Notes under the pieces: generated by a model | Seen by the model: only the letters and a program-made list of their open reading frames with translations | Told to the model about the DNA's origin: nothing | The model's database searches: none | NCBI GenBank assembly: GCA_028376655.1 | Contig: JAONAZ010000007.1 | Location: 1-54,114 of the forward strand | DNA: 54,114 nucleotides | From: Acidimicrobiia bacterium | GTDB taxonomy: Bacteria; Actinomycetota; Acidimicrobiia; Actinomarinales; Actinomarinaceae | Direction: 5' to 3' | Translations under genes and position numbers: made by a program | Part shown: piece by piece, positions 1-54,114 of the stretch | Layout of the letters: the number at the start of each line of letters is the position of its first letter | Position numbering within the stretch: the first letter of the stretch is position 1

Positions 1-813
1 TTTTACCCGCTAGTTTTATTGGTGATTAAGTCATTAAAAAAAACAAATATAATATTTTGCATGACAACTGGAATAGCATTGGGCCTCACAAGAAGTGACT
101 ATGTCCGATTTTTTTCAATAATAGTTTTTATTGTTTTAATATATTCTTTTTACATCGAAAAAAAAGCTAATTTTAATTTTATAGTTTTACTTTTTTCAAT
201 ATTATTTTTTTCTACATTCGGAGTATTAGAGTGCAATTTAAATCCTAATAGTATTGAATGTAGTGATTACCAAGAAGATGTTCAAAGCATAAATAATTCT
301 GGAAAGATAAACATAAAATCTAATAGTGCAGCATCTGTAGTAAATATCGGTACTGAACGAATAAATGTGATAACTTATTTTTATAAATCTTTTAATAATT
401 TAAATCCTAATGGACTAAGTGGAGTCAATCAAAGTTTTCAGTCATTTGAAACAATTGACATCAGTAATGAGATGTATCTAACAAGTAGAACTGTACCTGA
501 ATATTTACTTACTCGCTACAGTACTCAAAATTTTGGAACAGGAAATTATTCTGTATTAAGATACGAGATTAATGTCCAGAATATTATAGTTTTCTACACG
601 AAAGGCTTTGGTGTGATGTTCTTAGCATTTTCTTTTATTATGTTCTTAGATTTTATTACTCGACATAAACTATCAATAAACACAGCAACCTTTTTGATGA
701 TAATATTATTTTTTACAATCAGTCCAATTGAGGAGCTAAATGCGTACTATGGTTTGATAATTGGATTATCTTATAATCTATTATTAAAAGGAAACAAGTA
801 TGAAGAAGTATAA
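1..813 (+). CDS. Integral membrane protein, 5' end truncated by window edge (C-terminal part; possibly glycan-related)
   Basis: Frame is open to base 1 (FYPLVLLVIKSLKK...); hydrophobic N- and C-terminal segments flank a soluble loop; no family recognised. Confidence 0.5.
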   Translation, partial: FYPLVLLVIKSLKKTNIIFCMTTGIALGLTRSDYVRFFSIIVFIVLIYSFYIEKKANFNFIVLLFSILFFSTFGVLECNLNPNSIECSDYQEDVQSINNSGKINIKSNSAASVVNIGTERINVITYFYKSFNNLNPNGLSGVNQSFQSFETIDISNEMYLTSRTVPEYLLTRYSTQNFGTGNYSVLRYEINVQNIIVFYTKGFGVMFLAFSFIMFLDFITRHKLSINTATFLMIILFFTISPIEELNAYYGLIIGLSYNLLLKGNKYEEV

Positions 814-1864
814 CTTTTCACCTGGTCCAACAAAAATAAATGAATCCATTCTCGAAAAGGTTGAGGAAAATATTTTAGAGTACAGGGACACAGGAGTATC
901 AATATTAGAGATTTCTCATAGAAGTAGCGACTTCGCGGATATCTTATTAAAAACAAAAGAAAATCTAAGATTATTACTTGATGTTCCATCTAATTACAAA
1001 ATACTTTTCCTTCAAGGTGGAGCTACTTTCCATAACGCCTTTATTGCTAACAATATAAACAAAAACTATTCTACTTCTAATTTGATAACTGGAACATGGG
1101 GACAAAAATCATATGAAGACTTCTGCACAGTAAGAAATACCAAAAAAATAATATTACCAAATAAAGAGATTGAACATTATCTAAAGATATTGCAACAACA
1201 AGAAAGTCAAAAGATTGACTATATGCACATAACTTCAAATGAAACTATAGAAGGTATTCAACTACGAGAATTCAATCATATTAATAGTGATTTGATTATC
1301 GATAGCTCCTCAGATATTGGTTCTTATAAATTTGATTGGAATAATGTTGCATATCTCTATGCAGGAGCACAAAAGAATTTAGGAATTCCCGGTGTAACTA
1401 TATCTATTGTTAGGGATGATTTTATTGAAGAGAATAGTAATCCTACTTACCTCAATTTATATAAATTAATAAATAAGGACTCACTTCTAAACACTCCACC
1501 AACATTTTCGATTTATGTTTTAAAACTAGTGACAGATTGGATGATTGACCTTGGAGGAGTAGATTATTTTGAGAGTCAATCAATAGAATTTTCAACACAA
1601 ATTTACTCGCTGCTCAATAGATTTAGTGAATATGTGTCACTTCCTGTTGCAGATTACTCAAAAAGTAGGATGAATATCGTCTTCAATTTTAAAAATGAAC
1701 TTCATGAAAAACTTTTTATTGAAGAGTCTCAAAATAATAATATTATTGGCATAAAGGGTCACCGAAGTGTTGGCGGGATAAGAGTAAGTTTATATAATTC
1801 AATTGATAAATCAACCTACCAGTATCTAATGGAATTTATGGAAACGTTTTTTCTGAAATTATGA
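800..1864 (+). CDS. serC: Phosphoserine aminotransferase
   Basis: MKKYNFSPGPTKINESIL...EISHRSSDF; YAGAQKNLGIPG PLP-lysine region; 354 aa. Confidence 0.93.
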   Translation: MKKYNFSPGPTKINESILEKVEENILEYRDTGVSILEISHRSSDFADILLKTKENLRLLLDVPSNYKILFLQGGATFHNAFIANNINKNYSTSNLITGTWGQKSYEDFCTVRNTKKIILPNKEIEHYLKILQQQESQKIDYMHITSNETIEGIQLREFNHINSDLIIDSSSDIGSYKFDWNNVAYLYAGAQKNLGIPGVTISIVRDDFIEENSNPTYLNLYKLINKDSLLNTPPTFSIYVLKLVTDWMIDLGGVDYFESQSIEFSTQIYSLLNRFSEYVSLPVADYSKSRMNIVFNFKNELHEKLFIEESQNNNIIGIKGHRSVGGIRVSLYNSIDKSTYQYLMEFMETFFLKL

Positions 1865-2526
1865 TTATTAAAAACTTTGAGAATTATATATTTAAAGGTT
1901 CTGGCATTAAGGGTATTAAGACTTCAATTAATATTTCAAAAAAAAATGATTTACAAATTATACTACATGAAGAAACACAAGATACTTATGAACAAGTTGA
2001 GGATATAAATACAGTTAAAGCATTCCCTCCTTTAGTCTTTTCATACAAAGATGATTTATTACAAAAAGAAGACTTAGAGAACTTCTTGGAGATAAATAAA
2101 ATATACCTATTAGATGGACATCACCGATTTGAACACATATCTTTATTTAATTATGATTATTTTATGCCAGCAGTTCTTATATCTAGTGAAAATGTAAAAA
2201 TTGATTCCTACAATTCTCAAATTAATATTGATGAAAAATTATTTATAGAGTACCTCTTAGAAAATAATTTTAACGATAATATTTCTTCTAGATATTTCGT
2301 AGAGTTCAATTTTACTAAATATTCAAGTGTGGACATCCACAACATATATGACTTATACGATTTTAAGAGAAAGCTTTTAGAGACTCAAATTATAAGTCCG
2401 ATTAGTAATGATAGTAATAATATTAAAAATAAAATTATAAATTTTACTCCAATTAAACTTACTGAGTTTAATCACGAAAATTACTTATTTCCTCCTAAGT
2501 CAACTTGGATATCACCTAGAATCTAA
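1861..2526 (+). CDS. Short DUF1015-like protein
   Basis: LLDGHHRFEH motif and HEET..AFPPLVF region resemble the DUF1015 core, but only 221 aa; overlaps serC stop. Confidence 0.6.
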   Translation: MIIKNFENYIFKGSGIKGIKTSINISKKNDLQIILHEETQDTYEQVEDINTVKAFPPLVFSYKDDLLQKEDLENFLEINKIYLLDGHHRFEHISLFNYDYFMPAVLISSENVKIDSYNSQINIDEKLFIEYLLENNFNDNISSRYFVEFNFTKYSSVDIHNIYDLYDFKRKLLETQIISPISNDSNNIKNKIINFTPIKLTEFNHENYLFPPKSTWISPRI

Positions 2527-2533
2527 TCTGATT

Positions 2534-3631
2534 ATGAAAGTATGTCACGTAATTAATACCCTCAATAGAGGCGGAGCCGAAACTCATTTATTTGATTTGG
2601 TAAATAAACAAATAAATGAAGGCTATTTAGTCGAACTTATTGTTATCGGACCTGACAATAGTATGATAATTTCTTTAGAGAATGAGTTTAGTCTTTTAAA
2701 TATTCCAATTAAACGTCTTAAAGGACCAAGGATGTTCAATATAATTTCCTATTTTAATTTATTTTTTCATATTAAGAAAAATAAGTTTGAGGTTATCCAC
2801 TCCCACCAACCGAGAAGTGATTTTATGTTGTATTATGTTAGGAAATTTAACAAATCTTTCAGATGGGTAGTAAGCATTCATGGGAAATACGATACATATT
2901 TAGAAAGTACTAATTTTTCTAATGTATTAAAGAAAAAGTTTATGATTACTCTAGCTCAACATTGGGAAAAAGCAGATGCAATAATTGCAATTTCAAATTC
3001 AGTAAACGATTGGGTTATAAAGTTGAACAATAAATTGAGACCAACAATAATTCCTTACTGGATCGATCAGAAAAACTTTAAGCCACAAGATTTACTTGAA
3101 GAAAATATATCCATTGGCTTTCTTGGTAGGTTGAATAAAAATAAGGGAATTGAAGATTTACTATTGGTATTTAATAAACTTGATACTGAAAATATAACTC
3201 TTAAAGTAGGAGGCTATGCTGATCCTACATATCTTCGTTATCTAGGGTCAATTTCCACTCCCGAGAGTAAAAAAAGAATTAATTACCTTGGTTATGTAGA
3301 AGATCGAAAAACGTTTTATGACTCAGTAGATCTTTTTATTTTCCCATCTTTTTCTGAAGGTTTAGGCCTTGTTTTGCTTGAAGCGATGAGCTTTGCGAAA
3401 ATATGCATTACCAGAGATATACTTCCAATGAACAGCTATCTAACAGAAGAGAGTGGATATTTATTTAGTAATAATAATGAATTTTTAATATCTCTTAATC
3501 AAGCCATTCAAGATTTAAGGCTTGATAATAAAAAAATAAAATCAAAGCTGTTTAATATTGAACAAATGATTAAAAAATCCAGTGAACAAACAATATTTCC
3601 GATGTTAGAAAAGGTATATCACGATGAGTGA
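2534..3631 (+). CDS. Glycosyltransferase family 4
   Basis: [20 protein letters not shown]-terminus; [17 protein letters not shown]-terminal GT4 motif. Confidence 0.88.
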
Positions 3632-6056
3632 TTATAAATTTATAGAATTCGAAAAAAAATGGCAGGACAACTGGGCTAAATCAAATCTAGGAAAATGTGA
3701 TCTAAATTCAGCTAAGCCTAAATACTATAATTTATGCATGTATCCATATCCCTCAGGAGACTTGCATATGGGCCATGTTAGAAATTATACAATTGGCGAT
3801 GTTATTACTAGATATAAAAAATTAACAGGTCACAATGTACTTTCACCAATGGGATGGGACTCATTTGGCTTACCCGCCGAAAATGCAGCAATTAAAACAG
3901 GCATACATCCAAGGAAATTTACAGAAGACAGAATGAAGAATATGAAAAATCAAATCATACGATTAGGTTCATTGTACGACTGGGATAGGGAAGTTGCCGC
4001 ACACTCTGAAGAATACTATAAATGGACTCAATATTTATTCATACAACTTTTCAATAATGATTTAGCTTATAAAAAAGATGCACCAGTGAACTGGTGTACA
4101 TCATGCAAAACTGTTCTTGCAAATGAGCAAGTAATTGAAGGTAATTGTGATAGGTGCGAATCAGTTGTAATACAGAAAAATCTTAATCAATGGTTTTTAA
4201 GTATTTCAAAATATTCTGAAGAGTTATTAAGTGGGCTTGAAGACATTGGAGATTGGCCGGAAAATGTTAAATTAATGCAGAAAAACTGGATTGGAAAATC
4301 TGTAGGTGCACAATTCGAACTTGAAATAACAAATAGTAATCTATCATTTGAAGTTTTTACAACTAGACCTGACACATTGCTGGGAATGACTTTTGCAGTT
4401 ATATCTCCAGAACATGAGTTAATGAAGAATATTCTTAATATTTCAAGTAAATACGAAGATATAAAAAAATATATTTCTGCAGCTACTTCAAAGTCTGATT
4501 TTGAAAGACTGTCAATCACAAAAGAAAAGACAGGGGTTGATACAGGACTATTTGTGACTAACCCACTTACTAATGAAGAAATTCCACTTTGGGTTGCAGA
4601 TTATGTTCTGATTAACTACGGAACAGGTGCAATAATGGCAGTTCCCGGACACGATCAAAGAGATTATGATTTTGCAAAAAAGTATAGTATTGAAATAAAA
4701 CAAGTAATTTCTGACAAAGATTCCAAAATAAGTATTCAAGAAGAACCTTTTATAGGTAAAGGGCAACTAATCAACTCTCTCGAATTTGATGGGTTAGATT
4801 CACATGGAGAGGCGTCATCAAAAATAGTTGAAAAATTAATTGAACTTAATATAGGTGCACCAAAAACAACTTATAGATTAAGAGATTGGCTTATAAGTAG
4901 ACAAAGATATTGGGGTTGCCCTATACCTTTAATAAATTGCAAACATTGTGGACTTGTTGCAGAAAAAGTAGAGAACTTACCAGTTAAGCTTCCTGAAATT
5001 GAAGATTATCTTAATACTGACGGTTCTCCACTATCTAAGAGCGAAACCTTTGTAAATGTGGACTGTCCAATATGTGAGCTACCTGCAAAAAGAGAAACAG
5101 ACACAATGGATACATTCGTAGATTCCTCGTGGTACTTTATGAGATATCTAGATTCAACAAATACTGAAATGCCTTTTAATGCAAAGTTTATAAATGATTG
5201 GTTACCTGTAGATCAATATATTGGAGGGGTAGAGCATGCAATTTTACATTTGCTTTACTCTCGATTTTTTGTAAAAGCCTTAAGAGATTTAGATTTGGTG
5301 TCTATCGATGAACCATTCGAAAATCTTTTTTCACAAGGAATGATTAATTTTGGTGGATCCAAAATGTCAAAATCAAAAGGAAATATTGTTGATCCGGAAG
5401 GTTATTTCAAAAGCCACGGTGCAGATGCTTTAAGATTGTATATTTTATTTATGGCTCCTCCAACTGATGGGGTTGAATGGAATGATGGAGGAATAGAAGG
5501 GACTAGAAGATTTTTATTTAAATTGTGGGATAACCTTGAATCACTATCAACACTAAATGAAAGTAAGAAAAATATCGATGATGAAGAAAAACTAGAGATT
5601 GTATTAAATCAAACAATTGAATCAATTACAAGTCACCTTGAAAAATTCGAATTTAATACAGCAGTATCAGATTTAATGAAATTAAATATTCAAGTTGGTC
5701 ATTACATTAAAAAAAATAATGAAATTACTACTGAATTAAAAAAAGAGTTAATACAAAGTATTTGTTTGTTATTAAATCCATTTGCACCACATATATCGTC
5801 AGAAATTTTTTATGAGAACTTTAAAGCCGATATCACGCAATTTACTTGGCCTGAAGTTAATAAAGAAAAGACAGAAAATTCTACGTACGAGTTAGTAGTT
5901 CAAATTAATGGTAAAAAGAAACACGCTATAGAAGTGTCTACAGGATTACAACAACCAGAGGTTGAGAAGTTGTGTTTTGATAAATTCGAACTTATCGCCA
6001 ATGAATTTAATAAAGTTATCTTTGTAAAAGATAAGATAATAAACTTTGTGGGCTGA
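3624..6056 (+). CDS. leuS: Leucyl-tRNA synthetase
   Basis: [21 protein letters not shown] (HIGH-type), KMSKSKGN (KMSKS), editing domain; 810 aa. Confidence 0.98.
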
Positions 6057-6733
6057 TGACTAAATTACTAGTTACAGAAAAACTGATTATTACTAAACAG
6101 GACTTTATTAAATTATCAAATATCTCTGAACCAGTTGAATTTATTAAATTTGAGGATTTTTTAAACACTAATACACTTTCATTGTTTAAAGATGCCAAAA
6201 TTAAATTTGTATATGATAAATTCATTAATTTCAAAGACCTCACAGCTAACAGTTATAATTTTTCTTCAGATTATATCTTTCAGATTAAAAAAAATAGTTT
6301 GAACAAATTCTCCGATGTTTCTAAAGATATAGAAGTTATAGAAAGTGTAAAGTCTATTAAAAGTGGATTTTTCCCTTGGGATTTAAGTAACATAATTTTT
6401 AATCAAAAAGAGGCTCTAACAAGTGATATTATTTCAGAATTTTGTGAAAATGAAACATCATTTCGACAGTTTATTGGTTACCTTAATAAGGAGTTATTAA
6501 GAGTTAATTTATTATCTGATAATGAAGATAAAGATGTAGCTTTGTTGCTGGGAGAAAATATTGATTACAAATATGAACTTGCCAGCAAAAGGCTTATTCA
6601 AATAAGTATAGATAATCTGAATAAGTCTTTTCAGCAAATTAATAAAATTGAAACATTAACCAACGAATCAGGATTCAATCACGAAAATAATAAAAGATTT
6701 GTTGTGGGTGTTAAAAAACTTTTAGAGTTTTGA
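6056..6733 (+). CDS. Hypothetical protein in the holA position; putative highly divergent DNA polymerase III delta subunit
   Basis: Located between leuS and antisense rpsT/lepA, where actinobacteria carry holA; sequence itself not diagnostic; 225 aa. Confidence 0.4.
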   Translation: MTKLLVTEKLIITKQDFIKLSNISEPVEFIKFEDFLNTNTLSLFKDAKIKFVYDKFINFKDLTANSYNFSSDYIFQIKKNSLNKFSDVSKDIEVIESVKSIKSGFFPWDLSNIIFNQKEALTSDIISEFCENETSFRQFIGYLNKELLRVNLLSDNEDKDVALLLGENIDYKYELASKRLIQISIDNLNKSFQQINKIETLTNESGFNHENNKRFVVGVKKLLEF

Positions 6734-6958
6734 AATTCTAGATTTATTTCTATCTCTATAGTTCTTTGAAATAATCCCGTCTGTGAAAGCTTTATCAAGT
6801 TCTTTAATAACTGCTGCTTTGTTTTCTATCACTACTTCATTGTTATCATCATATAAAGACTTGAGTGAGGATTTTAATTCAGTTTTAATAGATTTGTTTC
6901 GCAAATTCTTTTTTGCATCTTGTCTAATTCTTTTTTTTTGTGATTTAATATTTGCCAT
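6722..6958 (-). CDS. rpsT: 30S ribosomal protein S20
   Basis: MANIKSQKKRIRQDAKKNLRNKSIKTELK; 78 aa; AAAGGGG SD upstream. Confidence 0.96.
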   Translation of the reverse strand: MANIKSQKKRIRQDAKKNLRNKSIKTELKSSLKSLYDDNNEVVIENKAAVIKELDKAFTDGIISKNYRDRNKSRISKL

Positions 6959-6984
6959 CTAAAACCCCTTTGTATATAAGATAA

Positions 6985-6990
6985 TAACTT
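6985..6990 (+). promoter_or_regulatory. Putative -10 (TAACTT) for leaderless lepA
   Basis: TAnnnT with first T 13 nt before ATG 6998. Confidence 0.4.
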
Positions 6991-6997
6991 AATAGTG

Positions 6998-8776
6998 ATG
7001 TTACATAATAAAAATATAAGAAATATTTCAATAATTGCACATGTAGATCATGGTAAATCTACTTTGGCGGATAGACTCATCGAGATATCTGGTTTGATTA
7101 CTCCTGGTGATCATGTTGATCAAATACTAGACACTATGGATCTTGAAAGGGAGCGTGGAATCACAATTAAATCTCAGCCAATTCGATTAAATTTTGGCAA
7201 TATGGAAGTAAATTTGATAGACACTCCTGGCCATGTTGATTTTTCATATGAAGTTTCAAGAGCCTTAATTGCATGCGATGGCGCCTTATTACTAGTCGAT
7301 GGGACTCAAGGAGTACAGGCCCAAACATTCGCCCATTCGTACGCTGCCATAGAGGCCGGTTTGGATATCATACCTGTAATCAACAAAGTAGACTCAATTG
7401 ATGTTGATATAGAAAATGTTTCAAAGCAGATTTTTAATCTTATCGGTGCTCGTGAAGATGAAATTTTTAAAATTTCAGCAAAAAGTGGATTAGGTGTTGA
7501 TGAGTTAATAAAAGAAATTCCAGATTTAATAAGTCCTCCAGTTACAAAATCAGAAAGTACAAATGCTTTAATCTTTGATTCATATTTCGATCCATACAGA
7601 GGAGTAATTGTCTCGGTAAGAGTCTTTGGGGGAGAAGTCAAAACCAATTCTAAGCTTAAACTAATCAATTCTAAATTTGATTTTGAAGCTTCTGAGATTG
7701 GTTATTTTGATTTAAAATTATCTCCTTCCGATATACTTTCATCCGGAGAAGTAGGGTATATTGTTACAGGTGCAAAAGAGCTTTCTCAAATTAGAGTAGG
7801 AGACACTCTTGTTAACCAAGAAGATACAAATCCTGTAGTTGTATCAGGCTATAAAGAACCTCAACCTACAGTCTTTTCCAGTATGTATCCAGCAGATTCT
7901 GATGATTATGCAAAATTAAGAGATTCTCTAGACAAATATGTACTTAATGATGCAAGTTTTTATTATGAACCTGAAACTTCATCTGCGTTTGGTTTTGGAT
8001 TTAGATGTGGTTTTTTGGGCTTGTTGCATTTAGAAATTGTGATTGAAAGACTAGAACGAGAATTTGATCTTTCACTTATAGTCACACCACCATCGGTTGA
8101 ATTTAGAATTATTCGAAATAATGATGAGAAAATAATAATAAGGAATCCCTCAAAAATTGATAAATATACAGATATTAAATCAATACAAGAAAAAATATGT
8201 GAACTTGATTTACTTTTTCCAAAAGAATACCTGGGCTCAATAATGAATTTGTTAAATGAAAAGAGGGGAACCCAATTAGATCTTAATTATTTAAGTACAT
8301 CCATGGTGAAACTTAAATATCGAATGCCTTTACTGGAGTTAGTTACAGGCTTTTATGACTCTCTTAAGTCAATATCTCAAGGTTTTGCTTCTTTAGATTA
8401 TCAAATCCTTGATTTTGAAACTGGAAATTTAGTAAAATTAGATATATTGGTTAATGGAGTTTCTATTGATTCATTTAGCTCCATACTTGCAAAAGAAAAT
8501 GCTGAATTTGTTGGAAGAAACAGGGTTAAAAAACTATCGGAACTAATTCCAAGGCAACAATTTGATATCCCCATTCAAGCAGCAGTAGGTTCTAGAATTG
8601 TTGCAAGGGAGACCATTAAAGCTCTCAGAAAAGATGTTACAGCTAAATTGTATGGTGGGGACATAACAAGAAAACGTAAACTTCTAGAGAAGCAAAAAGA
8701 AGGTAAAAAGAAAATGCGAAATATTGGAAAGGTCGCAGTTCCGAAAGATGCTTTTAAAGAATTCTTGAGACAATAA
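6998..8776 (+). CDS. lepA: Elongation factor 4 (LepA GTPase)
   Basis: NIRNISIIAHVDHGKSTLADRLIE; LepA C-terminal domain; ORF track begins 6995 (GTG) with ATG at 6998 preferred. Confidence 0.97.
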   Translation: MLHNKNIRNISIIAHVDHGKSTLADRLIEISGLITPGDHVDQILDTMDLERERGITIKSQPIRLNFGNMEVNLIDTPGHVDFSYEVSRALIACDGALLLVDGTQGVQAQTFAHSYAAIEAGLDIIPVINKVDSIDVDIENVSKQIFNLIGAREDEIFKISAKSGLGVDELIKEIPDLISPPVTKSESTNALIFDSYFDPYRGVIVSVRVFGGEVKTNSKLKLINSKFDFEASEIGYFDLKLSPSDILSSGEVGYIVTGAKELSQIRVGDTLVNQEDTNPVVVSGYKEPQPTVFSSMYPADSDDYAKLRDSLDKYVLNDASFYYEPETSSAFGFGFRCGFLGLLHLEIVIERLEREFDLSLIVTPPSVEFRIIRNNDEKIIIRNPSKIDKYTDIKSIQEKICELDLLFPKEYLGSIMNLLNEKRGTQLDLNYLSTSMVKLKYRMPLLELVTGFYDSLKSISQGFASLDYQILDFETGNLVKLDILVNGVSIDSFSSILAKENAEFVGRNRVKKLSELIPRQQFDIPIQAAVGSRIVARETIKALRKDVTAKLYGGDITRKRKLLEKQKEGKKKMRNIGKVAVPKDAFKEFLRQ

Positions 8777-9408
8777 TGCATACACCAACAATATTCGATG
8801 ATAATTATGAATCTGAAAAAAAAGAATATCTTATTACTAAAGAAAAGTTACATCATTTGCAAAATGTACTCAGAATAAAGAATAACTCTCATATTAGAGT
8901 CACCAATGGAATGGGTCTTGTTTCTCTTGGTAAAATATCAGACTCATACTTAATAATTGAAGAAAATAAAATCCACCAAAGAACCAATGATGTTCATGTA
9001 TTCATATCAAAACTTCAAGATAAAACAAGAATGAGACACTTAATTGAAAAGTTAACCGAACTTGGTGTAAAAGGAATAACATTGGGAAAAACTGAAAATT
9101 CACAAAAAGTAAATATAGAACATAAAAAAGTCAATAATTGGGTAATTGGAGCAGTAGAGCAATCAGGTATAGCTTTTGCACCAAAAATATCAATTGAAAA
9201 ACAACTTGATTTTGATAAGTTTCAACACACTTTTGATATCACCGGAGAAAGTCTTAATAAAAATATTAATTTTACAAGTTTTGCAATTGGTCCTGAAGGA
9301 GGGTGGAGTAAAAAAGAATTAGAAAACTTTAAATATATTTCTAAATTGAGTAATTTTACTTTAAGATCTGATACTGCAGCTATAGTTGCAGTATCCTTAA
9401 TGATGTAG
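8776..9408 (+). CDS. rsmE: 16S rRNA (uracil1498-N3)-methyltransferase family
   Basis: IGPEGGWSKKELENF and LRSDTAAIVAVSLM RsmE motifs. Confidence 0.9.
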   Translation: MHTPTIFDDNYESEKKEYLITKEKLHHLQNVLRIKNNSHIRVTNGMGLVSLGKISDSYLIIEENKIHQRTNDVHVFISKLQDKTRMRHLIEKLTELGVKGITLGKTENSQKVNIEHKKVNNWVIGAVEQSGIAFAPKISIEKQLDFDKFQHTFDITGESLNKNINFTSFAIGPEGGWSKKELENFKYISKLSNFTLRSDTAAIVAVSLMM

Positions 9409-9416
9409 GATTATAT

Positions 9417-9758
9417 ATGGAACAAAAATCAGTATTTGAAATGATTCTTAATAAAGAAATTGAATCTGAAATTATCTATGAAGATGATGAAATATTTGCC
9501 ATTAATGATACTAATCCAGTAGCTCCAGTGCATGTATTAGTAATTCCAAAAAAAAAGATAAAAACTATTAATGAGATTACCCATGATGATGCAATGTTGA
9601 TTGGCAAACTTGTCCTCACGGGAAAGAAACTCGCAAAAGACTTAAAAATTGACAAAAGTGGATATCGATTGTTATGGAATACAAATGACGATGCAATGCA
9701 AACTGTTTTTCATATACATCTACATCTTATAGGTGGAAAACGATTGAAGGCTATCTAA
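9417..9758 (+). CDS. HIT family (HinT-like) protein
   Basis: PVAPVHVLVIPKKKI...FHIHLHLIGGK (HxHxH motif). Confidence 0.93.
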   Translation: MEQKSVFEMILNKEIESEIIYEDDEIFAINDTNPVAPVHVLVIPKKKIKTINEITHDDAMLIGKLVLTGKKLAKDLKIDKSGYRLLWNTNDDAMQTVFHIHLHLIGGKRLKAI

Positions 9759-10690
9759 TGGGTTTTGAAAAGCAAATTCCCTCAAATGTAGAAGTAGTTG
9801 ATATTTTAGGTATCAATGATAAAAATCTTAAATATATTAAATCGGTTTTTCCAAATGTCATGATTAATGTGAGGGGAAATACAATCTATATTGATGGCCA
9901 AGATAATGATGCAAAAGAGATAATGAGAATTTTTGATGAAATGTTACTGATGAATGACAACAATGAAAATATTGAAGAAACTGATGTAGAAATATTATCC
10001 AATATTAAAGATACTCATAAACATGATGGACAGAAAATTAGCTCCCTTTCAGTAATTGATAATAAGTCAATAAAAGTAAAAAATATTAATCAATATAAAT
10101 ACATGAATTTAATGCAAAATTCAACTATAACTTTTGGTATTGGTCCAGCAGGAACAGGGAAGACCTTTTTAGCGGTTGCAGCTGCAGTTAAAATGTATTC
10201 TGAACAAAAAATTAAAAAAATTGTGCTTACAAGACCGGCAGTGGAAGCAGGAGAGAGGTTAGGGTATCTACCAGGAGATTTATCACAAAAAATTGACCCC
10301 TACCTTGTGCCATTATTTGACTCCTTAGAATATTTTTTTGGTAATGAAACTTTAGCTTATTTGATAGAAAAGCGAAATATTGAAATTGTTCCTTTGGCAT
10401 ATATGAGGGGTAGAACTCTTAACAATGCGTGTATAATTTTGGATGAAGCACAAAATGCAACTATGAGTCAAATTAAAATGTTTTTAACAAGATTAGGAGA
10501 AAATTCAAAAATAATCATCACAGGAGATGAGTCTCAAATAGACCTTTACAGCAAAGATAATTCAGGTCTTAAAAAAACTAGAACAATACTCTCAAAAATA
10601 GATGAAATTAATGTTATGGAATTTCAAAACACTGATATTGTAAGAAATCCTATTGTTTCAAAGATTTTAGAAATATTTCCAGATAAATGA
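9758..10690 (+). CDS. PhoH-like ATPase
   Basis: FGIGPAGTGKTFLAVAAAVK; LTRPAVEAGERLGYLPGDL; upstream of ybeY. Confidence 0.94.
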   Translation: MGFEKQIPSNVEVVDILGINDKNLKYIKSVFPNVMINVRGNTIYIDGQDNDAKEIMRIFDEMLLMNDNNENIEETDVEILSNIKDTHKHDGQKISSLSVIDNKSIKVKNINQYKYMNLMQNSTITFGIGPAGTGKTFLAVAAAVKMYSEQKIKKIVLTRPAVEAGERLGYLPGDLSQKIDPYLVPLFDSLEYFFGNETLAYLIEKRNIEIVPLAYMRGRTLNNACIILDEAQNATMSQIKMFLTRLGENSKIIITGDESQIDLYSKDNSGLKKTRTILSKIDEINVMEFQNTDIVRNPIVSKILEIFPDK

Positions 10691-12858
10691 TTTCTAATTA
10701 CCTCCTCCATGCCAGAAAGTTAATGTACGTAATAATTTTTGGTGGTTTAGTTTGGTTTATTTCTTTTACTATATTTCCCGAGAATCAAATAATAAAAATT
10801 AGTGTGGGAGATGTCTCTCCTATAACATTTTCAGCACCTAATTACATAGAGATAATTGATGAAGAACAGACTGTAGTAAATAAACAAGTTGCAATTGATT
10901 CTGTAAACCCAATTTACTCCATAGATACAAAAATTAATGATTCTGTAATTGCAGGTGTTAAAGATATGTTTCTTGCTGTTATTGAAGCTAGAGTTTCTGA
11001 GACCTTAATAGTTAGTGATTCAGATATAGTTGATGAGAATACACAACCAGAAGTAAAAATTACAAACCTCACAAAACTACAACAAATCAAGAAGATTACA
11101 GAATTACTTTTATTTTCAACAATATCTACCTCGACAGTTGAGGTATTAGTTGAAATTTCAAATTATGATTTAGTAAATAAAACTAACTATCTATCACAGC
11201 TTGAGTTAGAAGCAAAAAGTCAGGCAAATGAAATATTAAACAATGGTATAAATAATGAGAATTTAAATGGACTAAGACAAAGTATTGTATCAAACCCTCC
11301 TTATTTGGATTTAACTAGTGACCTTTTCTTGTTGATACCCGAAAATCGTTTAAGGAGTACTGTTTCAGAAATAATTGCAGAGAATCTTGTCTCTAATCAA
11401 AAATTAGAGGAAGATTTATGGAATAGTAAAAAACAGCAAATTTCAGATTCGGTAGAGTCAGTAATCGTAAAGTTTTTTGAAAATGACTTGGTTATTCAAG
11501 AAGGAAATCCTGTAAGTCAAATTCAATATAATGCACTTGATAGTTTTGGTTATCTTTCTGGTGAATCACGAACTATCCAAACGGCTGCTCTACCTATTAT
11601 ATTTTCGATCTTTCTATTGATATATTTTTTATTCTGGAGATTTAATGACTCCGTCTGGAATAATGATAAAGAATTTTTATTATTACTAACTTTGATCCTT
11701 GTGGCATCTGTATTTTTAAGAGGAACATCATATTTTTCACAGACTTTAGAGCTTGATTATTTAAAATATGGCGTTCCAATTTCTTTTGTCGGTGTTGTTT
11801 CAGCTACATTATTAAACCTAAGAGCAAGCCTTGTATTGTCACTTTCGAGTGCTTTATTGGCCCTTGCCGGTGGAGGTAATATTGGTCTTTTAGCTTTAGG
11901 GGGTATTCTTTCTATTCTTCCATCAGTATTTATCTCTGAAGATATAGATAGAAGACTTTTACGTGAAAGAATAATTTATATTTCATTAACGCAACCAGTT
12001 ATATCTTTTGGGATTTACTTCTTTCTCAGAGAAGATTTCAGCCTATTTGAAGTTTTGATTACTGGTTTGATTGGTGGATTAGTAGCTAACCTGGCTGCAT
12101 TTTCATTGATTACTTATATTGAAGCAGTGTTTAAGATTACAACTAACTTTCGTTTGTCTGAACTTGCAGATAGAAATCACCCAGGATTACGATATCTTGA
12201 AGAAAAAGCATTGGGAACATTCAACCACTCTCTGGTCGTAGGTACTTTAGCTGATAGGGCTGCAAATGTAATAAATGCTAACGCACAACTTGCTAGAGCT
12301 ATGGCTTATTTTCATGATTTAGGTAAAACAGAAAATCCATCAATGTTTATAGAAAATCAATTTGGATCAAGTAACCCACATGATACATTGTCAACACAGG
12401 ATTCTTCAAATATTATTAGAGCGCATGTTACCGATGGAGTTAAGTTGGCTAAAAAATTTAAAATACCAGAAATTGTTTACTCAGGAATTATAGAACATCA
12501 CGGAGACTCTGTAATGAGATTCTTTTATGAAAAAGAAAAAACTGAAAATCCGAATGTAGATAAAAGTGATTTTAGACATTTAGGTAGAAAACCTACATCA
12601 AAAGAAACAGTAATTCTGATGTTTGCTGATGCCCTCGAAGGCGCATGCAGAGCAAGATTTTTAAACGAAGATGCAGATGAAGAAAAAATTAAAAATGTTA
12701 TTGATGAAATATTCAATGAAAAAATTTTAGATGGCCAGTTAGAAAATTCACCAATTACATTTTCTGATATTGATAAAATTAAAAAATCTTTCCAAAAAAG
12801 TTTAGAAGGTCTTTACCACCAAAGAGTAATGTATCCTGAAATATCAGAAGAAGAGTAA
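10687..12858 (+). CDS. 7TM-HD phosphodiesterase (PgpH-like; putative c-di-AMP hydrolase)
   Basis: Large extracytoplasmic domain, seven TM segments, HDIG-type domain (GTFNHSLVVGTLADRAA... AYFHDLGK...); PhoH-PgpH-YbeY order. Confidence 0.88.
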   Translation: MISNYLLHARKLMYVIIFGGLVWFISFTIFPENQIIKISVGDVSPITFSAPNYIEIIDEEQTVVNKQVAIDSVNPIYSIDTKINDSVIAGVKDMFLAVIEARVSETLIVSDSDIVDENTQPEVKITNLTKLQQIKKITELLLFSTISTSTVEVLVEISNYDLVNKTNYLSQLELEAKSQANEILNNGINNENLNGLRQSIVSNPPYLDLTSDLFLLIPENRLRSTVSEIIAENLVSNQKLEEDLWNSKKQQISDSVESVIVKFFENDLVIQEGNPVSQIQYNALDSFGYLSGESRTIQTAALPIIFSIFLLIYFLFWRFNDSVWNNDKEFLLLLTLILVASVFLRGTSYFSQTLELDYLKYGVPISFVGVVSATLLNLRASLVLSLSSALLALAGGGNIGLLALGGILSILPSVFISEDIDRRLLRERIIYISLTQPVISFGIYFFLREDFSLFEVLITGLIGGLVANLAAFSLITYIEAVFKITTNFRLSELADRNHPGLRYLEEKALGTFNHSLVVGTLADRAANVINANAQLARAMAYFHDLGKTENPSMFIENQFGSSNPHDTLSTQDSSNIIRAHVTDGVKLAKKFKIPEIVYSGIIEHHGDSVMRFFYEKEKTENPNVDKSDFRHLGRKPTSKETVILMFADALEGACRARFLNEDADEEKIKNVIDEIFNEKILDGQLENSPITFSDIDKIKKSFQKSLEGLYHQRVMYPEISEEE

Positions 12859-12859
12859 C

Positions 12860-13312
12860 TTGAGAGTTAATTTCAGTGGATATTTCTACAGGGAAGAAAA
12901 AATAAAGATTAAAAATGCAATTGACGTATTTGATACATTTTTTAAAATTTCTAATAATTTTTCATTTAATTTAAATTCGGTCTCCAAAGATGAGATTTCT
13001 ATTCTAAATTTTGAATATTTTAATAAAAAAGGCCCAACTGATGTTTTATCATTTCCACTCTTTTCTGGAATTGAAGAGATACAACAATTAAATCAAAAAA
13101 ATGAAGACACTTTAGGAGATATGTTTTTTTGTAGGCCAATTTTAAAGAAAAATGCAGCTGTATATCATAAATCTTTAACAGAGGAGTTGCAGCTAGTATT
13201 AGTTCATGGACTTCTGCATTTAGTTGGTTATTCACATACAGAGGAAATAGAATTACAAAAAATTGAAAATACAATATTAGATAAGGTGTGGAGTGGATTC
13301 AAAAAAAATTAA
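12860..13312 (+). CDS. ybeY: Endoribonuclease YbeY
   Basis: GLLHLVGYSHTEEIE metal-binding motif (HGxxHLxGYxH); TTG start. Confidence 0.92.
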   Translation: MRVNFSGYFYREEKIKIKNAIDVFDTFFKISNNFSFNLNSVSKDEISILNFEYFNKKGPTDVLSFPLFSGIEEIQQLNQKNEDTLGDMFFCRPILKKNAAVYHKSLTEELQLVLVHGLLHLVGYSHTEEIELQKIENTILDKVWSGFKKN

Positions 13313-14003
13313 TCTTAATCATATAGCCATAATTATGGATGGAAATGGACGATGGGCTCAAGATAAAGGTCTAGAAAGGACCCAAGGACATGCAGCGGGT
13401 GAACTATCCCTATCCAGAACAATCCATTGGGCTTTAGAAAATAATATAAAATGGTTGACTGTTTATGCATTTTCAACTGAAAATTGGATGAGAAGTTCAG
13501 ATGAGGTTGAATTTTTAATGTTTTTTAATAGAGACCTTCTTACACGAAGAAGAGATGAATTTAATAAATTAGGTGTACGTTTTCATTTTTTAGGAGATCT
13601 CGAGGACAACAAGATTCCAAATGAAAATAAAGTGCTTATGTTAGAAACTGAAAAAATAACATCTTCAAATACCGAATTGAACTTAGTATTCGCATTTAAT
13701 TACGGCTCCAAGACAGAAATTCACAGCAGTGTCCAAAAATTTATAGATGCTAATAAAGTTAATGTTGGAATTGAATTTATAGAGAGTGAATTCAGAAATT
13801 ATATGTATATTCCAAATATGCCAGATCCAGATCTTCTAATAAGGACTGCAGGAGAACAGAGGTTAAGTAACTTTCTACTGTATCAACTTAGCTACACTGA
13901 ACTTATGTTTTTTGAAACTCTTTGGCCAGAATTTGGGGATAAAGAACTTAATCAGGCTGTAGAGGAATTTTCAAAAAGAAAGAGAACTTATGGAAAAGCC
14001 TAA
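13293..14003 (+). CDS. uppS: Isoprenyl / undecaprenyl diphosphate synthase
   Basis: HIAIIMDGNGRWAQDKGLERTQGHAAG; DPDLLIRTAGEQRLSNFLLYQLSYTEL. Confidence 0.97.
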   Translation: MDSKKINLNHIAIIMDGNGRWAQDKGLERTQGHAAGELSLSRTIHWALENNIKWLTVYAFSTENWMRSSDEVEFLMFFNRDLLTRRRDEFNKLGVRFHFLGDLEDNKIPNENKVLMLETEKITSSNTELNLVFAFNYGSKTEIHSSVQKFIDANKVNVGIEFIESEFRNYMYIPNMPDPDLLIRTAGEQRLSNFLLYQLSYTELMFFETLWPEFGDKELNQAVEEFSKRKRTYGKA

Positions 14004-15288
14004 CAAAGAATTATTTGAAAAAATAGTAAAGATTGCTCAAAATAGAGGCTTCATATTCAATGCATCCTCAATTTATGGTGGATTAAGAAGTTCCTATGAT
14101 TATGGTCCACTTGGAACATTACTAAAGAATAATATATCAAATCTTTGGTGGAAGTCATTAAAAACCTCAGAAGTTAAAATTTATCCTGTAGACACTGCCA
14201 TCATTCAAAGTAGTGAAGTCTGGAAAGCTTCAGGCCATCTGAGTGAATTCTCTGACCCAATGGTAGAGTGTAAAAGCTGCAACTCTAGATTTAGAAGTGA
14301 TTCTGAACCAGAAGACTTATGTTGTGAAAGTCAAGACTTAACAGAGCCAAAAAACTTTAATTTAATGTTTGAAACAAATATTGGTCCAGTGCAAAACGAA
14401 AATTCAAAAGTATTTTTACGACCTGAAACTGCACAAGGTATTTTTGTTAATTTTGAAAATGTCCTTAGAACAATGAGAGCTAAGCTACCTTTTGGTATTG
14501 CTAATATTGGAAAATCATTTAGAAATGAAATAACCCCTGGCCAATTTGTTTTCAGAACAAGAGAGTTTGAACAAATGGAAATAGAATTTTTCTGTAAAGA
14601 AGAAGAATCAGAAAAATGGATGCAATACTGGACTCAGAAAAGATTAGATTGGTACAAAGAACTAGGATTGAAAGAAAATTTATTACGTTTAAGATCTCAT
14701 GAATCTGATGAGTTAGCTCATTATGCTGAGGCTACAACAGACATAGAGTATCTCTATCCATGGGGATGGGGAGAATTAGAGGGGATTGCTAATCGTGGAA
14801 ATTACGACCTCACAGCACATCAAGAAAAAAGCGGAAAAGATCTTACTTATTTTGATCCTACAGATAACTCTAAATACTTACCATCAGTTATTGAGCCTGC
14901 AGGTGGACTCACCAGAACAGTATTTGCAATTCTATTATCCACATATGAAGAAGAAGAGCTTGATAGTGGTGATGTAAGAACACTATTTAAGATGAGTTTT
15001 GATATTGCACCAATTCAAATTGCAATATTGCCACTGAGTAAAAAAGATGAACTAATAAGTGTCTGTGATGAAATTGAAACGACCTTGTCACCTTTTTACA
15101 GAACAGAGATAGATTTGACACAATCAATTGGAAAAAGATATAGAAGACAAGATGAAATAGGAACTCCAAATTGTATAACAGTAGATTTTGATACATTAGA
15201 TGATAAATGCGTAACAATTAGAAATAGAGATACGATGGCACAGGAAAGAATTCAAATAACCTCATTGATTGAATATTTTCAAAGTTGA
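13990..15288 (+). CDS. glyQS: Glycyl-tRNA synthetase (single-chain, alpha2 type)
   Basis: SSIYGGLRSSYDYGPLGTLLKNN; FRNEITPGQFVFRTREFEQMEIEFF; anticodon-binding C-terminus. Confidence 0.96.
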   Translation: MEKPNKELFEKIVKIAQNRGFIFNASSIYGGLRSSYDYGPLGTLLKNNISNLWWKSLKTSEVKIYPVDTAIIQSSEVWKASGHLSEFSDPMVECKSCNSRFRSDSEPEDLCCESQDLTEPKNFNLMFETNIGPVQNENSKVFLRPETAQGIFVNFENVLRTMRAKLPFGIANIGKSFRNEITPGQFVFRTREFEQMEIEFFCKEEESEKWMQYWTQKRLDWYKELGLKENLLRLRSHESDELAHYAEATTDIEYLYPWGWGELEGIANRGNYDLTAHQEKSGKDLTYFDPTDNSKYLPSVIEPAGGLTRTVFAILLSTYEEEELDSGDVRTLFKMSFDIAPIQIAILPLSKKDELISVCDEIETTLSPFYRTEIDLTQSIGKRYRRQDEIGTPNCITVDFDTLDDKCVTIRNRDTMAQERIQITSLIEYFQS

Positions 15289-15289
15289 T

Positions 15290-16933
15290 ATGGGTATTGC
15301 TAAAGATTCAATAGAGTCCTTAAAACTAAAAGCTAAAATAAGCGATTTTATACTAACTTCAACAACGGGAAAAATACGTGGTAATAAGGGAATGGCAATA
15401 TGTCCATTTCATGGAGAAAAGACAGCAAGTATGAGTTTTACTGATGAGGAAAACTTATTTCATTGTTTCGGATGTAAAGAAGGTGGGGATATATTTAAAT
15501 ATGTCCAATTAATAAATAATATTGAATTCCAAGAATCAGTTGAAATGGTTGCCGATAAATATTCTTTCAATCTCAAGTACACAGATTCACAATTTGAATC
15601 AAACCAGAAGAGTTTAATTCAAACAATGAAAGTAATTTCGGATTATTTTAAAAACAATATTCAAGAAACGATCTCAGTTAAACCTGAGAAGTATTTGAGT
15701 TCTAGAAAAATTGACAGCAGTTCAATCGGAAAATTTAATTTAGGATTTGCTGAATTAGACGAAAAAATTTTTTACGATTTCTGTACTAAAAATAGCATAA
15801 CTAAGCAGAACTTAAAATCTTTGGGCCTTTTAAGTGAAAAGGAAAATTTATTATTTAGAGAAAGGATATTATTTCCAATAACAAACTTTAGAACAGAAGT
15901 AGTAGCTTTTGGAGGCAGAGCATTGAATGACTTTGGCCCTAAATATCTCAATTCTGCAGAGTCTCAAATATACAAGAAAAACAGAACTTTATATTTTACC
16001 GCTGGCTTCTTGAAAAGTGTTAAAGACCTCGATGAAATTATTGTAGTTGAAGGATATTTTGATGTGCTTGCATTTAATCTGTTGGGCTATTCAAATGTTG
16101 CATCTCCTTCTGGAACTGCTTTAACTCAACTACAACTTGAACAATTAGCAAAATATACATCCAATGTTACTTTATGTTTTGATAATGATGAAGCAGGTGT
16201 TAATGCAACAATTAGAATGCTTGAGTTAAAAAATAACATTTCAAAGGATTTAAACCTCACCAGCATAGTGTTGCCTAATCACTACAAAGATATTGGTGAG
16301 TATTATGAAGATGGGAAAAATGATGTTCGTTCATTACTGAATGGTAAAGTTGATTTAATAGATTTTTCCATCGATACAATAATTAGAAAACAAGATACAG
16401 TTGATAAACGTAAAATATTTACTGAGTTCAAAAAACTAATCAGCACATTAAGTCCATTAGACCAGGACTATGCTTTTGATAAGCTTTCAGTAAAAATTAA
16501 TACACCAAAAGATGTATTAATTAAAGAGTTGCGACATAAAAAAAATACTAAAACTTCAGATAAATTCACATCAGCACTAAAAGACAAGAATAAACATATT
16601 GAATCATTTAAAGATATCTTTTTAGCAAGTTTAATTAAAAATAATTTTCAGACAGTACTTGATTTTCAAGACCTTTTTGATTCCAGCGAAGATATGTACG
16701 ATACAGTTATGAAGCTTCAGTCTCCTAAAAGTTCTAATCTTCTAGATGGGTATAAAAACATCTCTTTTACAGAAGAACAACTTAGCGAAGCAATTTCAAG
16801 ATTGTACATACATTTTTTTGAAATTAAAATTAACCTTCTGATTCTTCAGTTAGAAGAATCAAATAATACAGATATTTTTGCTGAAATTGAAAATCTAAAA
16901 AAGAAAATTGAAAATTATCAGAATACCCTTTAA
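15290..16933 (+). CDS. dnaG: DNA primase
   Basis: CPFHGEKTASMSFTDEENLFHCFGCKEGGDIF zinc finger; Toprim EGYFDVLAF/FDNDEAG; ATG at 15290 (MGIAKDSIE) chosen over the track start 15269. Confidence 0.95.
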   Translation: MGIAKDSIESLKLKAKISDFILTSTTGKIRGNKGMAICPFHGEKTASMSFTDEENLFHCFGCKEGGDIFKYVQLINNIEFQESVEMVADKYSFNLKYTDSQFESNQKSLIQTMKVISDYFKNNIQETISVKPEKYLSSRKIDSSSIGKFNLGFAELDEKIFYDFCTKNSITKQNLKSLGLLSEKENLLFRERILFPITNFRTEVVAFGGRALNDFGPKYLNSAESQIYKKNRTLYFTAGFLKSVKDLDEIIVVEGYFDVLAFNLLGYSNVASPSGTALTQLQLEQLAKYTSNVTLCFDNDEAGVNATIRMLELKNNISKDLNLTSIVLPNHYKDIGEYYEDGKNDVRSLLNGKVDLIDFSIDTIIRKQDTVDKRKIFTEFKKLISTLSPLDQDYAFDKLSVKINTPKDVLIKELRHKKNTKTSDKFTSALKDKNKHIESFKDIFLASLIKNNFQTVLDFQDLFDSSEDMYDTVMKLQSPKSSNLLDGYKNISFTEEQLSEAISRLYIHFFEIKINLLILQLEESNNTDIFAEIENLKKKIENYQNTL

Positions 16934-16956
16934 TTCATAGTATTATTAATTTGCTA

Positions 16957-17028
16957 TCCGAGGTAGCTCAATGGCAGAGCAGCGGACTGTTAATCCGTTG
17001 GTTGTGGGTTCAAGTCCCACCCTCGGAG
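16957..17028 (+). tRNA. tRNA-Asn (GTT)
   Basis: TCCGAGG...CCTCGGA acceptor stem, anticodon loop CTGTTAA, GGTTCAAGTCC T-arm; CCA not encoded. Confidence 0.95.
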
Positions 17029-17094
17029 CAAATTATTGTCAACAGATTTATAATCATGTATATAATTAAATAATAAATAGTTATTAGGAGGAAT

Positions 17095-17385
17095 ATGTCA
17101 GAAGCGTTAGATTTTGTAAAGAAAAATATGGAGGGAAAAGACCTCAGTATTTTACCTGGGTCAATAAAGTGGGTTGTTGACTCTCAAATAGTGTATATGA
17201 GTCCTGAGGGTAGTGAAGTAACTGAAGAGGATGCTGAAGCAGCCTGTACCATTACAACCAATATGGAAACATTTAAAGGTATGTATGATAAATCCGTTAG
17301 TCCCCAAGCAGCTTTTATGACAGGGAAGATTAAAATTGCAGGAGATATGGGGATTGCACTTAAGTTGCAGTCAGTCATAGGATAG
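17095..17385 (+). CDS. SCP2 sterol-binding-domain protein (single domain)
   Basis: CTITTNMETFKGMYDKSVSPQAAFMTGKIKIAGDMGIALKLQ typical SCP2 C-terminus; AGGAGG SD. Confidence 0.88.
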   Translation: MSEALDFVKKNMEGKDLSILPGSIKWVVDSQIVYMSPEGSEVTEEDAEAACTITTNMETFKGMYDKSVSPQAAFMTGKIKIAGDMGIALKLQSVIG

Positions 17386-17390
17386 AATCA

Positions 17391-17464
17391 GGGCCTGTAG
17401 CTCAGTTGGTTAGAGCAACGGACTCATAATCCGTCGGTCGCAGGTTCGAGTCCTGCCGGGCCCA
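17391..17464 (+). tRNA. tRNA with CAT anticodon (elongator Met or Ile2)
   Basis: GGGCCTG...CGGGCCC acceptor stem, anticodon loop CTCATAA, GGTTCGAGTCC T-arm; CCA not encoded. Confidence 0.93.
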
Positions 17465-17465
17465 C

Positions 17466-19457
17466 TTGAAAACATTTATGAAATCTAAAACTATAAATGT
17501 CCGATCTATTGGATTATTATTTGCAACGACCTTGCTAATCCCACCAAATTATGGACTAGACATTCTAGGAATAAACTTTGAGGATCTACCGTCAATAGTT
17601 TTATTTTTATATTTACTGTTTAAGAAAATTAGAAATAGTAACTCTGCTTCTAAAACAGATAAATTATTTTTATTATTCATTATCTCGTTTATTTTGTATT
17701 CAAATATTTTTGCCGAAAATTTTGAAATATTCAACCAGACAAACATAAGATTCTATTTCTACTTTATTATGACTTATTTATGTGTTGAGGTATTTAATAA
17801 TAACAATGAAAGTTTAATCAAAATTTTTGAACCACTTTCATTTGTAATGATTGCCAATTTCATAGTTGTTATTTTTCAGATTGAGCTCCCTGGTACTATA
17901 GATGGCTGGATACTTAATAATTCTGGTAGCCAAAACCCCTTAACATCTGGACGGTTAGGTGGATTTCAAGGTGGAGGTCCAAATGTAATTGGAATCTTTT
18001 GCACTCTTTATATTCTTTTATGTATATACAAAGCAACAACTTCAGATAATATTTTAGAATATTTAATTAGAAATAAACTAAATTCATTTCTTATAATTAT
18101 TTCAGTTTTCAATCTTTATATAACTTTTTCAAGAGGTTCATATCTAGCATTATTCGTGGGGTTACTGATATTACTTTTTTATACAAAATCATTTTCTAAA
18201 AGACATAAGGTTTACATTCTTATTTCAGTCACACTTTTTGCAAGTATAGTTATTTTTTTGTTTCCCTCCATCTTTCTAAAGCAGTCAAATAGAAGTTTTT
18301 TAAATAATCTGGCAATAAATAATATACAGCTATTCGAGGGAACAGGTGGAGGTAATTACATTAAAGAAGTTTATAGAGAATACTTACTTGGACTTGATGA
18401 AGATGAAATTTTCGAAAAATTTAATATAGTTTATTCTGATAAAGATAGAAGCATTATTCTTCCTAATTCTGAAGAAGAAGTAGATGAACCTGCTGAAGGA
18501 TATTTGAAGCTAGAATTTGACTACAAAGATGGATTGCTTCCAAGATCAGTAATATCTTTTTTCCATTCTAAAAATGGTACCGAATGGATACAGAGTGGCT
18601 CTAATCATACAAATGGTTCAATAATCGAACTGATTGACAATGATTCTTTCTTTGAAGTAGGAGGTTGGGCCGATGGACAATCACCTGGTGGGTCCTACCT
18701 AGATGGATATATTAAAAAAGTCGATATTACCAGCATTAATGGTTACTACTCTTACGAGTTAAATGAAGAAAATAGAGATGAGGAATACTTTATTTTCTTA
18801 CCTACAACAGATGATTATTACGACAATAGAAATGATGGAAAAATTGTTTATACAAGTGATGGTGTGAAATTAAAAAGGCCAAGAAGTTATTGGATAGCAA
18901 TTCCAAATAAAGTATCTCTTTCACAACAAGATTTTGAGATAGTAGTACAGCTTAAATTAAACAATATTCCAAAAGGAAATGAAACCATATTTAGTCAGAG
19001 CTCAATTATTAGTACTTCAAAGTCTACTAATAACCAGTCATGGAAATGGTCCATTGTCGACGGAAGGATGTACTTTTTTTGGGTTGAAGATATTATTAGT
19101 GGATATTCCAATTATCTTGGAGGTCAAAGCCTTAGATCGGGAAAACTAATAACTGATAATGGTCAATTTCGATCGATCACATCTGATTTTTCATTATCAC
19201 AATATGATGAAATTACTACCTCTCACAACGGGTTTTTGACAATGGCTGTGGAGTACGGATTGATACCAGTAGCTTTAATTGTGATTTCTATTCTCTACTC
19301 AATTATTAAAAATGCAAATTACAAAAATCATTTTGAAATAACTATTATTTTGGCATTGTTGACTCAAAACTTAACGAATGACTTGATATATTCACCAGAT
19401 GTAGCAATCTATTTTTGGATAATACCTATTTATTTTGTGACTAAGGATAGGGATTAA
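17466..19457 (+). CDS. O-antigen ligase/polymerase (Wzy/WaaL-like) membrane protein with a large extracytoplasmic insertion
   Basis: Multiple TM segments, RLGGFQGGGPN, TFSRGSYLAL, HNGFLTMAVEYGLIP motif; ~300 aa soluble region before the HN motif. Start may be TTG 17466 or ATG 17478. Confidence 0.75.
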   Translation: MKTFMKSKTINVRSIGLLFATTLLIPPNYGLDILGINFEDLPSIVLFLYLLFKKIRNSNSASKTDKLFLLFIISFILYSNIFAENFEIFNQTNIRFYFYFIMTYLCVEVFNNNNESLIKIFEPLSFVMIANFIVVIFQIELPGTIDGWILNNSGSQNPLTSGRLGGFQGGGPNVIGIFCTLYILLCIYKATTSDNILEYLIRNKLNSFLIIISVFNLYITFSRGSYLALFVGLLILLFYTKSFSKRHKVYILISVTLFASIVIFLFPSIFLKQSNRSFLNNLAINNIQLFEGTGGGNYIKEVYREYLLGLDEDEIFEKFNIVYSDKDRSIILPNSEEEVDEPAEGYLKLEFDYKDGLLPRSVISFFHSKNGTEWIQSGSNHTNGSIIELIDNDSFFEVGGWADGQSPGGSYLDGYIKKVDITSINGYYSYELNEENRDEEYFIFLPTTDDYYDNRNDGKIVYTSDGVKLKRPRSYWIAIPNKVSLSQQDFEIVVQLKLNNIPKGNETIFSQSSIISTSKSTNNQSWKWSIVDGRMYFFWVEDIISGYSNYLGGQSLRSGKLITDNGQFRSITSDFSLSQYDEITTSHNGFLTMAVEYGLIPVALIVISILYSIIKNANYKNHFEITIILALLTQNLTNDLIYSPDVAIYFWIIPIYFVTKDRD

Positions 19458-20575
19458 GAACTGATAAGACCAATTTTTTGAGCAAATTCAGAAAAGTTTT
19501 CAGATATTATTAGTACTTGCCTTCCATCTGAAAGTTCATATGGTGATGTTGGCATAGATATTTTTTCAATATTTTCAAAATTTATGTCTTTAAAATTCCA
19601 CAGCGTATTTATTGCCGTGTTTAAAGTAAGTTTGTCATCAGTAACAAATGAATTTTCTAGTGCATTAATAAAGTTATTTAATTCTGTAAGTGATTTGAAG
19701 TCATTTAATCTTTTTAATAATTGTAATATTATATATTGTTGACGTTCGTTTCTAGATAAGTCACTGACACCATCCATCTTTCTCCACTCTGAAGCATCCT
19801 CACCCTTTTCATTTAGAATTTTTTCTCCAACTAAAACTTCAGTATTTCTTGACACGACCCAATTTAATGCAGTAGGTCCATTCACAACCTGGCATCCTTT
19901 TTGTAATTCAAAAGAGTATCCCTCTTTTTGTGTTTGGTTAACACAAATCTCAATACCCTCAAAAGAGTCAATTATATTTTCGAAACCTTCAAAATTGAAA
20001 CTTGCAAAGTGATCTATCCTAATTCCTGTTATATTTTTTACAGCTACTGCTAAGTTTTCAGCGTTATTACCACAGCTATTTTGTGAATAAGTCCCATTTA
20101 TTCTTTCAAGATTTTCAGTACATGCATTTACTATAAGTGTGTCTCTGGGAACTGATAGTAAGAAATGATTACTTGTAACTTCGTTAATAAGTCCAACTAT
20201 GATTACATCAGCCCTCTGACCTTCAACAAAACCCCTTGAAGCTGAAGAATTATCATCTCTTTCATCACTACCTATCAGTAGATATGCTTTAAATCCATTT
20301 ATATCACTTTTAGCCTTATTGTGAACAAGAAGTTTTTCGATCTCAGATTGTTCAGACTCAGTTATTTCAGGAATGGGTTTAGTTATATTATTTTCTTCAC
20401 TTGTTTCATTACTTTCAAGAGGTTTTGTAGTATTTGTTGTAACTTCCGATAGATTTTCAACCCTTTCAGGATTGAACTCTTGTGTTTCAAAACTTGGTAG
20501 TATTGTAAATATTACTAAAGCAGCAGAAAATAAAATCCCTAATAATAAGTAAGTGTATTTATTTAAAATATTCAT
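19454..20575 (-). CDS. LytR-CpsA-Psr (LCP) family glycopolymer ligase
   Basis: N-terminal TM; AYLLIGSDERDD, RADVIIVGLINE, LLSVPRDT, GIRIDHFASFNFEGFENIID. Confidence 0.92.
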   Translation of the reverse strand: MNILNKYTYLLLGILFSAALVIFTILPSFETQEFNPERVENLSEVTTNTTKPLESNETSEENNITKPIPEITESEQSEIEKLLVHNKAKSDINGFKAYLLIGSDERDDNSSASRGFVEGQRADVIIVGLINEVTSNHFLLSVPRDTLIVNACTENLERINGTYSQNSCGNNAENLAVAVKNITGIRIDHFASFNFEGFENIIDSFEGIEICVNQTQKEGYSFELQKGCQVVNGPTALNWVVSRNTEVLVGEKILNEKGEDASEWRKMDGVSDLSRNERQQYIILQLLKRLNDFKSLTELNNFINALENSFVTDDKLTLNTAINTLWNFKDINFENIEKISMPTSPYELSDGRQVLIISENFSEFAQKIGLISS

Positions 20576-20601
20576 GTTAAACCAAAAACTAAGTATAACT
20601 C

Positions 20602-20607
20602 TATAAT
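20602..20607 (+). promoter_or_regulatory. Putative -10 (TATAAT) for leaderless nucleotidyltransferase gene
   Basis: Perfect -10 consensus, first T 13 nt before GTG 20615. Confidence 0.6.
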
Positions 20608-20614
20608 AAATTTT

Positions 20615-21337
20615 GTGAATAAAATTAAAACAGTAATAGCTGCTGGGGGTTTAGGAACTCGTTTGCAAGGATTTAGAGGCAACGATTCAACTAAAATTTT
20701 ATTAGAAGTCGACGGCTCTCCCATGATTGTCAGGCAAATTGAACAACTTTCAAAATGGGGATTAGAAGAATTCATAATAATTACCAATCCTTCCTTTGAT
20801 GAATTAATTAAAGGTGTAATTACTTCACACTTTAAAGAAAAAAATATAAGTTTTACTATTCAACATGAACAAAAAGGGATTTCACACGCATTAAAATGTG
20901 CTGAGGAATATATCCACCCAGGGGACACAGTTTTTTTTATTTTAGGAGATAATTTTTTTGAAAATAATCCTTCCGAAAATTTGAATATGCAAGATTTAGC
21001 TAAAAATAAAGGTGCTTATATATTTTCTTATAAAGTAAACAATCCCGAAGAGTTCGGAGTTGCTGAATTAGACTCTAGAAATAATGTGATATCTATTGAA
21101 GAGAAACCTACTAATCCAAAATCGAATCAAGCCGTAGTTGGTGTATATATTTACGATGATACTGTAATGGATAAAATTTCAATCCTTAAACCTTCTAAGC
21201 GCGGGGAGTATGAAGTCACAGATTTAAATAATTTATATATTCAAGAGGGAAAATGTAAAAATGTTTCAATTTCAGGATGGTGGATCGATGCAGGCACCCC
21301 GGACAGAATAATCGAGCTGGAATCAAAACTAACTTAG
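20615..21337 (+). CDS. Sugar nucleotidyltransferase (RmlA/GlmU-N-like)
   Basis: TVIAAGGLGTRLQGFRGNDSTKILLEVDGSPMI; GWWIDAGTPDRI; GTG start. Confidence 0.88.
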   Translation: MNKIKTVIAAGGLGTRLQGFRGNDSTKILLEVDGSPMIVRQIEQLSKWGLEEFIIITNPSFDELIKGVITSHFKEKNISFTIQHEQKGISHALKCAEEYIHPGDTVFFILGDNFFENNPSENLNMQDLAKNKGAYIFSYKVNNPEEFGVAELDSRNNVISIEEKPTNPKSNQAVVGVYIYDDTVMDKISILKPSKRGEYEVTDLNNLYIQEGKCKNVSISGWWIDAGTPDRIIELESKLT

Positions 21338-22363
21338 AGGGTCTAGCTTCTTATATCTTAAATAATTAAAAACAAAGAATACCACATAGATTACCCCAAA
21401 ACTATAACTCAAAAATCCGGATACAGATATAGTTGCGATTAACAGACAATACGAGAGGAAGCTGAGAAGAAGAAATTCCAAAAGTACCTTTCTCTCAGAG
21501 TATCCTAAATTTAATAACCTATGGGAAATATGGTCAGTCCCCCCAACTGTCGGGGATTTATTTTTGCTTATTCTGTGGGTTGTAACAGTTAGGAAATCTA
21601 ATATAGGTACCGCAAATATAAACAATATTGGACTAAACGGAGAAACTAAAAGGCCTCCCTCTCCAGGATTCCAATCATAAATGATAGATATAAATCCAAG
21701 AACGTATCCTACAAATAAAGTGCCTGAATCACCAAGGTATATCTTGGCTGGTGGAAAGTTATAGATTAAAAATCCTAAAAGTGTAGCAAGCAAGAGTAGT
21801 GAAATATCAGTAACTTTATAAATATTTGAGTAGTTTGCTAAGATTGCAATCTGTAAACAAATACTTCCAGAAACTATAACTGCCAAACCGTCCATGTTAT
21901 CAATAAAGTTTATAGAATTAATGATGACAAGTATCCAAGCTAATGAAAAACCTAAGTTTAAATAATCATGGAGATCTATATTTAAATAGGCTTCAAGGTT
22001 TATAAATATATTGAGCTTTACAAGTGGATAAATAATAATGAGTATTTGAGCTAGGAATTTGGACTTCCAGTTTAGATTAAATACATCATCGATTAATCCA
22101 ATTATTGAAATTATAACGGCACATATCCCAATAGTTAAAAAGTCTTCGTCTGCTTTTCCTAGAAAAATAGTACTAACAAAAAAAGCAATAGATGTAGCTA
22201 TTCCTCCAAAAGGGGATACATTAGTGTCATTAAGTCTCTTTTCTTTTTTGGTACTTTTTTTTTGAAATTCTTTTGTTAAGACCAAAAATATTCTGTTAAG
22301 CAAAGCAGATAAAGCTAATGCAAAGAGTACTGTATAAATAATAGGGATTTGAAATAGAGTCAA
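21329..22363 (-). CDS. WecA/MraY-type polyprenyl-phosphate sugar-1-phosphate transferase
   Basis: GLIDDVFNLNWKSKFLAQ; NSINFIDNMDGLA; IYLGDSGTLFVGYVLGF. Confidence 0.9.
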   Translation of the reverse strand: MTLFQIPIIYTVLFALALSALLNRIFLVLTKEFQKKSTKKEKRLNDTNVSPFGGIATSIAFFVSTIFLGKADEDFLTIGICAVIISIIGLIDDVFNLNWKSKFLAQILIIIYPLVKLNIFINLEAYLNIDLHDYLNLGFSLAWILVIINSINFIDNMDGLAVIVSGSICLQIAILANYSNIYKVTDISLLLLATLLGFLIYNFPPAKIYLGDSGTLFVGYVLGFISIIYDWNPGEGGLLVSPFSPILFIFAVPILDFLTVTTHRISKNKSPTVGGTDHISHRLLNLGYSERKVLLEFLLLSFLSYCLLIATISVSGFLSYSFGVIYVVFFVFNYLRYKKLDPLS

Positions 22364-23442
22364 TCTAGCACATCCAATTCTTGATATATCTTTTCGAACC
22401 TTAAAGCTACTTCTTTCGATGAATATAACTGCTCAATTAATTCAGTATTCTTAGAATTATCGGCAACGCCATTAAAATTTTTAATCAATTCAGCAAATTG
22501 GTCTATTTGATTTAATTTAATCAACTCAAGATTTGTAAAATCTTCCATAACTTCAGTACCTTGAATCTTATATGCCAGGCAGTAAAGCCCTACATATAGA
22601 GATTCAAGAAGAATTCTTGAGAAACCCTCATGTGATGACATGATTATAGATATATCAAAATTTGATAATTCCCTTTCTACCTCAATCTCACCTAAGTAGT
22701 TTAGGTTTTCTGTGAGTAGAATTCTTTGCATGTCTTCATCATTTATATTTTGGGGATTTCCCTCATCACGTTCACCAGCTAAATAGAACTCATAATTTTC
22801 ATTCTTTAGTCTGTTAACTAGATTTAAGTAATCAAGAATGCCTTTATCGTATAAAAGTCTTGAAACCAGAATGATTTTTCTTTTTTCTTGATGGTTCATG
22901 TTCTCTTTTCTTTTTTTAAAATTACCAATTTCAATCCCAGAGCTAGGTATTATTTCTACTTTATTTGAAAATTTAGAATAACTAAGAAATATCTCTTTAT
23001 CTGTATGATTCTGAAATATAATTACTTTGAAAGAATTACTAAATAATTGTCTTATTAAAGGTTTTATTAAAATTTTCAACAATTTTGCTCGTCTATTATT
23101 ACTGAACAAAAATCCTAAACCAGTAATTGATAAAACTGCTTTACTTCTATTTTTTAGAAAGATACTAGCTATTGAAAAAATTATGCCAGTTTTCAAGGTA
23201 AAGCAATGAAATTTAGTTTCTGCATCTTTTAATTGAGCTCTAAGATTTAATACAGCCTGAATATCTAGAATTTTTTCTCTATTTATATTCCAAGAGTATA
23301 CATTCTCATATGTATTTTTTAATTCCTCAGTAAATTTACCATCTGGACACATTGCATTAATTTTTTCAGATTTAATATGTTTAATTAAATCTTTTCTTGA
23401 TTTATATAATATCCAGTCCCAGTGAGATAAATAAGTTATCAT
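22360..23442 (-). CDS. Glycosyltransferase family 4
   Basis: MITYLSHWDWILYKSRKDL N-terminus; ILVSRLLYDKGILDYL; SSHEGFSRILLESL. Start moved from track (23475) to ATG at 23442. Confidence 0.85.
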   Translation of the reverse strand: MITYLSHWDWILYKSRKDLIKHIKSEKINAMCPDGKFTEELKNTYENVYSWNINREKILDIQAVLNLRAQLKDAETKFHCFTLKTGIIFSIASIFLKNRSKAVLSITGLGFLFSNNRRAKLLKILIKPLIRQLFSNSFKVIIFQNHTDKEIFLSYSKFSNKVEIIPSSGIEIGNFKKRKENMNHQEKRKIILVSRLLYDKGILDYLNLVNRLKNENYEFYLAGERDEGNPQNINDEDMQRILLTENLNYLGEIEVERELSNFDISIIMSSHEGFSRILLESLYVGLYCLAYKIQGTEVMEDFTNLELIKLNQIDQFAELIKNFNGVADNSKNTELIEQLYSSKEVALRFEKIYQELDVLD

Positions 23443-23449
23443 TATGACC

Positions 23450-23455
23450 ATTTTA
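23450..23455 (-). promoter_or_regulatory. Putative -10 (TAAAAT) for leaderless GT4 gene
   Basis: First T 13 nt before revised ATG at 23442 (minus strand). Confidence 0.5.
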
Positions 23456-23469
23456 TGTCTTAAATTTGT

Positions 23470-23475
23470 TAACAT
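23470..23475 (+). promoter_or_regulatory. Putative -10 (TAACAT) for ugd-like gene
   Basis: First T 14 nt before ATG 23484. Confidence 0.4.
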
Positions 23476-23483
23476 TGCATAAT

Positions 23484-24680
23484 ATGAATTTAGTCGTCAT
23501 AGGAACAGGTTATGTTGGTTTGGTTACAGGGGTTGGTTTTGCTAGCTTAGGTAACAAAGTCAGCTTTGTTGATTTAGATGAAGAAAAAGTTTCTAAACTT
23601 AACAATAAAGAAGTTCCTTTTTATGAACCTGGCCTAGAAGAACATTTTCAAAATGGAGGAACTTTCTCAAGAATGTCTTTCACCACTTCTTACGATGACA
23701 TTGACTGGGATCGAACAGATGTAGCTTTTATTTGTGTACAAACGCCAAATAATTTAGCAACAAACTCAGTGGATACTAAATTTCTAGAGTCAGCTTTAAC
23801 AGAAATTAATAATGTTAATAATTCCAAAATAGTTGTTACAGTTAAATCAACAATCCCTCCCTACGAAATTGAAAAAGTATGTAAAAAAGTCGGTATGGAC
23901 AAGAATGAAATAACATTTAATCCTGAATTCCTTAGGGAAGGTACTGCAATAGAAGACTTTTTTAAACCAGATAGAATTGTAATTGGCGGTAATGATCCTG
24001 AGAAGCTTTCCGTTCTTAAAGAATTATATAAAAGCTTTGATGTTGAATTGATAGAGACCGATCCAATAAGTTCTCAGCTTATTAAATATTTGGCCAACAC
24101 CTACTTGCCTTTAAGACTTTCATTCGTAAATGAAGCTGCACGATTAATAGATTACTCAAAGGGTAACCAACAAGATGTCCTTAAAGGCGTGGGTTTAGAT
24201 TCTAGAATTGGACTACATTATTTCAGACCTTCTCCAGCATGGGGAGGTTCTTGTTTCCCAAAAGATTTGATTGAAGTGAATAATTTTTATAAAACTGGAG
24301 AAGTTGCATTGCCTCTTATTTCCAATATAATCGAATCAAATGATATTCAATCAACATGGACAGTTGAAAAACTAACTTCAATTCTTAATGAAGAAAATAT
24401 AAATTCCGTTTTACTTATAGGTGCTGCCTTCAAAGAAGACACTGATGACTTAAGGAATTCTCCAACTTTAGATATTTATAAAATGTTAGAACAGAAGGAC
24501 TTTAAAACTTACATCTATGATGAAATGGTTGAACTTGATGAGTATAATTCTCTAGAAAATCTTGAAGATATTTCAGAAAAGATGTTGGTTGTTTTAATGT
24601 ATCCTGTTAAAAAAACACTTATGGATAAAATTCAGACTATCAAAGAAAAAACCAAATCTATTTTGTACACACCATGGTAA
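23484..24680 (+). CDS. UDP-glucose/GDP-mannose dehydrogenase family (likely UDP-glucose 6-dehydrogenase)
   Basis: MNLVVIGTGYVGLVTGVGFASLGNKV; FNPEFLREGTAIEDFFKPDRIVIG; WGGSCFPKDL. Start moved from 23466 to ATG 23484. Confidence 0.92.
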   Translation: MNLVVIGTGYVGLVTGVGFASLGNKVSFVDLDEEKVSKLNNKEVPFYEPGLEEHFQNGGTFSRMSFTTSYDDIDWDRTDVAFICVQTPNNLATNSVDTKFLESALTEINNVNNSKIVVTVKSTIPPYEIEKVCKKVGMDKNEITFNPEFLREGTAIEDFFKPDRIVIGGNDPEKLSVLKELYKSFDVELIETDPISSQLIKYLANTYLPLRLSFVNEAARLIDYSKGNQQDVLKGVGLDSRIGLHYFRPSPAWGGSCFPKDLIEVNNFYKTGEVALPLISNIIESNDIQSTWTVEKLTSILNEENINSVLLIGAAFKEDTDDLRNSPTLDIYKMLEQKDFKTYIYDEMVELDEYNSLENLEDISEKMLVVLMYPVKKTLMDKIQTIKEKTKSILYTPW

Positions 24681-24684
24681 AAAA

Positions 24685-25623
24685 TTGAATATTGTTTTAA
24701 CTGGTGGATCTGGATTTATTGGCTCACATCTTTCTAAGGAATTACTTAAAGATAGTGAAAACAAACTAATCGTAGTAGATAACTTACTTACTGGAAATCT
24801 AGATAATATTCAAAATTTGCTGGATCATGAGAATGCTACATTTATCCAACATGACGTTCAGGATCACATTGAAATTAATGAAAAAGTAGACTATGTATTT
24901 CATTTAGCAAGCGCCGCATCACCAGTCGCATACACAGAAAACCCAGTTAATACCCTTAAAGCTGGAAGTCTTGGAACCATAAATACATTAGGGTTAGCTA
25001 GGAAACATAATGCTGAGTATTTTTTAGCCTCTACTTCTGAAGTTTATGGTGACCCTTTAATTACTCCTCAAAATGAAGAGTATTGGGGAAATGTAAATCC
25101 TAATGGTGAGAGAAGTATGTATGATGAAGCGAAAAGATTTGCAGAAGCTGCAACAGCAACGTATGCCAGAAGTTATAACATAAAGGCAAAAATAATAAGG
25201 ATATTTAATACTTATGGACCAAATATGCAATTAAATGATGGAAGGGTAGTCACAAACCTTATCGTGCAGGCATTGAATGATGAAGATTTAACAATCTATG
25301 GAGATGGTTCTCAAACTAGAAGTTTTTCCTATGTGTCTGACACAGTTGCTGGAATCCTTGCAATGATGAAATCTGATCATTATGAAGTCTTCAATATTGG
25401 AAATCCATATGAGATGACTGTTAAAGAACTTGCAGAAACAATTTTAAAACTTACCAGCTCAAAATCTAAAATAATATATAAGCCATTACCAAATGATGAC
25501 CCGCAACAAAGAAGACCTGATATTACTAAGGCTAAAGAAAAATTGAACTGGGAACCAAAAATAGACTTAGAAACTGGTTTGAATACAACTATTGATTGGA
25601 TAAAACAAGAGTTATCTAAATAA
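24685..25623 (+). CDS. UDP-glucuronate decarboxylase-like SDR (UDP-xylose synthase)
   Basis: GGSGFIGSHL; GERSMYDEAKRFAEA; FNTYGPNMQLNDGRVVTNLI; adjacent to Ugd. Confidence 0.85.
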   Translation: MNIVLTGGSGFIGSHLSKELLKDSENKLIVVDNLLTGNLDNIQNLLDHENATFIQHDVQDHIEINEKVDYVFHLASAASPVAYTENPVNTLKAGSLGTINTLGLARKHNAEYFLASTSEVYGDPLITPQNEEYWGNVNPNGERSMYDEAKRFAEAATATYARSYNIKAKIIRIFNTYGPNMQLNDGRVVTNLIVQALNDEDLTIYGDGSQTRSFSYVSDTVAGILAMMKSDHYEVFNIGNPYEMTVKELAETILKLTSSKSKIIYKPLPNDDPQQRRPDITKAKEKLNWEPKIDLETGLNTTIDWIKQELSK

Positions 25624-26671
25624 CTTTTAATATCCTTTGATGGAGAGTCTCTAATGATTCTTGTTTGACTTTATCCTGTGAAAATTTAATAATCTCCAAC
25701 AGCATGCTGTTTTCTAATTCATAAACTGCATTTATTTTTTCTGATAAGTCATTTTTTGTACTGTCAAACTTAAGATTATCAATGTAATTTGGATGAGTAT
25801 TTTTGTCATACTCTGAATTACTATAAAAATTAATAACTCCACTAGAGAGTGTTTCGAGAACACTTTTATCGTAAAAACCTTCTGGAGTATTGTTAATATG
25901 AAATCCCGATTTATCTATAAATTTATTCAATTCTGTATGACGAACGGTCCCTACAAATTTTATATTTGAATATATAGAGTATTTATTTAATAGATAATTT
26001 TCATATACTTCATCTTGCTGTGTTAGGGGTCCACCTACTATTGTAATATTCTGTGAATCACCATAATTACTATCCAAAAAACCCTGAATAGATTCATCAA
26101 GATTTTTTGACCTCGAAACTCTACTTATAATCAAAAAATCTTTTACTTCGTGGTTATCCTTACTTCTAAAAAAAGTTTTAAAATTTATAGCATGGCCAAT
26201 AGGCGTAACCTTTTTAAATTTTAAGGGAAAAGAATTCTTTGAAGCTGTAATGATTAAATCTGAAATAATTGCTCCTAGATAAAGGACAATCCTTTTCACA
26301 ATAGATGTAGGACCTTTGTGTGTGTACCAGAGGATAGATTGTATTTTCCTGAACTTAAATATAGTAGAACTTACCAGCAGTAGGGCAGTTGTCATATGTG
26401 CAAGACAGAATTTGTATTCATTACTTATTAACAAACTTTTTATAGTTTTTCTGAGAGAAATAAATTTTTTAATTTTATTTAAATTTACAGATTCATGAGT
26501 GTATATGTTTATATTCTCTTTAAGAAGGTGAGATTTTCCCTTATTTAAAGTTACTACATCAACTTCGTCATAATATTCCGATAACTCGTTTAACCAGTCT
26601 ATGGCAAATCCAAGTGAGGTATTATCAGAATCTGTTGATATATTAAAAACTAATATCTTATTTTTTTTCAT
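25616..26671 (-). CDS. Glycosyltransferase, GT4-like
   Basis: SRVSRSKNLDESI; FHINNTPEGFYDKSVLETLSSG. Confidence 0.78.
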   Translation of the reverse strand: MKKNKILVFNISTDSDNTSLGFAIDWLNELSEYYDEVDVVTLNKGKSHLLKENINIYTHESVNLNKIKKFISLRKTIKSLLISNEYKFCLAHMTTALLLVSSTIFKFRKIQSILWYTHKGPTSIVKRIVLYLGAIISDLIITASKNSFPLKFKKVTPIGHAINFKTFFRSKDNHEVKDFLIISRVSRSKNLDESIQGFLDSNYGDSQNITIVGGPLTQQDEVYENYLLNKYSIYSNIKFVGTVRHTELNKFIDKSGFHINNTPEGFYDKSVLETLSSGVINFYSNSEYDKNTHPNYIDNLKFDSTKNDLSEKINAVYELENSMLLEIIKFSQDKVKQESLETLHQRILKVI

Positions 26672-27804
26672 AGTTCCATCTCTACAGTTTTCTGAATTAC
26701 TTCCATATAAACTTTTGCCTGTGTCGAAAAATTGTATTCTTTACGTATATAGGTTTTAGCTACAACAGCTCTTTTTATTGCTTCGTCTTTATTATTTATA
26801 ATAAATTTAATATTTTCAGCGATTAGATTTTTATTGGGCGGTGTTGAGATAATAAATCCACGCTCACCATCATTTAGTAAATCTTTACAGCCACCTGCTT
26901 CTGTGCTCAAAATAGGAACTTCATAATTAATCGCTTCAAGAACTGAATGGGGGAGACCCTCGTAGTCAGATGCTTGTATAAAAATATCTGAATTACTTAG
27001 GAATTTAGAGATTTTATTGTTGTCAATTTTACCTAAAAGTTTTACTTGTTTATGTAAATTAAAATCATTTATTACCTTCTCTAACTTACTGATTTCATTA
27101 CCTTCACCAATTATGTTAAGTTTCAGATTCACATTATTAAGTATCTTCAATGCATTTATCACTAAATCTATATTTTTTTGAATTACTAACCTAGAAACTA
27201 TAGTTAAGTTAATTTCTGGTTTATCTAAAGTTTTTCTTTGAATTTCTGTGATCTCAACTCCATTATTAATTTTTAGGATTTCTTTTTTGAATCCAAGCTC
27301 AGATACAAAACCTTTCAAATGATCTGAGGGGGTAATGATTATTTTTGCTGAATTAATACTCCAGTTTCTAATTAATTTTTGTATTTCGATCATCAGAGAA
27401 TGCTTATTATTTTGAAATTTATCAAAAGATTCTGTAATTTTTTTTTGATTGTATGCTCTTTCCCAGACAGGATCGCCAACAATCTTTCTAACAATAGGTT
27501 TTTTGAGTAGTAGGTTTGCTATAGATGCTTCTACGCCAAGGCCATTAATGAAGATTAAATGACTTTTTCTTCCATTTTTAATAATTTGATAGGTTGTTTT
27601 AAGCCATCTAATAGGTAATGTGTTTGATCGGTTAATTCTTATTACATTCAACTTATCTTCTACGTAAATATTTTTTTCTTCAGATAAACATATAATCTGT
27701 ACATTGTGACCACTCTTTATTAAGAAATCAGAAATTTTAGGAACAAAACTTGCGGGTCCACCAATATCCGGGGGAAATATCCCTACAGTTATTAAAATGT
27801 TCAT
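26668..27804 (-). CDS. Glycosyltransferase family 4
   Basis: MNILITVGIFPPDIGGPASFVPKIS; IQASDYEGLPHSVLEAINYEVPILSTEAGG. Confidence 0.9.
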   Translation of the reverse strand: MNILITVGIFPPDIGGPASFVPKISDFLIKSGHNVQIICLSEEKNIYVEDKLNVIRINRSNTLPIRWLKTTYQIIKNGRKSHLIFINGLGVEASIANLLLKKPIVRKIVGDPVWERAYNQKKITESFDKFQNNKHSLMIEIQKLIRNWSINSAKIIITPSDHLKGFVSELGFKKEILKINNGVEITEIQRKTLDKPEINLTIVSRLVIQKNIDLVINALKILNNVNLKLNIIGEGNEISKLEKVINDFNLHKQVKLLGKIDNNKISKFLSNSDIFIQASDYEGLPHSVLEAINYEVPILSTEAGGCKDLLNDGERGFIISTPPNKNLIAENIKFIINNKDEAIKRAVVAKTYIRKEYNFSTQAKVYMEVIQKTVEMEL

Positions 27805-27822
27805 AACATAAAGTCTATTAAG

Positions 27823-28785
27823 TTATTTTTTTTTGTGTGCAACAATCTCTTTAATCATTGAATCAATATCTTTAGTAGGACTCATTCCAGTAAAGTTGAC
27901 TATTTTATCTATATTTGGGGTTCTTCTAGTCGGATCTTCAAACTTATTACCAAAAACTTCTTCATGCTGAACGTAATTAATTTGTGAATCTGAGTCGCAT
28001 GTTTTGATTATTAGTTCAGCAAGGTTTTTAATTGTTATTTCCTGAGTCTGACCAATATTGAATACCTCTCCATAAGCTTTCATTTCTGCGAGTTTAATAA
28101 AATAATCTGTTACATCATCTACCCATGTAAATGAACGAGATTGGGTACCGTCACCATGGATAGTAATATCATTATTACTAAGAGCAGCATCAATAAACTT
28201 AGGAACTACCATTCCATATTCTGAAAGTTGATTTGGTCCAATGATATTAAAAAGTCTAACAATTATTGGATTCAATTTTCCTTCTTCATATTCAGATAGT
28301 GCCAAAAATTCATCAATCATTTTTGATGCAGCATATGACCAACGTAATTTGGTTGTTGGGCCAATCAAACTTCTTGATTCTTCTGTCCACTCCTTATCTT
28401 CAGAGACACCATAAATTTCAGATGTTGAAGTTACTAATACTGGGATATTGTTTTCTTTACAAGCTTCAAAAACCTCATGCGTAGCCAATATATTTGTAAG
28501 TAATGACTTACTTAAATTTTCCATTATATATTGAACTCCAACACCTGCGGCTAAATGATAGCAAAAATCGTATCCTTCAAATGTTTTACCTAGATTTTCG
28601 ATATCTTCAACTTTTTTGTTAATAAATTTAATTTTGTTACTGTCATTAAACTTAGAGAGGTTATCACTTTTACCTGTTGATAAGTCATCTATGACTAGTA
28701 TTTCTTCTACATCAGTCATAATTAACTTTTCTATTAAGTGTGAACCAATAAAGCCAGCACCACCGGTAATTATTATTTTTTTCAT
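27823..28785 (-). CDS. NAD-dependent nucleotide-sugar epimerase/dehydratase (SDR)
   Basis: IIITGGAGFIGSHLIEKL; STSEIYG; YAASKMIDEFLAL. Confidence 0.85.
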   Translation of the reverse strand: MKKIIITGGAGFIGSHLIEKLIMTDVEEILVIDDLSTGKSDNLSKFNDSNKIKFINKKVEDIENLGKTFEGYDFCYHLAAGVGVQYIMENLSKSLLTNILATHEVFEACKENNIPVLVTSTSEIYGVSEDKEWTEESRSLIGPTTKLRWSYAASKMIDEFLALSEYEEGKLNPIIVRLFNIIGPNQLSEYGMVVPKFIDAALSNNDITIHGDGTQSRSFTWVDDVTDYFIKLAEMKAYGEVFNIGQTQEITIKNLAELIIKTCDSDSQINYVQHEEVFGNKFEDPTRRTPNIDKIVNFTGMSPTKDIDSMIKEIVAHKKK

Positions 28786-28786
28786 T

Positions 28787-29785
28787 TTATTTCTTTATAT
28801 AAGTTAATGATTTTAGCAACTCTAAATTTTCAAGGTACCACTCTACAGTTTTTTCTATTCCGTCCTCTATTAAAGTAGTAGGTTCCCAGTCAAGCGTTTG
28901 TTTTATATGGCTTAAATCTGGCTTTACAACATCTGGGTCTTTCATAGCTCTCTCCTTATTGACCACAATGGAGTTAATGCCAGTACTTTTTTCTATTAAT
29001 TCAATAACACGATTAAGAGTTACAGTATTATTTGAACCAATGTTAAAGGTATCAGAAGAAGTATGACTCATCACTTTTACTAAAGCTGAAACCACATCAT
29101 CAACATAAGTAAATGATCTTCTCTGTTCCCCATCTCCGAAAACTTGTACTTCCTCTTTATTTATTATCCAGTGAATAAATCGTAGAATAGACATATCAGG
29201 TCTACCGTATGGTCCATAAACTGTAAAAAATCTTGGTATTAAAACTTTTGTATTAGATTCATCAAGTATTGTTTTAGCCAATATTTCGCCAGATAGTTTT
29301 GTACTTGCATACACGGAGGGAGGTTGAATTCTTTCATCCTTATTTTCCCTCATTAAACTTTCACCACTGTCACCATAAATTGAGGATGTGGATGCAAGTA
29401 TTAAGGAAGAAATCTCAGTTAGTTTACAATAATTAGCCACATTTGTGGTGGCAACTGTATTGTCAAGTACATAGCTATATGGATCCAAAAAACTTTGCCT
29501 AACACCTGCACGAGCAGCCATGTGGTAAAAAACTTGTGCGTCGGAGTTTATTTCATGAAGTTGTGAAATAGAGTCAGGATTTGATAAATCTAATTGATGA
29601 AATTCATATTTTTCATTATTTTTAAGTTCACCTATTCTTAAACTTTTTAATTTTACATCGTAAGCATCGTTAAGGGAATCAACACCTATTACTTCATAAC
29701 CCGCATGAAGAAGTTTGTTTGCAAGATGAAAGCCAATAAATCCAGCTGTTCCGGAGATGATTACTTTGTTATTCACAATAAACAT
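28787..29785 (-). CDS. UDP-glucuronate 4-epimerase-like SDR
   Basis: GTAGFIGFHLANKLLHAGYEVIGVDSLNDAYDVKLKSLRIGEL; RAGVRQSFLDPYSYVLDN; FFTVYGPYGRPDMS. Confidence 0.85.
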   Translation of the reverse strand: MFIVNNKVIISGTAGFIGFHLANKLLHAGYEVIGVDSLNDAYDVKLKSLRIGELKNNEKYEFHQLDLSNPDSISQLHEINSDAQVFYHMAARAGVRQSFLDPYSYVLDNTVATTNVANYCKLTEISSLILASTSSIYGDSGESLMRENKDERIQPPSVYASTKLSGEILAKTILDESNTKVLIPRFFTVYGPYGRPDMSILRFIHWIINKEEVQVFGDGEQRRSFTYVDDVVSALVKVMSHTSSDTFNIGSNNTVTLNRVIELIEKSTGINSIVVNKERAMKDPDVVKPDLSHIKQTLDWEPTTLIEDGIEKTVEWYLENLELLKSLTYIKK

Positions 29786-29792
29786 GCTACCA

Positions 29793-29798
29793 AAAATA
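29793..29798 (-). promoter_or_regulatory. Putative -10 (TATTTT) for UDP-GlcA epimerase-like gene
   Basis: First T 13 nt before ATG at 29785 (minus strand). Confidence 0.4.
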
Positions 29799-29848
29799 TA
29801 TTTAATTCTGTAAAAAGATTTAAATAGTATTTATATAATTTTAAAAAG

Positions 29849-29854
29849 TAGAAT
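29849..29854 (+). promoter_or_regulatory. Putative -10 (TAGAAT) for wzy-like gene
   Basis: First T 13 nt before GTG 29862. Confidence 0.5.
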
Positions 29855-29861
29855 TTTAATA

Positions 29862-31061
29862 GTGGAATTATTACTTAAAAAACTTAAACGTCTTTCGCCC
29901 TTAAATATTCTATTTTTTATACCACTTATACCGCACTTTAACATTTTCGAGGACGTTTTCCATACTGATGACATACCTGTACTGCTATTTCTTATCTTGT
30001 TTTTCACTAGAGTTATGTCTTTATTTGATAACTTCAAACCAATTAAAGGGTACCTGCTTATTGATTTCTTTATTATGTACCTGTTAATTCAGAATATTTA
30101 TCTTGGAAATGGTTTTTTTAATAACGAAATACTAAGGTTTGCATTTTATGCAATTATTTTCTTTTTTATCTTAGGAAATAAAATGGAAAGTTTCTATGAA
30201 TCTTTACCTGTATATCTTTTTATTTTTTGTAGTAGTTTTTCAATTATTGCATATTTCTTTTCCATTAATTTAGGGACAGATCTTTACAACAATTGGAATA
30301 TAGGCCTCAATCTTAGTGATATTGACTATATCAAAGGCAGGGTAAACGGTTTTCAAGCAGGAGGTCCCAATAGTTATGCCGATCTAATTACTGTGACTGG
30401 AATCTATACAATTTTTAAATTAGAAGATAATTATTTTCCATACATTTCAAGTCTTGCAATTTTGGGATGTTTCTTTACATACTCAAGATTTTCACTAATT
30501 GTATTAATTATTTTTATTATTCTCAGAGCTTTAAGCACCCAAAATAAAATGTTAAGTTTAGGCATTATTTTTGCCTCCATCTTTGTTTGTGCCAATTTCG
30601 GATTAATTGAAAGATTTAGCAATGATGATAATTCAGGTATCCAGGACAGAGTTGATATGAGTATTGGAGCATGGGAATATTTTCTTGATGATACACTTCT
30701 TAATAATCTTATTGGTAGGGGCCACGATAGTTTTATTGTCAGTGGAGACGAAATAATCAACAGTAATAACTTTGATCAAAATACAGTATCTTATGGTCCG
30801 CATAATTCTTTTTTATTCATTATTTTAAATTATGGAGTCTTTGGATTGATTCTGTATTTATTGATATTTAAAAATATAATTATCTACACACTTAGATTAA
30901 AAACTTTATTTAACCTATCACCACATTTTTATGTAGTAGCTGCTTTTTTTGTTTTAAGTTTTTCTAGTGATATATTACAGAATCACAGTATTTCTTGGTA
31001 TTTATACTTATCAAGCTTTCTTTTAATGAGAGAAATCAATATAGATTCTTTCGATGTTTAA
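29862..31061 (+). CDS. Wzy/O-antigen-ligase-like membrane protein (no large insertion)
   Basis: Multiple TM; RVNGFQAGGPNSYADL parallels GFQGGGPN in the 17466 ORF; GPHNSFLFIILNYGVFGLI. Confidence 0.75.
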   Translation: MELLLKKLKRLSPLNILFFIPLIPHFNIFEDVFHTDDIPVLLFLILFFTRVMSLFDNFKPIKGYLLIDFFIMYLLIQNIYLGNGFFNNEILRFAFYAIIFFFILGNKMESFYESLPVYLFIFCSSFSIIAYFFSINLGTDLYNNWNIGLNLSDIDYIKGRVNGFQAGGPNSYADLITVTGIYTIFKLEDNYFPYISSLAILGCFFTYSRFSLIVLIIFIILRALSTQNKMLSLGIIFASIFVCANFGLIERFSNDDNSGIQDRVDMSIGAWEYFLDDTLLNNLIGRGHDSFIVSGDEIINSNNFDQNTVSYGPHNSFLFIILNYGVFGLILYLLIFKNIIIYTLRLKTLFNLSPHFYVVAAFFVLSFSSDILQNHSISWYLYLSSFLLMREINIDSFDV

Positions 31062-31090
31062 ATACACCTTTATTAGCGAATTGAAACATA

Positions 31091-31096
31091 TACTAT
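31091..31096 (+). promoter_or_regulatory. Putative -10 (TACTAT) for SDR gene
   Basis: First T 13 nt before ATG 31104. Confidence 0.55.
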
Positions 31097-31103
31097 TGAA
31101 TAG

Positions 31104-32036
31104 ATGAAAATATTAGTAGTTGGTGGCGCAGGTTATGTTGGTGGAGGTATTGTTGACAAATTAGTTCCTAACCATGAGGTAACAGTCTATGACTCACTTG
31201 TATATGAGACTTCTTATAGGAAAGATGTTAATTTTATTTATGGAGATATAAGAGATCATAAAAAACTTAATTCTATTTTAAACAATTATGACTCTGTAAT
31301 TTGGCTAGCTGCCCTTGTTGGAGACGGAGCTTGTAGTATCAACCCGAGCCTCACGCAAGAAATAAACGCAGAGAGTGTAAAAAACTTGACCAAAAACTAC
31401 TCAGGAAGAATCGTTTTTCTCTCAACTTGCTCTGTTTACGGAGCACAAGAAGGAGTATTATCTGAAGACTCTGCTACAAATCCACTTTCAGAATATGCCA
31501 GTTCAAAACTAATTGCAGAAAAGTATTTAGAAGATTCAAATGTTATAATTTTTCGCCTTGGAACACTATTTGGAATAAGTGATCAGTATTCAAGAATTAG
31601 ACTTGATTTAGTTGTTAACATACTTGTAACCAAAGCACTGATGGAAAATAAGATGAGCGTTTTTGGCGGGGATCAATGGAGACCTCTTTTACACGTAAAT
31701 GATGTTGCAAATGCAATTGATGTAACTATAGAGACCCAGGTAAATGGAATATTTAACCTACACTATCAAAATTTCAAAATAATAGAAATAGCTGAGGAAA
31801 TTGAAAAAAAAATAACTACAGCGGAAATTATCAAAACGCCATTGGAGTTCCAAGATGCAAGAAATTATCAAGTAACAAGTGAAAAGCTTCATAAAGAGAC
31901 TGGATTCAAGGCTGAAGTAGATTTAAAGGTAGGTATAGATGAGATTTATGAGTTGATATCTAAGAACAGAATAAAAGATATTACTGATCCCAGATATTCA
32001 AATCAAAATTTTCTTAATTTATATGGAGTAAAATAA
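31104..32036 (+). CDS. NAD-dependent epimerase/dehydratase (SDR)
   Basis: MKILVVGGAGYVGGGIV; WLAALVGDGACSINPSLTQEIN; YASSKLIAEKYL. Confidence 0.85.
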   Translation: MKILVVGGAGYVGGGIVDKLVPNHEVTVYDSLVYETSYRKDVNFIYGDIRDHKKLNSILNNYDSVIWLAALVGDGACSINPSLTQEINAESVKNLTKNYSGRIVFLSTCSVYGAQEGVLSEDSATNPLSEYASSKLIAEKYLEDSNVIIFRLGTLFGISDQYSRIRLDLVVNILVTKALMENKMSVFGGDQWRPLLHVNDVANAIDVTIETQVNGIFNLHYQNFKIIEIAEEIEKKITTAEIIKTPLEFQDARNYQVTSEKLHKETGFKAEVDLKVGIDEIYELISKNRIKDITDPRYSNQNFLNLYGVK

Positions 32037-32482
32037 TGGAACCAATCTTATTCCCTATTAATAGTTCAGCAGATGAGAGGGGACAGGTCATATTTGTAAA
32101 TGACTTTGATATGACTGATGTGATAAGGAGCTATGTAGTTACAAATACATTAGTCAAAACTGTAAGAGCCTGGCATGGACATCGAAATGAAAAAAAATGG
32201 GTAACTGTACAAAAAGGTGAATTCTTAGTCTGTGTTGTAAAAGTAGATAGTTTTGATAATCCCGATATGAATGCAGAAGTTAAAGAGTATGTATTAAATT
32301 CTGAAAATAGTGTTTTGTTCATCCCAGGTGGATATGCGAATGGAGCAATGAATCTTACAGATGAAAATGAAATTAGATATTTTTCTTCAGCTAGTTTAGG
32401 TGAATCTTCAAGTGATGATTTTAGAATTGATTCACAATTTTGGAACCCCTGGGAAGAACATAATCCAAACTTTTATGAGTAA
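32036..32482 (+). CDS. dTDP-4-dehydrorhamnose 3,5-epimerase-related cupin
   Basis: DERGQVIFVNDF; VRAWHGHRNEKKWVTVQKGEFLVCVVKV; FIPGGYANGAMNL. Confidence 0.8.
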   Translation: MEPILFPINSSADERGQVIFVNDFDMTDVIRSYVVTNTLVKTVRAWHGHRNEKKWVTVQKGEFLVCVVKVDSFDNPDMNAEVKEYVLNSENSVLFIPGGYANGAMNLTDENEIRYFSSASLGESSSDDFRIDSQFWNPWEEHNPNFYE

Positions 32483-33383
32483 TATTTTAATCTTAGGTAT
32501 AGACGGCATGCTTGGAAACATGCTTGCGAGTGTCTTTTCACAAAAATCATCTGGAAAGCTCTTTTTTACATCTCGTAGAGATGAGCCTATTAATGAATAT
32601 TTAAATGGTGAGATTATTAACTTTGATGCTTTATCAATGGGATTTACTAACCTTGTATCCACGGTCCAACCAGATTTTGTCATAAATTGTATCGGTGCAA
32701 TTAAGCCACTTATTAAAGAAAGTGATTCGAAATCTGTTATTAATGCACAAACCATTAATTCTTTTTTACCTTTACATATTGCTAAATCTACAAATGAATT
32801 TAACTTTAAATATTTACAAATTGGTACAGATTGTGTTTTTAATGGTGAAAAAGGTATGTATAACGAGGAATCTAATACAGATGCTATAGACGTATATGGA
32901 AAAACCAAAATTGCAGGTGAGATTATGGTTAAAAATAAAACTGTTATTAGATCAAGTATTATTGGTCCAGAGTACGGCACAGGTAGGTCTCTACTTAATT
33001 GGTTTTACCATGAACAGTCTGACTCAGTAAGTGGATTTAACAACCATTTATGGAATGGTGTTACAACACTAAATTTTGCAAATGTTATTAATGGAATCAT
33101 AGAAAATAATTATGATGCAGGTTTAATCCAGCATTTAATACCATCAGATGTTGTTACTAAATATGAATTATTACACCTCTTTGCAAAATACTTTAAAAAG
33201 GACATAGGTATAAATAAAACCGAGGCTGCTACCGTAATAAACAGAACACTGACCACACTCAATCCTCAACAAAACGAAATATTTTGGAAATTTGGTGGGT
33301 ATGGCAAAATACCCAGTGTTGAAGAAAATATTGAAGAACTTTCAAGATACAGCTTAACTCAGGAATTATTGGTTAAGCAATGA
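32475..33383 (+). CDS. RmlD-like NAD(P)-dependent sugar reductase
   Basis: MSNILILGIDGMLGNMLASVF; QIGTDCVFNGEKGMYNEES; DVYGKTKIAGE. Start moved from 32400 to ATG 32475. Confidence 0.85.
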   Translation: MSNILILGIDGMLGNMLASVFSQKSSGKLFFTSRRDEPINEYLNGEIINFDALSMGFTNLVSTVQPDFVINCIGAIKPLIKESDSKSVINAQTINSFLPLHIAKSTNEFNFKYLQIGTDCVFNGEKGMYNEESNTDAIDVYGKTKIAGEIMVKNKTVIRSSIIGPEYGTGRSLLNWFYHEQSDSVSGFNNHLWNGVTTLNFANVINGIIENNYDAGLIQHLIPSDVVTKYELLHLFAKYFKKDIGINKTEAATVINRTLTTLNPQQNEIFWKFGGYGKIPSVEENIEELSRYSLTQELLVKQ

Positions 33384-34537
33384 AAGATATAGCTATCATT
33401 TTAGGTATTAGGCCGGACGTTATTCGTGCTAGTAAAATTCTCAAGCTACTGGAGAGCAGTAACAATTTAACATATGATTTTATTTGGTCTGGCCAGCACT
33501 ATTCGGAAAATATGAAAGATGTATTCTTTGAACAATTAAATGTTCCAAAGCCAAACGTAGAGTTTGAAATTGAGAAAGGAAATGACGCAGCAATTGTCAG
33601 TTCAGTTATTAAGAATATATATAATCATTTAGAAAAAAATAAATATAAAGCCGTAATCTTTCTAGGGGATACAAATACAGTTATGGGCTCAATTGCAGTT
33701 GCTCAACATAATATCCCAATTGTTCACATTGAAGGATGTATGAGGTCTTACGACTGGAGAATGCCAGAGGAAAAATATAGAACAACCATAGATCATTTAT
33801 CTGACAGGATATATGCATATCTTGATGGATACAAAAATCAAGGTCTGAAGGAAGGTATATCTGAACATATAATCAAAGTTACAGGAAATCCTATTGTTGA
33901 CATTATTAATGAAAACAAAAATTTATTTGAATCTGGAGATCAGTTTCTATCTCAAGAAATTTCAAAATTAATAGAAAAGGATGATTTCCTTCTTGCAACT
34001 GTACACCGTCGAGAGAATGTACTTGAGGAATCTAGTTTAAAAGAAATAGTAAATCTAATAAATAAAACAGATAAAAATGTAATTTTTCCAATGGGGTACA
34101 CAACTCAGAAGAAAATGAAGGAATTTAATTTGAATCTTAATTCAAATGTCTATGTGTGTGATCCAATTGGTTATCTTGAGTTTATGCATTTACTTGGTAG
34201 ATCAGATTATGTATTATCTGATTCGGGTACTGTTGTCGAAGAGGCTTGTATATTGGGAACAGCAAGTATCCAATTAAGATTTTCAACTGAAAGACCAGAG
34301 GTTTATGATGTCGAGTCTTCAGTTAAGTTTGATCCCTCTGAAAAACATACTGAATATGAATCATTTATTTCTAAAGTTGAAAGTTTGAAAAATACAAATT
34401 GGGAACAACCATTCGGAGATGGAACGGCTTCTGATAAAATTGTACAAGATTTAGTTAATCTTTCAGACACAGATTCATTCAAAAAACATGCGCCAAGTGA
34501 TTATCCATTTGATATAAGTAATTCTCTTAAAGGATGA
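33380..34537 (+). CDS. Non-hydrolysing UDP-N-acetylglucosamine 2-epimerase family (divergent)
   Basis: IILGIRPDVIRASKILK; GDTNTVMGSIAVA; HIEGCMRSYDWRMPEEKYR; LSDSGTVVEEACILG. Confidence 0.85.
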   Translation: MKDIAIILGIRPDVIRASKILKLLESSNNLTYDFIWSGQHYSENMKDVFFEQLNVPKPNVEFEIEKGNDAAIVSSVIKNIYNHLEKNKYKAVIFLGDTNTVMGSIAVAQHNIPIVHIEGCMRSYDWRMPEEKYRTTIDHLSDRIYAYLDGYKNQGLKEGISEHIIKVTGNPIVDIINENKNLFESGDQFLSQEISKLIEKDDFLLATVHRRENVLEESSLKEIVNLINKTDKNVIFPMGYTTQKKMKEFNLNLNSNVYVCDPIGYLEFMHLLGRSDYVLSDSGTVVEEACILGTASIQLRFSTERPEVYDVESSVKFDPSEKHTEYESFISKVESLKNTNWEQPFGDGTASDKIVQDLVNLSDTDSFKKHAPSDYPFDISNSLKG

Positions 34538-35706
34538 AAAGGATACTATTCCACTCTCTTACAATACCTCCCGATAATGTTTCTACTGGGATGCTGGTAG
34601 CGGAGTTAGCAGCTGGATTTAATGAAAATAACATTAAAGTAGAAATACTTGCCAGCACACCACAGTACAATTTTGAAAAGTCAAAGCCAAACAATTTATC
34701 CATCATAGATAAGCAGTACTCACAATCTGAATACAAAGGCGTAAAAATCTATCATGTAAATTCAAAAACAAGAAGTTTTAAAGAATCTAGAAGGATATTT
34801 CAGTGGATGAGATTTCATTATTACTCGCTACGTTTTTTATACAAGGCAAGAAAAACCTACGAACATATCTTTATTTTTAGTTATCCGCCAACAATGAATT
34901 TAGTAAGCATTTTCGTTTATAAAATATTAAAACTTAAAGTTACCTATTCAGTTTGGGAGCTTTATCCAGAGATAGCTAATAACTTAAGTCTATTTAAATC
35001 AAAGTTACTTACAAGGATGTTTAAAAAGCTAGATACATATTCAATGAAGAATACTGATAATTTAGTTGTCAATTCTCCTGAGCTCCGAAATTATTTAATA
35101 ACAAATAGAGAATTGTCAAAAAAAAATATTGAAGTTATTACGCACTTTTCCCCTTATCCATTAAGCGAAAATCATCCCAATCTAGATTTAAAAAAGATGT
35201 TTTATGCAGGGAATCTTGGTAAGCCACAAAATTTAGAAAAGTTCATTCAAATGTCTATTGAACATGATGTTAAGTGGGAGTTTGATATTTATGGCGCTGG
35301 GAGCGAGTACGTAAATATTGAAAAGTATGTAAATGATGAAATTAATCTTAATAAACATATTGAACGGAATGAACTAATAGAGAAAATCTCTGACATACCT
35401 GTAGCTTTAATTTCTCTTGATGAACGTATAACTATTGAGGGATTTCCTGGTAAAACATTCGACTATTTATCAATGAATAAGGTTTTGCTATCAATTTCAA
35501 ATAAGGAGTCCGCTGTTGCAAAGTTTATAGAGAAATATAGCCTTGGTGTGAATATAGAGCCTGATTCAGTGAAATCATTTTTAGATGCATTTGAAAAATT
35601 ATCATCGAAACAATTTTTATCTGAAACATTGTTAAATGTAAGCAATATTAATAAGAACCAGATCAAAAAATCAGAGATAGTTAAACAGTATTTAACCTTG
35701 ATTTAG
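34534..35706 (+). CDS. Glycosyltransferase, GT4/WbuB-like
   Basis: Follows the sugar-nucleotide genes; HSLTIPPDNVSTGMLVAELAAGF; YAGNLGKPQNLEKFI. Confidence 0.78.
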   Translation: MKRILFHSLTIPPDNVSTGMLVAELAAGFNENNIKVEILASTPQYNFEKSKPNNLSIIDKQYSQSEYKGVKIYHVNSKTRSFKESRRIFQWMRFHYYSLRFLYKARKTYEHIFIFSYPPTMNLVSIFVYKILKLKVTYSVWELYPEIANNLSLFKSKLLTRMFKKLDTYSMKNTDNLVVNSPELRNYLITNRELSKKNIEVITHFSPYPLSENHPNLDLKKMFYAGNLGKPQNLEKFIQMSIEHDVKWEFDIYGAGSEYVNIEKYVNDEINLNKHIERNELIEKISDIPVALISLDERITIEGFPGKTFDYLSMNKVLLSISNKESAVAKFIEKYSLGVNIEPDSVKSFLDAFEKLSSKQFLSETLLNVSNINKNQIKKSEIVKQYLTLI

Positions 35707-36320
35707 CTTGCACCTTTCCTGGTAACTACATAATAAAAAGTTAAAAATATAATTTTCAGATCCACAAATATGGATCTAGTTTTAACATATTCTAAATCCC
35801 AATAAAGTCTTTCTTGTAAGCTTAGATCCAACCGGCCTTGTATTTGAGCTAAGCCTGTAATACCTGGTTTTGCGGTATTCCTTATTTTTTGATGATCTCC
35901 GTAGAGATCTGATTCATATTTTACAAGTGGCCTTGGCCCCACAATTGACATCTCTCCTCGTAAGACATTAATAAGGTTTGGTAATTCGTCTAAGGACGTT
36001 TTTCTGAGAAAATTACCAATATTAGTAATACGATCATCATTTTCAATTCTTATAGGTTTACTCGGAGTTAATGAAGGTTCAATCGTCTCTTTTTTTGAAA
36101 GTTCCTCATAATGCTCTTGATGGACAGTGTCACTAGATAGAGCATCCATTGTTCTAAATTTATACAAAAGAAATGATTTTCCATTTTCACCCACTCTTTG
36201 TTGTTTGTATAAACCAGGAGAACCATCAGATATGTAGATTACTATCAAAATAAGTGGGTAAATTACTAGTAGAACCGGAGAAAATAATAGGGTTATTGTA
36301 ATGTCTAATAGTTTTTTCAT
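35703..36320 (-). CDS. Polyprenyl-phosphate glycosyl-1-phosphate transferase (bacterial sugar transferase, WcaJ/PglC-type)
   Basis: GLYKQQRVGENGKSFLLYKFRTM; TSLDELPNLINVLRGEMSIVGPRPL; KPGITGLAQIQGR. Confidence 0.94.
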   Translation of the reverse strand: MKKLLDITITLLFSPVLLVIYPLILIVIYISDGSPGLYKQQRVGENGKSFLLYKFRTMDALSSDTVHQEHYEELSKKETIEPSLTPSKPIRIENDDRITNIGNFLRKTSLDELPNLINVLRGEMSIVGPRPLVKYESDLYGDHQKIRNTAKPGITGLAQIQGRLDLSLQERLYWDLEYVKTRSIFVDLKIIFLTFYYVVTRKGAS

Positions 36321-36376
36321 ACAATATTTACTTTAAACTATTCAAATTAATGTACTTTAAATAAAAAATATAACAG

Positions 36377-36382
36377 TAGAGT
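36377..36382 (+). promoter_or_regulatory. Putative -10 (TAGAGT) for asnB-like gene
   Basis: First T 13 nt before ATG 36390. Confidence 0.45.
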
Positions 36383-36389
36383 TAAAGAA

Positions 36390-38231
36390 ATGTGTGGAAT
36401 AGGTGGAATTATTAACATTAATAATTCTAAAATTGACCCAGAAATTGCCAATAATATTAAAACCTCACTAGAACATAGAGGGCCAGACAACTCTTCAATA
36501 AAACACATTTCAGAAACTGTCTCATTGGTCCACACAAGATTAGCCATCATTGATATAGAGGATAGATCAAATCAACCATTTCATTCCGACGACAATCGTT
36601 ATTGGATAGTTTTCAATGGAGAAATTTACAATTACAAAGAAATTAGAGAAGAACTCGAAAACAAAGGGTATAGCTTTCATACATCTGGAGACACTGAGGT
36701 TTTGCTAAAGGGGTTTATATGTTACAAAGAAAAAATTCTAGATAAGCTCAGAGGGCAATTTGCTTTTGCTATATATGATTCAATTGAAAAAACTACATTT
36801 TTAGCTAGAGATAGGATTGGAATAAAACCTTTATATTTTTCAAAATATAAAGAATGGATAGTTTTCGGATCTGAAATGAAAACTATTGAATCCTCAAAAT
36901 TAATACCATTCATTCCGGATACAGAATCATACATGACTTACATGAGACATTTATGTATCCCAGGAAGTAGTACTGGTAATAAAAATATTTCCAAAGTTAG
37001 ACCAGGAGAATATGTTACTTTTTCTAAAAGTGGTGAAATTAAAACATATAAATACTGGGATCCGTTTAGTTTTGAAATAGATTATGAGATGAGTGAGAGT
37101 GATGCAAGTGACGAATTAGAAAGACTACTTATTGAATCAGTGGAGTATAGAAAAGTAAGTGACGTTGAAGTTGGACTATTCCTTTCTGGTGGATTGGACT
37201 CCTCATTAATAGGGAAACTCATGAAGGCAGGTAGTCAAAGTAAACTTAAAGGTTTTAATATCGATTATGAGGAACACTTTGATGGCTACAAAGGGGAAGT
37301 ATCTGAGGCTGAATACGCATCCTCAAATATTGATATAGAGTTAATTAAAGAAAAAATTGCATATAGAGATTTTAAAACATTATTAAATAATTACTCAAAC
37401 TACCAAGATGATTTAAATGGTGACGAAGTTGGCATTCCTCTTTATTTTCTTGGAAAATCTGCAAGGTCGAAAGGAATTACAGTTGTTCAAGTTGGAGAAG
37501 GGGCTGATGAATTATTTTATGGTTACGAACATTGGCTTAGATATCTAAAACTAAATAGATTCATTAAGCCGATTATGAAAAATAATTCTAGAGTTTCAGG
37601 ATTTTCAAACCATAGGTTAAATTTGCTATCAAACATTATATTTAATCGAACATCTTTTCCGGGTGGAGCTTTAGGTTTCAATTTATCAGAGATCAATAGA
37701 CTTGTTGAAGGAGGCATTTCAGAGAACCCATCTTCGTTACATTATGTTGATAACAAGTGGGACGACTACTTCTCAAGATCTGATGCAGAATTATCTAAAT
37801 GGATGACACTAATAGATTTAGATATTCGGCTTCCTGAGTTGCTATTAATGAGAATGGACAAGCTAGTCATGCAATCAGGAGTCGAAACTAGAGTACCTTT
37901 TCTTGATCACAAATTAGTTGAATTTGTCCTTACAGTTCCAGAAAAAATACTATTAAATAAATCAACTACAAAACCATTATTAAAAAATATTGCTCGAAAT
38001 CATATACCAAATAAGATTATAGATCGGCCAAAACAAGGATTCAGAGCACCAATTGGTGAATGGATCAAAAAAGATATTGACTACTTCTACGATTCCGTAA
38101 AAAGTTTTAATGAAGAAGTAAATTTATTCAATACTAATGAACTAAATAAGGTTCTAAATGGTTCCGATTATCAAAAAAAATGGTATTTAATTAATCTCTC
38201 TCAATGGCATGCCTCAAGGAAAGTTCAATGA
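36390..38231 (+). CDS. Asparagine synthetase (glutamine-hydrolysing) family amidotransferase
   Basis: MCGIGGIININ (N-terminal Cys2); FNGEIYNYKEIREEL; FLSGGLDSSLIG. Confidence 0.93.
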   Translation: MCGIGGIININNSKIDPEIANNIKTSLEHRGPDNSSIKHISETVSLVHTRLAIIDIEDRSNQPFHSDDNRYWIVFNGEIYNYKEIREELENKGYSFHTSGDTEVLLKGFICYKEKILDKLRGQFAFAIYDSIEKTTFLARDRIGIKPLYFSKYKEWIVFGSEMKTIESSKLIPFIPDTESYMTYMRHLCIPGSSTGNKNISKVRPGEYVTFSKSGEIKTYKYWDPFSFEIDYEMSESDASDELERLLIESVEYRKVSDVEVGLFLSGGLDSSLIGKLMKAGSQSKLKGFNIDYEEHFDGYKGEVSEAEYASSNIDIELIKEKIAYRDFKTLLNNYSNYQDDLNGDEVGIPLYFLGKSARSKGITVVQVGEGADELFYGYEHWLRYLKLNRFIKPIMKNNSRVSGFSNHRLNLLSNIIFNRTSFPGGALGFNLSEINRLVEGGISENPSSLHYVDNKWDDYFSRSDAELSKWMTLIDLDIRLPELLLMRMDKLVMQSGVETRVPFLDHKLVEFVLTVPEKILLNKSTTKPLLKNIARNHIPNKIIDRPKQGFRAPIGEWIKKDIDYFYDSVKSFNEEVNLFNTNELNKVLNGSDYQKKWYLINLSQWHASRKVQ

Positions 38232-39439
38232 TTAACAATTGGAAAAAAAATAGTGTATATATTTCTTTCACACAAATATCGCTATTAATTGTGAATTTAC
38301 TGTTAATCACAATCATTAGTAGGGAATATGGTCCATCTATTTACGGTGAGTATGCTTCATCAAAAAGTTTGGCAGTTCTTATTGGGACAGCTTTAGTTTT
38401 ATCCCTAGCTTTAGTCGTAACTAAATTAAGGGCTCGAAATGAGAGTATCTCAGATTTTGTTTTTTCAAATTCCTATTTCTTAATCGTACGGAACCTACTA
38501 ATTGCCTTTATGTTCCTCTATCCTTTGACTGTAATTTTTAAAAGAGATTTTACTTTGACTTCATTATTTTTAATAGGTTTTGTAATTAATGAGTTGATAC
38601 ATGTTGCACTTGCTTTTTATCAAGCCAATGGGGATTTTGTTACTAGTTCAAAGCAAATTGCTATTAGGACAATACTATACGGAGCAGGTGCGTGGATTAT
38701 AGTCATGGCTGGTTACCAAATAGTCTGGGTGATTGTATACCAAGTTTTTGTATTAGCCATTTTCTTTGGAGTTGCACATTTTTCAATACCTGATGAATAT
38801 AAAAATCCTAAAAATCATGACAAGAAAGATGTCAGAAATAAGCTATCAAAATCTGGTCAAAAAATGGTGCTAACGAGCTTTTCAAGTGCTCTTGTTTCAG
38901 AGTTAGATATAGTTTTACTAGGTTTATTTTTTGGGGGACCCTTACTAGGTGTACTATCTTGGGCTCGAAGAATACTTGAAATACTTTTTCAGCTTGTAGC
39001 TGCAAGCCTAGATATACTTTTTCCACAACTTTCTAAGGTTAAGACCAAAGAAGAAGTTATGAATATAAGAAATACCTTGAAGAAAGTATTCTTTGCCTCT
39101 TTTATAATCCCAATTACATTTTATTTCATTAGGGACTTTGCGAGCAGCATCTTTGTTCTTCTTCTAGGTGATGAATTTTCAACTGTTGCTGAGTACACTT
39201 CTTATATCTTGTTTTGTCTACCTCTTATGGTCTGGTCAAGAATAAATATAATTTTCGCAAGAGCGTTAAATTTTGAGATCAATCTTTCCAAAATTATATT
39301 TTTCGCTTCAATGATTTCATTGTCAATTTATTTTATTGCTAATCAAATTCTTGAAAACTCAGCTGTAGTTTCTATCATCTTATCTCAAATAACAATTTCA
39401 GCTCTTACATCTTATAGTTTTAGGAATTCTTACAAATGA
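38228..39439 (+). CDS. Polysaccharide flippase (Wzx-like)
   Basis: Multiple TM; ISREYGPSIYGEYASSKSL N-terminal signature; ATG at 38228 overlaps asnB stop (track start 38204). Confidence 0.85.
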   Translation: MINNWKKNSVYISFTQISLLIVNLLLITIISREYGPSIYGEYASSKSLAVLIGTALVLSLALVVTKLRARNESISDFVFSNSYFLIVRNLLIAFMFLYPLTVIFKRDFTLTSLFLIGFVINELIHVALAFYQANGDFVTSSKQIAIRTILYGAGAWIIVMAGYQIVWVIVYQVFVLAIFFGVAHFSIPDEYKNPKNHDKKDVRNKLSKSGQKMVLTSFSSALVSELDIVLLGLFFGGPLLGVLSWARRILEILFQLVAASLDILFPQLSKVKTKEEVMNIRNTLKKVFFASFIIPITFYFIRDFASSIFVLLLGDEFSTVAEYTSYILFCLPLMVWSRINIIFARALNFEINLSKIIFFASMISLSIYFIANQILENSAVVSIILSQITISALTSYSFRNSYK

Positions 39440-41082
39440 TAAGATACTTAAGAAAATTTAAATACGAAATTAATAATCTTTTTAAAAAACCTCCACTCAT
39501 ACCTGATAACTTTGATCAAGGAAAATGGAAAGGTAAATCTAAAATTTATGATTTATTAGGTACAATAGGTAAAGATTTAACCCAAGATTTAAATCTCATT
39601 GATATGAAAATATTTGGAGAATCTGTGAATAATAGTTGGATTGTCGGTTCAGATTTTTTTAAAGGCTACGACTTCACCGATAAAAAATTAAAGCCTGCCT
39701 TTTTCAATATTGCAGATGTAAAAGTCCCCTACGAAGCTTCGAGATTGCAACACCTACAAAAACAGAATTTAATTAGCTCTATTGATGATATGAAGGCACT
39801 TGATTCTGAAGCTTTAGTAGTTAAAGTAGATAAATTTCCTTTGATTTATTGGAATAGTCCAATGGATGTTGCGATCCGCCTAATCAATTTAATAATTCAC
39901 AGACAGTTTCTTGCTCATAAAACTAATAAATCTATAATTTTTGACAATAGTGAAGAATTACTTGATGCTTATATTTGCCAGAATTATCAATATGTAAAAG
40001 ATAACCTAGAGAGTGAGGGCAATGTTGTTGGGAACCATTACCTAATAGAACTTTCAGCCATGTTATTTTTTCTTGCTTACTATGAAACCAAAAATAGTGT
40101 GATTGATACTGAATTCGTACTTTCAGAATTAAAAAATGAAATAATTAATCAGTTTAACGAAGAAGGAACAAATTTTGAAGGCTCTACGCATTACGCTGCT
40201 TTTGTAACTGAAGCATTGATACTATGCAAAATTTCCATGCAAGATCTAGATCAAACTTCAGATTTGTCATCAGTGATAGATAAATTAATTCTGCTAAATA
40301 AGAAATTTTTAGAATTGTTAATAATTGATGGTGAATTATCACAAATTGGAGATAATGATTCTGGAAGAATATTTTATTTTGCATTTGAAGAAGAAAAACC
40401 TCTAAAGCTTACTTGGTTAATAAAAATGATTGAAAGTCTTGAAATCAATGAAAATTTAATTATTAATAAAAATAATAATATAAATGAAGTGTCTAAAGAA
40501 ATTCCAAATTTAAAAGACTACAAACATGTGAAACATCCAGAAATAAAACTATTTTCAAAAGATTATCAATCATATGCATACCCAGAGTTTGGGATTTTTA
40601 TTTGGAGGAATGATTCTGAATATTTAAGTATTAGATGTGGCCCCATTGGACAAAATGGAGTGGGAGGTCATTCACACTATGATCAATTGTCTATTGAATG
40701 CTTTACAGATAATAAGTGGATAGCTAGAGATCCAGGAACAGGTACTTACACAGATAATATTTCTACTAGAAATAAATTTAAATCTTTGGAATATCACTGG
40801 GGCCCTAATCTCAATATTAAGTTTAAAAAAGAAGATGAATTTGATTGCTTCAAAATAAATAATATGACTGATGGAAATGTGTTAACTTTTAATATGGAAA
40901 ATTTTCTTGGGGTAGTTGAATTTAATGGAAGTAAGATATATAGACAAATAAAATTAGACGATGGAATACTTTCAATTCAAGACTTTTCAAAATTACAAAG
41001 ATTACAACCATACGACTCTTGGGGAGAAAAAAATAGTGGTATTAAAAATCAATTTTCAGAAGGGTATAAAAGATTTAGTTGA
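39436..41082 (+). CDS. Heparinase II/III-like protein (putative polysaccharide lyase)
   Basis: NHYLIELSAMLFFLAYYE; GTNFEGSTHYAAFVTEALIL; GVGGHSHYDQLSIECFTDNKWIARDPGTGTY. Confidence 0.85.
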   Translation: MIRYLRKFKYEINNLFKKPPLIPDNFDQGKWKGKSKIYDLLGTIGKDLTQDLNLIDMKIFGESVNNSWIVGSDFFKGYDFTDKKLKPAFFNIADVKVPYEASRLQHLQKQNLISSIDDMKALDSEALVVKVDKFPLIYWNSPMDVAIRLINLIIHRQFLAHKTNKSIIFDNSEELLDAYICQNYQYVKDNLESEGNVVGNHYLIELSAMLFFLAYYETKNSVIDTEFVLSELKNEIINQFNEEGTNFEGSTHYAAFVTEALILCKISMQDLDQTSDLSSVIDKLILLNKKFLELLIIDGELSQIGDNDSGRIFYFAFEEEKPLKLTWLIKMIESLEINENLIINKNNNINEVSKEIPNLKDYKHVKHPEIKLFSKDYQSYAYPEFGIFIWRNDSEYLSIRCGPIGQNGVGGHSHYDQLSIECFTDNKWIARDPGTGTYTDNISTRNKFKSLEYHWGPNLNIKFKKEDEFDCFKINNMTDGNVLTFNMENFLGVVEFNGSKIYRQIKLDDGILSIQDFSKLQRLQPYDSWGEKNSGIKNQFSEGYKRFS

Positions 41083-42464
41083 AGATTAAAGAACAAAATA
41101 TAGTTCTATCTATTTTACTTTCTAGTATTTTCCTAGAGGGCTTAGATGCTTTCTCCATATTTACAGTTCCATTTCCATGGTTTGGCGTATCCATATTATT
41201 ACTAATGATTCCTGCATATTATTTTTTTAACTTTAATTTAACTTCTTCAAATTTTGGTTCTTTAAAATATTGGATTTTATACATAGTTACTGTAACAATT
41301 ATTAGAGCTTTTTCTTTTGATCTTGAAATGCCTCAATATGCTACTAGTACTTATTCCCAATTCATCAGTTTGAGAGTTACGAAAATTATAAGTTTTTTTA
41401 TTGTCGTCTGGATAATACAGTTTCTGGCCTCGTACTTTACTAAAAATCAAATCATTGAGTATATCGCTTATATTGGAGTTATGATTTCAGTCTTGTCTCT
41501 GTATTCATATTTCTCATTTTTTCTCGATTTTCCAGATTTTAATCGAACCAGAGCTGGATCGGGGGGCTGGTCCCAGCCTATCCAGAGAGCTTGTTCAATT
41601 CTAAGAAACTATGGAACATTTCGTGAACCTAGTTTTCTAGCAGTATGGACAGTACCTTTTATACCTTTAAATTTTTACTTAGCTAGAAAAAGTAATAAGT
41701 GGTATTTTTTATCAATACTTCCAATATTATCACTAATACTTACAAGAAGCCTCACTGGGGTAATATCAGTATTAATTGCATGTCTTGTAGTGTTGTTTGT
41801 TTGCTTACTTAAAACTAAAAAACTTGAATTAAATTTTGTATATCCAATAATTATGATCCTTTTTGTATCGTTAATCGCCAATAACATAAGTTTTAAATTT
41901 CCTCCCTTAGATTCTTCCATGTGTCCCCCTAACTCTGCAGATAAATGTGACTGTAGTATTTATGATGACTCCTTAGATGAAGCTAAAAATTCAGAGAATA
42001 TCGCTGAAAGTATTTTCTCTAGAGCTACATTAATAGTTGGTGGAGGGATAGATGGATTTGGAAACTTTTCATATTTAACAAACCATATACTTAATGAAAA
42101 TATAAAGATATTTGGTGATGGTCTTGGAAGTTCAAATATTATTTACTCTTATAATTTTGAAAAACAAACAGCTCAAGTTAAATCAGGAGAGATAGTATTT
42201 AGAAATCCAGGACAGATCGTTTCTTTTAATAACCTATATGCAAATATTTATTTTTCAAGTGGCTTATTTGCTCTCATTTGGTTTTTATTTATATTGTTTA
42301 AATACATGTATTACTTATTTAAAAATACAGAAATTATTAATTATTATTTAGCGATTCAGCTTTTTTCGATTCTATTAATGTTTTTCTTCCAAGCTGAGGA
42401 GTTGAGCACTCTATTGGGTGTATCTATTGGGTTAATAATACTAGAAAGTCATAAAAATGAGTAA
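41079..42464 (+). CDS. Wzy/O-antigen polymerase-like membrane protein
   Basis: About 10 TM; NYGTFREPSFLAVW; TRSLTGVISVLIA; TTG start. Confidence 0.72.
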   Translation: MKIKEQNIVLSILLSSIFLEGLDAFSIFTVPFPWFGVSILLLMIPAYYFFNFNLTSSNFGSLKYWILYIVTVTIIRAFSFDLEMPQYATSTYSQFISLRVTKIISFFIVVWIIQFLASYFTKNQIIEYIAYIGVMISVLSLYSYFSFFLDFPDFNRTRAGSGGWSQPIQRACSILRNYGTFREPSFLAVWTVPFIPLNFYLARKSNKWYFLSILPILSLILTRSLTGVISVLIACLVVLFVCLLKTKKLELNFVYPIIMILFVSLIANNISFKFPPLDSSMCPPNSADKCDCSIYDDSLDEAKNSENIAESIFSRATLIVGGGIDGFGNFSYLTNHILNENIKIFGDGLGSSNIIYSYNFEKQTAQVKSGEIVFRNPGQIVSFNNLYANIYFSSGLFALIWFLFILFKYMYYLFKNTEIINYYLAIQLFSILLMFFFQAEELSTLLGVSIGLIILESHKNE

Positions 42465-43680
42465 GTACCTAATTGTAACTCATCAGTTTTTACCTCACGT
42501 AAGTCCTAGAACAACTAGGTGGAAGCTTTTAGTTGATGAGCTGGTTTCATTAGGTCACGAGGTGACAGTTCTAACTGGCACAAAACAACACAGTCAAGAC
42601 AGGAATATTGAGACAATTTTTGTAGGAAATTCAAGAGCAAGTAATGTTGTTGTTAGCTTACGAAATCAATCTAATAGTTTGGATTCAAAGAATAGAATCA
42701 AAAGTAGAAGTTATAAATTATTAAAAAAAGTCTACCGATTTGTAATTAGAAATTTTTCTTGGCCTGACTATACAATGTTCTGGCTCATTTCTGTTTTCAA
42801 AGTAAGAAAAAAATTAAATTTAGAATACGATGTTCTTATTAGTGTTAGTTTGCCTTTCTCGTCACATATTGCTGGATATTTGATTAATAAAAAGATAGGG
42901 AAACCATGGATTATGGACGTTGGTGACCCTTTTACATTAAAAAAAACAGCCCCTGAAAACAATAGTTTTCTATATGGACGATTAAATAAACACTATGAAA
43001 TGAAATTTTATCAACAAGCTTCTAAAGTCTTATTTACACACGATGATGCTAGAAAAATTCATATCAAAGAGTTTCAAATCAACCCCTCTATTACAGCTGT
43101 AGGACAGCCTATCAGCAAATTTCAAGAAGATTTATATGAACAAACCAAGAACTATAACTATACAAATAATGATATAAAATTTGGATATTTTGGTATTTTC
43201 ACTCATGGCGTTAGGACGCCTGTAAATTTTATTAATTTTTTAAACAAATTTCAAAATTATGAAATGCACTGGTATATAAATTCAGATTCGGAGAGTATAT
43301 TGCAAAAGAATATACTTGATAGCAGCAAGCATAATTTTAATTCTCATGTTGCAAGAGATGAAGCACTACAGTTAATGACTAAGTCATTCCACTGCCTCGT
43401 TTCCATTGGGAATTTAAATCCAAATCAAATACCAAGTAAAGTTATCGAATATATAGCAACTGGTAAACCCATTATTCACTTTGCTGAAATTAATGATGAT
43501 CCAGTAATTCATATTGCAGATGAGTTTGATAACCTGTTTATTGTTACAAAAAATACAGATATAAATATTTTTAAAAAAGATCTAAACAAGTTTTTCTTGG
43601 AAATTGATAATTTTGATAGCAAAAAGTTTAATAAACTTTATTCACCGTCAGCATTGATTGAGAAACTAGATACTTTTTAG
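42457..43680 (+). CDS. Glycosyltransferase family 4
   Basis: MSKYLIVTHQFLPHVSPRTTRWKLLVDELVSLGHEVTVLTG; PSKVIEYIATGKPIIHF. Confidence 0.85.
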   Translation: MSKYLIVTHQFLPHVSPRTTRWKLLVDELVSLGHEVTVLTGTKQHSQDRNIETIFVGNSRASNVVVSLRNQSNSLDSKNRIKSRSYKLLKKVYRFVIRNFSWPDYTMFWLISVFKVRKKLNLEYDVLISVSLPFSSHIAGYLINKKIGKPWIMDVGDPFTLKKTAPENNSFLYGRLNKHYEMKFYQQASKVLFTHDDARKIHIKEFQINPSITAVGQPISKFQEDLYEQTKNYNYTNNDIKFGYFGIFTHGVRTPVNFINFLNKFQNYEMHWYINSDSESILQKNILDSSKHNFNSHVARDEALQLMTKSFHCLVSIGNLNPNQIPSKVIEYIATGKPIIHFAEINDDPVIHIADEFDNLFIVTKNTDINIFKKDLNKFFLEIDNFDSKKFNKLYSPSALIEKLDTF

Positions 43681-44607
43681 AACAGGATTCCAGTCTTCTA
43701 TGTATGCCAAGCTGTAAAATGGTTCTTTTTTAGCATCTAATGCATCTTTAATACATGTAGTGGCAGATTCAATATCCCCGGGTATATATTTAATTGAATT
43801 AGAAATATCAAAATGCTCCATATATGCAGAATCAGGAGCCACCACAAACAGACCAGCGGAGCTCGCTTCATATAAAGGTAGTCCAACAGTTTCATAATGG
43901 CTTGTATGTAAATAGATACTGTGATTAGGAAATTCTTCAAGTAATAAAGTTGATTTATTTTCTGATTTTTTTTGATTTTCTTCTGATATAAACTTTGTTA
44001 TTTTTAGATTAGGATTATCAACCTTCAGTTTCTTAAGTACAGCATCCATAAAGCTAGAATTTTTATTTTTAATTAGACTCTGTATGCTTATTATTCCAGT
44101 TTCAGAATTTATGTCATTTGCAAACTTCTCAATCACACCAATTTTTAATAATTTGTTACTGAATTGATTATGTATTTCTTCAGCAACATGGTCAAGTTGG
44201 TAAATTATATGATCACTATCTTTAAATGATTTATTTATAAAGTATCTTAAAATTAGATTCTTCAGGTCTTTAACTTTTAGTGGAAGCAAGTTCTGGATCA
44301 GAGTGTATGATTTATTTTTAGTTTTAAAGCCAAAATTGCCAAAATGGATTATTGCTTCAGATTCGTTAATCATATTCATATCTTTTTTACTTAAGAAAAT
44401 ATTGAGATAGGGATGAAAATATCTATTTAAACTTGTTTCTATTTTTTGCACATTAGAGTCTTTATCTAAATCATCTAAGAAATAATTATCGTGTAGAAGT
44501 ATTATTTTGTAATTTGACTTTTCAATAAAATTTAAAGCACTTTTAACTACAACTTTCCCACCAAGCGATTTTACACCACATATATTAAGTACAATACTCT
44601 TATCCAT
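43666..44607 (-). CDS. Glycosyltransferase-like protein
   Basis: HTSHYETVGLPLYEASSAGLFVVAPDSAYMEHF (GT4-type C-terminal motif). Confidence 0.65.
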   Translation of the reverse strand: MDKSIVLNICGVKSLGGKVVVKSALNFIEKSNYKIILLHDNYFLDDLDKDSNVQKIETSLNRYFHPYLNIFLSKKDMNMINESEAIIHFGNFGFKTKNKSYTLIQNLLPLKVKDLKNLILRYFINKSFKDSDHIIYQLDHVAEEIHNQFSNKLLKIGVIEKFANDINSETGIISIQSLIKNKNSSFMDAVLKKLKVDNPNLKITKFISEENQKKSENKSTLLLEEFPNHSIYLHTSHYETVGLPLYEASSAGLFVVAPDSAYMEHFDISNSIKYIPGDIESATTCIKDALDAKKEPFYSLAYIEDWNPVLKSI

Positions 44608-44614
44608 TAATTCA

Positions 44615-44620
44615 ATAATA
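44615..44620 (-). promoter_or_regulatory. Putative -10 (TATTAT) for glycosyltransferase gene
   Basis: First T 13 nt before ATG at 44607 (minus strand). Confidence 0.5.
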
Positions 44621-44648
44621 GTTCCTTATTAACAACTAATTGTATGAC

Positions 44649-44654
44649 TAAAAT
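44649..44654 (+). promoter_or_regulatory. Putative -10 (TAAAAT) for wecB
   Basis: First T 12 nt before GTG 44661. Confidence 0.5.
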
Positions 44655-44660
44655 CATTAT

Positions 44661-45740
44661 GTGGTTAAAAATAGTTATGATGTTGCTTTAGTTGTCGGTA
44701 CGAGACCAAATTTTATAAAAGCTGCTCCTTTAGTGAAATGTTTTGAGAGTAAGAATTTAGATGTCTTATTTATTCACACTGGCCAACACTGGGATAAGAA
44801 TCTTTCAGGAAATATATTTACAGATCTTGAATTAAGGGAACCTGATATAAACCTAGAAACCCCCCTTGATGGAATGAATCATCAATTGAGTTATATGATT
44901 AAGAGCTTAGATGCAACGTTAAGTAAATGTAGTGTTCCAAGAGTAGGTGTTTTTGGTGACGTAACTTCAACTCTTGCAGCCGCTTTAGTTACTAAAAATA
45001 GAGATTTAGAATTATTTCATGTTGAGTCAGGTTTAAGATCCAGAAATCTGAATATGCCAGAAGAAAGAAATAGGCTAGCTGTTGACACAATAAGTGACTA
45101 CTTATTTACACCATCTGATGATGCTGTTAAAAATCTACTTGATGAAAATATTGGAAAAGAAAAAATATTTAATGTTGGAAACATAATGATTGATACCCTT
45201 AAGGCTAACTTGGATAAAATTCAGAATTCAAAAAATACCGTTATTGATGAATTAGGAATCAATGAACCCTACTTCGTTATGACTATCCACAGGCCGTCAA
45301 ATCTATCTAATGAAGCATTAAGTGGCATCTTTGCTGCATTAGATTCATTCAAGAAAGAATATAAAATATTAATACCAGCCCATCCAAGGCTATCTCAATT
45401 TATTGAAAAAAATGACTTACAATTCGAAAATTTTATTTTTATAGATCCACTGCCTTACATTAAATTCTTAGGTTTAGTTTCAGGTGCAAAATTAGTATTA
45501 ACCGACTCTGGAGGTCTCCAAGAAGAGACAACGTATCTTAATATAAGATGTTTAACTTTAAGAGAAGAAACAGAGCGACCAATTACTGTATTTGAAGGAA
45601 CAAATAAAGTTATCGGTATAAATACAGAAGTAATAATTAATGAAATAAATAGTTCATTAGGCAGTAAACTACCAAATGAAATTAATATTAAAAATTGGGA
45701 TGGTCTCACATCATCAAGAATTTATGATGTTTTGTATTAG
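44661..45740 (+). CDS. wecB: UDP-N-acetylglucosamine 2-epimerase (non-hydrolysing)
   Basis: VVGTRPNFIKAAPLVK; HTGQHWDKNLSGNIF; HVESGLRSRNLNMPEERNR; LTDSGGLQEE; GTG start. Confidence 0.93.
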   Translation: MVKNSYDVALVVGTRPNFIKAAPLVKCFESKNLDVLFIHTGQHWDKNLSGNIFTDLELREPDINLETPLDGMNHQLSYMIKSLDATLSKCSVPRVGVFGDVTSTLAAALVTKNRDLELFHVESGLRSRNLNMPEERNRLAVDTISDYLFTPSDDAVKNLLDENIGKEKIFNVGNIMIDTLKANLDKIQNSKNTVIDELGINEPYFVMTIHRPSNLSNEALSGIFAALDSFKKEYKILIPAHPRLSQFIEKNDLQFENFIFIDPLPYIKFLGLVSGAKLVLTDSGGLQEETTYLNIRCLTLREETERPITVFEGTNKVIGINTEVIINEINSSLGSKLPNEINIKNWDGLTSSRIYDVLY

Positions 45741-45746
45741 AGGTAT

Positions 45747-47009
45747 ATGAGTAATTTTAAATACGATGTAGCGGTAATAGGGCTTGGTTACGTAGGCTTG
45801 CCTTTAGCTATTCAAGCTACTAGTTCAAACTTGAAAGTTTACGGTTACGATATAGATGAAAATAAAATTTCTAATTACAATTTAGGAAAATCAACCATAG
45901 AAGATATCTCAGATAAACAACTTCAAGCATCCTTAGAGAAAGGTCTTTTCTTATCATCTGACCCTAAATATTTATCTGAGTCAGAAACTATAGTTATAAG
46001 CGTACCAACGCCATTAACTGATTATCAACCAGATCTTAGTTATGTAAAGGCTGCAGCTGAAACTATTGCTAAAAATATTACTAAAAATCAGATTATAATT
46101 CTTGAGTCAACGACATATCCCGGAACAACTGTAGAGGTTTTGATACCTGCTATTGAAGAAATCTCAAATCTTAAATCAGGGGTTGATTTTTTTGTGGGCT
46201 ATTCTCCAGAGAGAATTGATCCAGGAAATGATACATGGAATTTTAAAAATACACCAAAAGTTATAAGCGGAATTAACGATGAGTCACTTTCAAAAATCGA
46301 GAATTTCTACGAACAGATTATAGATTCGGTAGTAAGAGTCAGTGGTACAAAAGAAGCTGAGATGGTGAAACTCTTAGAAAATACTTATAGACATGTAAAT
46401 ATTGCATTAATAAATGAGCTAGCAATCTTATGTAATATGCTTGACATAGATATATGGGAGGTTGTAAATGCAGCAAAAACTAAACCATTTGGATTTGAGT
46501 CCTTTAGGCCTGGGCCGGGTGTTGGGGGGCATTGTATTCCAGTAGATCCTAATTATCTATCTTTCAAAACGAGACAAATAGGAAAACCAGTAAGGTTTGT
46601 TGAACTTGCTCAGGAAATTAATAATTCCATGCCAAGTTATGTTGTAAGTAGACTTTTAGAGAAAATGAACGCACTAGAAAAACCATTTAAAAATTCAAAT
46701 ATTTTGATTCTTGGAGTAGCTTATAAAAAAGATATTGGAGATATAAGAGAGTCACCAGCTATAGGCATAATTGAAAACCTTTACGAAAGGGGAGTAAAGG
46801 TAAAGTACTTCGACCCTTTTGTTGAAAGTATTAATGTGAATGGACAAGATGTTGATAAAGAGGATAGTTTAAACAATATTAATGAATATGATTTAATTTT
46901 AGTTCATACATCACATACCGAATTTAAAAATTTTGACTTTAGCAAGACAACAACTCCTATTTTTGATGCAACAGGTAGTGATCATTTTACAAATGCTGAA
47001 AGGATCTAG
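45747..47009 (+). CDS. UDP-N-acetyl-D-mannosamine dehydrogenase family (WecC/TviB-like)
   Basis: VAVIGLGYVGLPLAIQA; GYSPERIDPGN; FGFESFRPGPGVGGHCIPVDPNYL. Confidence 0.92.
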   Translation: MSNFKYDVAVIGLGYVGLPLAIQATSSNLKVYGYDIDENKISNYNLGKSTIEDISDKQLQASLEKGLFLSSDPKYLSESETIVISVPTPLTDYQPDLSYVKAAAETIAKNITKNQIIILESTTYPGTTVEVLIPAIEEISNLKSGVDFFVGYSPERIDPGNDTWNFKNTPKVISGINDESLSKIENFYEQIIDSVVRVSGTKEAEMVKLLENTYRHVNIALINELAILCNMLDIDIWEVVNAAKTKPFGFESFRPGPGVGGHCIPVDPNYLSFKTRQIGKPVRFVELAQEINNSMPSYVVSRLLEKMNALEKPFKNSNILILGVAYKKDIGDIRESPAIGIIENLYERGVKVKYFDPFVESINVNGQDVDKEDSLNNINEYDLILVHTSHTEFKNFDFSKTTTPIFDATGSDHFTNAERI

Positions 47010-47011
47010 CA

Positions 47012-49462
47012 ATTTCTAACGATTTTTCTACTTTATCAAAAACTATAAATATATTAGCTAGTGAACTCGGGCAAGTTATAAAAAAACAAGCCGGTGTAAA
47101 GTATTTCAACATTGTCGAAGATATTAGATTAAATTCTAAAAAATATAGATCTACCAACAATCCTAAATATTTAGATGAAGCATTTAAGGAATTGAATAAG
47201 TTGAATTCTAAAGAAATACTTATTGTTGCAAAAGCATTTACACTCTTTTTCTACCTAGCTAATATTTCCGAACAAGTTTTTAGGGAATCATTTACAGGGG
47301 TTAAAAAAAATAACTCAATACATAATCCAAGTTACCAATATAAATTCTCCCCTGTGTTTACCGCTCATCCTACTGAAAGTGCTAGACAGTCTACTCTAAA
47401 TAAAATATACAAAATTGGAGAAATTGTTACAAGAAATGATTCTCAATCATTATCAGAAATTAATAATATCATCACAGAACTTTGGTACACAAGAGAAGTG
47501 AGATCTATAAAGCCAAACCCTATCGATGAAGTAAAGTCTCTTTTGTATTATCTGGATATTATTTATAAGGATGTATTTAATGATGTTAATAATAACATTT
47601 CAAGTACATCTATTAATACAAAAGATATCCTTACACTTGGATCTTGGGTTGGAGGAGATCGGGATGGAAATCCATATGTTACCCACAAGATTACTGAACA
47701 ATCTTTAAAAATATATTCAAAACAAATTATAAATATTTACATGCAGAAAATTAAGGATTTCTCAGAGGAGTTCAGTTTTTCAACTAGCTATATTAAAACG
47801 CCAATAAAATTAGAAAAAAGAATTCAAGAATATAGAAATTTACTTAAAAAAGAATATAATCATTACTCAAAAGTTAATTTTGATGAGCCATTTAGAATAT
47901 TCTTATCTTTAGTATTTCATCGACTTCAAAACTTTCAAAAAAATAATTCTGGTTATTTAAATTATTATGAATTCCATCAGGATATGAAGCTGATTGACGA
48001 ATCTTTGAAGCAGTCATTAAAAATTAATGATGCCTACTACGGCTTTTCTGACTTTCTAAAATATGTAGAAGCTTTTGAATTCCACGGAGTCACTCTTGAC
48101 ATTAGAGAAAACTCGAAAGTTATAAATAATCCAAATACCTACAAAAAACAATATGAAGAATTAATTAAAGTTCTTACTTCTATTTCTGAATGGAAGATTA
48201 CATACGGCAATAATGTAATTAATTCTGTAATACTTTCCATGACAAAAAGTAGTTCCGATATATTAATTTTGTATAAGCTGTGTAAAAAGTATATTAAATC
48301 TCAAAAAGATATACCAATGCTTGTTCCTTTATTGGAGGAAATAGAGGATTTACAGAATGCAGATAATTTTCTAGACAATTTACTCTCTAATAATTCTTAT
48401 AAAAATCACCTTATTAAAAATTATGACTACACACAGGAAATCATGCTTGGGTATTCTGACTCAAATAAAGATGGCGGAATTATATCCTCTCAGTGGAATG
48501 TCTATAAAGCACAGATTTCTTTATTTAAAAAAGGAAAAGAGTTTGATTGTAACATTGTTTTCTTTCATGGCAGAGGGGGAACAATCAGTCGTGGTGGTGG
48601 CCCAACTTATAACTCAATTCTTTCTCAACCTGAGGGAACTATTTCAAATCAAATAAGGTACACCGAGCAAGGAGAGGTTATTTCCGATAAATATTCCACC
48701 GCTAACTTAGCAAAAGAAAACTTAAAATTAGGAATTAATGCATTCCTATCAGCCAGTTCAACTACATTAAAAAATGAAAAAAAAGAATATCAACTTATTG
48801 AAGAACTTTCTGAAACTTCTTTTAAAAAATATCAAGAGTTGATAAATGATGATTATCTTATGACTTATTTTGAAAAAGTAACACCCGTAAAACTTTTATC
48901 GACCTTAAATATAGGCTCCAGACCCTCAAAAAGAAGCTCTAAGAGCACTATTGAGAGCTATAGGGCAATTCCTTGGGTTTTTGGTTGGGCGCAGACTAGA
49001 CATACTTTAACAGGTTGGTATGGCGCAGGAACAGCAATCCTTGAAAGCATAGAAAAGAACGGTATCAGAAAGGTACAATCTGCATATAACAATTCATCTT
49101 TCCTACAAAATTTAATAAGTAACATCGAAATGACAGTTGTAAAATCAGATTTAATAATATCAAAAATGTATGTAGATCAACTGTTAAAAGATGACTGCAA
49201 GTATTTGTTTAAAGAAATTACAAAAGAATCAAAGAAAGTTAAGAAAGCTATAAAACTTGTTACTAATAATGATGACTTATTAGAAGATAACCCAATATTA
49301 AAAAATACCCTTAAGGTAAGAAATACTTACCTAGACCCACTTTCCTTAATACAGATACTCCTAATGAAAAAACTTTCAGACAAGGAGATAACTGAAGAAG
49401 AAAAGACCGCTCTTTTGTTGACCGTCAACGGATTAGCCGCTGGTCTTAGAAATACTGGCTGA
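47012..49462 (+). CDS. ppc: Phosphoenolpyruvate carboxylase, proposed ATT start at 47012 (ORF track starts at internal TTG 47192)
   Basis: VFTAHPTESARQ; LGSWVGGDRDGNPYVT; FHGRGGTISRGGGP. Frame open upstream to 47000 encodes the conserved PPC N-terminus ILASELGQVIKKQAGVKYFNIVEDIR, with GAAAGGA 5' of ATT. Confidence 0.9.
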   Translation: MSNDFSTLSKTINILASELGQVIKKQAGVKYFNIVEDIRLNSKKYRSTNNPKYLDEAFKELNKLNSKEILIVAKAFTLFFYLANISEQVFRESFTGVKKNNSIHNPSYQYKFSPVFTAHPTESARQSTLNKIYKIGEIVTRNDSQSLSEINNIITELWYTREVRSIKPNPIDEVKSLLYYLDIIYKDVFNDVNNNISSTSINTKDILTLGSWVGGDRDGNPYVTHKITEQSLKIYSKQIINIYMQKIKDFSEEFSFSTSYIKTPIKLEKRIQEYRNLLKKEYNHYSKVNFDEPFRIFLSLVFHRLQNFQKNNSGYLNYYEFHQDMKLIDESLKQSLKINDAYYGFSDFLKYVEAFEFHGVTLDIRENSKVINNPNTYKKQYEELIKVLTSISEWKITYGNNVINSVILSMTKSSSDILILYKLCKKYIKSQKDIPMLVPLLEEIEDLQNADNFLDNLLSNNSYKNHLIKNYDYTQEIMLGYSDSNKDGGIISSQWNVYKAQISLFKKGKEFDCNIVFFHGRGGTISRGGGPTYNSILSQPEGTISNQIRYTEQGEVISDKYSTANLAKENLKLGINAFLSASSTTLKNEKKEYQLIEELSETSFKKYQELINDDYLMTYFEKVTPVKLLSTLNIGSRPSKRSSKSTIESYRAIPWVFGWAQTRHTLTGWYGAGTAILESIEKNGIRKVQSAYNNSSFLQNLISNIEMTVVKSDLIISKMYVDQLLKDDCKYLFKEITKESKKVKKAIKLVTNNDDLLEDNPILKNTLKVRNTYLDPLSLIQILLMKKLSDKEITEEEKTALLLTVNGLAAGLRNTG

Positions 49463-50581
49463 TAAATCTCTTAGTTCAAAATGCATTTCGTCAGGTGAGG
49501 TCCAAGTACCTCCCCACGCAAATCCCCATGAATTAAAAATTTCGACTACTCGAGGAACGTATCCTGATTTAGTATTTATATCTATTGCTATTCCCCAAGC
49601 ATGTCTTGATATCGAACCACCAGCATCAAAACGTGAAATTCTCCTTGGAGCATAACAACCCCCAGAAGTTCTAAATTCCTCTGTAAATAAGGTATCAGCA
49701 AGGCCTTCTTCGTCTATCTGATTTAGCGCACCTCTAAGTGGCTCCCACATTAATCTATGACAAGTTGTCCTTCCAATAATTGGCATCCTTATGGTTTGGA
49801 TATTTTCTTCTCTCCATTTTGGTTCGGTGATAATCCACGTTCCATCTTTTTCTTTAAGTTGGAAGTCGCCAAATATTTCTTTTACCAGCGCATTAGGAAG
49901 TACCCAATTTTTGTTTGGTTTAGAACTTTCATCAGAAACTCTTATTTTTTTATATTTAATATTTCGATAAATTTCAATTAAATGGTTCTCAGTAATTTTG
50001 TTATCCCAGATGATTGCCTGGATATTTCTATAAATACCAAGTTTAAATCCTATTTCTTTGTTTACTACTGCTTCAAACCATCCCAATTTTGAATCAGGAA
50101 CGATATCACCTACAACTAATTCTATAGGGTCTCCGTTGATGCCTACTAAATGAATAACATCTCCAATTTCAATAGCGTATAAATTTGCTGTCAATTCAGA
50201 GACAATAATTAAATTGTTGTTTATTTTATCCGCCAATTCAGTTGGATATATAAAGTTTGCGAAATCTTTTTCTACAGTCTTAATAGAGACACTGTAAAGA
50301 TAATCAGTTTTTGTATTGAGTTTCTGATTTCCAGCTTGGTCCGTAATTTTTTCTAGTCCAACGTTAGCTCTACCAATAAAGCTTAAATTTGTGTCAAGAT
50401 TTTTTACACTTTCAATTATTTCGTTGGTTACGCTATAAAATAAACTTCCTGATTGAGAAATAGTTATGGTCTGATAATTATCAAGTCTATTTTTTCTTTC
50501 GTAAGTTACCTCTTCGTGAGCATAAGCTACAGAGGGTACACAAGTTATTACCAGTAGAATTAACCAAAAGTATTTTTTCAT
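49433..50581 (-). CDS. Secreted M15 (D-Ala-D-Ala carboxypeptidase-like) peptidase
   Basis: Signal peptide MKKYFWLILLVITCVPSVAYA; SRHAWGIAIDINTKSG; DEMHFELRD. Confidence 0.85.
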   Translation of the reverse strand: MKKYFWLILLVITCVPSVAYAHEEVTYERKNRLDNYQTITISQSGSLFYSVTNEIIESVKNLDTNLSFIGRANVGLEKITDQAGNQKLNTKTDYLYSVSIKTVEKDFANFIYPTELADKINNNLIIVSELTANLYAIEIGDVIHLVGINGDPIELVVGDIVPDSKLGWFEAVVNKEIGFKLGIYRNIQAIIWDNKITENHLIEIYRNIKYKKIRVSDESSKPNKNWVLPNALVKEIFGDFQLKEKDGTWIITEPKWREENIQTIRMPIIGRTTCHRLMWEPLRGALNQIDEEGLADTLFTEEFRTSGGCYAPRRISRFDAGGSISRHAWGIAIDINTKSGYVPRVVEIFNSWGFAWGGTWTSPDEMHFELRDLSASISKTSG

Positions 50582-50588
50582 CTTTGCT

Positions 50589-50594
50589 ATTTTA
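50589..50594 (-). promoter_or_regulatory. Putative -10 (TAAAAT) for M15 peptidase gene
   Basis: First T 13 nt before ATG at 50581 (minus strand). Confidence 0.5.
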
Positions 50595-50609
50595 CAGTAA
50601 TTAAAAAAT

Positions 50610-50663
50610 AGTATTACTTTAGAAAGCTGTGAAAAAGCTAAGAAAGTTATTTCTAAAGTTACT
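50610..50663. repeat. Intergenic inverted repeat (10-bp perfect arms ACTTTAGAAA/TTTCTAAAGT, extended by AGTA/TACT with a 2-nt bulge)
   Basis: Arms at 50616-50625 and 50650-50659, outer AGTA 50610-50613 and TACT 50660-50663. Confidence 0.8.
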
Positions 50664-50716
50664 TATTAAACAAGAGATTTATTATTATAAAACCTTGAAT
50701 ATAAGGAGAAAGCTTA

Positions 50717-53311
50717 ATGAAAGTCCTCACTAATTTTTTCGGTTCTGCAGCTACTAAAAGACCTGTGATAACAATTTTAGTTGTATTATTACTTACTGGT
50801 TTTTTCGGCTATATGGCTACTCAAGCTGAAGAACTTAGTACTAGTTTTGGTGGTGAATTAGATACACCTGAAATTCAAGCACAGTCAAAATTAGGTGATT
50901 ATTTTGCTTCATCTGGGGGTCAAAGTGTTTTTCAAATCATAATGACCGGCGATGACGTTTTAACTGTTGATGGTTATAAAGCCTGGCTTGAGATCCAAGA
51001 AGTTGTGGCTAGTAGTGAAATTTCAAATTATCTTATAAGCCAACCTGGCCAAGGAGCTGTACAAGGTTTCTTTGGTCCAATAGATTTTGCCAGAGCATTT
51101 AATCCAATGTTTAATATCGACCAGATGAATGATGAACAATTCAAACAAGCATACAAAGCTGCCTCTTCTCAAATGCCTCCAGAATTTCAAGCATTTGCTT
51201 CTGCACTACTTTCAGAGAACTATGATTCGGATAAGGTAACCTCAACCGCTGGCTTAGCAATAGTGACTATTAATTCAGCAAAAATTGCTGAAGATTTTGG
51301 TGGTAGTGACGGTGCCTTTATTGAACAGCCCCGAATGGAAGTTCAACTTAGTGAATCTTTAAATGAAATTACTGCGAAATATGAGACAATAAAAGTTAGT
51401 GGATTTTCTTTTGGACTTTTATTAGGAAATGATGGCGACGATTTCTTGAACGAGATAGGAGTTCTATTTGGGAAGGCATTTCTAATTATTCTAGGTGTTC
51501 TAGCTTATATATTTTTTATTAGACCAAGAAAAGGTTATGGTTTCTTCAAGTCATCAAGAAGAACTATTAGTGATTTACTTTTAAGTTTAGGAACTATACT
51601 TCTTTCAATTGGATGGATGCAGGGTATGGGTACTCTTTTGGGGCCAGGATTTTTAAATATTATTGGTGCTCCTAATCAGATATCCCAAATAGCTCCAATT
51701 CTTTTAATAGGTTTGGGTGTAGATTATGCAATTCATTTTACAGGCAGATACAGAGAAGAATTAGGCAATGGACTTTCAGTAAAAGAGTCTACAACAAACA
51801 CTCTTAGCTCTGTAGGTATCGCTTTGACACTTGCAACTTTGGCCACAATTGTTGGATTTCTTTCAAATGTTGTTTCACCTCTACCTGAATTTAAAGATTT
51901 TGGTATAACAGTATCATTTGGAATCTTGTTTGCTTTGTTACTTGTTATGACTTTCGTGCCAGCAATAAGATCGTTATTAGATAAAAAAGCAGAAACAAAA
52001 GACTCTATAAGTAGAGAGGCATTTTCATCATCTGGCGAAAGCATCTTAAATAAAGTAGCTGGGGCAAGTTCCATAATACCTAGAAAATTAAAAGTAATAA
52101 GCATCGCTTTATTGGTAGGTGTATCGAGTTATGGGTATATTAGTTTTACAAACCTAGATACAGTCTTTAACTTTACAGATTTTCTCCCTGAAGATGATCC
52201 AGTAGTAGCTACTCTGACAGTTTTGACTGATGAATTTGGTGGAGGTTTCGGCGAGACAACTTCAGTCTTACTTGAGGGTGAAAACTTAGCAACTCCAGAA
52301 ATACATAATGCAATAATTGATGCCATTAATGGCTTAGCTGGCGCAGAGAACATTGTAGTATTCGGTGAAAATGTTGCTAATGAGTCTGTTGTTGCTTCTC
52401 TTGGTGCATTGCTTGCTCCCCAAGATACAATTCCAGGCGCGCCACCACAAGCTCCCGATATGGAACTAATTTCAGGTTTAATGTCTTATGGTGTTGAACT
52501 TCTAAATGGTGAGGGTTTAGATGCAATGAAAGTATCAGCTAACGGAGATGTAGATTCACTATACAAATATCTATTATCCTCCGACCCTGCAACCTTTGGA
52601 GGCACACTGTATTTAGACGATAAAGAGGTTTTTACTGCACAGCAAATTAAAATTACAACTTCAGCAGGTTCAGAAGGCTCAAGACAGTTAACTGAAGATA
52701 TATATAATGCGTTTCAGACAGTTATAGATCTCGGAGTAGATGTTGCGGCTACTAACGATAGTATTGTAACAAACAGTGTAAGTGATCTAATTTCAGCGTC
52801 ACAATTTCAGTCTTTAATTTTTGCAATACTATCATCAATGCTCTTTTTGATAATTTATTATTGGATTGACTTAAAAAGGCCTTTCTTAGGTGTGGTTACC
52901 ATTTTTCCTGTTATTGCAATAGTTATGGGTACATACTTAGGGATGAGTTTATTAGAAATACCTTTAAACCCAGTTACTGCAACTTTAACAGGTATAGCAA
53001 TAGGTATTGGAGTGCCATTTGTTATTCACGTTACTAATAGATTTAGAGAGGCTTTAGATAAGGACTCAAATCCACTAAGCGCAATAACAACTACTCTTAA
53101 AACAACAGGAGGATCCTTATTCGGCTCAGCATTTACTACTATGGCTGGGTTTGGAATTCTGACAACCTCAACACTTAAACCATTTCAACAAATGGGACAA
53201 GTCGTGCTAGTTTCTATAGGCTTTGCCTTAGTAGCTTCAATTTTGATTCTGCCAACATTGCTTGTTTTATGGGCTAATTATCATAATAAAAAAACTGCTA
53301 AATCTTTATAA
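50717..53311 (+). CDS. MMPL/RND-family transporter
   Basis: 864 aa; two TM blocks; LLIGLGVDYAIHFTGRYREEL and AIGIGVPFVIHVTNRFREAL; AAGGAG SD. Confidence 0.9.
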   Translation: MKVLTNFFGSAATKRPVITILVVLLLTGFFGYMATQAEELSTSFGGELDTPEIQAQSKLGDYFASSGGQSVFQIIMTGDDVLTVDGYKAWLEIQEVVASSEISNYLISQPGQGAVQGFFGPIDFARAFNPMFNIDQMNDEQFKQAYKAASSQMPPEFQAFASALLSENYDSDKVTSTAGLAIVTINSAKIAEDFGGSDGAFIEQPRMEVQLSESLNEITAKYETIKVSGFSFGLLLGNDGDDFLNEIGVLFGKAFLIILGVLAYIFFIRPRKGYGFFKSSRRTISDLLLSLGTILLSIGWMQGMGTLLGPGFLNIIGAPNQISQIAPILLIGLGVDYAIHFTGRYREELGNGLSVKESTTNTLSSVGIALTLATLATIVGFLSNVVSPLPEFKDFGITVSFGILFALLLVMTFVPAIRSLLDKKAETKDSISREAFSSSGESILNKVAGASSIIPRKLKVISIALLVGVSSYGYISFTNLDTVFNFTDFLPEDDPVVATLTVLTDEFGGGFGETTSVLLEGENLATPEIHNAIIDAINGLAGAENIVVFGENVANESVVASLGALLAPQDTIPGAPPQAPDMELISGLMSYGVELLNGEGLDAMKVSANGDVDSLYKYLLSSDPATFGGTLYLDDKEVFTAQQIKITTSAGSEGSRQLTEDIYNAFQTVIDLGVDVAATNDSIVTNSVSDLISASQFQSLIFAILSSMLFLIIYYWIDLKRPFLGVVTIFPVIAIVMGTYLGMSLLEIPLNPVTATLTGIAIGIGVPFVIHVTNRFREALDKDSNPLSAITTTLKTTGGSLFGSAFTTMAGFGILTTSTLKPFQQMGQVVLVSIGFALVASILILPTLLVLWANYHNKKTAKSL

Positions 53312-53321
53312 AATTAGTTAT

Positions 53322-53327
53322 TACTAT
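53322..53327 (+). promoter_or_regulatory. Putative -10 (TACTAT) for nif3-like gene
   Basis: First T 13 nt before GTG 53335. Confidence 0.5.
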
Positions 53328-53334
53328 TAATTGA

Positions 53335-54099
53335 GTGAAAGTATTTGAATTACTAGATTTAATCAATGAGATTTGTCCACTTGAGGATGCCTTTGAAGAT
53401 GACAAAGTAGGTTTACTGATAGGTTCAGGACAAAATACAATATCAGGAATAGTAGTAGTTCACGATTTAGACAATTCTGCTCTTCAGCACTGCAAAGAAC
53501 ATAATATAAATACTGTAATTTCTTACCATCCTGCGACATATAAAAAATTTGACGATTTAAATGAAGATTTAATGTTCTCAAAGTTATCTTTAGATTTTTA
53601 CAAAGAGAATATAAATGTAATTTCTATACATACCGCCCAAGATGTTTGCAAGGGTGGAAATGGAGATACTTTAAGTAAAATTTTTAATCTTACAAATGTT
53701 GGTATTTTTGGAAAAACAACAGCTGAAAAAGGCGTTGGGAGAATTGGTACTATTAACAAACATAATGCAAATTCTCTAAATGGATTAATAGAAGCTACAT
53801 TATCTACAAAAATCATCAGAACCAATAGTTATTTTCAAAAACAAGAAGACATACAAACAATAGCTTTTGTACCCGGGTCTGGTACACAATTTCTTAATGA
53901 GGTATTAGGAAAAGTGGATGTATTTATAACTGGAGATGCGTCACACCATCATTTTTTGCTTTCTGATGAAAACAACATGGGTTTTGTTCAACTTAGTCAT
54001 ATATCGACAGAAAAACCAGGAATGCAATCTTTTGTTAATAAATTAAACAAAATTTTAGATTTAGACATAAAATATTTGTATAACGAATATTATGAATGA
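53335..54099 (+). CDS. Nif3-like dinuclear metal center protein
   Basis: SYHPATYKKFDDL; ISIHTAQDVCKGGNGDTLS; DVFITGDASHH; GTG start. Confidence 0.9.
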   Translation: MKVFELLDLINEICPLEDAFEDDKVGLLIGSGQNTISGIVVVHDLDNSALQHCKEHNINTVISYHPATYKKFDDLNEDLMFSKLSLDFYKENINVISIHTAQDVCKGGNGDTLSKIFNLTNVGIFGKTTAEKGVGRIGTINKHNANSLNGLIEATLSTKIIRTNSYFQKQEDIQTIAFVPGSGTQFLNEVLGKVDVFITGDASHHHFLLSDENNMGFVQLSHISTEKPGMQSFVNKLNKILDLDIKYLYNEYYE

Positions 54100-54114
54100 A
54101 CCATTTTTACTAAG
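54092..54114 (+). CDS. Start of next gene, truncated by window (possibly zinc-ribbon protein that often follows nif3 in actinobacteria)
   Basis: ATG AAT GAA CCA TTT TTA CTA overlaps the nif3 stop by 8 nt; open to window end. Confidence 0.3.

Follow-up and report, generated by a model that had tools for sequence, protein, structure and literature searches.

The hexamer TAnnnT, located 12 or 13 nt upstream of start codons throughout a genome assigned to Candidatus Actinomarina, very probably represents the -10 box of sigma-A promoters yielding leaderless or near-leaderless mRNAs. Widespread leaderless transcription had been proposed in a first-pass annotation of one stretch of this genome. The position of the hexamer, its enrichment at the heads of transcription units, its exclusion of Shine-Dalgarno (SD) sites and TTG start codons, its conservation in orthologues and its presence in the class all support this proposal, with the transcription start read from the DNA sequence. 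The stretch in question (the window; 54,114 nt in full) is contig 32 of a genome of 883,079 bases in 34 contigs, with a GC content of 32.6% and a completeness of approximately 79%. The LepA protein encoded in the window is 95% identical to that of Candidatus Actinomarina AG-313-L19. Sugar-nucleotide and glycosyltransferase genes are present between 20 and 45 kb of the window, a region resembling the flexible island for envelope polysaccharides known from the order (PMC7771536).

Positional Peak of the Hexamer in the Genome

A total of 851 genes were called with the start codon of the longest ORF and sorted by the gap to the upstream neighbor, transcription units being inferred from the intergenic gaps. 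This gave 331 unit heads, 76 mid-gap genes (same-strand gap of 20-60 nt; 407 genes when combined with the heads) and a short-gap class (20 nt or less). Under the longest-ORF rule these classes have approximate sizes and a part of the starts will be wrong, except for those backed by orthologues. The position of TAnnnT was taken as that of its first T counted upstream from the start codon, and the chance level was derived from dinucleotide shuffles.

Among the 331 heads, TAnnnT was found at -12 in 76 (23%) and at -13 in 39, with 17.6 ± 4 in the shuffles and shuffle maxima of 30 and 28, respectively. The peak in the heads was restricted to these two positions. The mid-gap genes behaved similarly, with 25 of 76 (33%) carrying the hexamer at -12 and 10 at -13 when about 3.6 were expected. 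The first-pass annotation had named the lack of a genome-wide positional peak as grounds for refuting its proposal, and the sharp peak observed speaks against such a refutation. It had also postulated an exact spacing of 13 nt; the fixed position stood, but the mode is -12 with -13 in second place, so the rule should be read as 12-13 nt. Extension of the rule to -14 and -15 was rejected, as the 14 and 22 heads with the hexamer at these positions correspond to the background (16.5 per position), although orthologues do retain a few of the sites at -14.

Chance TAnnnT hexamers are frequent at 32.6% GC, amounting to approximately 5% per position in the heads, and two of the ten start codons listed initially had been picked to fit the spacing. 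We nevertheless give practically no credence to a coincidence in an AT-rich genome helped by the choice of starts. The longest-ORF starts, chosen blind to the motif, yielded the 76 sites at -12 against a shuffle maximum of 30, and the start picked for lepA turned out to be the conserved one. The genome-wide peak together with the conservation in orthologues refutes this reading.

Hexamers in the Window

All ten hexamers initially listed at -13 were present, each with its first T 13 nt upstream of the named start codon (Table 1). Eight of them precede the start of the longest ORF, while those of lepA and the gene starting at 23442 rely on an alternative start. For lepA, the selection of ATG 6998 proved correct: 16 genus relatives have the hexamer 13 nt upstream of the homologous ATG and lack the upstream GTG (6995). 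The description of all ten genes as first in their units held in part, as those starting at 31104 and 53335 follow a gene on the same strand after just 42 and 23 nt, respectively, and their status is inferred. Among the 18 testable heads and mid-gap genes of the window, TAnnnT occurred at -13 in eight (shuffle mean 1.19, maximum 7 in 5000).

Table 1. TAnnnT hexamers at -12 or -13 in the window (distance from first T to start codon).
Hexamer	Positions	Strand	Distance	Start codon	Gene and remarks
TAACTT	6985..6990	+	-13	ATG 6998	lepA; same distance in 16 genus relatives
TATAAT	20602..20607	+	-13	GTG 20615	RmlA-like nucleotidyltransferase
TAAAAT	23450..23455	-	-13	ATG 23442	glycosyltransferase; alternative start required
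TAGACT	27812..27817	-	-13	ATG 27804	same-strand gene 18 nt upstream; missing from the first-pass list
TATTTT	29793..29798	-	-13	ATG 29785	NAD-dependent epimerase/dehydratase family
TAGAAT	29849..29854	+	-13	GTG 29862	without NCBIfam match; diverges from the gene at 29785
TACTAT	31091..31096	+	-13	ATG 31104	NAD-dependent epimerase family
TAGAGT	36377..36382	+	-13	ATG 36390	asparagine synthase
TATTAT	44615..44620	-	-13	ATG 44607	no NCBIfam match
TAAAAT	44649..44654	+	-12	GTG 44661	wecB (first-pass assignment); 53-nt gap to divergent 44607
TAAAAT	50589..50594	-	-13	ATG 50581	position kept in genus orthologues
TACTAT	53322..53327	+	-13	GTG 53335	Nif3/YbgI-like; position kept in genus orthologues

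Three genes had been offered as close to the rule, namely wecB (44661, at -12), ugd (23484, at -14) and the gene starting at 36320 on the reverse strand (at -15). Their distances were as given, but the membership of the latter two finds no genome-wide support, -14 and -15 being at background. The SD sites ascribed to the contrast genes were also found: AAGGGG upstream of rpsT, AGGAGG upstream of the gene starting at 17095 (flanked by two tRNAs) and AAGGAG upstream of that starting at 50717.

The ratio of -13 to -12 sites was 8:1 in the window versus 41:100 elsewhere in the genome (Fisher p = 0.0006, in a window that was singled out for the feature), which is only suggestive of a local skew in favor of -13. 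Most of the -13 cases, which were counted between 19454 and 53335 of the window, belong to the polysaccharide island or its immediate surroundings. An orthologue of the nucleotidyltransferase gene starting at 20615, found in another genome (G054:C1:215011-215730), contains 12 in-frame stop codons and is a decayed copy.

Conservation of the Position in Relatives

Orthologue pairs of heads and mid-gap genes were compared with two genomes of the same genus; 12 of 18 pairs retained TAnnnT at -12 in one and 10 of 14 in the other, with a background of 0.09-0.35 at other positions. The orthologues of the gene starting at 53335 carried the hexamer at -13 in 29 of 29 genus relatives, down to 48% protein identity, and the hexamer itself varied between TACTAT, TAGTAT and TAATAT. 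For the gene starting at 50581, 27 of the 28 assessable genus relatives had the hexamer at either -12 or -13 in spite of the turnover of the surrounding sequence. Conservation of the position without that of the sequence points to a constraint on spacing.

The peak was also seen beyond the genus, in two relatives from the class Acidimicrobiia with 55% and 68% GC, where it was spread over -12 to -14, and in pooled contigs of Acidimicrobiales/Actinomycetes. No TAnnnT peak was detected in pooled Firmicutes of 35% GC, a pool rich in SD sites. The lepA genes of 13 class relatives outside the genus had no TAnnnT at -12 or -13; from these upstream regions, the predicted leaderless state of lepA looks genus-specific.

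Probable Promoter Character and Start-Codon Signals

Alignment of the genes on the hexamer produced a logo with a TA(a)(a)(a/c)T core, T at -1 (0.62) and A or G at +1, the last two features fitting a transcript whose 5' end coincides with that of the codon. A search upstream of the hexamers revealed no -35 consensus and no TTGACA, only a weak enrichment of T 22-24 nt before the hexamer. No TAnnnT peak was present in the heads near -30, where the archaeal TATA-type spacing was looked for, and the 16S rRNA is bacterial. Proteins with sigma-70 region 2 numbered one or two in 28 of the 29 genus genomes searched, and the published survey of Actinomarinales genomes counts two sigma factors (PMC7771536); the housekeeping sigma factor would thus be the natural reader of the hexamer. 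None was found in the assembly studied, which is approximately 79% complete, and this most likely reflects missing sequence.

Among the 407 heads and mid-gap genes, SD sites preceded 5 of the 150 genes with the hexamer versus 68 of the 257 others (odds 0.10, p = 2e-10), with no comparable effect at control positions. The start codon TTG was similarly avoided (4 of 150 versus 49 of 257), also when only the orthologue-confirmed starts were counted (0 of 35 versus 11 of 65). In reporter assays in M. smegmatis, ATG and GTG were functional at a leaderless 5' end and TTG was not (PMC4633059). The anti-SD sequence CCTCC is intact in the 16S rRNA, so that both modes of initiation would coexist.

Neither an SD-like site nor the hexamer was found in 189 of the 407 heads and mid-gap genes, so either much of the initiation in this organism is unexplained or starts are misplaced. 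This large remainder, together with the generally A-rich region just upstream of the starts, is what might be expected if the hexamer were an AT-rich enhancer of translation or a non-SD ribosome site in leadered mRNAs, as in Bacteroidota. We consider such a role very improbable, since the motif has the form of a -10 box and keeps an exact position, recurs in the relatives with 55% and 68% GC, and is linked to the space available upstream, being found in 46% of genes with gaps of 10-20 nt versus 3.6% of those with overlapping starts (-4 to -1).

According to the preferred reading, TAnnnT at -12 or -13 would serve the housekeeping sigma factor as its -10 element. RNA polymerase would bind it largely without a conserved -35 element and then melt the DNA, the RNA would begin with the start codon or one base upstream of it, and translation would presumably follow the 70S/IF2-type initiation on leaderless mRNA. 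For the -13 class, an untranslated stretch of one or two bases could precede the codon. A variant in which a real -10 box at many genes directs initiation to a point 1-5 nt upstream of the codon, leaving tiny 5' UTRs, seems rather unlikely but has points in its favor: 39 heads form the second peak at -13, the class relatives range from -12 to -14, and published definitions of leaderless mRNAs accept a start within 5 nt (PMC3898074). The mode at -12, the T at -1 and the A or G at +1 fit instead a start on the codon itself, and the exclusion of TTG fits a 5'-terminal codon. From the excess of hexamers above background (111 of 407 heads and mid-gap genes), the leaderless share may be estimated at approximately 27% of unit heads and would correspond to roughly 17% of all called genes.

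Comparison with Known Systems

Leaderless genes of bacteria have been described with TANNNT approximately 12 bp upstream of the start, and their share averages 19.2% in Actinobacteria (Zheng et al. 2011, PMC3160421). Both the hexamer and the distance from its first T are identical in the genome studied here, and the share is similar. The difference lies in the host: those actinobacteria were described as high GC, whereas Actinomarina has 32.6% GC and belongs to a streamlined order with genomes of about 1 Mb. The resemblance to M. tuberculosis (Cortes et al. 2013, PMC3898074; Shell et al. 2015, PMC4633059) extends to the TANNNT -10 element without a -35 consensus, the pyrimidine followed by a purine at the start, the use of ATG and GTG but not TTG, and a leaderless proportion near one quarter among the genes for which a primary start site is known. 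In M. tuberculosis, leaderlessness was demonstrated by RNA and ribosome mapping, whereas in Actinomarina it is deduced from sequence. No ribosomal, initiation or elongation factor gene is leaderless in M. tuberculosis, unlike lepA (elongation factor 4) of Actinomarina, which appears to be so.

Actinomarina is a further instance of a well-known actinobacterial habit, the motif and the distance having already been described. Our literature search found no description of leaderless starts in the Actinomarina group, and the words "promoter" and "Shine" are both absent from the main text of the published genome survey of the order (PMC7771536). The spacing had been recommended as a means of correcting gene starts, and it worked for lepA; the principle itself is already built into gene finders for leaderless genomes. 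GeneMarkS-2 places starts by upstream patterns that include a leaderless type and predicted 21.6% of bacterial species to be users of leaderless mRNAs (PMC9581028). What is gained is a simple rule by which gene starts and promoters can be located in a marine order that is abundant and uncultured, and an extension of actinobacterial leaderless initiation to approximately 32% GC, which makes the habit independent of high GC.

Hexamers in Compact Intergenic Space

The hexamer was in excess in the short-gap class as well (42 genes with TAnnnT at -12 versus 12 expected), and this excess was confined to gaps of 0-20 nt. It is tempting to speculate that in the very low-GC Actinomarinales streamlining turned the leaderless -10 box into the principal promoter grammar, with promoters squeezed into gaps of 10-20 nt and sometimes onto the upstream stop codon, gene families holding a stable 12- or 13-nt register, and the polysaccharide island favoring 13; taken as a whole, this scenario is doubtful.

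Genes starting 9 nt after a same-strand stop codon in the studied genome (G000) and in G006 and G009 had TAnnnT at -12 in 9 of 10 cases. With a gap of this length the stop codon can itself provide the TA of the -12 hexamer, which raises the chance level to about one third per gene, and it may at the same time belong to the -10 box. Divergent pairs with a hexamer at -12 or -13 on both sides made up 22 of 121 in the studied genome, including 44607-44661 and 29785-29862. In several of them the gap measures 22-90 nt, which would force the two predicted promoters to overlap.
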